The notes under the pieces were generated by a model that searched no databases, was not told the origin of the DNA, and saw only the letters and a list, made by a program, of their open reading frames with translations. From Chiridota heheva (lineage: Eukaryota > Echinodermata > Holothuroidea > Apodida > Chiridotidae), in the NCBI GenBank assembly GCA_020152595.1, contig JAIGNY010003255.1:1-64000 (forward strand): a DNA stretch of 64,000 bases, in the 5' to 3' direction. Positions 1 to 64,000 of this stretch are shown in pieces; position 1 is the first letter of the stretch, and each line of letters opens with the position of its first letter. Position numbers and translations under genes: made by a program.

Positions 1-107
1 TGGTGGTCGCGTTGATGCACGTGAAGAGGACTAGGGGTGAACAAAGTAGCTGCCCCTCGCACACAAGAGGTATCCTTTTGTGCAAAGGTGTTATGGACAG
101 TCCGTGA

Positions 108-115
108 TGACGTCA
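108..115. promoter_or_regulatory. CRE-type palindrome TGACGTCA, conserved in both duplication copies
   Basis: A perfect TGACGTCA palindrome. The same octamer is present at 23716-23723 in copy 2 although flanking bases differ. It is the consensus for CREB/ATF-type factors. No transcript is visible nearby, so a regulatory role is only inferred. Confidence 0.25.
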
Positions 116-1689
116 CGGATGGTCTTCTGATACGCACATTATATCATGGGTGGAATATTGTGATATATATAGTAACTGAACCTAATTTCGTGCACCACTA
201 ATTTCGTGCACACCCCTATATTATGTACGATTCCATCTAGTTTTAGCAACCAATTTCGAACATTTGGACCTACGAGCTGAAACACATTTCAAATTGTAAA
301 AATGACGCTTCCTGGGGTAGGGGAGAAAATACAATATAACTACATCCTAAAAATATGTTTTCCTTTTAAAAAATTACTGGTCCAATTGCCTTCCATAAAA
401 CAGCAATTTTTCCTTCTCATCGAACACACACTGTCTGCTATCACTGACGTTGGGATGAAGGACGTTTTATCATGTAATGATGGCCTAAGCTATAATAAAA
501 AGTTTAAACAAAGGTCACATCGGGTCCAAAAGTGATGAATATTTAAACTTTAATAAAGCTAAACTTTAACTTAAGGCTATGACATTTACAAAAGTTGATT
601 TCCGTCCGCAATGAGTGTGTGAAAATTATATATTTTCTTATAGCATTTTTATTCAAATGAATAATATGTGAGCATTAATGCACAAAAAAGAGGATTAAAG
701 AAACGAATGAAAGGTCTAGGTAGATTTTTTTCATCAGTGGCAGATATCACTAAAAAAAGCTTTTGCAGAATGTTTTTTAGTACGATTGCTTGTTAAACTT
801 ATGCCTCCCCTCTCCTCCCCGGCCATTGTAAAGACTCGGAAGAGTGATTTTCAACCTTTTTGCTTTCTGACTTTTCATGGAAAAGTTTCTTTTTTATTCA
901 TCACAGTTACAAAAATGGTAGTTTAGTGAAATCTTCAAATAATTTTTAAAAGGCAAGTTCTCATTTGTTGATAAGATTGTTGCCATTTTCTTTCTTAAGT
1001 GATGCACAAAATTAGGTTCCCCCCATGCTACCTATTTTCACTATTGAATTCAAAACAGGCTGCTCCCAGCCCCAAAGCTCAACAAGCAGTAATATTTTAA
1101 CGATACAACTATATCCTGCCATCTCAATGCATCTAATACAGACGAATATTACATTGTTATGAGCCGGGCAGGGGACGGGTAAAGCAGAGAATCAAGCGAA
1201 TGAGTATAAAGATTTGTGCTAGGAGGGCACTTGCACTTTTGAAGGATGACCTGCAATTTGGTAACAACTACTGTTGCAAGAAAATATGAACAACAGAAAA
1301 ACTGATTATGTCCACTGAAACTGATAATTAGAAAAAAATCAAATAAAATATCGCAAGATGACTTTTATTTCACGATTCAGGGCACCCCAGCCTCGCTGTG
1401 GACCCCCTTTTTGAAGATTGAGTAATCATCTCAATAAATTGATGAAAATTATTTTGTTCTTTCCAATTTCATTCAACTTTAATATCAATCTTTATGGACA
1501 AATTGTATCCTTTAAATTTGAAAATTGGAAACAGAAATCCCTAACGGAACTTTGTCGTGTGGACCTAAGGACGAAATAAAAGAGTTGTCGGGACCAGGTC
1601 TGATCAGTTCAAGATCAGTATCAAAAAATAAAAATATGACAAATATATTATCTCGAGGGCCATTGAAACCGCTTTAAATAGTGGAAGAA

Positions 1690-2080
1690 AACACCAAAAA
1701 TTGCCCATAAATGAAAGAAATTGCTCGAAAATCAAAGATATTGACAAAAAGTGAAAAAAAAAAAATTCCCGAAAATTAAAGATAATTGTCGAAAAATTAA
1801 AGAAAATATTACACAAAATGGATTAAATTAAAACAATTTGCAGAAAATTGAAAGAAAATATCCCAAAATTAAAAAAAAACAAAAATTGAAAAGAATTGCC
1901 GCAAAAATGAAAAGAAATTGTTAGAAAATTACCCAAAATTTATAGAACATTGTCTGAAAATCAAAGAAAATTGCTTTTAAAAGTAAGAAATTGAAGAAAA
2001 TTACCTGAAAATTGGAAGAAAATTTGCCAAAAATTGAAACAAATTTCCAAAAATGAAAGAAAGATTAGAAATTTACCCAA
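1690..2080. repeat. Dispersed AATT-rich periodic repeat block
   Basis: Degenerate run of short phrases such as AAAATTGAAAGAAAATTTCC recurring roughly every 20 nt. Related blocks occur at 19560-19990, 20760-21240, 25310-25530, 25935-26170, 38540-38970, 39210-39400, 50450-50720, 56040-56300 and 62640-62900, in both orientations. The first part (1690-1800) is absent from copy 2. No coding potential is seen. Confidence 0.75.
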
Positions 2081-2507
2081 TTGTTTGTATTATTCGCTTA
2101 AGGCCATGCAGGCTATAAGGACCAGATAACAGTATAAACAAAATCATCACCAAATTTAGGCGATATTTCACTATCTTCTTCTATTTATTTATTATTTTTT
2201 TTTTTGATGGGAGGATTGGTAGGGGTTGAGCCAGGGACGTAGCTTGAAATATGAAAGGAAAAGGACCCATGTAGATTGAGCTGATTTGTCGAAAAATCAA
2301 TCTAAGTTTTCATATAATTGGCAATAAAATATCAGAAATCGAAATGATACATCAGTACATTCCATAATCAAAATGTTACAGTTTTCATTAAGTCACTAAA
2401 GGAGGAAGTGACAGCTCCCATTGACCCCTGGCTACATCCCTGTCAGGGCAAATGAAAATTATTTTTCTTCGGGAGAATTTGTCTTACATCCTACAAATTT
2501 GCACTGA

Positions 2508-4512
2508 TATTACTAAGCCACTGATATTACTGGCTTATATTACTAAGCCAAAAACATAAGTCCTTCTTACACTGGGAACGCTTTGAGTGCCTACTACTCC
2601 GCAAGATGCCTTCCTATCTGTCTACAGTGTTTACGGAGGAACATATCTCAATGAGGATTATCAACAAGCGCAGGAGGTCTGGAGGGCATTCGAATGTGAT
2701 TTTATGGGAGATTATCACGACCTACCTGCGGACTGATGTGCTTCTACTAGCTGATGTCTTCGAAATATATCGAAAGACCTGCTTGTGGCAGTATGGTCTG
2801 GATCCAGCACACTATTATACACGCCCTGGATTATATTTGGGGTGCACTCTTAAAATATACAGGTGTAGAATTGGAACTGTTGACCTGACTAAGACATGCA
2901 CTTGTTCTTTGAGAAAGGCATGAGAGGTGGCATTTCCATAGTATCCAAGCGCTGTGCTAAAGCCAACAAGCCAGACGTCTCAGGCTATGATGATTCCAAG
3001 CCTAACAACCATATTCTTTACCTAGATGCAAATAACCTGTATGGTTGGGCAATGAGTCAAGCGCTACCCGGGTGGATTCGAATGGGTGGATGAAGTGCCC
3101 TTGCTGGATACGCTTTCACCCGATGCAGAAAAAGGGTTACATACTCGAGGTGGACCTTGAGTATCCTCAAAATTTACACGGCGTCCACAATGCGTACCCA
3201 CTTGCTCCGGAACGTATGAAGGGGTCCAAGGAGTGCTGTCAGATTATCATAAAGGGCTTCTAAACTCGTCAACTGATGTTAAAAAAGTTGGTTCCTAATC
3301 TCTGCGATAAAAAACGCTGCTCCTTGTGCACTACCAAATCTACAGCTCTACCTCGCTCTAGGTATCAAGCTGACGAAAATACATCGTGCAGTTCGATTCG
3401 ACCAAAGCAAGTGGATGGAACCCTACATCAGAATGAATACAAAACTCTGCAAGAAGGCCAAGATCAAATTTGAGAAGGACTTCTACAGACTGAAGAACAA
3501 TAGCGTCTTTGGTAAGACTATGGAAAATCTGCGTAAGCGTGTAGACGTCAAACTCGTGAGAGCTTCTGAAGATGACAGCTTGGCCGGTGGTTAACTAGCC
3601 CCGCGTTTGCAAGGCATGTGGTATTTGATGATGATCTAGCTGTCTTACACATACATAAACGCCGGCTGATGCTTAACCGGCCAGTGTACGTGGATTGTGT
3701 GTCCTGGACCTGAGTAAACATCTATTGTACAACTTTTATTACAACAAGCTCAAGGAGCAATACGGGGGCGGGTGCAATCTTCTCTATGGAAATGCTGGAT
3801 AGTCTTCTACTTGAAATCCAAACCGAGGATGTATATGCTGGTATGAGTTCTGAGTCACCTCTCATGACACGAGTGATTATCCGACAGACCACTCTGCCCA
3901 CAGCATCACGAACAAAAAGGTGCTTGGCAAAATAAAAGACGAATGTCGAAGTACCCATTAACGAGTATGTAGGGCTGCGACCCAAATGTTTTCTATTCTG
4001 AAGGGAGATAGAGGCGAGATCCGAAAAGCAAAAGGTGTTAAAAAGTATGTTGTGAGAAAAAATATACGACATCAGCAGTACAAAGAAGCTTTGTATGGCA
4101 GCAAGACATTTCGTCACGGTATGAATCTATTGAGAAGCGAACACCACATTATATGTAGCATGCGAATGATTACAATTCTCTTGTCACCTCTCGATATGCA
4201 AGCGCTGGGTTGTAAAGTGGACCACTCACCACTATGGCCTTTGGCTACAGGGATTAATACAACAAAAAATATATACAAGTAAAATTGAAATATAAAAAAT
4301 AATAAAAATAAAAAAAGATGAATAGAAAATAATAATCAATAAATAAATAAAACAACACATTTTTCTGTCATAAATCTATAAAGTGTCAGAGCCCCAGTCC
4401 ACATAGTGAAATAAAAGACGATCGAAAAAGTGTCCCCCGCCTAATTAGGAAAACAAAAAACGACGCAAAAGTGACCAAAAAAGTGTCCCAGAACACCAAT
4501 TTGTATACTACT
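2508..4512 (+). mobile_element. Polinton/Maverick-type element remnant, specific to copy 1
   Basis: Segment lying between the two collinear parts of the duplication in copy 1 only. It contains a decayed protein-primed family B DNA polymerase of the kind carried by Polinton/Maverick transposons. No integrase, capsid, ATPase or terminal inverted repeat is visible, so this is a fragment. The ends are set by where homology to copy 2 stops, so the element boundaries are approximate. The last 230 bases (4280-4512) are A-rich and non-coding. Confidence 0.75.
2606..4282 (+). pseudogene. Decayed protein-primed family B DNA polymerase (Polinton-type)
   Basis: Successive frames give recognisable polymerase pieces in the right order. 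An Exo III-like motif YLRTDVLLLAD lies near 2723-2755. A motif A region with DANNLYG is near 3025. A motif B-like NNSVFGKTMENLR is near 3495-3534. A motif C region lies near 3782-3800, where the usual YGDTDS aspartates are no longer readable and the frame is broken. The tail around 4000-4280 resembles the C-terminal end of the family. Exo I and Exo II are missing, so the 5' half is truncated. At least five frame changes and several stops show it is dead. The family assignment rests on motif order and spacing known for Polinton polymerases; no database search was possible. Confidence 0.85.
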
Positions 4513-4627
4513 AGTCAAAAAGTATTTTTAATTCTCTGGAAGAAAATTTACTGAAGGGGTTTCTCTTGTACTCTATGACAAGTGTTACAACAGAGTCGGC
4601 GTATCCAGCGTACTTGATAACATTGCT

Positions 4628-4636
4628 TATAAAAGG
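4628..4636 (+). promoter_or_regulatory. TATA-like box upstream of receptor pseudogene (copy 1)
   Basis: TATAAAAGG in a stretch well conserved with copy 2 (30291-30300). It lies about 790 bp before the pseudogene start. By analogy with copy 2 it could drive a short 5' untranslated exon followed by an intron. Inference only. Confidence 0.35.
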
Positions 4637-5039
4637 TGTCCAAGGCTACGCCTCTGACTTCTTGCCCGTTGACGCCATGTGGCGAGGAAGGAGATCAACC
4701 CTGTTGATACGTGTGTCCGTGTACGTAAAAGTGTTCAGAATATTATGTTCTATTGCAATAAACCTATGAATGGGTTAATAACATGCTTCAAAGTAGAAAG
4801 CTCTAATCGTCGATACATCAGAAATGTGCCAAGATAAATAAATGCCAACCTGAAAAGAACGCTATGCCGGAAACCAAATGTAAAACATAAATCTTTATCT
4901 TTCCATCCAGGCCTGTTATACAACACAACTCGCCACCACATCCTTTGCTCTTATAGGTGTAATTAATGGCAACAATCGAGAGTATGAATAAACAGTGTCA
5001 ATATGTCCAAACAGGCCTATCGATTACTCTTTCACGGCA

Positions 5040-5285
5040 AATGTTGTCCAAGTGTAGGATAAGATTATTTTTTTTAAAAATAACATGATGGCAATTATCA
5101 GTTATTTGCCTAACATGCTGAGAGGATATATTGACTGTACTTTCCGCCAAAAGGTTGTCAGATGTAGAATGAGATTTGCTGTCAAAATGATACAATGACA
5201 TATCAGTTGTTTGTCAACAAAGAAGCAAAAAACTATTTGCATGTGCAAGTAACGTGAGATTGTTAATATTTTCGTCTTTAACTGT
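5040..5285. repeat. Diverged local tandem duplication, one unit lost in copy 2
   Basis: Two diverged units can be seen, each running from a phrase like CAAATGTTGTCCAAGTGTAGG to a phrase like GGCAATTATCAGTTATTTG. Copy 2 keeps only one unit (about 30725-30815), joined directly to GTTTAAGCAACAAGC. The region is non-coding and lies just upstream of the receptor gene. Confidence 0.5.
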
Positions 5286-5414
5286 TTAAGCAACAAGCTA
5301 TATGGTTATTTGGAATAATTTTAACGGATTACGATGTGGTTTGATGAACAACAATGGTGATTAGTGCTAGTGATTAGATTTGTAGTGAAACCTTTGATGA
5401 AATCACTTCCAGAG

Positions 5415-6956
5415 ATGTTTTTCTTGCATTGCTCTACTCTGTCAGTTATCTTATTTGACTAAGTGCATTGATATTAATTTAGAACAGTAACCAGGTATAC
5501 TTATGGGGTTGACAGGTATATTTCTCCTACAAATAGTGATTTCACTCTGTACTGTAAAGCCAAGTTTGAAAGAGTTTGAGTTAAAATCATTTGTCATTTT
5601 GAAGATAGGATCAATGCATCCAGCAATTATACACTGGTTGAAATGAATTATGCTACTCTGTCATACGGAATTAAAGGAACGATAGCATCTCATTTACATG
5701 CAAGCAAGTGTACACAATAAATGTAACAATATCTGTTTTATTGCATGTCAAGTTTCATGTAATTTCTATGGATACCAATTTTGCTTATGTGGCTGCGGAA
5801 AGATTGCATTGATCGGCGAGAATCTTAAGTTGAAGCTGTCTCAGGTAAGACAGAATCATTCCTCCATGGAGCATCAATTGACAGAAGAAGCATCATCTGT
5901 GTCCAGCTTCGTGTCATACTAGTAGTGGAAAATGGAACAGTGGGCACGAAGTTATGCACATTTGAAATGATCGAAATTAGAACAAATCTCTTTGTAACGA
6001 CACAAATATAAGCTCATCAGGATTGAAATTTAATTTGTTCTTCAACGCCAGAGGCAGAAGTTTACTTTAGTTTATCAACGTATCTACTGACACGCACCTC
6101 TTGGCACTAGCTTTGATGAATACAATGAATCAATCCCATTTGTAGATATTTCGAGCGGTTTTGGAAATTCTACACTTATTCTTCATGGAACGGAATTGAA
6201 ATATCTTAATATTACGTGTGTGAAGCGAGGTTTTTGAAAAGGGTCGACTATTTTCTTGCTGATAGGAATGATATTGCTACGTCATTGTCAACACAAAACC
6301 CATTTATAAAGCTATAGGATCAACAAGACTAATCCTTCTGGAAAGACTACTGTGATGTCTTCAATACATGGTTACAAACTAAAGAGTCATCAAAAATTGA
6401 TCGGTATACAAACAATACGGTGATGTATGACACTACACGGTTACAAACTAAAGGCTTTACAAAAGACTAATCCTTCTGAAAAAACCACGGCGATGTCTTT
6501 AACTACATGGTTAGAAACTAGCAGATTCCTTAATCAAACCACACGTTCAGTTTGACATCAGCAACTAATAAATTTGCTTTGAACCTGGGTGAAATGGCTG
6601 TGAATACCATTTCCGGCTTCACAGCACTAATAGTCATTGGGGTGGTCCTTATTTTGACAGTTGTAACTCTGTGTTGTACTGTAACATATAGAAAGTGGCT
6701 ATTGAAATAAACAGCGGATAATTACCCAACAAATTCTCCGAATTGTGACATAAACAATACTGTTGGTATAACGCTAAAAGAAATACATCATTATTTGCAA
6801 TAAATGAGCCAGAGCCAGACCAATCTCTACAGAGCACGGGTTTTGCTGAATATTCATTCACAGTTGCGGTTGATGTGCACGAAATAAATGTGAAAAACTG
6901 GTCCCGAAATGATATACAATGCAGTGTACGAACAGTCAAACGCAAATTGTGCATGA
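5415..6956 (+). pseudogene. Receptor-like gene, decayed copy of 30953-32530
   Basis: The whole length aligns with the intact gene at 30953-32530, from the signal-peptide ATG (5415) to the TGA (6954-6956). A single-base deletion near 5427 shifts the frame and leads to a TAA within about 16 codons. Later there are further indels and in-frame stops, for example TAG where the intact copy has the TGG of the third Ig-like domain, and a lost G in the codons after the transmembrane segment. Transmembrane and tail segments are still readable in pieces. Many lesions are one-base changes in short homopolymers, so some could be sequencing errors, but the number of substitutions argues for real decay. No function is expected. 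Confidence 0.9.
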
Positions 6957-7002
6957 ATAAAATAAAGTGAAATAAAGTCTAAGTCTTAATCTACTTCACT
7001 TT

Positions 7003-7399
7003 GAATTATTCATGACCTCTTAATCTTGAAATGATCCATGTACAATAATTTCATAATCAAATCATAATTTCAATTGCGTAGGTCATAAAGTGTTATACAA
7101 GTCACTATATTAATTCACCGAGAAATCCCGAAGAACAATTTTTATAGAAATTTATTGTCCCAAATCTTGGCTTAATGTTTGCGTTTTATTTATATCTGAA
7201 ATTATTCATGACTCTAAATCTTAAGAAATGATCCATATACAATGATTTTATAATCAAATTATGGTTTCTATTGCGTAGGTTGTAAAGTGTGATACGAGTC
7301 ACTATATTAATTCTGAGAAATCCCAAAGAACAATTTTTACATAGAAATTTATCGTCCCAAATCTTGAATTAATTTTGCGTTTAATTTATATCTGAGATT
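7003..7399. repeat. Two-unit tandem repeat (about 197 bp) 3' of receptor pseudogene
   Basis: Two adjacent units begin with ATTATTCATGAC and end with TTATATCTGA. They share internal phrases such as GAGAAATCCC and AACAATTTTTA. The same dimer follows the intact gene at 32578-32960, so it predates the large duplication. Confidence 0.8.
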
Positions 7400-7475
7400 G
7401 ATGAAATTATATCTAACATGTACTCTGGAATGATATTTCCAAAATGTTTCTTACACACACCTGAAACAACGCACA

Positions 7476-7485
7476 TATATAAAAG
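7476..7485 (+). promoter_or_regulatory. TATA-like box TATATAAAAG downstream of receptor pseudogene
   Basis: TATATAAAAG, identical to 33044-33053 in copy 2. About 50 bp further on both copies have CTCGTAAGTTTAG, which could be a splice donor. This could start a second transcript of the cassette, but AT-rich DNA produces such boxes by chance. Confidence 0.3.
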
Positions 7486-7499
7486 CTTGAAACTGACTA

Positions 7500-8405
7500 A
7501 GTTTATATGTTTGGTTATTACTCGTAAGTTTAGACAGAAATAAGAAGTACTGGTTTTAAAATGAAGCGAAAATATTTATCACCTCACTGTATACAGCTGA
7601 TATACTGCAGTAATATTTGTAAAGACTATACATTAGTGCAAAAATATTATGCAAATTCCTGCTTTTTAGAATTTGTAAGAGCTAGTGTTCAACTAATGTA
7701 TGCAAATGTTTCACATTGCACTGCGCTAGCTGTATATGTGATTTTTCAACAATGATTTCCCAGATCTCTCTCGTTTTATTTAAATGTAGTAATTTCATGC
7801 CCTACACTTACTATATAGGTCTAAGTATACTAGAAAGCCCAGTAAAATTATGCATCCAGAATCAGTAAGTTTACAAAATGCTTTCTGTTATTTAAACATA
7901 TATAAATAGCAACTGCATTTTTTTGTAACGGGTTCTATTTTTCTCTGTATTTACGATACGTCAAATTTTTAGTTTGAGTATAAACTGATGAATTAATTTA
8001 TTTAGCATTTACACTTTTCATTTTTAAGGTTGTAACTGTTCTATGTATAGTGTGTATGTTTTCATCGTAGCCTTTGAATATGTTCCTTCATAAAACACTG
8101 TAATTAAACTAAATGCATATAATGGCTTTTGCAAGTAAAAATTTGCTTAAAGCTTTCCAGATGTACTGTATAGGCCAATCAACTGTACAAACAAAATTAC
8201 AGGAGTAGGCCATTTGTCTTATAATTTATCAAGCAGATCCTCTTATGTTGCAACATAAATAATTGAAATAGACATATTAATCAAATGAAGAAAAAAAATT
8301 AGAAAACATTTTTCTCAAACAATTGAAACACTTTATAGTTTTTTGATACAAGTAGTATTATTTAAAATTACATGCTTGCCAGAAGCATCACGCACGTAGG
8401 CGTAT
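7500..8405. other. Non-coding stretch, conserved with copy 2
   Basis: AT-rich sequence aligned to 33070-33985. A 64-codon frame at 7561-7755 is interrupted by a TAG in copy 2, so I do not call it a gene. Nothing else is seen. Confidence 0.6.
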
Positions 8406-8408
8406 CAG

Positions 8409-8540
8409 CACGTGCTTATATGGAGGGCACGTGTTTACATGGAGGCACGTGCTACATGGAGGGCATGTGCTTACATGGAGGGGCACGTGATAGGAGTGGC
8501 ACGTGCTTATATGGAAAGGCACGTGCTTATATGGAGGGGC
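8409..8540 (+). repeat. 20-bp E-box minisatellite, eroded copy
   Basis: Seven units of the type CACGTGCTTATATGGAGGGG. Six units keep CACGTG and one has CATGTG. Core starts are 8409, 8428, 8446, 8464, 8484, 8500 and 8520, so spacing varies from 16 to 20 bp. Compare the exact 20-bp spacing at 33988-34127. Confidence 0.9.
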
Positions 8541-9201
8541 AAGACGACTTTTGGCCGAAAATAGAGCGATTGCCTGATTCTGAGATGGGGTTAAGTTGCT
8601 CAATTGTTGCATTTTGTTGAAACTTTTATACCAGTAATCAGCATTTTGGAATCAATATACGAATATACCTTATATTCAACATGCTATGTAGAAAATGAAA
8701 GTAAGAAATTTTGAAAATATAGAACACCAAATGGATGAGTTCTGGAACAACAAGAAACACTTTTTCTTTATTTTTTATCAATTCACCATTCTGCCCGAAA
8801 AACGCTGCTGCTGCCCAAAAATTGTCGATTTTTCGAAACGGTGGGGTGGGGATTTTCCATTGCCCTCCCGTTCCATACGGTTACACATCAATATCATCAT
8901 GCAGATGTAAAAGAAAGGTAGGAAGTTAATGATACTGACTTAATCAGGCTTCTACGCTGTGATTAAAGTAATTATAAAGCAAAGTTTAATAAAACGAAGA
9001 AAGGGTAAGCATGCTGAACTTCGCCCGCCCTTTTTCATTAATTCACTTTTCCTTTTGTAATTGAAAACAACAAAAAAGTAGAATGTACGGTTTCAAAAAA
9101 CAGATGCGTAGAATAAAGATAATCATTGATATTCTAAAGACGACTATATGTCATTTCATTTCCATGTATATGTGACAACAGTGATACGTCCCTTCCTTTA
9201 T

Positions 9202-9790
9202 ACCCACGTTCTATTCAATGACTACTTTAAAGGAGATACCCGTTCTATTCACTGACTACTTTAAAGGAGATACCCACGTTCTATTCAATGACTACTTTAA
9301 AGGAGATATCCACCTTCCATTCACTGACTACTTTAAAGGAGATACCTACGTTCTATTTACTGACTACTTTAAAGGAGATACCCCATTCTATTCACTGACT
9401 ACTTTAAAGGAGATACCCACGTTCTATTCGCTGACTACTTTAAAGGAGATACCCACGCTTATTCACTGACTACTTTAAAGGAGGTACCCACGTTCTGTTC
9501 ACTGACTACTTTAAAGGAAATACCCACGATCTATTCACTGACTACTTTAAAGGAGATACCCCCGCCCTATTTACTGACTACTTTAAAGGAGATACCCACG
9601 TTCTATTCGCTGACTACTTTAAAGGAGATACCACGCTTATTCACTGACTACTTTAAAGGAGGTACCCACGTTCTGTTCATTGACTACTTTAAAGGAGACA
9701 CCACGTTCTATTCGCTAATCACTTTAAAGGAGATACCACGTTCTATTCACTGACTACTTTAAAGGAAATACCTACTTTAAAGGAAATACC
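9202..9790 (+). repeat. 36-bp minisatellite (TTTAAA type), copy 1
   Basis: About 17 units of a 36-bp motif built from ACCCACGTTCTATTCACTGA followed by CTACTTTAAAGGAGAT. Copy 2 has the same number and the same order of variant units. Because 36 is a multiple of 3, some frames stay open and give 12-residue repeat ORFs; I regard these as artefacts. Several CCC-to-CC losses distinguish this copy. Confidence 0.95.
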
Positions 9791-9796
9791 CAAAAT

Positions 9797-9850
9797 AAAT
9801 GCTTTAAAGTAGTCCGTGAATAGAAATTCACGGACTACTTTAAAGCATTT
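9797..9850. repeat. Perfect 25-bp inverted repeat with 4-nt loop at array end
   Basis: Arms 9797-9821 and 9826-9850 are perfectly complementary and are separated by AGAA. The right arm is a near copy of the minisatellite unit and the left arm is that unit inverted, so the array ends in a fold-back. Confidence 0.9.
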
Positions 9851-9859
9851 GGTGACCGG

Positions 9860-10490
9860 AAAGTTAGGGTTTTATTTTTCAACGACTCGCATATCATAAT
9901 TAACTAAATGAAGGTTGTTGTATTTCAAAATCTCTTGGCTTAGAAAAAACAGACGCCCTCGCTTTTCGCCCTAGAGCTCCTTCAGGACGTACAATATTCT
10001 TCTATTAAATAACGATGTGTTAATGTCGTACTCATCCCCTATTTACACGACATCAGATAATATCCTATTCTTGCTAAACGTCGGTACGTCGCATTCTTTC
10101 TACCTTTGATTTCTTACCCGACCGCCGTAATTGCTCTTGTATCCATTATTATGCAATAGTCCAGCCTGTCTTATTCCGTAATCCTTGCATGGCAATGAAA
10201 CAACAAGTACGAAAGGGTGGCACCATTTTGTGTATTTGTACGGCTTATATTTACACTATATCATGACGACAACAGAAATGAAAGTTCGTTCCTAATGTTT
10301 TTCATGACGGCCGTAATTCGATTACTCCTCTTCGCTGGCTTGCTTTTTATATATTTTTGACAGAATAGTCCTCGTTCCTTACATACCAGTTTTATTGATG
10401 TACTTTTCATATATTTTACAGGGGGTAAGAGGATACTAGGATTTAGGTCTTTTGATACACATTCTAGATTTGATTTTTTTGTCTTATTTG
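9860..10490. other. Non-coding stretch, conserved with copy 2
   Basis: Aligned to 35470-36110. No convincing exon or repeat seen. It ends in a strong polypyrimidine tract leading to the acceptor at 10494. Confidence 0.5.
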
Positions 10491-10494
10491 ACAG

Positions 10495-10789
10495 CACACA
10501 AATTTGCGTGTGTACGCTATACTGCTATATGGAAACGCTTTACTTAAACATTATTCAAATACTGATCAATAATGACCGTCGCCAATGCTTAGCTATCCGT
10601 TGTGGAAAATCATTCATGAAAACAACGGAGACTTTTATCTTCAAAGTATAACTCGTTCGACAAGAGAGTTACTGTTATTCTGGAGTCCGTAGATTCCTTT
10701 GTCCCTCAATTCACTGAAAATCTCTTTGAAGACATAGAAAAAGATGGTTAAATCCATCCGAGCCATTAGGACCATATCTCCGGCAATAG
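10495..10789 (+). pseudogene. Decayed counterpart of candidate exon 36114-36408
   Basis: Begins after a polypyrimidine tract and TTTGACAG, as in copy 2. The frame that is open for 98 codons in copy 2 is broken here, for example at TTCAAAGTATAA and by a lost base near 10725. It ends at the same TAG in the first unit of the 24-bp array. Both the receptor and this exon are broken in copy 1. Confidence 0.5.
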
Positions 10790-11012
10790 GTCCAACCATA
10801 TCCCCGGCAATATACCCGACCATATCCCTGGCAATATGCCCGACTATATCCCCGGAAATATGCCCGGCAATATTCCAGACCATATCCCCGGCAATATGAC
10901 CGACCATATCCTCGGCAGTATGCCCAACCATATCCCCCGGCAATATGCCCAACCATATCCCCGGCAATATGTCCGACCATATCCAGGCAATATGCCCGAC
11001 CATATCTATGGC
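10771..11012 (+). repeat. 24-bp minisatellite, copy 1 (about 10 units)
   Basis: Units of CATATCCCCGGCAATATGCC plus CGAC. Copy 2 has about 12 units; two units of the left part are extra there. Long frames on both strands through this array come from the 24-bp period and lack of stop codons, not from genes. Confidence 0.9.
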
Positions 11013-11825
11013 GCAAGAGGGTGAGGGCATATGGCTCCCCAGGACAGGACGCCAGGCTATCGCATGTTAATTCCCCAGTAGTGCTGGTACTCGTTTTTGC
11101 AGATGGGTGGACTAAAGCAAGCAAAAGTGCTTTGAACAAGAACGCAATGCAGGGCTTGCGTCGGGAGTCCAACCCGGTGTTGGTACTTTTCGCATGCAAG
11201 CATGACTCCTTTACCATGCAGTGAACCACTGCACCTCTTTAGCTAAAACTATTCGTCGTTCTTCGAGCGTGTAAAGTAATGTTTTTCTTTTTCTGTTGCA
11301 CTTTTGAGTTATTGGGGCACTTGACCACGATAATACACGTCGAGCGCCAATGGCATTATGATCCAAAACTGATGATTTCAAACTCACGTTTGAATCCATG
11401 TTGTACTCAGAAAAAAAAAAATGAAAAAACATTCACATGCTTAACAGGTCTAAAAAAAGAAGTTTATATTCCATTGTTTATTGTTATTAACTGAGAAAGT
11501 CTTAACACACAAAGGCATTCAAGTGAAAAATGTTGATAATACTCAATAGCCAGTTATCAATCTCTACTATAATCTTATGTATAATAGAAAATTCTCCAAA
11601 AAGAAGGACAAAAGAAGGTGATGTAATGTTACTTATATCAGTGAGGACTTCCTTCAACACCCGACAACCTTATTAATTCTAAGGAAATTACTTCAAAATA
11701 AAGATAAAGGGAAGCTACAACACGTATAATAAGGAAGAGCATTGCAATTTGATAAAACTGAGTTACAATAATTAAAAAGCTCTCCGAGTTGTGGCTTATC
11801 GAGCTTCAATATTTCTGAACAAATT
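11013..11825. other. Non-coding stretch between two minisatellites
   Basis: Aligned to 36680-37495. Relatively GC-rich up to about 11230, then AT-rich. Short overlapping frames on both strands are not conserved between the copies. No gene is called. Confidence 0.5.
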
Positions 11826-13142
11826 TGTGTATCTGTGTTGTGTATGTATGGAGTTAGTGATATGGCAAACATATTTGTGTATCTGTGCTATAAACATGTA
11901 AGTTAGTGATATGGTAAATATTGTATATATGCTATGTATGTGTAGAAGTTAGTGATATGGCAAACATAGTATCTGTGCCATGTATGTGTAGGCTAGTGAT
12001 ATGGCAAATATAGTATTTGTGTTTTGCATGTGTGGGTTAGTAATGTGGAAAAAGATAATATCTATGCTATGTATGTGTAAGTTAGTGGTATGGCAAATAT
12101 AGTATCTGTGCTATGTATGTGTAAGTTAGTAATGTGGGCAAATATAGTATATGTGTTATGTATGTGTAAAGTTAGTGATATGGCAAATATAGTATCTGTG
12201 CTATGTATGTGTAAGTTAGTGATATGGCAAATATAGTTTCTGTGCCATGTGTGTGGGTAAGTGATATGGAAAACATAGTATTTGTGTTATGTATGTGTAA
12301 GTTAGTGATGTGGAAAGATAATACCTATGCTATGTATGTGTAAGTTAGTGGTATGGCAAATATAGTATCAGTGCTATGTAGGTGTAAGTTAGTGATATGG
12401 CAAATATAGTATATGTGTTATGTATGTGTAAGTTAGTGATATGGCAAATATAGTATCTGTGCTATGTATGTGTAAGTTAGTGGTATGGCAAATATAGTAT
12501 CTGTGCTATGTAGGTGTAAGTTAGTGATATGGCAAATATAGTATATGTGTTATGTATGTGTAAGTTAGTGATATGGCAAATATAGTATCTGTGCTATGTA
12601 TGTGTAAGTTAGTGGTATGGGCAAATATAGTATCTGTGCTATGTAGGTGTAAGTTAGTGATATATAAATATAGTATATGTGTTATGTATATGTAAGTTAG
12701 TGATATGGCAAATATAGTATCTGTGCTATGTATGTGTAAATTAGTAATAAGGCAAATATAGTATCTGTGTTTTGTCTGTGTAAGTTAGTGATATGGGCAA
12801 ATATAGTATCTATGCTTTGTATGTGTAAGTTAGTGATATGGCAAGTATAATATTTGTGTTATGTATGTGTAAGTTAGTGATATGGCAAATATAGTATTTG
12901 TGCTATGTCCGTGTAAGTTAGTGCTATGGCAAATCTAGTATCTATGCTGTGTATGTGTAAGTTAGTGATATGGCATATATATATAGTATCTGTGCTATGT
13001 ATGTAAGTTAGTGATATGGCAAATATAGTATTTGTGCTATGTATGTGTAACTTAGTGATATGGCAAATATAGTATCTGTGCTATGTATGTGTAAGTTAGT
13101 GATATGGCAAATATATTATTTGTGCTATGTATGTAAGTTAGT
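11826..13142 (+). repeat. 44-bp minisatellite with 132-bp higher-order repeat, copy 1
   Basis: About 30 units of a 44-bp motif containing GTTAGTGATATGGCAAATAT and AGTATCTGTGCTATGTATGT. At 12342, 12474 and 12606 the same three-unit cassette restarts with exact 132-bp spacing, marked by GTGGTATGG and CTATGTAGGTG variants. Copy 2 has the variants only once, so the higher-order repeat arose after the duplication. Confidence 0.95.
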
Positions 13143-13279
13143 AGTTAAGTTCCTACTTACACAACTAATTTGTGTGCAGGCGTCTGTGTGTATTCTCGAT
13201 TGGATCTTCTACTGCTTCACTTTCATTGCAACTTGACATAACCATTTTCAACGAGGTTTTACGTATATAACCTTTGTAT

Positions 13280-13459
<180 letters not shown>

Positions 13460-15305
13460 AGTAAAGATAGAAAGAGAAAGCTTTTGAAGAAAATAGAAGG
13501 ACGTAACATTAATCCGAAACAGAAATAAACCTTAGGAAGCTTTATACTTTGCTTTTCGTCTTTTATTTTGGGGCCTGTCGCCACATATCCATTTATCACA
13601 AATATATAAGCTGTCTGGAGGAAGCAATCAACTTATCGAAAGCTTTAGAAAGTCAGGGAGTGACTAGATATTTTTCATGAACCTTGACCATAAACGGAGA
13701 TCAAAATAATCCAAAAATAGGATAAGCAAGTTTTGAATAATATTTAATATAATCGTTACTACCCAAATTAGACTGCAGTATCCATCCCCTGGACGTATGC
13801 GTGTACTTAATTGTTTTAAATGACGGCGATTCGCATGATCGCCTTCAACTGCTCTAATGTCTCGTCAACTGTTTTCTCGGAATACCCTTGGGTGCATATG
13901 CGTGATATGTTTGGCAATCATACAGCACCACGGAAGAATATTTTACGAAAGGGATGATCATGGTTATTCTCCAATAATTTTCTCAAAATTTTTATTTTTA
14001 CTTTTAAATAATAGAGCAGCTGTTAAATCGAGATATACTGTCAGAAAAACAACTGTGATTAAAGATTAACGTTGAGGCGGAGTTTTTCTATGCGTACTTA
14101 ATGCACGGTCCAAGGATCTTGGCACTAGTATACTTTAGCAGGGCATTCGCGAAGTCATTTGAACAGTGCATTACACATATAAACACTAAACTTGTTATCA
14201 GATTTCCGTGTTAGATTGTTTGAAACGCATAAAAACAACAAAAAAGAATGAAATACGAAATAAAATTACTTTTTGTGTGTTTTATTAAGAGATTCACCTG
14301 TTGTAAAAGTGAAATAACCCAAATAATCGAGAACGTGCATTAAAGGGATTTAATGCTAATGTCATGACAATGTAAATACTTAATAGAAAGTTTATGATAA
14401 GCAATATATTCTGTATGACTGCCTTAATACTTGTTATTTTTTAATTGACTGGTTACATCAGCTGAATTGAGTCCAGATTGACAACATGTGTAATCGAACA
14501 GCTATACGTGTTCTCCCCATTCCTGAACGAAATAACCCGACCTTGCCCACCCCTTGATCCGCAGGTGAAACAATGTACCGTTTATCTTTGTACCGCGTTT
14601 GGGGATTTCCTTAATATAAATCGTTAATATAAATCAGTTCTGTTATCAAGGAAGTGAGATACAAATTCGTTCTATAATATACAACAATGACAATCGATAT
14701 AGTGCGAAATCTCTATTATAAATCTATGAATCAATAGAAGGTGCAAAGATGCCTCCATTATATCTTACAACTTTTAAAGGTTTAACACAGTATAGAATCA
14801 ATTTCATTTAAAACCTAATAGAAGTTTCGCCTTGAAAACATTTCTCATTTCGTTGTTTAAGCGATCAAAAGAAGCATTATACGAACATTGTGTGGACATA
14901 TTATAGGGAGGTTTGTTTCACAATATGATATAAAACAAACGTTCAATCGTATCAAATTTTGTGTCATGCCTTTACTTCTTGAAACTACTTCAACTGCCAT
15001 TTTGTGTACATTTTCGGGGTGTGGACTTACAATTGCATCTGGTCATGGCGCACTTCCATTAGAACTTATCACAACCCTAGCCTATGCGCAAAATATTGAC
15101 AGCCACATAACGGCCATGTCATGGCAAACATATACTGTGATGTTGATCAATTGGATTTTGAGTTATGATATGGAAAAACAAGATTTTTTTACCACAACAA
15201 ATTCTTTCTTCATCACAGAAGTGTGACAATTATGACACGATAAACTAATGGAACATTTTGATTTTGGCCTTAATACAAAATGATGATAATTTTAAGGGCG
15301 ATATT
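13460..15305. other. Intergenic, no gene recognised
   Basis: AT-rich sequence with no clear splice chain, repeat or known protein. The longest frame (14888-15226, 112 codons, plus strand) has no recognisable motif and is not called. Confidence 0.5.
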
Positions 15306-15317
15306 CCCTTACAGAAA

Positions 15318-15475
15318 AATGAGCTCGCGACGAGCTCGCCACAAGCTCGTCAACAATATCACGAGCTCGTCAACAAAAAACGAGATCGTCGCGAGCTTGT
15401 CAGATTGTTAACGAGCTCGCGACGAGCTCGTCAAAACATAGACGAGCTCGCCACGAGCTCGTCAATAACTGGCCA
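15318..15475. repeat. Left GAGCTCG palindrome array
   Basis: At least nine GAGCTCG or one-off variants within 160 bp, joined by GTCAA-type linkers. It is related in inverted orientation to the array at 18800-19225. Confidence 0.85.
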
Positions 15476-15497
15476 AGCTTGTTGTGTTTTAATTGTG

Positions 15498-15707
15498 CTA
15501 CATAAAACATTTTTGTACCTTGTGCAATATTCCTCTCCTCAAGCTCATTAATTTCTCTATTTTGACCAACACCTCATGTGCTACAGTATCCTTGATCAAA
15601 TGACACACTCTTCCATACTCATGCATTCTCTCTCCACATGAACAAATTAAATACTGGATGTTATCCTTTCCCAAAAAGCAAACATGTTCAATGATTTCAT
15701 CTCCCAC
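15498..15707 (-). other. Open frame of unknown meaning near left end of inverted-repeat element
   Basis: Frame opening with a GTG codon, about 70 residues, reading outward to the left end. It contains CSCGERMHEYGRVCH, a cysteine-histidine cluster. I do not recognise the family. It could be the degraded end of a transposase gene, or chance. Confidence 0.2.
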
Positions 15708-17042
15708 AACTCCTCATGTCATCCATGTCACCCTTACAACCCCCTGCCTCTGCCTCATGTGATTCCTCTCTCCTTCATGACCAAAATCACTTGGAACTCA
15801 TAAGTTCCAATATGCCATGCATTTAGCCCCATGATGTTGTATGTCTCATCCCCAAATGTTGCATTTAACTGAACTCAGCATGGCCAAAATCTTCCCTCTT
15901 CAATCCATTCCCTTTCTGTATTAAAACCACTTCTCTGTTACCAATTCACACAGGCTTGTGTACATAACCTTTATGTAATCTCCTTTTAGGGAATCTGTTA
16001 TTTAGAGATTCCTGGTTCTCAGTTTTCTTATTTTTCTTTACTTTAAAAATATATATAAATTCTCTTTCTATCTCAATGCTCCATGGCTATACAAGCAACA
16101 CTGTGTTCACTGATAATATCATATTTCGATCATGCCACAAGTTGAAGGAAGTGTTATCCCTGTTAGCCAATGAAAACAAAGGATGTTCTTTATGAAGGTC
16201 AAACACTTTAAATTTAAAACCAGAGAGCTGCCATTTTAGGCAGCAAATGTTATTAGCAGGTCTACAGGATTCAGGGTAGTAATTTCTGCTATAAATGTAA
16301 GTTCATTTTATTTTATTTTTCTATACAATCTATTATTTGTATGATAAACATGTTTTTAAAACAAACTTAGGATTTCCTCACTGATCTTAGTTAAATTTTA
16401 GAAGTATGTATGGCCTTTAGTCAAACAGTACTTAGTTAGGCCAAGCTTTGTTGTGAGAATTTCAAAGAATTATCTGGGATCGTTAATGCAGAGAATGGAG
16501 ACAATTGATCAAAGAAGTTCAGCTAAGTTAATTTTGAGATCAGAGAATTTGGAGCATAATGAAAGACTACTTCAAAAGACCAGAAAAGGCAATTTTATTT
16601 GCAGTCATATTTGTAGAGGAAACTTATTTGTTTTAATAGAAGGTATCTATTGCAGAGAAGATTAAGTTCCAGACAGTAAAAAAAGACATACATATTACAT
16701 TCATGGCCTATTTGATAATGTTCAGTATATATGTTATTACTCAAATGAGAATTTTTTTTTTTTTTTTTTTTTGGGGTGGAGTGGGAGAGACAGTATCATT
16801 GGTATTTGATAGGGATATCAGTGAGATTGCGATTTAAAGGTTATCATTGAAATTTAAGGGGGCTGTCTATCCTTATGCCAAACCTGGTGCTTTCCCTAGG
16901 ATGGAATGGTAGAGGAGGTGGGTGAAAGATTAATATATCAGACCATATTTATTAAGGTTTTTCAATCACTTGAAGTGGTTGAAGTATTACAGTAGCTTAC
17001 CATAATACTTCTATATTTAATTAATTTGTTTTTTTCCAACAG

Positions 17043-18560
17043 ACCTTGTTGAATTGTTTTCAGAGTAACAGAAGAAAATCACCAGTTGGCAGTTTTCCTG
17101 ATCCCTTTTTATGGCAGACTCAAATAAATACACCTATTCATAAGACCAACAGAACTCTCAGGACAAATATAACTGGCTTGACAAGATATAATCTCCAGCA
17201 AACCCAATTATTGTGGATAACAATGCAATTGACCATCAAGGTATGAAGGTAAGAAACATTTTGTGTCACCAATGACATGGCAAAATAAGTGGTGCAAGAA
17301 AACTTGACTAAATTGGATAAAATATTGCTTATTTCATAGATTATTTGACAAGCTTTTTTGGAAATTAAACAATAAATTCAGTGCATGGTTCAGTTCATAA
17401 GTCCATACATGCAAAGAACTTTCAAAGGGACAGATGCTACAATTGTAAACAACAACATGGCAAAGTGTGTAGTAACTTGTAATTGGCCCATTTTTTAAAT
17501 ATATTTTTACCTGGTATAACTATATAAAAGTGTAACAAAATATTATAGGCCTATATTGGAGATAGGCCTAACTTCATATTTTTGCCGATGTTTATCAACA
17601 CTGATCTATCCATTGTAATTAGTAGCTCGTTTTCTTTATTTGATCATCACTTAAATTCAAATTAGATGGGGGGGAGGGGGCGGCAAACTCCATAAGAAAA
17701 AAATATTTTTATCTGAAGGAATATTCATTATGATTCATATAATAATGTGTCAATGTTCAAAGCTTAGCAATTTATCTCTTTTAGGCTCTCCCACTTCATG
17801 TAATTTCAATTTGTTCAGTTGGCAAGTGGAAAAGTGTCATTTTTGTTTCCATTTGCTGGTCATTTATTGCTTATCTTTGAGCAAACCTGCACAGCGCTTT
17901 TGCTTACCAGGTTTAATCCACCTGGCTGAAGGGGGAAAAATACTGAAGAAATTAGAGCGGTCCTTGGATTGATAACAGTTTGTGCCTGAGAAGTCATGGG
18001 TTTCCAGCTGCAGGATTAATCATAGAAAAGCATTTCCTAATTGGCCTTTTTTTGGCAGAAGGGTCGGGTGTCACCAGGATTTATCTGAGAAGGTAAATTG
18101 CCTCTTTGACAAGATAAATCTCACTGGTTTCACCCCTTTTGTTTTCAGTAAATTTTCCAGACAATTGTAATCTAGATGTAGAGGTGCTAGACCGGAGGTC
18201 TTAGGGACGATGCTCTCTCCACGTACCCCACTGGTGCTACCCCTGCCTATAGCAAAGTCATGAACATGATTTAATTTTTGTAGGAACATAATCAGTTTAT
18301 TATATATATATTTTCATTCTTTCAGAATTTGTGCCGAGAGAAAGGAAACAGCAGGGGCAACAACCTATGAAAGTGAAGGACTGCTTCCCATCAGAATGCT
18401 ATTTTAGAACTTAACAGATGCAGCACGAGGAGCAGTATACTTGATTTATGAACTGATTGTTTTAATTCATATCTTGCTTTATATATAAGCCTTATACATA
18501 CCTTAGAATATTTTTAATATTTGAAATTTATTTGAAATGTGCTTGTTACGTTTAGAAAAT
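17043..18560 (+). other. Candidate spliced transcript inside the inverted-repeat element
   Basis: Three exon-like pieces have strong signals. One is 17043-17248, after TTTTTTTCCAACAG and before GTAAGA. A second is 17785-18092, after TTTATCTCTTTTAG and before GTAAAT. The third starts at 18326, after TTTTCATTCTTTCAG. A further donor (AAAT then GTAAGTTC) lies at about 16298. No single reading frame runs through them, so if real this is a non-coding or decayed gene. Signals were judged by eye only. Confidence 0.25.
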
Positions 18561-18799
18561 TGTGATATTTGGTATTCACTTTCACCCTTGAAGACATCTT
18601 TATTTCCGTCACCTTGTTCTAAACAGAACATTGTTATAGATTAGATAAAAGTATGTATCTTAGAGCATTATACCAGCTTACTTTGTCTTTATTAGGTACA
18701 GTTCATTGCCAGGTGAATTTGATTGACCCAAAAAGTACAAGCAAAGGTTGCTGTTAACTGCTTTGTCACAAGAAACTAACTTGTCAAGTTAAAAGATGA

Positions 18800-19236
18800 G
18801 AAACGAGCTCGCGGCGAATTCGTCAGAGAGACGAGCTCGCGGCGAACTCGTCAGAGAGACGAGCTCGCGGCGAACTCGTCAGAGAGACGAGCTCGCCGCG
18901 AGCTCGTCAGCAGACGAGCTCGCCGCGAGCTCGTAAAGGTTCCAATTGAGAGCTCGTGGCGAGCTCGTCATTAAAACGAGCTCGCTGCAAGCTCGGGACG
19001 AGCTCGTCATTTTGACGAGGTCGCCATTTTGACGAGCTCGCCATTTTGACGAGCTCGCCATTTTGACGAGCTCGCCATTTTGACGAGCTCGCCATTTTGA
19101 CGAGCACGCCACGAGCTCGTAAAGGTTCCAATTTCAAGCTCGCCGCGAGCTTGTTTTTAGACTTTGACGAGCTCGTCGCGAGCTCGTCAAAGAGGTTGAA
19201 TACGAGCTCGCGGCGAGCTCGCTATTTCTGTAAGGG
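18800..19236. repeat. Right GAGCTCG palindrome array and terminus
   Basis: Tandem phrases such as GACGAGCTCGCCATTTT and GACGAGCTCGCGGCGAACTC, about 20 palindromic cores. The array ends with TTTCTGTAAGGG at the element boundary. Confidence 0.9.
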
Positions 19237-19559
19237 TTAACGTCAAATCCAGATGTTTCTGTAACTGTGTTTTGTTCGCTTCACACAGTGAATCTATAAA
19301 CCTGATTGTATTGGACAACGGTGGGTAACGGCTTTGGAAGATAAGATATGACGCCTTATGGCAGCCTGTTGCAGACTGTTGCAGTTTATCTCTCAAAGTA
19401 GATTAGTATCTTTCATCTATTCTGATTGCCATTTACGAGCAAGACATAAGTGGTAAGCGTGCTAAAATGTGCTCTTTTGAAAAAGTAGGACAAATTCGGA
19501 GATTCATGTGTTCTTCATAACCGAAATCAGAGGAGTTTTCCTAATTTATTATTTCACCT

Positions 19560-19990
19560 ACCGGTACAAACATGCTTTCGATTTTCTTAAATATTTTATA
19601 TATTTCTTTCAATTTTCGGTAATTTATTTTTAATCCGATTTTTGTTATTTTTTGTTCAATAATCGGTCAGTTTTCTTCATTTTGGGGCAATTTCGTCTTC
19701 CAATTTTGGGCAATTTCCTTAATTCTTGTACAATTTTCTTTATTTGGAAAAAAATATCTTTCAATGTTTGAAAAATTGCTTTTAATTTTGTGGCAATTTT
19801 TCTTCGATTTTCGTTCAATTTTTGGTTAATTTCTTTCATTTGGGGGCAATTTTTCTTCGATTTTTGAAGAAAAAAACCCATCAATTATTGGGAAATGTTG
19901 CCAAATTTCACCCAAATTTTTAATGATTCTACCAAAATTTTCTTCAATTTTTTATTGATAATTTCCAAAATTTCCCAATCGAAAGAAAAC
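19560..19990. repeat. AATT-rich periodic repeat block
   Basis: Runs of CAATTTTCTTC and CAATTTCCTT phrases about every 20 nt. Same family as 1690-2080, opposite orientation. Confidence 0.75.
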
Positions 19991-20759
19991 TTTTCTGAGG
20001 GAACCTTTCCTAATTAATAAAAGAGAAGAGTCACATATCATCTTTAATAATTTCGACTTCTGTTAATCGGATACGTCAAAGTACTGGTTCACGCTTTATG
20101 CCCGTTCAAGATAAAATCTATAATGACCATTTAATAATTATTATAATTGTTTGTTTTTTCATTATTTTTTTTTATATATTTGATTTATTTTGTGTTTAAA
20201 TAATCGATAGAAAAGCGGTGTTTTTAAAATGGATAATTTTCTATACGACCGAAGTATATTTATCATACACAAAATTCTGCATTGGTTTTGTTTTTTACAG
20301 CTCAAATTCCGCGCGCTATTTAAAGGTAAACAAAAATCTGAATGAATTTTGTTCAGCGTGTATAAACAGATAAACATGAGCGGCTGTGTCTTAAGCTGTA
20401 TAGAAGAAATATCGATTTATAAATTATTCTTCGATGCAACGTGACATAAAGTTTGATGCTTACAAAACATGCATGCAATGTACATAATTTGATAATGGTA
20501 TATTTAGTTCAAAGTGACTGCATTAAATGCAAAATTCGCATTGAGTATGTAAGAAGTGAAGATAGATATAAAGCTTGTGCACATATATAATTTTTCAGCA
20601 TATTATACTGTTATATAGGCCAACCTTATTGAATGTTTTATTTTTTGCAGATTATGCAACACTTAGAAGCGGGAGTAGGGGCAACTAACTCTGCGAGGAT
20701 TTCACGTTCCCGGTGGCAAGCTTCCTGCCCGGGTGTGTGTGTAGGGGGGGGAGGGGTTA

Positions 20760-21240
20760 AGGAATTGGGAAATTCTTAAAATAAAATGGAAAATATTGGT
20801 GAAATTTAATGAAATTTATGGTAACATTTAACTTTGCATTATTTTTCAAAAGTCAGTGAAGAAAACATCCCGAAAATTGTTTTAAATTCTCGAAAATGTA
20901 AAAAGAAAAAGAAATATTGAAGAGAATTGCCCAGAAATGAGGGTATTTCCCGAACAAAATATAAGAAAATTTCCTGAAAATTGGCCAAACAACTGAACGA
21001 AAATGAAAGAAATTTCTTTAAAATGTTACAAAAATCGAAGGGGAATGCGGCCCGGAAATGATAGATATTTTGGAATCCCCAAAATTAAAGAATTCCCCTC
21101 AATTGGCTAAACAATTTTCGAAAATGAGAAAAATCTAATAATCAGAGAACATTTTCCGAATATCAAAGAAAATTGTCCGGATTTAAAGGAAAGTGTCCGG
21201 AAAATTAATGAATGCTGAAGATTTCCCGATTAGCAACAAC
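20760..21240. repeat. AATT-rich periodic repeat block
   Basis: Phrases such as GAAAATTG and AAGAAATTTCC recur. It is preceded by a G-rich tract at 20725-20757. Confidence 0.7.
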
Positions 21241-23584
21241 TTGAACATTGATAAAAGCTTATTTTATAAGTGCAATTTTTCAGTTTGTATAATCGGGAAG
21301 TATTTTGGGTCTTGTTCCCTCTAAGAATGGATCACTTCCTAAGCCCTTGGGATCTACGCAAAATGACTTTTGGAGACTAAAATATGATAAAGTTGTACCG
21401 TAGGATACCTCGGTTTATTGAAGGGGGGCTGGGTGGGGTGATGGGGGTATGATGATATCGCATGTGATCCATACATGTCGTCCCTGTTTCGACATGCATA
21501 GTCATGGTAGTGGCGAACGTACAAAAGTATACTTTTTCGCTTTGAAATAGTGACGAATGTGCAATTAAACAAGTTTAATTGCAAATTACTCTGATTAACA
21601 AGTAACTGTTTCTTTGTGTTTGTGTCATTTATTAATTACACTTTAAATACTTTATTTGTTATCATGGAAAACGAGGAAAGTAAGCATATAAATCACAGAC
21701 ATGTGTTTACAGACATTCGTCACTATGTTAAACTGTCAATGAATCGCCTTTCTAGTCGACGCTATATTCGTCAAAGAGGGACGATATAAACAGTCATGAT
21801 ATAGAATCATGAAATCATACCTTAACGGCTTACATAGACTATGGTCTGCCCCAACAGCCCAACTCAATCATATCTCAAGAGCCGCCTCTTTTGATAAATT
21901 AGTAATGGCAAATTTTGAACGAAATATTGAGGAAAAAGTCTGAAAATAGAATTCAGCTTTCGGTATAGTCTTCCTGTTGTGAACCAAAAATGTTGAAGAC
22001 TTACTTTCAAATAGTTTACAGTCCTCCGCGGAAAATGTAGATCATTAATAGCAAACATCGGAAGAAGGTATATCATAAACCTCATGCTGTATTAGATTTT
22101 TCATGGAGAAATTGAAGATACAATGAGATAATAGGCCTATAACTACAAAACATAAATAGAGACACATTTTTTGGAGAGGGGACACAGTCGACGATTCTAT
22201 GACTGTATAAGAAATGTAATATTTTTATAAGTAGATAAGAAGACCTTTTGTTATCATATATAGCTTTGAAAATTATTGAGGGCAAAAGTCCCCCGGCTCC
22301 CTGCACGGCCCTGCATTGAAGCAATTTCGACACAAAGTATATACAGAATGTTGTTTATTCATTTTCTTTCAGCTGTATGTTTCAGCCCACCTTAAGTGCA
22401 GTAAAAACTATGTTGAGAACTGCCAAAGAAACTAATTTGGATCTATCAAATTTATGAATTTTAGTTGGGGTGGGGACTCGGGGGGATACCCTTTCAGCAA
22501 TATGCCATAGGCCTACTGCCGCATTCCCCCGTGCAGTCGAAACACATTCCGCTGCCCTTGGCCTGTTGGTATACCCGTACCCCTCTGGGCTGATTTTAGA
22601 TAATTTCTATAGCCTCGAGAGGGTAAATAAACACCATTTTTGATTTTTTACCCCCGCCGCTTCCGTTACGAAACTCCCGCCTGTGTTCATAGGGGCAATG
22701 TCCAATGGATAACTTGTATTCAATTCTAATATTAAAATATATATATTTTCTTTTACTTGTCGCGATCTGTTCGATGTTTATCCGTTTGCAACTTAATATT
22801 TTGTTTGTGGCTGATAACTCGTTCTAGTTCAAACCAAGGAGCGTCCACTTGCGCATTTACGCTCCTTGATAAAACCTGAGTAAATTCAATCTAAGTACGC
22901 ACTCAAAGCCACTGAGTGCATAAAGTGTGCGTGGTTTTTTTTTTTTTTTATGGAGCAAATTTTCACGCGTACACGGGCTGTGCGCATCCAAAAACACGCG
23001 TTATGTATGTAAAATCATCAAGTTTTCTAAATTACCATATTGCGCATTCAAAACAAGCGCCCTGTGTTAAGAGAAAGACAAGCGTGGGTCACGAAATATT
23101 GAACTTTTTAGTTTCACTTATATACGGTACCATTCCGTGTAATGTGGTTAATAAATAAGCAGTTTCTTATTCACAAGAAGAAAAGCCAGCTGTTGTTTTA
23201 ACTTTTTAAGAACGGAACAAATGCAGGTGCGGTTAACAGGACACAGAATGATTACAGAGGAAGACTGAAACTGATAGTAAATACAAATTTAACATGTCGA
23301 CTCACTTTAATTGTTAACATACTTAATAATGCCCCATGCCCACAATATATTGATAGAGTAATCTCATGTTAAGAAAAATCAAATTGCAGCCTCCATATTC
23401 TCATAATTTCAAAGAATCTATTTTCAAGCCAGAACACCGTAAATGAAAATACTTAGTCGCTAGGCCTAGATTGTTCTGAAATTTCGGTATTGCCACGATC
23501 TCAACCAGAACCAACCACAAACAAGGCGTTGATACGCGCATGTTTTGTCTCTTGCTTAACTATATTTCAACAAATCTCTTTCAG
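21241..23584. other. Intergenic, no gene recognised
   Basis: No frame, splice chain or repeat that I can support. A poly-T run is at 22936-22950. The second duplication copy begins at its right edge. Confidence 0.5.
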
Positions 23585-23715
23585 TATGGTCGCGTTGATA
23601 CACATGAAGAGGACTAGGGGTGAACAAAAGTAGCTGCCTCTCGCGCACAAGAGGTATTTTGAACGTGCGTGCACTTGCTCGAATTTTGTGCAAAGGTGTT
23701 GTGGACAGTCTGTGA

Positions 23716-23723
23716 TGACGTCA
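23716..23723. promoter_or_regulatory. CRE-type palindrome TGACGTCA, copy 2
   Basis: Counterpart of 108-115; the octamer is unchanged although the next bases differ. Confidence 0.25.
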
Positions 23724-25309
23724 TGGACGGTCTTCTGATACGCACATTATTTATGGGTGGGAATATTGTGATATATACTGTAACTGAACCTAATTTCTTG
23801 CACCCCCTAATTTCGTGCACTACATATTATGTTCGATTCCATCTAGTTTAGCAACCAATTTCGAACAATCGGACTCACGAGCTAAAACTTACATTCAAAA
23901 TCGTGAAAAAGACGCTTCCTGGGGTAAGGGAGAAAAATACAATATAACTCACATCCTAAAAGATATTTTTCTTTAAGAAATTACTGGTCCAGTTGAGCCA
24001 ATAAGAACAACAATTTTGCCTTCTTACTCGAAAACACACATCCATCTGCTATAACTGACGTTAGGATTAAGGACGTTTTATTATGTAATGATGGCCTAAG
24101 TTTTAATAAAAAGTTTATACAAAGGTCACATCGGGTTCAAAACTGATGAATATTTAAGAGCTTAAACTTTAACTCAAGCCTATGACGTTACAAAAGTTGA
24201 TTTCCGTCCCGCGATAGTGTGTGAAAATTATATATTTTCTTATAGTATTCTTATTCAAATAAATAATATGTGAGCGTTAATGCACAAGAAAAGAGACTAA
24301 AGAAACAAATGTAAGGTCTAGGTAGATTCTTTTCACCAGTGGCAGATATCACTAAAAATAAGCTATGCAGAATGTGTTTTAGTGCGATTGCTTGTTAAAC
24401 TTGCGATTGCTTGTTAAAGACTCGAAAGAGTGATTTTTGATCGTTTTTTTACGCTTGATTTTTTCATGGAAAAGTTTCTTTTTTATTCATCACAGTTTTA
24501 AAGATGAGTAGTTTAGTGAAATCTTCAAAGAAATTTTAAAGGCAAGTTCTCGTTTTTAATAAAATTTTCGCCATTTTCTTTCTTTGGTGCACGAAATTAG
24601 GTTTCCCCATGCTACCTATTTTCACTATTGAATTCAAAACATTCTGCTTCCATCCCCAAAGCCCAACAACCAGTAATATTTTAACGATACAATTATATCC
24701 TGCCATCTCCACTGCATCTAATACAGACGAATATTCCATTGTAATGGGCCGCGGAGCAGGGGGACGGGTAAAGCAGAGATTTAGAGCGAATGAGTATGAA
24801 GATTCGTACTAGGGGAGGGGCACTTGCTTTTTCGCAAATCAAAAGAAGGATGACCTGCAATTTGGCAACAACTACTGTTGCAAGAAAATTTGAACATAAT
24901 GTTGCAAGAAAATATGAACACCAGAAAACTGATTATGTCCACTGAAACTGATAATTAGAAAAAATCAAATAAAATATTGCAGGATGATTTTTACTAATCA
25001 CGATTCGGGGCACTCCAGCCTCGCTGTGGACCCCTTTTGAAGATTGATAAATTATCTCCATAAATTTGGTGAAAATTATTTTGTTTTTTAAATTTCATTC
25101 AACTTCGATATCAATCTTCATGGACAAATTGTATCCTTCAAATTTGAAAATGGGAAACAGGAAAATCCCTAACGGGACTTTGTCGTGTGGACTTAAAGAC
25201 GAAATGGAAGAGTTGTCAGGACCAGGTCTGATCAGTTCAAGATCAGTATAAAAAAATAAAAAAATATGACAAATATATTATCTCCGAGGGCTATTAAAAC
25301 CGCTTTGAA

Positions 25310-25530
25310 TAGTGGAAGAAAATATTACACAAAATGGAATAAATTAAAATAATTTGCAGAAAATTGAAAACAAATATCCCGAAATTTGAAAAAAAATTCC
25401 CCCAAATTAAAAAGAACTGCCCCAAAATTAAAAAAATTGAATAAGATTACCCGAAAATTGAAGAAAATTTCCTTAAAATTAAAAAGAACTGCCCAAAATG
25501 AAAGAAAATGAAGAAATTTACCCGATTTTT
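25310..25530. repeat. AATT-rich periodic repeat block, copy 2
   Basis: Shortened counterpart of 1690-2080. Confidence 0.7.
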
Positions 25531-25934
25531 GTATTAATCTATATGACCAGATGACAGTATAAACAAAATCATCACCAAATTTGGGCGATATTTTACTATC
25601 TTCTTCTTTTTCTTTATTATCTTCTTCTTTGATGGGAGGGGGTTGAGCCAGGGACGTAGCTTGAAATATGAAGGGGAAGCGACCCATGTAAATTGACTGA
25701 ATTTATCGGAAAAGCAATCAAAGGTTTCATATAATTGGCAATAAAATATCAAAAACCGAACCGATACATCAGTACATTCCATAATCAAAATGTTACAGTT
25801 ATTCATTAAGTCACTAAAGGAGGAAGTGACAGCTCCCATTGATCCCCCTGGCTACATCCCTGTCGTTTATAAGGAAAATGAAAATTTTCTTCGGGAAAAT
25901 TTGTCTTACATCCTACAAATTTGCACTGATAAAG

Positions 25935-26170
25935 TAAGTTGCTGGAAATTTCCTTCATTTTTGGAAAATTTTCTTTAGTTTTCGGAAAATTCCCTTTATT
26001 TTCGGAAAATTCCTTTCATTTTTTGGAAAGTTTTCTTCAATTTTGGGGAAATTTCCTTCATTTTCGGTAAATTCCCTTAAATATTCGGGAATTTCTCTTC
26101 ATTTTCGGACAAAATATGGTAATTCTCTTCCTTTTCAGACAATTTTTGGGAACTTTTGCCAAAATTCATT
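25935..26170. repeat. AATT-rich periodic repeat block, specific to copy 2
   Basis: Tandem phrases like CCTTCATTTTCGGAAAATT with a period near 20 nt start exactly where homology with copy 1 ends. It is followed at 26233 by CCCCTGGCTACGTCCCT, which resembles the end of an inverted-repeat transposon. Confidence 0.75.
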
Positions 26171-26259
26171 CAATTTACTTCTACTGCTTGTTTAGTGTCT
26201 CTTTTGTCGACTTTCCTCCGCTTCCATCGCTCCCCCTGGCTACGTCCCTAGGTTAAGTT

Positions 26260-29200
26260 ACAAAGGAACCGAGGAGATCAGCTATTTACAAATTCACTGA
26301 CTTAGCATTTGACATTAGATTTTGCATTTCCGTCTTTCAGAGCAGTTGTTTGAAACGTGTGTGCACCCCCTCCTCCCACTTGAAATACTGCTCCGCGGCA
26401 CATGATTGTATAAGATACAATATACAGCTCCTCCCATCAGGAACACGTTAAGTCTGCGCAACTAGCATTAGAAACATATTACTACTGTAAACAACTTTCG
26501 AATTACCGTTCATTTTAGGCCTCAATTGACAAAAATGCACAATGTTTATGAGATTCGGGGTCAGTGAAAGAATATTGCATTATCTGTAAGAGTATTACTT
26601 CACCAGATCCAAAAATATACAGAAACGATCTGAACCAATAAAGCATTTCACATCTGTATTTATTATCAGAAAGAATGATATACTCTGAAAATAATCTCGA
26701 AATACCAAAATTGCTTACAATTCCCAAATGAGTCAATGGAGTGGTATTTTGTATCCCTTACATTGAATGCGCTTTCTTTTATATTTTGTGCCATATATGG
26801 AGGACTATGCAGTGACGTTTATAGTGTGTGTAATCTCTTGGGGAATTGTAAATATCATTATCACCTTAATAGAATAAAAATTCTGCATACAACTCCTTCT
26901 TGCTACAGAGTTGATCTTACATGCCTTTACCACAACATGTAGACATGGCTATTTACTTAAATTATGTAATGCATTTAATTTCATTTTCCAACAAATTTTC
27001 AGTTTCCAACAGATTTTCAGAAAAACTACAACAATACACATGGTTGTTGATACAAATTTTGGAATGGATTGGTCAGACATTGTCAAGAAAATATGGTAGG
27101 TATTTTCAATTTTACCGAAGCCTAAAGCTAAAAGTAAATTAAAGTCAACGTAAATGGGAATGGACACCTCAAGTCTTACAACCAATTTCCAAGTAAAATA
27201 GAAAAATTCCTAAAAGCATAAGGAAAGTAATTACTTAAATATTTTTATCACAACCATTGATCAAGATATTGAATGCGTGCAAGACTTTATATATAACCGA
27301 TCAATCATGATCAATGGTCATTACAAATCATCAAAATCAAAATCAATTTGCTCTTAAGTTGAAAGGCCAAAATGAAATATTTGCAAGTTTCCCATTTGAT
27401 TATCCTGAAAATAAAAGTTAGGGCTTAAAAATATAATACTGATAAACACTTTTACTCCATGCTACTTGAAAACTTACCTGCATGCCTGCTTTTAGATTTA
27501 ATTGTTCATTAATCAAGTGTCATTATTACTGGGTTTTTTTAAAATCTTAGTATAATCTTGACGGTTGACAATTTCATCTTGAAAGTCGGTCGACAGCCTA
27601 AATTTGATTTATCTATTTTCTTATTCATTCATGAACCTTTCAGTATCAAAAAACCTTATACAGGTACATTCCTTGAAGTCCACTTTAAGTTTGATGCATT
27701 TGCCCCATTTTATATCTTCAAAGACTTCATTGTACGAATTTGACTTAAAGGCCAATTATCGTCACTAATGCACGAGGTAATTTGAATTAAATTCGTGTGT
27801 TTTGATTGGTCGAAACACAATGGTACAATGTGCACTAACGTTCATAGGCCAATTACTGTCATTTGGGAATAAAATGTACGCAGTCACATTTTTATCACGA
27901 TAGATGGCCTTTAAGACACACATATATAAAATAAAATCTATAAAAGAGCAGCTTTCATCTTCATTTCTTTATAGAAACTTGTTGACATACAGAGGAATAC
28001 TACATCAATGTGTTGCTAGTGACAAGAACAGCATCCGTGTTTTGACCCTGGCCACATTGCAGCTTTGACAGGTTTGTCAGCTTTTATTAGTGATTCTAAA
28101 AACTGACAAACCAGAATAATTCAAGCATTTTACACGGTGCAACTTCCATCTTTATAATATTTCTCACACTGGTGTAGCTTCAGCCAGATATGCAAAAACA
28201 TGTTTCCTGTTACCCATAACCAGCACTATAGGTAATTATATAATCTAGCCCTCAGAGTATTTATGTTGCTTATACAAGCATAGTACATCTTTGTTGAATA
28301 GAAATCCTGAATAAATTTTAATTTAAAATAAACTGGTTACTGCAACATGAACAGCACATACACAGTATACAGCATATTTACCCTCAGTATTATTAACTTT
28401 ACTCAATATTTGACAATACATACCCCTGCATGCAACCCCAATCAAAATCCTCCACACGATTTTACTCTAAAGTGACAATATCTGTATTTGAAACCAATAG
28501 CATGTTTATTTACTACTATATTGCATGTACATGTAGTATATTACTTTCTTTTGATAAAATATAACTATTATTTCAAATGTTATAACTTTATGGTACTCTA
28601 TATAGTAACTCTTGAATGAAATTCCTGATAGGCGCAACAAGAAGTAGCTATTCCATAGGTGGAAAGTAACTACGAAATTAAACAAACATTTTAAATGTTC
28701 ACAATTCTTAGTGAAAATTAAATACTTACTATAATGTATACTAGAATATTGCAATTTGGGAATACAAAAATGTACAGGGGTTTATTTCAAGCATGACACA
28801 TTTAGCTACAAATTATACAAAACTATTCACTTGTACAGCAACTTCTCATTTTTGCAGCAGAGCTGCAACTGAACCATTTCTTAGGATTAACTTCAATATC
28901 AACCATGCTATAAATCCATATTAATCTGTCAATAACGGCATAATGTCGGTATAATAAGTTTATCGCATTATAATTTCATTTCGTTTTATTTTGTTATAAA
29001 ATAAGTGAAAATTGTATCATTTTGGGATGAATTTATCAAATTTTGTTTAAATATTATATTACTGAAATATTTTTGTTAACTTTTTATGTTGAAAATGAAA
29101 TTTCAGTCTTGATTATATACTAATGAAAATATAATTTCCTCATAATTCAAGTCTTCTATCCTGAAAACAGGAAATGATATCACACTTTTGCATTGTTCAC

Positions 29201-30160
29201 ATTTTAATAACATTCCTGCACCTCAGTTTTGTACATTATACAACGCCCAAATTTCAATTTAAGAATTAAAAAATTAATACCGTGCCAGACAAAATGAGAG
29301 AAAAAAAGCTAGGTTTATGGTGATAAGTAAGTGGCTATAGGAAGTCTACTCATCCACACTGTTAATTACCTTCCCAGCCTATATCAGTTGTTGATCCCTG
29401 GAAATGCATACCTAACTCACTCTCGCCAAACCACCGACTCTCAAATCTAACACAGTATGGTCTGTTGCATAACAAGTGGAAGCTGATTATATTGCCATGG
29501 ATGCCTAAAGAGAGTAAGAACACTTTCGACAGGGATATAGTATACAAAGTATACAAATCCTTGCTTTCCAGTATTCACTTTATTCATACAATGGTGAGAA
29601 CAATTCGGAAATACCTGTAACTTTACAGGAATGTAGGCAACATTATCCAAATTGATTTAAAATCCACCAAGGAATACAAAGAAAGCAAAATATTTTATCA
29701 AACTCGGTGAAACACTCATTTTACAGTTATTTGAAGATTTGTATGCAAATATGGGTAAATATGGAAGTGTTTGTGTTACTCTATGAACGAAACATAGGCT
29801 TTATTTTTATGAAAATCTATTGGTTTTGAGCCCTATGTCAATTCTATTTGTAAAATGTAAGATAAATCTAATGAAGAAGATTTGATTATCACCATACCCC
29901 CAAACAACCTCAACTTAAATAATCCATTTTGAACTTTTTCAAAGTCTCAGAGTAAGGGAAGAAGTATAAAATAAGAAATAATAATTTTGAAGCGTTTTCC
30001 TGTACATCCAATTTTTTAATATAATGAAAACTTCATACTATTATTTAACTTCAACGATTTGCTTACACTCATAATTTTGCTCTTTTCGGTACGCAGGAGA
30101 AAAGAAACCTGTCAATAGAACTTCAAACAGTTTATACCAACTGACCATGACCAAGGGAAA
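26260..30160. other. Copy-2-specific insert, no gene recognised
   Basis: About 3.9 kb of AT-rich DNA with no counterpart in copy 1. Frames of 60-80 codons (for example 27558-27743) show no known motif. One exon-like piece on the minus strand (29370-29446) is listed separately. Two phrases AGGCCAATTA about 100 bp apart near 27750-27850 are the only other repeat noticed. Confidence 0.5.
29370..29446 (-). other. Exon-like segment, minus strand
   Basis: Read on the minus strand it follows ACTGTGTTAG and precedes GTAATTAAC, and it has one open phase coding 25 residues including RWFGESELGMHFQGSTTDIG. Composition looks protein-like. No neighbouring exon with matching phase was found, so it may be chance. 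Confidence 0.25.
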
Positions 30161-30290
30161 AAGTAAGAGTCCAAAAGTATTTTTTAACTCTTTGAAGACA
30201 ATTTTACTCGAAGGGCATTTCCCCTTCCTTGTACCCTATAACAAGGGTTACAGTAGAGTCGGCGTATCCAGCGTACTTGATAACATTACT

Positions 30291-30300
30291 TATAAAAAGG
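30291..30300 (+). promoter_or_regulatory. TATA-like box upstream of receptor gene
   Basis: TATAAAAAGG, conserved with 4628-4636. A possible donor GTAAAAGT lies at about 30396. Acceptor-like TTAG and GTAG sit just before the coding ATG (30914-30922). Taken together a short 5' untranslated exon and a roughly 520-bp intron are possible. Transcript data are needed to prove this. Confidence 0.35.
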
Positions 30301-30952
30301 TGTCCAAGGCTACGCCTCTGACTTCTCGCCACGTTGAGCCCATGTGGCGAGAGGAAGGAGATCAACCTCTGTTAATACGTGTGTCCGTGTACGTAAAAGT
30401 ATGATTCGGAATATTATGTTCTATTGCATTAAACTTATAAATGGGTTGATAATATGAGTCAAATGTAGAAAGCTCTAACCGTCGATACATCAGAAATGTG
30501 CCAAGATAAATAAATGCCAACCTGAAAAGAACGCTATGCTGGAAACCAAATATAAAACACACTCTTATCTTTAGTTTCAAATTTAAATCTCAATCTTTTC
30601 ATTTAGGTCTGTTACACAAAAAATCTCGCCATCACATCCTTGTCCTTTGCTCATATAGGTGTAATTCAACTGCAACAATCGAGAGTATAAAGAAACAGTG
30701 TCAATGTTGCCAAATAGGATTAATCAATTACTCTTTCACGCCAAATGTTGTTCAAGTGTAGGATAGGATTATTTTGCTTTAAAAATGATATGATGGCAAT
30801 TATCAGTTATTTGACTAGCATATTGTTTAAGCAACAAGCTATATGATTATTTGGAATAATTTCTAACGGATTACGATGTGGTTTGATGAACAACAATCTT
30901 TGTGCTGGTGATTAGATTTGTAGTGAAACCTTTGATGAAATCACTCCCAGAG

Positions 30953-32530
30953 ATGTTTTTCCTGCGTATTGCTCTACTCTGTCAGTTATCTTATTTAACT
31001 AAGTGCATTCCCGATGTTAATTTGGGAACAGTAACCGGGTATACTTATGGGATTGACAGGTATATTTCTCCTACAAATAGTGATTTCACTCTGTACTGTA
31101 AAGCAAGTTTAAAAGGATTGGAGTTGAAATCATTTGTCATTTTTAAAGATAGGATCAATGTATCCAGCAATTATACACTGGTTGGAATAGATTATGCTAC
31201 GCTGTCATACAGAATTAGAGGAAACGATTCAGAGAGCATCTCATTTACATGCAAAGCAGTGTATACAATAAATGTAACAATATCTGCTTTATTGCATGTC
31301 AAGTTTCGCGGCGATTTATATAGGATGGCACCAACTTGCTTGTGTGGCTGCGGAAAGATTGCATTGATCGGCGAGAATGTTAAGTTAAGCTGTCTCGGAA
31401 GAAAGACGACTCATTCCTCCATGGAGCATCAATTGACAGAAAACGCATTATCTGTGTCAGCTTCGTGTCATACTAGTAGTGGAAATGGAATAGTGGGCAG
31501 GAAGTTGTGCACATTTGAAATGATCGAAATTAGAACAAATCTCTTTGTAACGCTGACACAAATACTAGCTAATCAGGGATTGAAATTTATTTGTTCTTCA
31601 ACGCCAGAGGCAGATAACTTTACTTGGTTCATCAACGTATCTACCGACACGCACACCTCTTGGCATAGCTTTGATGAATACAATGAAACAATCCCATTTG
31701 TAGATATTTCGAGCGGTTTTGGGAATTCTACACTTGTTCTTAATGGAACGGAATTGAAATATCTTAATATTACGTGCGTAGCTAAGCGAGGTTTGTTTAA
31801 AAATGGGTCGAGTATTTTTTCTTCCGCCGATAGTAATGATATTGCTACGTCATTGTCAACACAAAACTATATGCATAAAGATATAGGATCAACAAAGACT
31901 AATCCTTTTGGAAAGACTACTGTGATGTCTTTCTATACATGGTTACAAACTAAAGAGTCATCAAAAATTGATCAGTATACAAACAATACGGTGATGTATG
32001 ACACTACATGGTTACAAACTAAAGGCTTTACAAAGACTAATTCTTCTGGAAAAACCACGGTGATGTCTTTAACTACATGGTTAGAAACTAGCAGATTCCT
32101 TAATCAAACCACACGTTCAGTGTTGACATCAGCAACTAATAAATTTGCTACGAACCTGGGTGAAATGGCTGTGAATACCATTTCCGGCTTCACAGCACTA
32201 ATAGTCATTGGGGTGGTCCTTATTTTGACAGTTGTAACTCTGTGTTGTGCTGTAACATATAGAAAGTGGCTATTGGAAATAAACAGAGGAGTAATTACCC
32301 AACAAAATTCTCCGAATTGTGACATAAACAATACTGTTGGTAATAACGCTAAAGAAATACATTATTATTCGGCAATAAATGAGCCAGAGCCAGACCAATC
32401 TCTACAGAGCACGGGTTTTGCTGAATATTCATTCATTGGTGCGCTTGATGTGCACGAATTAAATGAAAAAACTGGTCCCGAAATGATATACAATGCAGTG
32501 TACGAACAGTCAAACGCAAATTGTGCATGA
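30953..32530 (+). CDS. Type I membrane protein with Ig-like domains and tyrosine-motif tail (orphan receptor)
   Basis: Single open frame of 525 codons from the ATG at 30953; another in-frame ATG at 30935 is in a poorer context. Residues 1-18 (MFFLRIALLCQLSYLTKC) look like a signal peptide. Cys49 and Cys100 fit a first Ig-like fold. A CLCGCG cluster is at 129-133, and a second, irregular domain follows Cys147. Cys214, Trp225 and Cys275 give the classic C-W-C pattern of a third Ig domain. A Ser/Thr-rich stalk (about 316-382) has three repeats each ending in TWLQT, TWLQT or TWLET. About 14 N-x-S/T sites lie in the ectodomain. A transmembrane helix covers about 410-434. The 90-residue tail has YSAI, YSFI and YNAV. 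I infer a cell-surface recognition or adhesion receptor; no named family is recognised. A decayed copy is at 5415-6956. Confidence 0.8.
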   Translation: MFFLRIALLCQLSYLTKCIPDVNLGTVTGYTYGIDRYISPTNSDFTLYCKASLKGLELKSFVIFKDRINVSSNYTLVGIDYATLSYRIRGNDSESISFTCKAVYTINVTISALLHVKFRGDLYRMAPTCLCGCGKIALIGENVKLSCLGRKTTHSSMEHQLTENALSVSASCHTSSGNGIVGRKLCTFEMIEIRTNLFVTLTQILANQGLKFICSSTPEADNFTWFINVSTDTHTSWHSFDEYNETIPFVDISSGFGNSTLVLNGTELKYLNITCVAKRGLFKNGSSIFSSADSNDIATSLSTQNYMHKDIGSTKTNPFGKTTVMSFYTWLQTKESSKIDQYTNNTVMYDTTWLQTKGFTKTNSSGKTTVMSLTTWLETSRFLNQTTRSVLTSATNKFATNLGEMAVNTISGFTALIVIGVVLILTVVTLCCAVTYRKWLLEINRGVITQQNSPNCDINNTVGNNAKEIHYYSAINEPEPDQSLQSTGFAEYSFIGALDVHELNEKTGPEMIYNAVYEQSNANCA

Positions 32531-32545
32531 ATAAGATAAAGTGGA

Positions 32546-32551
32546 AATAAA
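32546..32551 (+). terminator. Polyadenylation signal of receptor gene
   Basis: AATAAA 16 bases after the stop codon. The pseudogene copy has AATAAA in the matching region (after 6956). Confidence 0.5.
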
Positions 32552-32577
32552 ATGTAAGTCCTAATCTACTTCACTTT

Positions 32578-32960
32578 GAATTATTCATGACCTCTTAATC
32601 TTAAAAAATGATCCATGTACAATAATTTCATAATCAAATCATGGTTTCTATTGCGTAGGTCATAAAGTCACTATATTATTTCACCGAGAAATCCCGAAGA
32701 ACAATTTTTACATAGAAATTTATTGTCCCAAATCTTGGCTTAATGTTGCGTTTTATTTATATCTAAAATTATTCATGACCTCTAAATCTTAAAACGATCC
32801 ATATACAATGATTTTATAATCAAATTATGGTTTCTATTGCGTAGGTTATAAAGTGTAATACGAATCACTATATTAATTCACTGAGAAATCCCGAAGAACA
32901 ATTTTTACATTGAAATTTATTGTCCCAAATCTTGAATTAATTTTGCGTTTAATTTATATC
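32578..32960. repeat. Two-unit tandem repeat (about 190 bp) 3' of receptor gene
   Basis: Counterpart of 7003-7399; the second unit starts near 32767 with ATTATTCATGACC. Confidence 0.8.
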
Positions 32961-33043
32961 TGAAATTGATGAAATTATATCTAACATGTACTCTGAAATG
33001 ATATTTCCAAAATGTTTCTTACACACACCTGAAACAACGCACA

Positions 33044-33053
33044 TATATAAAAG
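33044..33053 (+). promoter_or_regulatory. TATA-like box TATATAAAAG downstream of receptor gene
   Basis: Identical in both duplication copies. A GTAAGT follows about 40 bp later. It may serve a second transcript leading to the exon at 36114. Weak evidence. Confidence 0.3.
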
Positions 33054-33059
33054 CTTGAA

Positions 33060-33985
33060 ACTGACTAAGTTTATATGTTTGGTTATTACTCGTAAGTTTA
33101 GACGAAATAAGAAGTACTAGTTTCTAAAATGAAGCGAAAATATTTATTACCTCACTGTATATAGCTGATATACTGCAGTAATATTTGAAAAGACTATACA
33201 CATTAGTGCAAAAATATTATAAGCCAAATTCCTGCTTTTAGAATTTGTAAGAGCTAGTGTTCAACTAATGTATGCAAATGCTTCACATTGCACTGCGCTA
33301 GCTGTATATGTGATTTTTTCCAACAATGATATTCCAGATCTCTCTCGTTTTATCTAAATGTAGTCATTTCATGCCCTACACTTACTATATAGGTCTAAGT
33401 AGACTGGAAAGCCCAGTAAAATTATGCATCCGAATCAGTAAGGTTTACAAAATGCTTTCTGTTATTTAAACATATATAAATAGCAACTGCATTTTTTTTG
33501 TAACGGGTTCTATTTTTCTCTCTGTATTTACGATACGTCAAATTTTAGTTTGAGTATAAACTGATGAATTAATTTATTTAGCATTTACACTTTTCATTTT
33601 TTTAAGGTTGTAACTCTTCTATGTATAGTTTGTATGTTTTCATCGTAGCCTTCGAATATGGTTCCTTCATAAAACACTGTAACCAAACTAAATGCATATA
33701 ATGGCTTTTGCAAGTAAAAATTTGCTTAAAAGCTTTCGAATGTACTGTAGGCCAATCAACTGTACAAACAAAATTACAGGAGTAGGCCATTTGTCTTATA
33801 AGTTATCAAGCAGATGCCTGTTATGTTGCAACATAAATAATTGAAATAGACATATTAATAAAATGAAAAATAAAAATGAGAAAACATTTTTCTCAAACAA
33901 TTGAAACACTTTATAGTTTTTGTATACAAATATTATTATTTAAAATTACATGCTTCGCTAGAAGCATCACGTACGTAGGCGTATC
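33060..33985. other. Non-coding stretch, conserved with copy 1
   Basis: Aligned to 7490-8405. Nothing coding in both copies. Confidence 0.6.
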
Positions 33986-33987
33986 AG

Positions 33988-34127
33988 CACGTGCTTATAT
34001 GGAGGGGCACGTGTTTATATGGAGGGGCACGTGCTTACATGGAGGGGCACGTGCTTATATGGAGGGGCACGTGCTTATATGGAGTGGCACGTGCTTATAT
34101 GGAAGGGCACGTGCTTCTATGGAGGAG
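33988..34127 (+). repeat. 20-bp E-box minisatellite, seven perfectly phased CACGTG
   Basis: Cores begin at 33988, 34008, 34028, 34048, 34068, 34088 and 34108, an exact 20-bp period. All seven keep CACGTG, the E-box bound by bHLH factors of the MYC/USF/CLOCK class. Linkers vary (CTTATAT, TTTATAT, CTTACAT, CTTCTAT) while the core does not. It lies 1.46 kb after the receptor stop codon. Confidence 0.95.
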
Positions 34128-34807
34128 CAAGACGACTTTTGGCTGAAAATAAAGCGATTGCCTGAATTCTGAGATGGGGTTAAATTGCTCAATTGTTGCA
34201 TTTTGTTGAAAATTTTATACCAGTAATCAGCATTTTGGAATCAATATACGAATATACTCCTTATATTCAAAATGCTATAATCATGTAGAAAATGAAAGTA
34301 AGAAATTTTGAAAATATAGAACACCAAATGGATGACTTCGGTACAACAACAAAAACTGTTTTTTTTTTTTTTTGTCAATTCACCATTCTGCCCGAAAAAC
34401 GCTGCTGCTGCCCCAAAAAATGTCGATTTTTCGAAACGGTGGTGTGGGGGATTTTCCCATTGCCCTCCCGTTCCATACGGTTACACATCAATATCATCAT
34501 GCAGATGTAAAAAGAAAGGTAGGAAGTTAATGATACTGACTTAATCAGGCTTCTACGCTGTGATTAAAGTAATTATAAAGCAAAAGTTTAATGAAACGAA
34601 GAAAGGGTAAGCATGCTGAACTTCCCCGCCCGCCTTTTCATTAATTCACTTTTCCTTTTGTAATTGAAAAACAACAAAAAAGTAGAATGTACGGTTTCAA
34701 AATAACAGATGCGTAGAATAAAGATAATCATTGATATTCTAAAAGACGACTATATGTTATTTCATTTCCATGTATATGTGACAACAGTGATACGTCCCTT
34801 CCTTTAT

Positions 34808-35402
34808 ACCCACGTTCTATTCAATGACTACTTTAAAGGAGATACCCACGTTCTATTCAATGACTACTTTAAAGGAGATACCCACGTTCTATTCAATGAC
34901 TACTTTAAAGGAGATATCCACCTTCCATTCACTGACTACTTTAAAAGAGATACCCACGTTCTATTCACTGACTACTTTAAAGGAGATACCCACGTTCTAT
35001 TCACTGACTACTTTAAAGAAGATACCCACGTTCTATTCGCTGACTACTTTAAAGGAGATACCCACGCTTATTCACTGACCACTTTAAAGGAGGTACCCAC
35101 GTTCTGTTCACTGACTACTTTAAAGGAAATAACCACGATCTATTCACTGACTACTTTAAAGGAGATACCCACGTTCTATTTACTGACTACTTTAAAGGAG
35201 ATACCCACGTTCTATTCGCTGACTACTCTAAAGGAGATACCCACGCTTATTTACTGACTACTTTAAAGGAGGTACCCACGTTCTGTTCATTGACTACTTT
35301 AAAGGAGACACCCACGTTCTATTCGCTAATCACTTTAAAGGAGATACCCACGTTCTATTCACTGACTACTTTAAAGGAAATACCCACCTTAAAGGAAATA
35401 CC
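34808..35402 (+). repeat. 36-bp minisatellite (TTTAAA type), copy 2
   Basis: About 17 units in the same order of variants as 9202-9790. A 182-codon frame with 12-residue repeats runs through part of it (34709-35257). I judge it non-coding because neighbouring frames are equally open and copy 1 is frameshifted. Confidence 0.95.
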
Positions 35403-35408
35403 CAAAAC

Positions 35409-35462
35409 AAATGCTTTAAAGTAGTCAGTGAATAGAAATTCACGGACTACTTTAAAGCATTT
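35409..35462. repeat. 25-bp inverted repeat at array end, one mismatch
   Basis: Arms 35409-35433 and 35438-35462 around an AGAA loop. One mismatch interrupts pairing; the copy at 9797-9850 is perfect. Confidence 0.9.
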
Positions 35463-35469
35463 AGTGACC

Positions 35470-36110
35470 GGAAAGTTAGGGTTTTTATTTTCCAACGACT
35501 CGCATATCATAATTAACTAAATGAAGGCTGTTGTATTTCAAAATCTCTTGACTTAGAAAAAACAGACGCCCTCGCTTTTTGCCCTAGAGCTCCTTCAGGA
35601 CGTACAATATTCTTCTATTAAATAACGATGTGTTAATGTCGTACTCATCCCTATTTATACGACATCAGATATAATCCTATTCTTGCTAAACGTCGGTACG
35701 TCGCATTCTTTCTACCTTTGATTTCTTACCCGACCGCCGTAATTGCTCTTGTATCCATTATTATGCAATAGTCTAGCCTGTCTTATTCCATAATCCTTGC
35801 ATGGCAATGAAACAACAAGTACGAAAGGGTGGCCACCATTTGTGTGTTTGTACGGCTTATATTTACACTATATCATGACGACAACAGAAATGAAAGTTCG
35901 TTCCTAATGTTTTTTCATGACGGCCGTAATTCGATTACTCCTCTTCGCTGGCTTGCTTTTTATATATTTTTGACAGAATAGTCCTCGTTCCCTTACATAC
36001 CAGTTTTATTGATGTACTTTTTATATATTTTACAACGGGGGTAAAAGGATACTAGAGTTTAGAGGTCTTTTGATACACATTCTAAATTTGATTTTTTTTG
36101 TCTTATTTGA
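35470..36110. other. Non-coding stretch before candidate exon
   Basis: Conserved with 9860-10490. No exon or repeat can be supported. A polypyrimidine run leads into the acceptor at 36113. Confidence 0.5.
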
Positions 36111-36113
36111 CAG

Positions 36114-36408
36114 CACACAAATTTGCGTGTGTACGCTATCTGGCTATATGGAAACGCTTTACTTAAACATTATTCAAATACTGATCAATAATGACCGTCG
36201 CCAATGCTTAGCTATCCGTTGTGGAAAATCATTCATGGAAACAACAGAGACTTTGCTCTTCAAGTATAACTCGTTCGACAAAAGAGTTACTGTTATTCTG
36301 GAGTCCGTAGATTCCTCTGTCCCTCAATTCACTGAAAATCTCTTTGAAAGACATAGAAAAAGATGGTTAAATCCATCCGAGCCATTAGGACCATATCTCC
36401 GGCAATAG
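36114..36408 (+). CDS. Candidate terminal exon of an unknown protein
   Basis: It follows TTTTTTTTGTCTTATTTGACAG, an excellent acceptor (AG at 36112-36113) also present in copy 1. The exon begins with the third base of a codon and stays open for 97 more codons to the TAG at 36406-36408, which lies in the first unit of the 24-bp minisatellite. The product is basic near its end (ERHRKRWLNPSEP) and otherwise mixed; I do not recognise it. No upstream exon with a matching phase was found. The TATA-like box and donor-like GTAAGT near 33044-33095 are possible partners. The copy 1 counterpart is frameshifted. It could be a real second gene of the cassette or a lucky frame. Confidence 0.35.
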
Positions 36409-36678
36409 GTCCAACCATATCCCCGGCAATATGCCCGACCATATCCTTGGCAATATGCCCGACTATATCCCTGGCAATATGCCCGACCATATCCCTGGCA
36501 ATATGCCCGACTATATCCCCGGAAATATGCCCGGCAATATTCCAGACCATATCCCCGGCAATATGACCGACCATATCCTCGGCAGTATGCCCAACCATAT
36601 CCCCGGCAATATGCCCAACCATATCCCCGGCAATATGTCCGACCATATCCAGGCAATATGCCCGACCATATCTATGGC
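36390..36678 (+). repeat. 24-bp minisatellite, copy 2 (about 12 units)
   Basis: Same motif as 10771-11012 with two extra units near 36440-36490. Both strands have several long open frames, a by-product of the period. Confidence 0.9.
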
Positions 36679-36679
36679 G

Positions 36680-37495
36680 CAAGAGGGTGAGGGCATATGG
36701 CTCCCCAGGACGGGACGCCAGGCTATCGCATGTTAATTCCCCAGTAGTGCTGGTACTCGTTTTTTGCAGATGGGTGGACTAAAGCAAGCAAAGTGCCTTG
36801 AACAAGAACGCAATGCAGGGCTTGCGTCGGGAGTCCAACCCGGTGTTGGTACTTTTCGCATGCAAGCATGACTCCTTTACCATGCAGTGAACCACTGCAC
36901 CTCTTTAGCAAACTATTCGTCGTTCTTCGTGCGTGTAAAAGTAATGCTTTTTTTTTCTGTTGCACTTTTGAGTTATTGGGGCACTTGACCACGATAATAC
37001 ACGTCGAGCGCCAATGGCATTATGATCCAAAACTGATGATTTCAAACTCACGTTTGAATCCATGTTGTACTCCAGGAAAAAATGAAATAATGAAAAAACA
37101 TTCACATGCTTAACAGGTCTAAGAAGAAGTTCATATTTCATTGTTTATTGTTATTAACTGAGGAAAGTCTTAACACACAAAGGCATTCAAGTGAAAAATG
37201 TTAATAATACTCAATAGCCAATTATCAATCTCTACTATAATCTTATGTATAATAGAAAATCCTCCAAAAAAGAAGGACAAAAGAAGGTGATGTAATGTTA
37301 TTTATATCAGTGAGGACTTCCTTCAACACCCCGACAACCCTATTAATTCTAAGGAAATTACTTTAAAATAAAGATAAAGCGGAAGCTACAACACGTATAA
37401 TAAGGAAGAGCATTGCATTCTGGATAAAACCGAGTTAAAATAATTGAAAATCTTTCCGAGTTGTGGCTTATCGAGCTTCCAATATTTCTGAACAA
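36680..37495. other. Non-coding stretch between minisatellites, copy 2
   Basis: Aligned to 11013-11825. Frames on both strands differ between the copies, so none is called. Confidence 0.5.
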
Positions 37496-37499
37496 ATTT

Positions 37500-38538
37500 G
37501 TGTATCTGTGCTGTGTATGGCAAATATTGTATATATGCTATGTATGTGTAAGTTAGTGATATGGCAAATATTGTATATATGCTGTGTATGTGTAAGTTAG
37601 TGATATGGCAAATATAGTATTTGTGTTATGCATGTGTGGGTTAGTGATATGGCAAATATAGTATCTGTGCTTTGTATGTGTAACTTAGTGATATGGCAAA
37701 TATAGTATCTGTGCTTTGTATGTGTAACTTAGTGATATGGCAAATATAGTATCTGTGCTTTGTATGTGTAAGTTAGTGATATGGCAAACATAGTATATGT
37801 GCCATGTATGTGTAGGTTAGTGATATGGCAAATATAGTATTTGTGTTATGCATGTGTGGGTTAGTAATGTGGAAAAGATTATATCTATGCTTTGTATGTG
37901 TAAGTTAGTGGTATGGCAAATATAGTATCTGTGCTATGTATGTGTAAGTTAGTGATGTGGCAAATATAGTATATGTGTTATGTATGTGTAAGTTAGTGAT
38001 ATGGCAAATATAGTATCTGTGCTATGTATGTGTAAGTTAGTGATATGGCAAATATAGTTTCTGTGCCATGTATGTGTAGGTAAGTGATATGGCAAATATA
38101 GTATTTGTGTTATGTATGTGTAAGTTAGTGATGTGGAAAAGATAATATCTATGCTATGTATGTGTAAGTTAGTGGTATGGCAAATATAGTATATGTGTTA
38201 TGTATGTGTAAGTTAGTTATATGGCAAATATTGTATATATGCTATGTATGTGTAAGTTAGTGATATGGCAAATATAGTATCTGTGCTATGTATGTGTAAG
38301 TTAGTAATATGGCAAATATAGTATATGTGCTATGTATGTGTAAGTTAGTAATATGGCAAATATGGTATATGTGCTATGTATGTGTAAGTAAGTGATACAG
38401 CAAATATAGTATCTGTGCTATGTATGTGTAAGTTAGTGATATGGCAATAATAATATTTGTGCTATGTATGTGTAAGTTAGTGATATGGCAAATATAGTGT
38501 TTGTGCTATGCATGTGTAAGTTGATAATATGGCAAATA
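37500..38538 (+). repeat. 44-bp minisatellite, copy 2
   Basis: About 24 units of the motif of 11826-13142, without the 132-bp higher-order period. The duplication ends inside it. Confidence 0.95.
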
Positions 38539-38539
38539 T

Positions 38540-38970
38540 AAATGAATTGAATTACCCAAAAATTGAAGTAAATTTCCGAAAAATGAACGTAATTTAATAA
38601 AAATTAAAGATTTCCTCAAAATCAGGGAAATTTCACGAAAATTGAAACAAACTTCACGAAAATTTAGCCAAATTTTACGAAAATGATTTTTTTTTACAAA
38701 AATTGAAAGCGATTTCCCGAATATTGAAAAAAAATTCTCGAAAATTGACAAATCTTTCCCAAAAATTGAAGTAAACTTTTGCGAAAATTGAAGTAAACTT
38801 TTGCGAAAATTGAAGTAAACTTTTGCTAAAATTGACACAAACTTCACGAAAATTGAAGGAAATTTTCGGAAAATTGAAGTGGATTTCACGAAAATTTGAT
38901 CATAATTTTACAAAAATTGAAGGAGATTCCCGAAAATTGAAGAAAACTTCACGAAGATGAAAACAAGATA
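38540..38970. repeat. AATT-rich periodic repeat block
   Basis: Phrases such as AAAATTGAAGTAAACTTTTGCG recur at about 20-30 nt. It is followed by CAGGGGCGTAGCC at 39043, a transposon-end-like phrase. Confidence 0.75.
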
Positions 38971-39209
38971 AGATGCATTGAAACCTGCGTCTTCAATATC
39001 AATATGTTGGACCTGCATTATTGGGGGTGGGGAGCGGAGCAGGGGCGTAGCCAAGATGAAATGTCTGGGGGCGAAGTCAAACCAAAACATGCATGATGTG
39101 CATGATAAAGTGTTTTATGAGCAGTTTTGTCATGATTAATGAAATATTGGGACAAGTGTGCAGTCTTAAAATCGGGGAGCAGACTGGCAGAGAAAAAGGC
39201 ATTCCCTGA

Positions 39210-39400
39210 AAGGTTTTTTTTTTGATTAGGAAAATATCAACAAGAAATTTGGACATTTCCCGATAAGTGATGTTTTTTTGAAAACCGAAGACAAATTATT
39301 TCCAAAATGAAAGAAATTTTTTAAAAATTGAAAGAGATATATCACAAACATTGAAGAAATTTTCTCAAAAATTAAAGAAAACTTACCGACCAAGTTTCCA
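39210..39400. repeat. AATT-rich periodic repeat block
   Basis: Shorter and more degenerate member of the same family. The following 39400-40430 is AT-rich with no gene seen. Confidence 0.5.
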
Positions 39401-40448
39401 ACAAATTTAGCTCTTTATTTAAATTTACTGTGACATCCGAGCAGCTCCAAGGCATTTCCAAGGCAAATTTACTCTGTGCCCCAAATTAAAATCAGCAAAC
39501 TTTGTGAAGTGAAGATGATGAAGCTATAGTTACTGTACTATGCCCTAATTTGTCTACATTCGTGTATCGCCCGAAAAAGATTCAGGGATATTACTGCAAC
39601 GTTTTTTTTTTTTTAATTAGGATAAAATAACTTATTGCCCCAAATTATTCAAATTTGTCAAGGAAAATTCTCAAATATAATCTATTCATTAAGTAAGTTT
39701 TGGTATAAAACGTTTGGACAATTTCATTTTTACTTTCTAAATTGAACCACATTCTTTCGAAATAAAGATTCAGAATTGATTTTACTTGTCTGCCAATATG
39801 TATAGGCCTACATTCGTTTGAAATAGCTGTAAGTAAATTAGTGTTCTGCCCCAAATTTACCTGCATTCTTCGTTTTCGGAAAAGATTCGGGCAAACTTAT
39901 TTATCCACAAACGCGCCAACAAAAAATCATTCAGAAAAGATTCGAGCAAATTAACCAATTTTTCTCTCAAACCTTCGCAAAAAAAATCGGGAAATTTTAC
40001 TGTCTGCCCAAATTTATTCATATTATTTAGGAAAATATTCGGGAAAACCAACCTATTGCCTTTTTCTTTCATTTTGAAAATTAAGGTGAACTTTAAACTT
40101 CACTCCTAGTATTCTGGAGTAAATGCATGAAATCCATTCTCAGCCATTCTCATAATGTATAACTTTTAAAGGATTATGCAGTTTTGCCCAAATATTGACA
40201 CACATCTTGCCCAAATCTTCTTCTTCTTTTTCGGAGGAGGGGAAGGGGGGGGGGCAGTCTGCCTCCTGATTTTTTGATTCGAAAAATCAAATTACTGGAA
40301 CAAATTTATTCATTCTCATTCAGAAGACCATAGACCTACAAACATACAAGACACAGATAAAAAGGGTTTTTGTAGGAAAACAGTAATAATAATCTATTTA
40401 ACGCAGAAATCACTTCAAGAGTTCAAGTTTATTCTCTGTTGAAGAATA

Positions 40449-40500
40449 CCTCAGGTAGCAATACCTCAGGTAGCATTACCTCAGGTAGCATTACTTTGGA
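40449..40500 (+). repeat. 15-bp tandem repeat
   Basis: Three and a half units of ATACCTCAGGTAGCA. The period keeps a frame open (SGSNTSGSITSGS), but no gene is supported. Confidence 0.8.
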
Positions 40501-40638
40501 TCTACTTCTTGCTGAGTTGGATCGATGCTTCAACCAAAAGACCTTTTACACGATCTTGAAAATGGTAGATACGATCGGATTATTACACAGTAGCCGATGG
40601 AGGTACCTTAGCTATGCCGCCACTTTTTGGAAATGTGT

Positions 40639-40645
40639 GTGTGTG

Positions 40646-40679
<34 letters not shown>

Positions 40680-40772
40680 TGTATTTGTATGTATGCATGC
40701 ATGCATGTATGTATGTATGTATGTATGTATGTATGTATGTATGTATGTGTGTGTGTGAGAGAGAGAGAGAGG
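40639..40772. repeat. (GT)n/(GTAT)n/(GA)n compound microsatellite
   Basis: GTGTGTGT, then TATG repeats with a few GCATGC units, then GTGTGT and GAGAGA. Confidence 0.95.
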
Positions 40773-40779
40773 GGAAGTC

Positions 40780-43140
40780 AAAAGTCAAAACAACAAAATC
40801 ATGCTAAGATGCAAAAAAACAAAAGAATGCAAAAGAAGAAAAGCTTTTGACAGTCTTTAACATAATTCATGAGAAATTATGTCCTAAATTTCAGTCACTA
40901 AAATCAATAGACTTTTTGCTCCTGCTGAATTTTGATAGATGGAGATGGGGCCCAAAATGTCTTGGTCATATTCAACTGCTTCTTTTCAAAGAAAGGTGGT
41001 GAAGAATTGAAAAACAATAGGTTAACATATAAGGTTTTCTTAGTATGATGTTGCACAATTACAATACAATTTGCAAAAATTATTATGATAAGGCTCTAAA
41101 ATTTGAAATACTCTAAAATGGTCAATTTTTAAACTTTTCCTATTTATATGGCTTATAACATATTTTCTTTTGTTAATTATTGGTTACGTACTGTTGCACA
41201 ACATGCAGCAATGTCGGCCACTCCACCTCTTGCCATTGAGAAAGGGGAAAGACAAGGCAGGAGATGCCCTTTTTAAATTCATATTATTAAGGAACAAATT
41301 GTTCAGAATTTAGAACTACCCATGTAAGCATATTTTAACACTGAATTACTGGAACCGGGGGACACTGTGGGTGCGTGCCCCACATCTTTCTCAAAAGTTA
41401 CGCTGTGGCCAAACAACCCTACATTAAACTTTTTCATACTTAAAAAAGCGGGGCATTTCTATCTGCCAACCTTTATTTTCCCCCGTTTATAATTTTTGCT
41501 ATGATGTGCGAGCCACCTCCAAATTTCATTGGTACATGTTTGAAATGGGGCCTTGAGCGAACTTGCGATGCACTCCCAGCCCCTTGTCATAAACAGACGT
41601 GCCCTCCTCCACCTCTTTGCAAAAAGAAAATACCCTTTTATCAAATATAATACCTTCGTGTTCTTTTAAATAATTACGACAAGTCCTGTTATTATGATTT
41701 TGTTGTTGTTAACGTATTGAAGAAGTAACATAGCCTAAAAAATTGGCATATGCAAGCTACTTATTTAGCTAGCTACCTTTATTTAAGGAGAAAAGAGAAG
41801 ATGAGCGGAAAGCTTTTGACGATGAAATATAATAATGCATGTACCCATGAAATGGAAATTCACTGAATCAGGACTTAGAAGAGCGCAGAGGTGTATTCAG
41901 TGGGGGTCAGAAGGCAAGAAAAAAATTCCTAGGTAAACTATATGTAGCGGAATATATAATACAATATGATATACATATTATAGAAAAAATAATTTCCCAA
42001 CTTTGCCTCCCAACCGAAATCAGTCAACCGCCCCTCCCAACTCTCTCCCTAGCTTCCTACGTGCCTTTGGGTATAGCTCTTTCCCGATAATTACTGTTCT
42101 GCTGTTCCATTATGAACTTACGTAACAATAAACTCACGAAAAGAAACAAATGCACAAAATACTATCTACAAAACGCACTTTATTGATATATGTTTGCTTG
42201 ATGCTATAAATACATTTTGGTGAAGATGCTATTATAAATTGATTTTGATGAAAATTAAGACATTATAATGTCCGTTATTGAACATGAATGAACCAATGGG
42301 GCGTGTGTGTGTGGGAGGAGGCGGGATGGGTGTATAGGAAGGGGAGCGGGAAGGAAAATCGGCAATTATTTGGGCTAAACATGTTCTGGAAAAGAAGGAT
42401 TATCCATTGATAGAAGATTTCATTGAGATCTTTCCCCTTGATACCATTAATTGATTTTGATATCAAGATGTAGATGTTTTCTTTGTATTATATTATGTCT
42501 ATTTATTATATCTGATAATGAATGAACCAGTGGATTGAATACCGGACCACAATTATAGCCCGTTAGGAGAGGATGCATTTGGAGAAGAGGAGTCGGCGAA
42601 TGAGACGGGGACTCCGCTGGATTAAAAAAGTTTACGAAACGAACGACGAACCATACGCTTCGAGGTAAAAAAATGTTTACATGGATATTAGTATCTCCCA
42701 GATCAAGGACATTTAAAATGACATCTCCCTGCCCGAATACCTTTTCATAATTGTCGATTTCTAGCTAGAAATATGTTACGTCGTAATGGAATAAAAAGAA
42801 GTTTGTCAGATTAAAACATGAATAAACTGTAAAAAAGTAGGAAAATTGAAATATTATCAAAATCATTTTTAATTTTTTCCATCGATATCACATCTAGATC
42901 GTTTAGACCATGACCACAGTTCATCATTCTGAGCTAGTTGTAAGCGAGTTAACTTCCAACAACTCACCCAGAAGCCAGGATTCATCACGTGTATTCCTGA
43001 TGCGAAAGCCTTTCCACCTCAAAATGAAGTTTGTGTGAGAGATTCAAAACACAAGCACTTCTATCCTGGCGACACAAATAAATAGCGACAAACGTTACAC
43101 GCACATGTGCATGTCATCAGTACCAGACTTACCGGGAGTC
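40780..43140. other. Intergenic, no gene recognised
   Basis: AT-rich with a few G-rich patches (42300-42360). No frame or repeat worth calling. Confidence 0.5.
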
Positions 43141-43152
43141 TACACCCACGTT

Positions 43153-43660
43153 TATGGCAAGCCATATGGGACATAAATGCATATTCTATGCGTGTATTAT
43201 TTCGTATTTTATGCGTGTATTAAATCGAATATATACATGTATCAATTCTTAGCCAATAGAAGGGATTCTTTTAATACACACATTAAATCTAATATATGCA
43301 TGTATTATATAGAAATAATACATGTATTAAATCGAATAGATGCAGTATTAGAGCGATTATATACATGTAATAAATCAAATTAATGTGTATTAATTCGATT
43401 AAAGGACAGAACAATCCATTTAATGCGTGTATTAAATCGAATTAATACACATTAATTCGATTTAATACACGCATTAATTCAATTTAATACATGTATTATT
43501 TTATATAATACATGCATATATTCGATTTAATGTGTGTATTAAAAGAATCCCTCCTATTGGCTAAGAATTTCTACAAGTATATATTTGATTTAATACACGC
43601 ATAAAATACGATTTAATACACGCATAAAATATGCTTTTATGTCCCATATGGCTTGCCATA
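43153..43660. mobile_element. Foldback/MITE element with 6-bp target duplication
   Basis: The left end TATGGCAAGCCATATGGGAC is the reverse complement of the right end, and the inverted match continues inward over about 200 bp, including AAGGGATTCTTTTAATAC against GTATTAAAAGAATCCCTC. CACGTT flanks both sides (43147-43152 and 43661-43666). The centre is a series of TTAATACATGTATTAA and ATTCGATTTAATACAC palindromes. No ORF, so it is non-autonomous. A Tc1/mariner-style TA duplication is the alternative reading, since TA also flanks TGGCAAGCC. Confidence 0.85.
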
Positions 43661-43669
43661 CACGTTAAA

Positions 43670-46020
43670 CTGATATAGTTCAGGCGCTGTAATAAGCCGA
43701 GAACCGTTATATCAACGCAACCATGCCTAACGCATTCGTCGCACCGAGCCAAGTTGTTTTGCTCGGCGACAAAAAAAAAAAGACTTCATAAAATTCCTTT
43801 ACGTGGGTATCCTGATGCAAACGTTGTATAGAAAACCACGTAACTCAGACGTACGTTTTTCGAGAGGCTCCACCCACGAGAGCATTGAATAAAAGCTGTA
43901 CGGGGATAAGCGCTGATAATGAGCTAACTTGACCCTATTCCAATTCGAACGGAGCGTCAAACCATCTCGATAACTCGGTTTCAAACCATCCCGAATTTGG
44001 TGCAAACGTACGCGAGTATAAGAAGCGGTAACGCACAATGTCCTCTACTGTGATTTATGCCAAATGCTTCCTTTTCTTAAATATCTGAGACCCTAGAGCT
44101 CTCGGTCGCGAATCTAACACTATCTGCCTGAACATAACTCAAACTTCTCCCGTCCATCCTTGTCTGAAAAACTTTATTTTCCTCTCTGAAAAGAACAGCG
44201 AAAATACGAAGCCTATATGACTGTATGATGATAATAAAAACTGAAAGTTGTATGCCTTTAACTCCGTAATGGATGGTCGGAGGAGGGTTGATCGTAGGGC
44301 CTACGCCCTTGCACGTAATATACACTTTCACAACCGTCAGCAACAAATTAACATAAGATCACTTCCATTGAAAAGGAGGGAGATGGATGATGGTGTTTGA
44401 TAATAGTCGTGAATAATCTAAAAAACCATACAAGCTGAGAACCCTCAATTCTGTCGAAAAGAAACACCGATTTCATTGAAACCCTGCACGAGGTGGGTAA
44501 GGTTCTTCAAGAAATGTATGCATGTTTACAATCATACCGTGCTTGGTATCAGCGAAACCAGATAGACACTCGATAAAACGAGAGATACTCAGAGAAAGAC
44601 ATCAACATCGTGATGGGAGACTGATGTTAAGAAGAGATGGGTTGGCATGAGTTTGGGATATGAATCGAATCCTCGCAAGAAACCTATGACAATGTAACCT
44701 CTTGGCAGAAACTGGATGTTAGACCGCACTTGGAAACAGATTGGGCGTATGGGCAGGAATTAAGGGAAATGGGGAGCTTGTATTCACTGTTAATGCCCAT
44801 GGAATGGGGATTGGCCATAAGCAAGTTTAGATTTACTACAAATACGGTAACGTCTATTACATGGCTATTCTGGTGTAAATTCAACTATAGTTGCTACGAC
44901 AAATGAAATCGGTTGCAGGTTTGATCTGATTGGATGACCAGGGAGTAATAGCTGTGCATGTTTGCAGGAGTCTGACATGTTTGAGATTGAGAAATAATCT
45001 TTTCACCTACACAGTATGAATGTAAACGCTTACTCGAAAATTATTACGAATTTGAATAAAATTATGGTACAAAATACACTACGATGTAGGTACAAAGTAG
45101 ATTAGTGGGACGAAAACCATCGTTGAATCCCGTGATTTTCTTTGACATCAGTGCCTTTGTACTATTCACAAATTGGAGAACAGGTAAACTGATATGCTCG
45201 CTTCCACCGGTAGATCAACCAATTTTACGAAGATCCCCGTAGGTCATCCCAAAAAATAGAAACTTAAAACACCTCAGATGTGAGCATCAATGAAAGACTA
45301 ATCTAACAAACTGTAATACCTCCACATGACCTGTACCATCCCGTACTCCCATTCCGATGTCAAGGAAAGCTGCTCTGTGAGGATTTGTGCGGCAGCTAAT
45401 GCCAACGAACGACATGAGTAAACCAAAGAAGTCTGACCAGAGACATGGGTGAGCTGCGAATTATTCAAAGTCGTGGACATAAGCTACACGGTACTCCACG
45501 TCGTCGAGGTGTAGTATATCAACTATAGACGGGTTTTTTTTTAGGACAAAAGCGATTGATTGCAGCAACGCTATACCGATGAGTACAAATCTCTCATAGG
45601 CGTGCGACCTCAAGACAGCATACTTGATGATGAATCATTCGTTTGGGAAGCAGTTCGGGTAAAGCAGTACTCCCACCAAGACATAAAATTCGCAGCTCAA
45701 ATTGTTCAATAGCAGATATACGTCAAAGATTTATATGGTAGACAGCGGCGATCACATCGTCACAAGTCTTTCTAGAATATTGATATTTTTTCTACAGCGC
45801 CGTTCACCCACATGCACACGCAAGCTTCAAAGTCCATAGTTCGCAACGAATAAGTCTGTGGGTTGACTTCTATATTGATATGCATTCCGTGAATTGTGTT
45901 CAACGAGTTGTCGATTCTTACCAGCAAATGGCGGTGTAAAAACCAAAAGTGATCACTTACTAACTCATTGCTCCATTTTCATCAAGTAGAGATTGACGCC
46001 TTAATTATAGAGATCACCTC
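43670..46020. other. Intergenic, no gene recognised
   Basis: Less AT-rich than the surroundings. Short minus-strand frames (for example 45298-45480) show no known motif. It could include decayed upstream or downstream parts of the LINE fragment at 46030. Confidence 0.4.
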
Positions 46021-46029
46021 TTTCTGCCT

Positions 46030-46760
46030 TGTGTCATATCACTGACTTGATTCATTCCAGCTCCCCATTTTCTCCTTTTCTACCAATCGCTTCCATGTTG
46101 CCTCGGTTTCTTCGCCCATCTAGTTTCTAGTCGGAGCTACCTTTAAATTATTGGTTGCATCTCTCCGTGCAATATATACAATCCTTCCATCTTCTTTACA
46201 AATTGTTGTGGTTGTCGGTACCATCTTTGTCTGTATATACAAGTCGTTATTTACTGTCGCTTTCAATATTTTTTCATGTGCATGATCCATGCAGAAGCAC
46301 AGACATTACCTTTGTTTAAAATATATTCAATTTTGTCCTTAAGCTGTAATTGTTTGATCTCCATAGTTGTTTAAGATGATGAAAGTGTTTCTAACCTCAC
46401 CTATTCTTCTCCCTTGTGTCAACTTGCGTTCTGCCATCCTTAATAAGGGTAGCTCCTAAGTATGTAAAATCATCCACTGAATCATCCACCTCTAGTCCGT
46501 TCATTGATCTAGCATATTGCCTTTTTGCATTATTCTTGTGATCATTGACAGTTCGTTGCATTACTCAGTCAAGTGCAATAATAAACACGAAGCCTGACAT
46601 GGGACATCCTTATTTTACGGCTGTTGCTACATCGAACCAATCTGATCTTACACCTTCATACAGGATTACGGATATAATTCCATCGTACCACTGTTTTCAA
46701 ATGTTAGTAAACCATAGTGACTCAAAAGGAATCACTATGTATTAAAATTGTATTTGTCTT
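46030..46760 (-). mobile_element. Non-LTR retrotransposon (RTE-like) reverse transcriptase remnant
   Basis: On the minus strand the pieces come in LINE order. GCPMSGFVFIIALD (46570-46615) corresponds to the reverse transcriptase block ahead of the catalytic FADD. DDFTYLGATLIKDGRTQ (46435-46490) is the block after it. SVLLHG (near 46275) matches the usual VLLYG region. EATWKRLVEKEK near 46080-46115 matches the C-terminal RP-TWRRTVEKE region. The stretch with FADD is missing between the first two pieces, and stops and frame changes occur throughout. The fragment is dead. Confidence 0.7.
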
Positions 46761-47181
46761 TTTTCACATTCTTTTTCGTTTATATACTTAATCATGGCTT
46801 TGGTGTACATGACATGTTTGATTTCAGCTACAGGAAAGTAAAATCATTTTATTACGTTTTCGAGATTCAGCGGATTACTTTGTGGCTAAAAACAAGAACT
46901 CACCTTTGCTGGTGTTAATATTGATTTCACATGCACGCCTTTGTTTCCTTTTTCAACGTGTTGATGGCGCTCCTTTACATTTGCATTTATGTCCTGACGT
47001 TTATTGACTTCTTTAAATACAAGGTCGAACACGTACCTCGCTCATGTTGACTTCCAAAGAAGTAATGAATATGACGAGATCACCCAAACGTTGAAGAATA
47101 TCGTGACAAGTTCATTGTTTAAATTCAATGCCCTTATCGTATTGAAAGAGACGGTCTATGTAAAGTTCTAACAAAACTTAC

Positions 47182-47269
47182 TTAAACTATCCCGTGCATC
47201 ATCTAAGGCTCGAATATCTAGTGCCACTTCAGTTTTGGGCCGACCTCTCCTCCTTATTTCTGAGGTCCA
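47182..47269 (-). other. Exon-like segment with an AT-hook-like motif
   Basis: On the minus strand an open phase codes WTSEIRRRGRPKTEVALDIR and continues with ALDDARDSL to a strong donor, GTAAGTTTTG. RRRGRPK resembles the AT-hook core RGRP. The start is bounded by a TGA; an acceptor-like CAG lies inside. No partner exon was identified. It could also be transposon coding debris. Confidence 0.25.
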
Positions 47270-47559
47270 TCATAATAACATCTGATTGGCGTACCTTGTG
47301 GGAGACTGAAGTTTTGATCTTTAACGCAAACTTCAGTTTGAAGTGTGCGGCCTTCCCTAAAGCTTTCGCATAGACTGATAGAAGACACGAGCGAGCATGA
47401 TGTCATCATAACGATCCTGGTTTCTGATCGATCCCTTGCTGTATGGTCCTCCCGTACTACTTGATCTGTTATTCAGAAATATGATTCGTGGACACAATAC
47501 CACACGACTAAAATTTTACCAATTTTGAAAACCTAGACAGCCAGTTGGTTGAGGTAGAG

Positions 47560-48700
47560 ATCGTGATGGTGTGACCTCTGATGTATTGGTGTAACCGCGG
47601 GATAGCGGCGTGTCAAAAGTAACTTTGACTATATGGACTTTATGCAAACAATTATTTTTGCCTGAAGGTCACATGGACAAACATTGTCCAGTGATTAATT
47701 TTTGTAATCACATGAAATCATGTTAGTAGGCCTACCTTTACTTGAAAATTGATGAATTGCTTATTAACAGATTAATGAAACTTTGAAGTTTTGTAATCTT
47801 ATTTGGAATTTTAAGTGTGATATTCAAAATAATTTGAGACAACCAGTGCTAGTAAGTAGAGATCGTGATGGTATGTTCTCTATGGCATTGGTTTATGCTA
47901 ATGCGTGAAAGGCAAAGGTAGGAAGATGCAGTTTATGGGTCACATGATAAGAGAAACACCTCCATAGATAAATATCTTTGCGAAGCGGCGTAGTGCCTTT
48001 AGGCTCTACGTGGAAATAGTTTTAACTTTAAGCAAAAACTTGCATTTTGTCTGAAGGTCACATGGACAAATATTGTTATCTGCTAAATTGTTGTAGATTT
48101 ATGGAATCTGATAATTTATTAATTTATTGGCGTTTTAAAAATAATTCAAATTTTGGAGGTGATTTTAAAAGTAATTTTATTTTGAGGCTTTTTTAACAGC
48201 AGCTTTCGCCCAATAATACTGTCAATAGATTGATAATTGAAGCCCACACTTACTTTTTTTTTTTGATCCCCCCCCCCTCCCCTTCCCCCTCAATCCCTTC
48301 TTGTCCAGACATACACACCCACATTTGCTAGATGTAACTGACTTTTAACTTTGTAACTTGTTGCAATATTATAGAATATGATAATGGCTACGTTGACTTC
48401 CTAAAGAAATTTTAAAGGTGCAAGATAATTTTGAAGTTTGGAGATGATTTTAAAAGGAATTTAAATGGGCCCTTGTTCAAGAGAAACTTTCATGCAAAAT
48501 ACTGCCAAAAGATTAATAATTAAACTCAGCCTTGCTTTGTTTTGTAATTTGAATGTCCCCACCCTCCTCCTCCACACACACATCCACCCACACTTGGTGA
48601 TAAAATTGATCAGTGATCACGTTTTAGAAATCCAAATGGAATTTTCTTTGATGATAAACTTGATGCGATGATGATATTTTGAAGAGGTTAAAGAGATTTC
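47560..48700. repeat. Diverged tandem repeats of about 300 bp
   Basis: GTAGAGATCGTGATGGT occurs at about 47555 and 47858. CTGAAGGTCACATGGACAAA occurs at about 47662 and 48052. Phrases like AATACTGTCAATAGATTGAT and AATACTGCCAAAAGATTAAT occur at about 48216 and 48500. No coding potential is seen. Confidence 0.6.
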
Positions 48701-48809
48701 TTAAAGTTGTTCGTTGATCATTTGAACAACATGTGGATGATTAAGATTTTTTTTTGGCTGGGTGTTTTCTCAATCTTGACAGCTTTTTCCATTTCTGATA
48801 TAAAGTTCA

Positions 48810-51800
48810 TCACCAGGAGCTATAGCGACCTCTTTGTTTCACCTGCAAGTACGTGGTTGAGTCATGGTGCTCTCGATGATTTTCTAATTTTGGAATGACG
48901 CTTGCGGAGCATTTTTGAGCCAGGAAGAACGAGGTAGAGTAAACATCCCGCCTGGATCCTGAAGAGAAGATTAATCGAAAATCAAGAAATTAAGTTTTTA
49001 TGTTGCTTAAAAAAAAAATGTGTGACGTAGGAATATAAAGATGGTGTTCTACAACCATATCCCTAAACCCCTATACACACATACCACTCTCCGATCTACC
49101 CACAAATATGCGCCTATATTGTAAAACCAGCTGTCACGTTATTTTTTGTTTTAATATAAGATGTTGATGCCTCTCCAGTCTGGGAATTAAATTATGAATG
49201 AAGATCTGGTCATGCTTTCGACACATACGTGAATATGTGATATGTAAGTATACGTTCCACAAGGAATAGCCCACCGTACAGGTTAGGGAGGTGATACTTT
49301 AACCACGGAAATGTTATCCGCTCCCTACACTCACGAACCTGACAAGACTACATTACACGGATAAAAAAACACGGCACATTCAGGTAAGTTGCCCCAATAC
49401 TCTGCATAAATAAAAGCATCCATGCAGGAAGAAGTTTGATGCATGGGTCCAAAATCTTCCTTCCCCTTCCCACACAAACACACACCTTCTCGGTGGAACT
49501 TTGGTTATTTTCTGACAATGATATTTAGACCATATACATGTTGTAAGGAATATTTTAGGTTAAATCACTCCCAAATTTGGATCTGTATGTATGCTTACCA
49601 GTAAGAATAATTTAAAAGAAACATTACCTTTGATGTAAATGTAGCAATTGTCACCATGTTTTGTAGTCAAAACTGAAACCTGAACTGAGATGACTTTCGC
49701 TACCATTTGGAATCCACCATTGGCCTACATCAAAAGAAAGAATTTAATAAATGCTATTTCGATGTTAACAACTTAATATGATTTTAAGAGGGAAAAGCTG
49801 GGAAAAAATCATTTGCGAAGGGTGGTTTCTTCTTTCTCCCCGCCATCGCACAATCTGCCTCATCACAGTTATATGAATATGAATTAGATGCAAATTTGAT
49901 TAAAAGCTATGACCTAATAACATTTTATACATGGGAGATATGCTATCACCCTCAAACAATAACAGTTGATAAAGATATCTGCAATAACGAGTGTGGAATG
50001 ATTCTTTTGTGATCTGCGATAAGTTCTGTCAACACGAACCAACTATTATTAAGTTTTTTCTTCTTCTATCATTATTCTTTTATCTGTTTAAAATGAAGCG
50101 CACATGCAGCAAATCGTACCACAATCAATTACTAGCAAATTTATACTTTTTTCACGTCATTTTAAGTAATTGAGCTTTAAATAAAGAAATTGAAAGAAAG
50201 ACTTTGAGCTGTCCACAAGAAGAGTGGTGGGTAATGTTGACTGAGGACAAGGGCATATTAGCCCCCCTCTCACCCCCAACCCCCAACCCCCCTCCCCTAA
50301 AAAAATACATACAAAGTAAAATAAGAATGCTTATATGAGTAAAATTTTGGATACATAGATCTAACTTGTCAGCAGCGTAGGAAAAAATTTGACAACTATT
50401 TGGAAAAGAAAGAGGGGGGAGGATGGGGTGGGGGTGGGGTAAAGTGTTTTGAACTCTTGGTAAAATTTGCAAACATTTACCGAAAATTAGAGTAAATTTT
50501 GGGAGGGTAGGTGGGGGGGGAGTAAAGTGTTTTGAATTTCTGGTAAAATTTGGCAACATTTACCGAAAATTGGAGTAAATTTTCCTGAAATTGAAGAAAA
50601 CTGAATTATTGAACAATATTTCCCAAAATTGATGGAAATTCACAAAACTGAAACAAACTTCCGAAAATTGAAAGAAATTTCACGAAAATAAAACTTACAA
50701 CAATTTAAGGATATTTTTGAAAATTGAAATTTTCCAGAAGAAAACATGCTAGGGTGACTGAAATCACTTTGTTAGACCTTCAATATTTGGAAAGAATGGT
50801 ACTTGTCCTTGTCCACACCCTCCCGTTCCTACGCCACTCATTGGTATGCAATGTTTAGATAAATTCATCAAGTTTATTAAATTTGATGGTAGTAAAGTCA
50901 TTATTTCCCTTATCTGCTTATAGTCAGTTGTTATAGGGACCCGGGAAATCCGGTTTCTCGTTGTTTTGGGTGCAAAAAATTGCTTTAAAATTGTATCAAA
51001 TCTGAGTGAAGTGAAGCCCTACGTTTCTCGTTATTTTGGTTAGCAAAAACTTGCTTAAAATCAGGGTTTCAAATCTAGAGGCGCAGTCCTGGTAGCGGTG
51101 ATAAGCCGAAGCCCCTGGAAGTTCTGCATTTCTTGTGATTACGATAACAGAAAATTGTTTAAACTGATGGGTGGGGGGCCCTGCGCTTTTCATAGCAAAA
51201 AAATTTCTTCTACAATTGTGTTAAATCTAGGAAGAAGGCCTAGAAGATCCGAATCCCCGGAACCCTACGTTTCTTGTAATTTGATAGCAGAAAATTGCTT
51301 AAATTTATGTCAAACATAGGGGCGAAGCCCTGCGCTTCTCGTGATTTTGGTAGCAAAACATTGTTTGAAATTGTATCAAATCATGCATAGGGGCTGAGCC
51401 TGTCGGTTACACCGGACTCTGGGAGCCGTATACGTTTTCGTAATTTTGATAGCAGAAAATTGCTGTAATGTGTGTAAAACCCAGGGGGCGAAGCCCCGGA
51501 AGCTTAGCTTTTTTGGTGTGGACATGATCTGTAGGCGATGTGTGCATGTTCAGATGTTGGGGGTGAGAGTAGGGATGGAGGGCGGGGAGCGGGAATCTCC
51601 CATATAAATCGCCGTAGTATAAAGTTAAAGTATAATTCATTAACCTTGAACTTAGCGTACTCCTTCTTGGTCAGATGGATGACGACTACTTCATCTTTAC
51701 GCTTCTTTGTTGAAGACGTGGAGGTGCCACTTCTGTAATAGAGACAACCTGCTAAATGCATCCGGCCTATTCCAACGTCAACCTTTTATTGAGAAATTTA

Positions 51801-53216
51801 ATGATGAAATGTACAGTTAATTGAACCAATCGGAAACATCTCAATCGCTCCCACTCCGTGACCCCTGCTCGTCTTTGGGCTCAATTTGAAAGAATCAGGA
51901 GCCAAATGTGAAGCGGCTTTAAAAATTCGTCTTGGAAAGTTAAGCAAAGTGGCAAAAATTCCATTTACTCCATTTCAACATGTATTAATCTCCAAATTCT
52001 CCACCTTGACCTTTCACTCACGGAAAAAAAAAAAGATGGGGAGGAGGGGGGGGGAAGCGACAAATGCCTTTACATCGGACAAAATACGTCGCCTGTACAA
52101 AAATGTCTGAGAAAGAGTGGACAAAAAGCGATATCGTGGGGTAATTTCCCCTTACCTCTCTCTTACTTCTCTCCTTACCCTACCTTTAGCGCCCTTATTA
52201 TCATTTTTGTTTCAATGGGAAAGGCGTGGTTTTCGTGATTTTTCGTGAATATTAGAAAGTGGGGGGGGGGGAGGGGTAGCACAAGATTTGCGGGGCACTT
52301 TCCGACTGACATATTTTAAAGGTATTTCCACCGGGAAAATTATCGGTGAACATATCAAAAAATATTAATAGGCACGAAAATTGTCAATTTTTGATCTACA
52401 TTAGGACCAAAATTCGGGAAAAAAGGAAAAACTTGTTTTTTCTTTTATCTTCTAACATGTCAATGTAAAGACCATTTAATATCAGGGGATTGAACGGCTT
52501 TAATATTTAAAAGAATAATCAAGAATATAGACAGGCAGATGTGAATACTTTTTCAGTAGAAAAACGTTCAACGTAGCCTGCAGGGCTGTTTAAATCCCTA
52601 ACAACGTTGTATATCTAGGAAAAATTATAATCAAAATTAAAATTTCACAATTTTAGTCGGTCTCTTTTAGGGCGATATTTGTGTTAGTTTCGTAAACAGT
52701 TCAATGATGATATCAGATATATGTAAAGAGATTGTTTGTTCCCTTAAATCAATGCTCATATGCATTCTATATAACACACACAATTCAGTATGGGATAACA
52801 ATAAAAGATAAAACTTCTGAAGATTCTTTAAGCCGTGATATTGCTCAATACGTATTTTACAAAGAATATAATATACCTTTGTAACCGTCATTGGTGATGT
52901 TCCATTGTTGGCATCTGGGAGAGCATCGACGTCGGTCCCTTCGTTGTTGCCTTGGAACAGATTGAAAGGAAGAATGCTTTCCACGGTTGTCTTGAAAGCT
53001 GATCGTCTAACAAGTGGTTCACTTTGTGACAGCAGGTCACTTGCAAACTTGAATGCCACGACACCAGCGACGGCGGCACTTAGACCAAAAACGAGGTTGT
53101 TCCTTGAGAATCTGTAAAATGAGAATATTCAGGAAAAACTGCAAAATATATCTACTTTGTTACCTTATCAGAAACTTGAACAATTGAACGATAGTTGGCA
53201 TTAATACTTACCCCAT
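48810..53216 (-). CDS. Spliced gene for a small N-terminally anchored protein of unknown family
   Basis: Exons are read on the minus strand. 53216-53212 is ATG GG then GTAAGT. 53111-52877 follows ATTTTACAG, is open in one phase only, and ends before GTATAT. 51732-51645 follows CTATTACAG and ends before GTTAAT. 49724-49628 follows TTGATGTAG and ends before GTAATG. 48958-48810 follows CTTCTCTTCAG and ends in TGA. The first two join in frame to give MGFSRNNLVFGLSAAVAGVV and a hydrophobic anchor (residues 8-22). A Lys-rich stretch (TKKRKDE) comes later, and the last three exons join in phase. The phase between 52877 and 51732 does not match, so at least one exon in that gap is missing from this model. 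First intron is 100 bp. I do not recognise the protein family. Confidence 0.5.
50450..50720. repeat. AATT-rich periodic repeat block (intronic)
   Basis: Two copies of GGTAAAATTTG with AACATTTACCGAAAATT and G-rich linkers, then AAATTGAAG phrases. It lies inside an intron of the minus-strand gene. Confidence 0.7.
50950..51515. repeat. Tandem repeat of 60-100 bp with GGGGCGAAGCCCC hairpin (intronic)
   Basis: About seven degenerate units of the form TTTCTCGTGATTTTGGTAGC, AAAAATTGCTT, AAATTGTATCAAAT and then AGGGGCGAAGCCC. The last segment can pair as a short hairpin. It lies inside an intron of the minus-strand gene. Confidence 0.8.
51760..52870. other. Intron sequence, one possible missing exon
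   Basis: On the minus strand TTTTTCCTAG ends at 52615 and is followed by an open phase starting IYNVVRDLNSPAGYVERFST. It continues the phase of the preceding exon, but its donor (before GTATTC) does not restore the phase needed at 51732. A G-run is at 52260-52275. Confidence 0.3.
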
Positions 53217-53389
53217 TATTCTTTGCAAAAACGTTCAGTTCGTAAGAGACTAATAATAAAAGTTCGTAAGAGACTAATAATGATAACTTGAAGTTGAATC
53301 GCGTCTTTCTTGCACTAAGTACAATAAAACAATGATGATACAAACTAATGTAAAACACGGTTGCCAATACAATAACAAACATCTAATTT

Positions 53390-53620
53390 TAGTGATGTCA
53401 CAGTGCACCGTCCCTATTAATGCGCACGGTCCATTATTATCCATCATTATTATGCGTACAGTACGCGCCATTCGGGAAATTTCAAGAAATGTTACACGTA
53501 CGGTCAGGTCTGCATATACACAACCATGGGCGCAGGCAAGTATGGGATTTATAAACAAGGCGCGTACGCTCTGATTGTAACATCGCCCATACAACGTCAC
53601 TAAATGTAACGTCACTATCC
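53390..53620 (-). promoter_or_regulatory. CRE-rich putative promoter of the minus-strand gene
   Basis: TGATGTCA at 53393-53400, and two AACGTCAC sites at 53593-53600 and 53608-53615 (GTGACGTT on the coding strand), 15 bp apart. The region is richer in CpG than its surroundings and lies 170-400 bp upstream of the start codon. A GTTCGTAAGAGACTAATAAT phrase is duplicated at about 53237-53275. Confidence 0.35.
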
Positions 53621-53699
53621 TGACATGCCTGACTAATATGACAGAAAATGAGTACGAGTCACACAAGTATGCCTACATCTGCATGGCCGTGCGAAGCAC

Positions 53700-54580
53700 G
53701 AGATGGGGGAGACAGTCGCTGCACCAACTCTCTCCTCCCCAGTTGGTCGAATTTTGGTCGGGCAGAGATATGAAATATCGAATGTACTGTTTAAATCCGT
53801 GATTTTGGGATTCATTCCCTACTCGGCTAGATAACGAGGTTATGCCCTTCCGTTTGGCAACATAATTTTTGGGCCTGATGATTTTCCCCTCAAACTTATT
53901 GGCAAATTTATATTTTGTGATTTTAACACAATATATATTCTTACGTATTATTTGCTTGTCAGAAAGTTGCATATGGACTGATGAAAATGCATCGCGACTC
54001 CTAAAATCCTCACTGATGACTGCGTGAGTCACGGTGTCCATGACTCGTATACCTATACAGTTAAGGGCGTTTCAAGTTGATTACAGATGGGTAATCTTCG
54101 TCAGGTATACGTCAGGGATAAACGAATAACACATATCTATATAGTGTATGGCCATGAGTGGCATTTACCTACCAAAAGTGTGTGTGTGTGTGTGTGTGTG
54201 CGTGAGACTTGGTTTAGACCCACCAACTGATGGTATCGTATGTTTACACACCTTTAAAGCGATGACACGCACTCAACCGATGACGTCCTTGGTTGTTTTT
54301 AGTTCTAAAAATGGATGTTTTTAAAACTATTATGACTAAAACAACCCTAGTTCAGTATTTTTGCATTCCGGTAACGTGTCACCTGTTAGATGGGATAACT
54401 TAAAAATATGAGTGTAACCTAATTTCCTACTACCGCCATCCCATCTGTGTGTTGTAAATTGATCGGTCACCAGTTGTATAGGGTTACGCTCACGTCATCA
54501 GTTGTAGGGTCTACACATGTATGAGTGAGTCATCACCAGTTGTATAGGATTATGGATATGTCACCAGTGTCTACACACGT
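53700..54580. other. Intergenic, no gene recognised
   Basis: Contains a (TG)n run at 54179-54200 and two copies of a phrase CACCAGTTGTATAGG (about 54469 and 54533). No coding sequence is supported. Confidence 0.5.
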
Positions 54581-54584
54581 ATGG

Positions 54585-55228
<644 letters not shown>

Positions 55229-55229
55229 T

Positions 55230-57165
55230 CATCATGCCCTCTCGACTCTGCATAATCCTGACAACGTTATAATTAGGCACCGATCTGGCGAACTTAGTCG
55301 GGCAGAGATATAAAATGTTAGATAATAAACTGCTAAATCAAATATATTTCTTAATCATCTCCGACTCTGGCTATAAGGATGTTGTCCTCCTCATTCGCGT
55401 GATGTTGATAACATGATTCTCGGGTCACCAATTTCATTTGGGCAAAATGTGAATTGTCAGATGCAGTAGCGTAGCGAGCTTCCCAAAAGTCGGGCCCCAC
55501 CTACAAACGTTAAAGATCCTGATTCAATGACATCGGCCAATTTCAGATTTAGGTGCATCAAAAACAAGAAATCTTTAGGGGTTTCGCCCAAAGAACCCCT
55601 ACCAAGACATAAGCCCCACAGTTTTGCTTGGGGAATTCTCTGCCTGCAGGGCTTTAATTAAGGAATTTCCACTGGTCTCCACTGGAGGAAGAGGGAGGGA
55701 GGGGGGGGGGGGGATTGGTCACACCAGTAGACCAGCTTGTTATATAAATCACACGGTAGTGCCGTTAGGTAGCACTGCGCACGTGACGCGTACACTTAAC
55801 GACGTGGGTCTTGGTGGGATCCAGGGGCAAAGCCTTTGAAAGCTCTTCGATTTCGGGCATTTTGTAGGTCCAAAATGTTCCATTTTGATAACATACAGTA
55901 TTTTTTATTTTCTTCATACTTGTTCCCACGCCATCCACTGTGTCAACCACTGGATAAGAAAAGAATAACTTGCTCTGGGGGTTGATAAAAAAGATAATTT
56001 ACCTATATAGGAAACTTGAACTGCAAATTAGGAAATTATTAACATCAAATTGAAAGAAATCAGGTAAAGTTAAAGAACAATTTGGTTAGATTATAAAAAT
56101 GTTGGTTAGAATCGAAGAAAATTTAACAATAATTCTCAGACATTCAGAAATTAAAGAAAGTTTCCCGAAATGATGGTAGAGTAATTGAAAAATATTTCCC
56201 TCCAAAAAGAAAATGAAGAGAATTTGAAGAAAATATCCCAAACTATTCCCAAATGAAGGAGATTTCCCGAAATTTGAAATAGATTTCCTGATAATTATCA
56301 TTAAATCATCTGACAGGTGCCTCTAATGTATCACTATAATACCTTTTAATTTTAATTTGTATATTTCTTTTTGGAGAGAGGGGGCACGCGCATACGATGT
56401 ACGAATGTAGCTACGAGTGACACTGAGTACGTACTATTCTTATTACGCAAAACCATATAAAACTAGAATGTATAGCACTCCGTAAAGTGTATACCTCCGC
56501 CCCCTGTTCATTCCCTATTCTAGACCCACCAAGTTACATGTATATCCCCCAACAATCTCTTTTCCACTGTTGATCTGTATTGCCATTTGCATTATAAACA
56601 CTTCTTATTGCTTTCTGTTTTATTCAGGCTAAGCATTCAATGTTTGAGTTATATTGAGCCAAGCTTCACACATGCATCATTTCCTTTCATGCAAGAAGTC
56701 AATTGTTTTTATTCTCTTTGATACCAAGAAACCACTTGTTGTGATTTTCTTTCCAGAAAATGTATTCAGAGAGTCCAGAAAATGGATTGTTTGGAAATCC
56801 TTTCTGGGCATGAATTCATTGTTCAGCGCATTCCATTGAAAAGTTTGAACATACAAGTCTTGACAGATATCATCCCAAAGCACCTCTCCCTCCATTTGTC
56901 CCTTGTTCCAATGTCTCAAATATTCATCACCTCTTCCTTAAGCAGCAAACACACAGAATTTAATGCGAATCAAATCATCGGTTCTTGAGATATCTTGACA
57001 GTGGCGCCGGCAAGGGGGTTGCGGCCTATAAAGAAAATAGTTTAAAAAAGTGGTTTTGGTGTTTATTTGACATGTTTTTTTGTTCCGATGCAATAGCATC
57101 AGGAACGTATGCGGTCATAATGACGTGTGTATGTATGTGCGTGTGGGTGTGTGTGTTGTTGTAAC
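55230..57165. other. Intergenic with repeat fragments
   Basis: Contains CAGTAGCGTAGCGAGCTTCCC (55461), a GGGGTTTCGCCCAAAGAACCCC phrase (55577-55598), a poly-G run (55698-55711) and an AATT-rich periodic block at 56040-56300. Opposing frames at 56654-56988 have no recognisable product. Confidence 0.5.
56040..56300. repeat. AATT-rich periodic repeat block
   Basis: Phrases such as AAAGAAAGTTTCCCGAAATG and GAAGGAGATTTCCCG. Same family as 1690-2080. Confidence 0.65.
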
Positions 57166-57169
57166 GGCC

Positions 57170-58110
57170 AGCTCGTAAACGCGATATCTTAAGAAACGAT
57201 ACATTGGATTCATGTAATATTTGGTACACAGATAGCCCATGGCCCGTAGATGTGCCCTATTGTTTTTGATGCTGATGTCATGCATATGAATGAGTAGGCG
57301 GGCTCAATGTAAAAATCTTGAAATGTTCATTTTGAAGAAAAAAACGGCATTTCTGTTTTGTTTCATATCTGGTATAATTTATGATGTTAGCTAGTGTGTA
57401 CATGTTCATGATGTAAAAATTGTTGAATTTCAGCAATATGCATAGTGGGTGGGGCTTATCATGATTTTGCCGAAAAGAGCTTGTGAACACGGAATCTCAA
57501 GAACGGTATTTGCTGTTTTTGAGATACCATGTTTACTATCTTCATGCCATATTTGGTACACAGATAGTTCATGGACTGTAGATGTGCCCTATTATATTTG
57601 GTGGTGATGTCGTGCATATTAATGAGTAGGTGGGGCTTAATATAAAGGTCTTGAAATGTTAATATTTTGACAATCACATGTCTGTTGTGTTTCATATATG
57701 TTATAATAATGATGTTATAGCTAGTGTGTATGTGTTCATTGTATAAAAACGTTGACTTTCATTAATAATCTTAGTGGGCGGGGCTTAATATGATTTTGTA
57801 AACAAAAAGCTTGTTAAACACAATATCTCAAAAGCTATGAACTGAATTCACATCATGTGTGGTACACAGAGACAGCTCATGGTCTGCAGATGTGCCCTAA
57901 TGTTTTTTAGTGGTGATTTCATGCATATTAATAAGTGGGCGGGGCTTAAGTGAAAATTCTGAAAAAGTGATAAATGAGCAAGGGTATGTCCGTTTTGCGT
58001 AATATTGGGCATGATAATATTGTTGGTTACTGTGTACATGTTTTATCAACAAATGTCATTAATATGCAAACACTTACAAATCAAGCAGCATATGAAGAAA
58101 GCATCGGAAC
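57170..58110. repeat. Three-unit tandem repeat of about 310-330 bp
   Basis: Units are marked by TTGGTACACAGATAG-like phrases at 57221, 57553 and 57861. Each is followed by GATGTGCCCTA, TCATGCATAT-AATGAG and GGCGGGGCTTA-type phrases. The family is not recognised. Confidence 0.85.
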
Positions 58111-58373
58111 CACAAAACCTTTTGGTTCTGGTTAAACAATTTTCTGCCACCTCAACCACAGAAAACGTAAGGCCCCACCAAAACGGGCCTTGGACCTCAC
58201 GCCGTTTGCGTGCGCAGTACGACCATAGGCGGTACACACTTATACATACAATTTTATTTTTGCCCCTCCCCCTCCCCCCTAATAAATTTGTTCTACATGG
58301 CGGCACCACTGTGTCTTGATGACAAACAAACAAACAAACAGACAACAATAACAGAAACAGAGGTGAAAGCATA

Positions 58374-58401
58374 ACCTCCGTCCAACTTCGTTGGCGGAGG
58401 T
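58374..58401. repeat. 12-bp stem with one bulge and TTC loop
   Basis: ACCTCCG and CCAAC pair with GTTGG and CGGAGGT, with a single bulged T. It lies shortly after the AAACAAACAAAC tract that follows the three-unit repeat. Confidence 0.7.
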
Positions 58402-58409
58402 AACAACAG

Positions 58410-59045
58410 CTGTATAGCGTTGGTGGCACGTATGTAATTAGATAAGAGACCAAATCACTAAGTAATGCTAATGAATGATAATTGATTTAACGAATACTCC
58501 ATTAACAGGGAAATTTGAGAAAATAACGTTATCACGAAGTTAAACATGTATAATATTAGGGGAGGAAGAGGCATGGCCTCCGTTGTACCCCATCCCCCCC
58601 CCCCCCATCTCCGCCCCAGAAAAAAGCCAACGTATGAAATCTTTATTTCATAACCTTATGAAACTCAAGGGCCCTGTTTGCTTGTTTAGAAATGGTAACC
58701 ACTGAAGGTGCTTGTTTGAGTAGTTTTTAACTTTCGAATTTGATTTTTTTTTTTCATCACTTAAATTTTGGTACCGTACTTGATTTTAAACCACTTTGGC
58801 TGTTTGGGGCATCAAAGTCAAGAAATTACTTACATTTTGAGTCACATGGCAAATTGGAGCATTCAATACAAGAAATCTTCAACAGTATAGAGTTTTCGGG
58901 GCTTCGCCCCCTGAACCCCTTTCAAGGCTTTACCAATAAGAACCACATTGTTTTCTGATTTTCTCAATTTTCAGTGGAAATGTTTTCTCTACACAGCTAA
59001 ATGATAACCCACGTAAATATCTAAGTAGTTTTTTACATTTTAATT
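58410..59045. other. Intergenic with GGGGCTTCGCCCC-type repeat
   Basis: A poly-C run is at 58594-58606. The phrase CGGGGCTTCGCCCCCTGAAC at 58897-58916 also appears, diverged, at 62078-62097 and 55577-55598. No gene is seen. Confidence 0.5.
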
Positions 59046-59062
59046 TTAATTTGTCCTCTTCG

Positions 59063-59275
59063 CCATGGAAAATAAAAAATCGCTGAAAAGTTGCCTATGG
59101 GTTTTTATTACCCTCAAATTCAAATATCCAACTTAAAAATCACGAAAAATGATCGTTTACAGACGAAAAAATGTGTTTGAAATTGCCTGTTTTCACCAAT
59201 GCCCAAAAAAAAAAAAAAAAAAAATCCGTAGTGACGTCACCGCTTGATGATGACGTAGAATTAGGCACCCATTTG
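59063..59275 (+). repeat. Left inverted arm of THAP element
   Basis: Starts at CCATGG and ends at GGCACCCATTTG. Contains TGACGTCA at 59232-59239 and a poly-A run that differs in length from the right arm. Confidence 0.9.
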
Positions 59276-59326
59276 TTTGTTTACAATCTGCCAGTGCTGC
59301 GTTTCCGCATTATAGCGTGTGTACAA

Positions 59327-59422
59327 ATGGCTAGTAACAGTGACAGCTCCGAAGAAAATTCTGAACTTGAATTATCTTATTCAAGCTCAGAATTTAAAGA
59401 AAATCTAAAGCGAAAGCAGTGA
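59327..59422 (+). other. Short acidic frame inside THAP element
   Basis: ATG GCT start, 31 codons, Ser/Glu-rich (MASNSDSSEENSELELSYSS). It could be a first exon of a second gene of the element; there is no donor at its end and no partner was found. Confidence 0.2.
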
Positions 59423-59445
59423 AAGTCGTAGTGAAGGAAGTAAAT

Positions 59446-59544
59446 TTATTGAAGAAGTTTCATCTCTTCTGTGGTTGCCACATGCACATCTCCCCTGGAT
59501 TCTGCCATTTGTTTTTCATATGCTTCTGTGATTTCTTCCACCAT
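59446..59544 (-). other. Candidate last exon of the THAP element gene
   Basis: On the minus strand it follows TTTCTTTCTTTAAACTTAG and reads MVEEITEAYEKQMAESRGDV and 12 more residues to TAA. It has the same strand as the THAP pseudogene upstream. The link between them is inferred from position. Confidence 0.3.
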
Positions 59545-60673
59545 CTAAGTTTAAAGAAAGAAAGAAAAAAATCTTTAATATAACCTCAGATATTAGCATC
59601 TGACCGAGTATATAACAAAAATACAGCATAGGCCGTTGAACTTATATCGCAAGTAATGCATATTGAGTGGGGTGCTCTTCACACCTGTTACTGACATAAA
59701 ATTTGAGAAAGAAAAATAATATGGCCATTGGCTGTACCACTTGCAACCGTGTGCCAACATCGACCAAGTTACAATCAACCGTAAACATGTAGGCCTACTG
59801 ATGGAACAGGCGTTGTAACTTGTCTCCTTCTGGCTATAACAGTGCCAATGACTTTAAGCTGCAGACAAGTACAATTCTTCTTCCTTTTTCTTCTTCTCTT
59901 ATTTTTTATATTTTTTTTTTTTTTTGGGGTTATTTATCACATCCTATGGGCTCGAATTTATTGTTGGGAGCTTTTACAGTCGCGCACATAGTTGTTGAAG
60001 TAGTGCTTATTAGACCTGGAAAATAAGAGGCTTAATATTGAGGTAGATTTCGGACAAAATTTTACCCAATTGCAAACAGAAAATATCACCAGAAAATTTG
60101 ATACCTTCGAGTTACGACATAGAACAAAGAGCGAACCATAAGTGAATTTCAGCATAATTCAAGGTGTTAACTTAATTAGAATCATGGAAAAAGTTGCCGA
60201 AACGCCGCTCCCAGTTCGGTGCGGCAAACGGTGACCCAACGGCCAGTTAAAAGTCTGTACTGCATGTGTACATTGCAGTTGACTAGTGTAAGGCCGGCAA
60301 GGGGGCAAGGAGGCGGGAGGGGGGGGGATTTGCGAGAAGATTAGAACACAAATGGATGGGGGGGGGGGGGTTAATACATGTACATCCATGGACCTTAAGA
60401 TTTCTTCCTTGTTGTATCAACTTATATGTAGTTAAAATTTAATTAAATTGGACCTAAAAGTATTATAAAATATGACATGAAATGGAAGGTCTAGGGTTCA
60501 AGTAGGGGGCCTATATTCTTAAAAAAAATTAACAACTTAAAGAGGCGATATCGTCATATGTGCACAATATTTGGATTTCCTTTCAAATTTCATGATTGGT
60601 TGAAATTTTGCTGCGCGATTTGTTGTCTCGTATTGCAGGGTATATAGTTATTTAAAACACCTTGAGCTTCACT

Positions 60674-60756
60674 ACACGAGATAGCGCAGATGGTTGCGCG
60701 ATCACCAGTAACGTTTTTTTCAGATCATGTCGTGAGTTCGAGCCCCGGAAGAATCG
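60674..60756 (+). repeat. tRNA-like sequence, probably head of a SINE
   Basis: An A box TAGCGCAGATGG (60682-60693) forms a D-arm with GCGC/GCGC pairing. A B box-like GAGTTCGAGCCCC lies at 60734-60746. The anticodon arm cannot be folded and the T stem pairs poorly, so it is not a functional tRNA gene. It is followed by a T-rich tail. Confidence 0.5.
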
Positions 60757-60990
60757 TTTATTTTCTTTCTTTCTTTTCTCAGTAATTTTCATTTGGTGAC
60801 TATCATTGTAGTATTATAATACTAAAATTTTACTTTCACTTTCTGACAAAAAAGCATTGAAAAAAACAAATAAGTTTCTCGTCACAGTAACGTGCTGTGT
60901 ATGTAATTCTGCACACACACAACTTACATGCTAGTGTCTGGCTGTACTGTGTGGTACAAACAGACAGAGGATCGGATCTTGCCTCCACAA

Positions 60991-61005
60991 CCGGAAGTGA
61001 CGTCA
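60991..61005. promoter_or_regulatory. ETS-CRE composite site
   Basis: CCGGAAGTGACGTCA joins an ETS core (CCGGAAGT) to a CRE (TGACGTCA). It is the third TGACGTCA within this element. Confidence 0.35.
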
Positions 61006-61172
61006 AAATATAGTATCCCCCATTTTTACCGTATTTTTACTGAGACGAGCCTTCCTCTTTAACGTTAAGTAACCTACAAAACTAATCTTTTTTCTTGCAC
61101 GATGCTTCGAAGAAAGCCTTGCCTTCTTTGCTGGCCTTGTTGAGCTGACAGTACTACTTGTACTAGGCCTAC

Positions 61173-61238
61173 TTATACTTGAACTTGTACTTGTTGTAGG
61201 CCTAAGGTTACTTCAACTTGAAACACGGTAGCACTATC

Positions 61239-61283
<45 letters not shown>

Positions 61284-61660
61284 TGGACCAGGCCCAACGC
61301 TGGTGTTCTCATCCGGCCTAGTGTTATCTGTAACTAGTGTAGGTTCACCCATCATTTCTGAGGTGGCATCATCACTTTTCCCTTTCTTTATAGTTGGTAC
61401 CGATCCAGGTAACAAAAATGATTTTGTGCTCAGACCAAACGACATTTTTAAACGCTGGTCTGAGGGGAAACATTCTTCTGCAAAATGGTCTCCGCAAATA
61501 ACACTCGACTGTGTAACGTCGTTAGAACTAAAGTCTTCCGGGTAGTTAGCACAAATCTAATCCACAAACGTCGTTGTTTAGCGTCTTGTGGAAATCTGTG
61601 CACCGAAACACCTTTTTACATTTTATTGCTGCATCTACCAACGACAGAACGAAACGGCTT
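61173..61660 (-). pseudogene. THAP zinc-finger protein, broken
   Basis: Minus-strand pieces of a THAP domain in order are: VVGRCSNK (first zinc ligand region, with Ser where a Cys is usual); an in-frame TAA at 61618-61616; HRFPQDAKQRRLWIRFV (61550-61605), the conserved HxFP...W block; a frameshift near 61550; then VICGDHFAEECFPSD with the C-x2-H pair; and LLPGSVPTI, the equivalent of the usual AVPTIF motif. After the domain come an acidic linker and a run of Thr codons from an (AGT)n microsatellite (61237-61280). A THAP domain binds DNA and is common in transposases. Two lesions within the domain show the copy is dead. Confidence 0.75.
61237..61280. repeat. (AGT)n microsatellite
   Basis: About 15 AGT units, read as poly-Thr on the minus strand within the THAP frame. 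Confidence 0.95.
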
Positions 61661-61794
61661 TTTCTTGATTTTTCTTCGAAAAGTTAGTATCAACAGTATT
61701 GTACAATCAGAATCACTATGTCAGCACAGTTTACACACTAACTCAAAACAATCAGCTAGTAATAATATTTAACCACAGTCTATTCACGTAGTTG

Positions 61795-62005
61795 CAAATG
61801 GGTGCCTAACCCTACGTCATCATCAAGCGGTGACGTCACTACGGATTTGTTTCTTTCTTTTTTTTGGCGTCGATGAAAACCGGCAATTTCAAACACATTT
61901 TTTCGTCTGTAAACGATCATTTTTCGTGATTTTTAAGTTGAATATTTAAATTTGAGGGTAATAAAAACCCATAGGCAACATTTTAGCGATTTTTTTTTTC
62001 CATGG
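61795..62005 (-). repeat. Right inverted arm of THAP element
   Basis: Inverted copy of 59063-59275. Contains TGACGTCA at 61831-61838. Confidence 0.9.
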
Positions 62006-62639
62006 CAGGCCCTCTTTAAATTTGGAAACTTTGTATTTTTAAACCATTTTGAAACATTAAAAAATCTTCCGAGCGTCCGGGGTTTTGCCCCTGGATCCCT
62101 ACCAAGCACCATGCACCCAACAATTTTGTCCGATTAGGCTTAAATCTTAGGGAACATTTCTCAAGTGGCTGTTCAGAAATGGTATACCAAATGCGTATCT
62201 GAGTAAAATCTAACATTCAAATTTTAAAATGTCTTCATTTCATTAATCAAATTTTCAAAGTTTGTGTTGGTTTTCAGTAATTTTGGAGCATCCAAAACAA
62301 TCTTAATTTTTCAGAGCTTCTAGACTTTGCAGGGTCCCTTAAGCTGGCACATGGGGTTACGTAGTCCCGCCTTTGGCTCTTGAGTACAGTTCCCCAAGCC
62401 AAAATCTTTGGCAACGACACTGGTGGTGATTGGGGAGGGGAGGGGTTGGTCTGTTCCCAATCGTTCTGCATTGTGTGACAGCAGACACATACATGCAATA
62501 ACGTTTAAAAAATGTACATTTTCGTCGGACAAACTTGTCTTACACCCCATGGCTGACTATAGGCTTGAAGTCAAGTTACACACCTCGGTAAATCATCACT
62601 TTTGGGGTGGTATATGATAAGTTGTTTTTTTCCCAAATT

Positions 62640-62900
62640 AAAGGGTTTTTCGTATCGTAATTCAAAAAATCTAAGAGAGGAGAGGGCGGGGGAGACCGAA
62701 AAAATACCCCTATCTGCCTATTACAAGCCTGAGAGGAAAATTGCAATGCTCGATTACTTAGCAGGTTTTTTTTTTTTTCTTTATTAACGTTTAAGTTGTT
62801 ACAAAATCTTAAATTTTTGGAATATATCTTTAGTTTCCGGGCAGTTTTTTTCAATTTTTAGGAAGTTTATTCAAATTTGACCAAAATTTTCAATACCTTT
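62640..62900. repeat. AATT-rich periodic repeat block, degenerate
   Basis: Phrases such as TTTTTCAATTTTTAGGAAGTT and CAAATTTGACCAAAATTTTC, more eroded than the other blocks. Confidence 0.45.
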
Positions 62901-64000
62901 CTTTGTTTAATCCTTCAGTTAGATTTTCCTTCAATTTCACACTAAATATTTTCCTTCCCAACCAGGTGAAAAACATGTAACCAGAAAGGTGAAATTCTCT
63001 CACGGGGTCCCCCGCCCCCCCCTCCCACCCCTCGTTCTCTAACGCCTCTGTCGGTCCCAAGCATTTCTGCTTGGATGGATCATTTCCCCAACGGGTTGGG
63101 CGAGACTTTATATGTTGAACTTTCCACAATCTGCGACACACTCCAACATTTTCCCGATAAATTTGTCGGAACTTTATCATTTCTGGGGGTGCTGCACCAA
63201 GGGCACATAGAAATCTACTGGTCCAAGTGGAGTTACTGACGCCTTAGGCTGCTATATAGTCAGCTACTAGAATGAAGAATTTTAAGTGTTAGCTATGCAG
63301 CTATGGGGAAATCAAAGTTAGGACCGGCGCCTTGGATCCAGCGGCGCAAAGGCCCAGTGGTCCAGACCGGGGAGCCACACCGCCAGTCCGCCGCTGTGTT
63401 GTATCTCCCCCCATGGCTGCATGGTGACGCTCCTGTCCACAAGTTTCAACATTTAGGCCTACCACTATTAGTTGTTGCAGTTTCCGGCAGGGCCCCAAGA
63501 GGGGGAATTTGTATATTTGTATATATCGTCCGGAAATTACTATATTGTTTACAATGCCAAAGGTTAAAACTAAAAGGGCTTTCAAAACTTGAAAAACCCT
63601 GTATAATTATGAAATTCAGATTTTTCAAGCAAACAGACAGATGGAAACCTTCCGTAATCAGGTAATGCAACCAACACTAAAATCTGCAACAACTAACTCC
63701 TGTTTTCAAACACTGAAAAATAAGTATGAATAAGCAGAGAAGTGAATAATTGTATTTATAAGAACTGCACTATTAGCTTCAGAAGTTAGGTCCTGGGAGC
63801 TAAGGGCTGCCTTTTAGCTCATATACTTCAGCTATGCCGAAAATTGGGGAACAGAGTAAAGTTGCCCAAATGCTTTTTGGAGCGGCCTGGTGCATGTAGC
63901 CCGGATGCCACGGTAAATTCAAATAAACTGCTAATTAGTTGGAATATTCTTATTAACCAGAAAATTGCTTAACCGTTGTGTGCTAGATAAGCATTTGATT
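62901..64000. other. Intergenic, no gene recognised
   Basis: A GC-rich island at about 63320-63440 has open frames on both strands (63303-63665 plus, 63301-63585 minus), but neither has a recognisable motif. It may be part of a dispersed repeat. The rest is AT-rich. Confidence 0.4.

Follow-up and report, generated by a model that had tools for sequence, protein, structure and literature searches.

The closest described systems include clusters of recognition or immune genes in invertebrates. As given in the cited accounts, the sea urchin SpTrf (Sp185/333) genes are clustered, lie in tandem segmental duplications and have repeats nearby (PMC5103432; PMC5491942). GA short tandem repeats are found 303-792 nt from the start and stop of each of these genes (PMC5103432), and GAT repeats bound the segmental duplications (PMC5103432; PMC5491942). 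The Alr complex of Hydractinia is reported, in the text cited, to hold at least 41 clustered Ig-superfamily loci of low identity, the known members of which are single-pass membrane proteins (PMC11067881). The fester co-receptors (FcoR) of the fuhc locus of Botryllus, as far as that source describes them, are Ig receptors that occur in a cluster, measure 520-610 aa and have an ITIM, a hemITAM or the core motif Y-x-x-I/L/V in their tails (PMC12065747).

The locus described here lies in a window of 64,000 nucleotides at the start of contig C3112 (JAIGNY010003255.1) of the sea cucumber Chiridota heheva. It is probably best explained by the tandem duplication of an Ig receptor gene from a clustered family, with later gene conversion of its 3' part and with minisatellites carried along as passengers. 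The receptor gene and about 22-25 kb of surrounding DNA appear twice, head to tail, with a divergence of 6-10% except over 5.6 kb (2.6-2.9%). Copy 1 is represented in the window by its right-hand part (1..13142, forward strand), which ends with the end of a 44-bp array; its left part lies on contig C714, which also carries the left part of the window (C714:1009641-1025261 matches window positions 3-15463 at 96.7%). The junction between the copies (13143..13155) follows right after this array and is identical on C714. A first-pass annotation had described a duplicated cassette with the same order of elements in both copies, and the alignment of 5283-12893 with 30824-38540 (92.2% over 7796 columns) bears this out: receptor, 195-bp dimer, 20-bp array, 36-bp array with hairpin, 24-bp array and 44-bp array follow each other in both. 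The duplication and the ordered arrays stand, but the size given to the cassette was too small, as copy 2 is an entire unit (13156..38540, forward strand) with collinear matches to C714:1000659-1022928.

The repeat listing places the 195-bp dimer of copy 1 at 7004..7399, and alignment of the copies places that of copy 2 at about 32579..32967. The 20-bp array (CACGTG) was listed at 8408..8541 and, with 7.2 units, at 33987..34129; a dispersed repeat at 34105..34340 starts with about 20 bp that correspond to its unit, of which the stretches L038-L040 hold one each. The 36-bp array, located at 9200..9772 and at 34806..35387 by the listing and a core search, has 16.1 and 16.2 units in the two copies, in register. 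A search of the 1.1-Gb genome with a 22-base core of its unit, up to two mismatches allowed, gave 46 matches, none of them outside these two copies and copy 1 as read on C714. Just after the array, alignment of the copies revealed a 56-bp inverted repeat, the hairpin (9796..9851 in copy 1, 35408..35463 in copy 2). The 24-bp array was listed at 10770..11006 in copy 1 and occupies 36389..36672 in copy 2, where it is 48 bp (two units) longer. Both the 20-bp and the 24-bp array lie inside dispersed repeats that occur elsewhere in unexpanded form. From the listing and the edges, the 44-bp array has 29.7 units in copy 1 (11829..13142), where its end is the tandem junction, and 23.3 units in copy 2 (37516..38540), where it closes the duplicated unit on the right. 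The noncoding minisatellites are local expansions, of which at least two arose inside dispersed repeats, and would have been copied along as passengers. What looks like an ordered series of minisatellites can be made up of dispersed-repeat fragments that expanded and then travelled with a duplication.

Receptor copy 2 (30935..32530, forward strand; frame span 30902-32530) is open over 531 aa from the first likely ATG. Its layout comprises a signal-peptide-like start, three Ig-like domains (assigned by alignment and cysteines), a stalk, one hydrophobic helix and a tail; this single open frame with its Ig ectodomain might encode a receptor, as predicted from the sequence, and the predicted product is a three-Ig type I membrane protein, apparently coded in one exon. 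The repeat listing also shows, within the stalk, a 69-bp tandem repeat that is coding (23 aa; 31889..32090, forward strand); it is a fifth tandem repeat, absent from the earlier annotation. Set against copy 1 as read on C714, copy 2 gave a dN/dS of 0.57 over all, 0.51 for the ectodomain and 0.27 for domain 1; the values for domains 2 and 3 (0.58 and 0.71) are not clearly below 1, and those above 1, for the stalk (1.49) and the tail (1.15), rest on few changes. Taken alone, the window receptor had no significant Ig match in Pfam or PDB: a single-sequence PDB search returned one weak match (CD166, E 0.72), and single-sequence structure prediction reached a mean pLDDT of 34. Its tail contains three YxxI/L/V motifs and no strict ITIM.

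The receptor had been called an orphan, which proved wrong. It or its relatives are matched by 49 places on 22 contigs, a tally compiled by hand with rows overlapping an already counted place omitted. In it, window copy 1 and C714 stand for a single locus counted twice; some entries, on the small contigs C3147, C3572 and C2162, may be alleles, others may be fragments, and still others may be Ig proteins of a more general kind (C2141 and C2488, whose frames run to 1993 and 1858 aa; C69, C3233 and C3389, on long branches). Contig C413 has 16 of these places in 0.3 Mb. Divergence is wide (19-31% to the window receptor) in eight of the nine aligned members; the ninth is the C714 version of copy 1. 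Among the members fetched with usable frames, 17 long frames each contain an ectodomain, a membrane helix and a tail, and the eight cysteines are kept in 18-20 of 20. When a profile of 15 ectodomains was searched against PDB, CEA was matched at E 3.7e-19, with DCC, NCAM2 and neurotrimin next after it and with FceRI alpha and FCRL5 also matched; CEA and Fc receptors appeared in both profile searches. Pfam Ig_3 was found in 9 of 15 ectodomains (E up to 0.1), and no sushi domain was among the families listed for 10 proteins (E up to 1) and for the 15 ectodomains (E up to 0.1). By profile similarity, the family has the predicted Ig-fold domains of the Ig superfamily. The motif YxxI/L/V occurs 37 times in the 17 tails against 14.1 expected, a number reached in none of 2000 shuffles, and 28 times against 11.9 in the 13 tails left after dropping four close relatives. 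The members are thus predicted type I membrane proteins with tail tyrosine motifs, as in ITIM/ITAM-type receptors. The earlier call of an Ig-like receptor is upheld: it is an Ig-type membrane protein of a multi-copy clustered family, grown here by tandem duplication. Literature searches, at the level of listed titles, recognized no published one-exon three-Ig family, although other papers may describe one.

Copy 2 diverges from copy 1 as read on C714 by 7.6% to the left of position 31875 (10.2% before 30824, 6.0% over the 5' portion of the receptor gene) and by 2.7% to its right. The log-likelihood gain of this change point was 34.7 against a 95% point of 5.1 (200 permutations), and its range (31827-32066) coincides with the coding 69-bp repeat, inside the gene. 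In the same direction, dS drops from 0.15 in the signal peptide and domain 1 to 0.01 in the membrane helix and tail. The low-divergence tract (31875..37417, 2.6%; the 44-bp array beyond it gave no confident alignment) contains three noncoding arrays, and the 44-bp array lies at its end and at the edge of the duplication. On the evidence of the change point, the tract is most likely due to gene conversion: a later event would have re-homogenized a section of the unit's 3' half that begins at the coding stalk repeat and runs towards the 44-bp array. Positive selection was considered as a cause of the more diverged 5' half of the receptor and rejected, since synonymous sites share the gradient and the ectodomain dN/dS is below 1.

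As sources of this tract, gene conversion and a second, younger duplication with subsequent loss cannot be told apart here. An assembly artefact, in which two alleles were joined end to end, is an extremely improbable source of the duplication as a whole. The window does begin a contig that C714 overlaps, so that alleles could have been falsely joined, but the same junction, with the last part of copy 1 before it and the first part of copy 2 after it, is found independently on C714, the copies are told apart alike on both contigs at 138 of 1918 compared sites, and the paralogues differ by 9-12%, well over the 2-4% between the contigs. The overlap also bears on receptor copy 1 (about 5397..6953, forward strand), which had been taken for a decayed gene beside an intact one. 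In the window it has many frame breaks and five in-frame stops, whereas the C714 version has a single frame break. This apparent decay is probably poor sequence near the contig end, because private changes pile up in the window version, also in noncoding DNA: 85 substitutions against 6 on C714 and, over the whole comparison, 79 short deletions against 2 (noncoding DNA included in both), with 31 substitutions against 3 in the noncoding part alone (32531-37480, copy 2 coordinates). Short stretches found on C714 are missing from the window mainly at 4503..12002, a zone of probable poor sequence (83 gap events against 20); the excess is slight in the first 4.5 kb (39 against 27 in 3-4502) and ends at about 12 kb (5 against 5 in 12003-13142). 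Since it peaks at 4.5-12 kb, and since 3-2509 has an excess of private window substitutions (57 against 8) without one of gaps, a simple error gradient towards the contig end does not match the data. The off-end position of this peak would suit a truly decayed pseudogene with allelic differences from C714, as would the breaks and stops themselves, the frame break on C714 and the dN/dS of 0.93 between window copy 1 and copy 2, a value set aside here as that sequence is probably error-rich. Such a pseudogene is nevertheless distinctly unlikely given the noncoding changes and short deletions private to the window, the end of the gap excess at about 12 kb, the different position of the C714 frame break in the alignments and the dN/dS of 0.57 obtained with C714. 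The C714 copy may be a recent pseudogene or contain another sequence error; poor sequence near a contig end can give a nearly intact gene the look of a pseudogene. The first-pass annotation had further proposed that the minisatellites are recombination borders of a birth-and-death system like that of SpTrf, in which arrays drive the copying and loss of receptors. In agreement with this, the 44-bp array ends at the junction in copy 1 and at the right-hand edge in copy 2, the change point falls at a (coding) tandem repeat, and some other family stretches (L028, L029, L030, L033, L034) hold minisatellites of other units. However, three of the four arrays lie inside the unit and not at its edges, the 36-bp one in register and with its core restricted to these copies; the change point is inside the gene; the array set occurs in none of nine stretches beside other family genes (L017, L027-L034); and non-family stretches too carry 1 to 7 minisatellites per piece. 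A genome search with the cassette DNA that follows the receptor, which skipped simple repeats, gave no further full copy in the 40 scored of 2525 candidates; the uniqueness of the 44-bp array is judged from this search. Up to 1 kb from 5397-6953 and from 30935-32530, Tandem Repeats Finder listed no GA array, and it listed no GAT array at the unit edges, where the 44-bp array stands on one side only. The locus thus differs from SpTrf, whose genes are small and have two exons and whose GA and GAT borders, as described in the sources, are both missing here (PMC5103432; PMC5491942). A system of this kind is improbable, and the data support tandem birth and conversion instead. As the right breakpoint falls at the end of the 44-bp array and the left edge of copy 1 is without that array, unequal crossing-over of array against array is unlikely. 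Replication slippage or end-joining near the 44-bp array would be the likelier origin, and the position of this array at the right edge leaves room for a part in breakage.

Judging from their composition and architecture, the receptors probably bind an extracellular ligand via the Ig domains and signal via YxxI/L/V tail motifs that would bind SH2 proteins. Assignment to an adhesion or neural Ig family rather than to recognition or immunity is possible, if somewhat unlikely: Ig domains are not specific to immunity, and DCC, NCAM2 and neurotrimin rank next after CEA, but the size and clustering of the family on C413, the wide divergence of its members, the richness of the tails in YxxI/L/V and the CEA and Fc receptor matches in both profile searches speak against it. 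Tentatively, the family may instead be an undescribed recognition receptor complex of this lineage, serving allorecognition or innate immunity. Its several dozen one-exon receptors, arranged in clusters, would combine an ectodomain of three Ig domains and eight cysteines with tails that bear tyrosine motifs, and gene conversion with its border at the coding stalk repeat would spread tails and 3' DNA among neighbours while ectodomains diverge. As a joint claim this is unlikely; if true, new binding ends would be joined to conserved signalling ends. A recognition system would place this animal lineage beside Hydractinia and Botryllus as a further one in which Ig receptors with tyrosine-motif tails form large clusters, and would offer a test case for ectodomain divergence with tail homogenization. 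Tyrosine-motif tails are known from several CEACAM/Fc-receptor-type families. The mammalian CEACAM and Fc receptors share the Ig ectodomain and the PDB profile matches with the family described here, a likeness at the level of profiles, and differ from it in the eight-cysteine pattern and the apparent single coding exon. FcoR, in the source cited, resemble it in having a signal sequence, Ig domains, a transmembrane helix and a long tail; they have a sushi domain between Ig domains and adjoining partner genes where three Ig-like domains and no sushi match were found here, and the likeness noted is one of architecture and clustering (PMC12065747). The likeness noted to Alr, in the part of the account cited, lies in clustering and single-pass layout, and in an allele placed on a separate scaffold (PMC11067881).

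An open frame of 131 codons (36013..36405, forward strand), earlier named a candidate exon, is indeed open in both copy 2 and the C714 version of copy 1, which differ in it by 4 synonymous and 6 nonsynonymous changes. It had no match in Pfam and is unsupported as coding; these data argue convincingly neither for an exon nor against one. Its last codons extend into the SINE-like dispersed repeat that contains the 24-bp array of copy 2 and whose remainder, delimited by genome matches, covers 36671..36913. Growth of an array from part of a short interspersed element has been described for SINE-derived tandem repeats; the arrays here are local minisatellites, unlike those in the account cited, and the SINE identity was judged by eye (PMC10702118). 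In this one family of dispersed repeats, the window member bears the 24-bp array, and the member at another locus, L044, a 77/78-bp array.

The tandem duplication at this locus is genuine and lies within a large Ig receptor family. The window covers bases 1-64000 of contig C3112 (678,111 bp) in an assembly of 1.10 Gb and 3744 contigs; a COX1 search meant to place the source, taken to be an animal, gave no match. The two blocks seen in the first-pass annotation were confirmed together with the element order described there: 5283-12893 aligns with 30824-38540 at 92.2% identity (347 mismatches in 7796 alignment columns). Matches of lower identity lie upstream of the blocks (4-1887 with 23587-25518, 1985-2509 with 25431-25931 and 4513-5116 with 30168-30821). 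A whole-genome search with the receptor as query also found C714:1015089-1016677, on a second contig of 1,060,752 bp. The last ~51 kb of C714 is collinear with the window's first 28.8 kb, so this contig represents the left part of the window, either as an overlap or as an allele. The corresponding segments are C714:1009641-1025261 and window 3-15463 (96.7% identity), 1025878-1028719 and 15485-18303 (96.3%), 1030851-1034173 and 18798-22001 (91.4%), and 1053871-1060752 and 21996-28849 (95.8%). An extra 19.7 kb on C714 (1034173-1053871) is missing from the window at about 22000, so that the versions differ here by a large structural change.

From C714:1000659, the DNA preceding copy 1 shares homology with the window "spacer" from 13156 onward. 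The duplicated unit therefore spans 22.3 kb in copy 1 (C714:1000659-1022928) and 25.4 kb in copy 2 (window 13156-38540), arranged head to tail and carrying different insertions. The junction lies 14 bases past the end of the 44-bp array and is identical on both contigs; on C714, copy 1 does not have this array at its left boundary. The duplication is not two alleles folded together by the assembly, since 138 of 1918 compared sites in the upstream part of the unit separate copy 1 from copy 2 on both contigs. Broken frames in window 2525-4282, which by eye resemble a Polinton-type protein-primed DNA polymerase, are present in copy 1 on both contigs and have no match in copy 2; three pieces of them gave no Pfam match.

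The claim that one of the two receptors is decayed was not upheld. The receptor alignment of the two window copies has 22 gaps in copy 1 against 7 in copy 2. In a three-way comparison of copy 2 with both versions of copy 1 (6388 sites with no gap close by), private changes piled up in the window version: 85 substitutions versus 6 in C714 copy 1, 79 short deletions versus 2, and 18 insertions versus 4. Noncoding DNA showed the same excess (31 private substitutions versus 3 in three regions, 32531 to 37480), which counts against decay because a gene's ceasing to function should have no effect there. The decayed look of window copy 1 is thus probably a consequence of poor sequence near the contig end. 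Gap events summed from the pairwise comparison numbered 83 in the window versus 20 in C714 at 4503-12002, 39 versus 27 at 3-4502, and 5 versus 5 at 12003-13142, with few gaps in 15485-18303 and 21996-28849. At 3-2509, private substitutions numbered 57 versus 8, yet gap numbers were alike. A simple contig-end effect does not fit entirely: the gap excess does not peak at the contig terminus, and C714 too keeps a frame break. Aligned with copy 2, its copy 1 coding frame has a single frame-breaking gap plus a 3-bp gap.

Divergence between copy 2 and C714 copy 1 changes within the gene. Segments of the unit that precede the receptor show 6-10% mismatches, and a change point was located at 31875 (support 31827-32066), with 7.6% divergence to the left versus 2.7% to the right. 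Its log-likelihood gain was 34.7 (200 permutations: 95% point 5.1, maximum 10.3); splitting the left part further at 30824 (10.2% / 6.0%) gained only 4.7. Synonymous divergence drops from domain 1 to the tail (0.15, 0.105, 0.073, 0.027 and 0.012), and noncoding divergence is 0.108 upstream and 0.029 downstream. The edge coincides with a coding 69-bp repeat (31889-32090). Gene conversion of the 3' part of the unit is the simplest reading, and later homogenisation of this part is probable; a younger second event is a possible alternative source of the low divergence. The 44-bp array, differing by 7-16% per 250 bp aligned, is ambiguous as to placement inside or outside the low-divergence tract. 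An edge inside the gene would, for this pair, couple diverging ectodomains to shared tails.

The first-pass annotation had also proposed minisatellites as the borders of a birth-and-death system like that of sea urchin SpTrf, and had suggested looking for further cassettes. Among 40 scored of 2525 candidates, full matches to the DNA downstream of the receptor were confined to the two window copies and C714. All 46 genome matches to a 22-base core of the 36-bp unit (≤2 mismatches) fall in the same copies. The segments 34105-34340 and 36671-36913 are dispersed genome-wide. Three fetched copies of the former have one unit-like segment in place of the 20-bp array, with CATGTG or another variant instead of CACGTG, and three of the latter have a short unexpanded segment at the place of the 24-bp array. 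The 20-bp and 24-bp arrays are therefore local growths inside dispersed repeats, and we infer that the 24-bp unit derives from the short segment in the 36671-36913 repeat. By its box motif, judged by eye, this repeat looks tRNA-SINE-like. At C1478:466150-467550, a member of the same family expanded another unit (77/78 bp) about seven times. Tandem repeats grown from SINEs are already described (PMC10702118). The two window copies hold 16.1 and 16.2 units of the 36-bp array, 7.2 and 7.2 of the 20-bp array and 29.7 and 23.3 of the 44-bp array, and their 24-bp arrays differ by 48 bp in length. Minisatellites also occur in non-family stretches (1 to 7 per fetched piece), so their mere presence is ordinary here. 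In the account of SpTrf in PMC5103432, GA repeats flank each gene on both sides and GAT repeats lie at duplication edges, whereas neither is present at the window locus. A minisatellite-driven system was not upheld; the points of interest left are the receptor family as such and the edge of the presumed conversion within the gene.

Four protein queries, merged, matched the family at 49 places on 22 contigs, many of them short or partial and two representing one locus (window copy 1 and C714). Sixteen of the 49 lie on both strands within 0.3 Mb (C413:1678948-1976521). Each of 17 long frames examined (441-778 aa) combines an ectodomain with one strongly hydrophobic stretch and a tail, without any interruption of the frame; eight cysteines are kept in 18-20 of 20 ectodomains and one tryptophan in all 20. 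A 9-member profile matched CEA (E 3.1e-9) and FceRI alpha (5e-5). With 15 members, CEA (3.7e-19) was followed by DCC, NCAM2, neurotrimin, CEACAM1/6 and FceRI alpha among the best 60 of 453 matches (E ≤1). Pfam Ig_3 was found in 9 of these 15 members and not in the window member (E ≤0.1). The 17 tails contain 37 YxxI/L/V motifs (14.1 expected) and 14 ITIM-like motifs (4.6 expected), neither count being reached in 2000 shuffles; without four close relatives, the counts are 28 versus 11.9 (0/2000 shuffles) and 11 versus 3.9 (4/2000). The window receptor tail has three YxxI/L/V motifs and lacks a strict ITIM. Clustered Ig receptors with tyrosine motifs are described for Hydractinia Alr (PMC11067881) and Botryllus FcoR (PMC12065747), which resemble the receptor family in build more closely than SpTrf does. 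Family-like matches also occur within very long open frames at C2141:994099-994965 (1993 aa) and C2488:180030-180461 (1858 aa). Downstream of a family ectodomain fragment on C3189:15001-25000, a frame at 7049-7708 of that piece has three YTEV/YTEI motifs and a fourth with C for Y; it could be a tail exon.

The dN/dS comparison proposed for the receptor gave 0.57 overall for copy 2 versus C714 copy 1. Values were 0.27 for the signal peptide and domain 1, 0.58 for domain 2, 0.71 for domain 3 and 0.51 for the ectodomain; those of the stalk (1.49) and tail (1.15) are based on few changes. In bootstrap samples, dN exceeded dS in a share of 0.00 (domain 1) and 0.02 (ectodomain). The receptor pair has evolved mostly under constraint.

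Elsewhere in the window, a long foldback at 43148-43665 is 82% identical to its own reverse complement. A THAP-domain fragment lies on the minus strand at 61176-61556 (Pfam THAP, E 0.00063, below the curated cut-off), and a ~213-bp repeat forms an inverted pair at 59062-59275 and 61795-62006 (93% identical).
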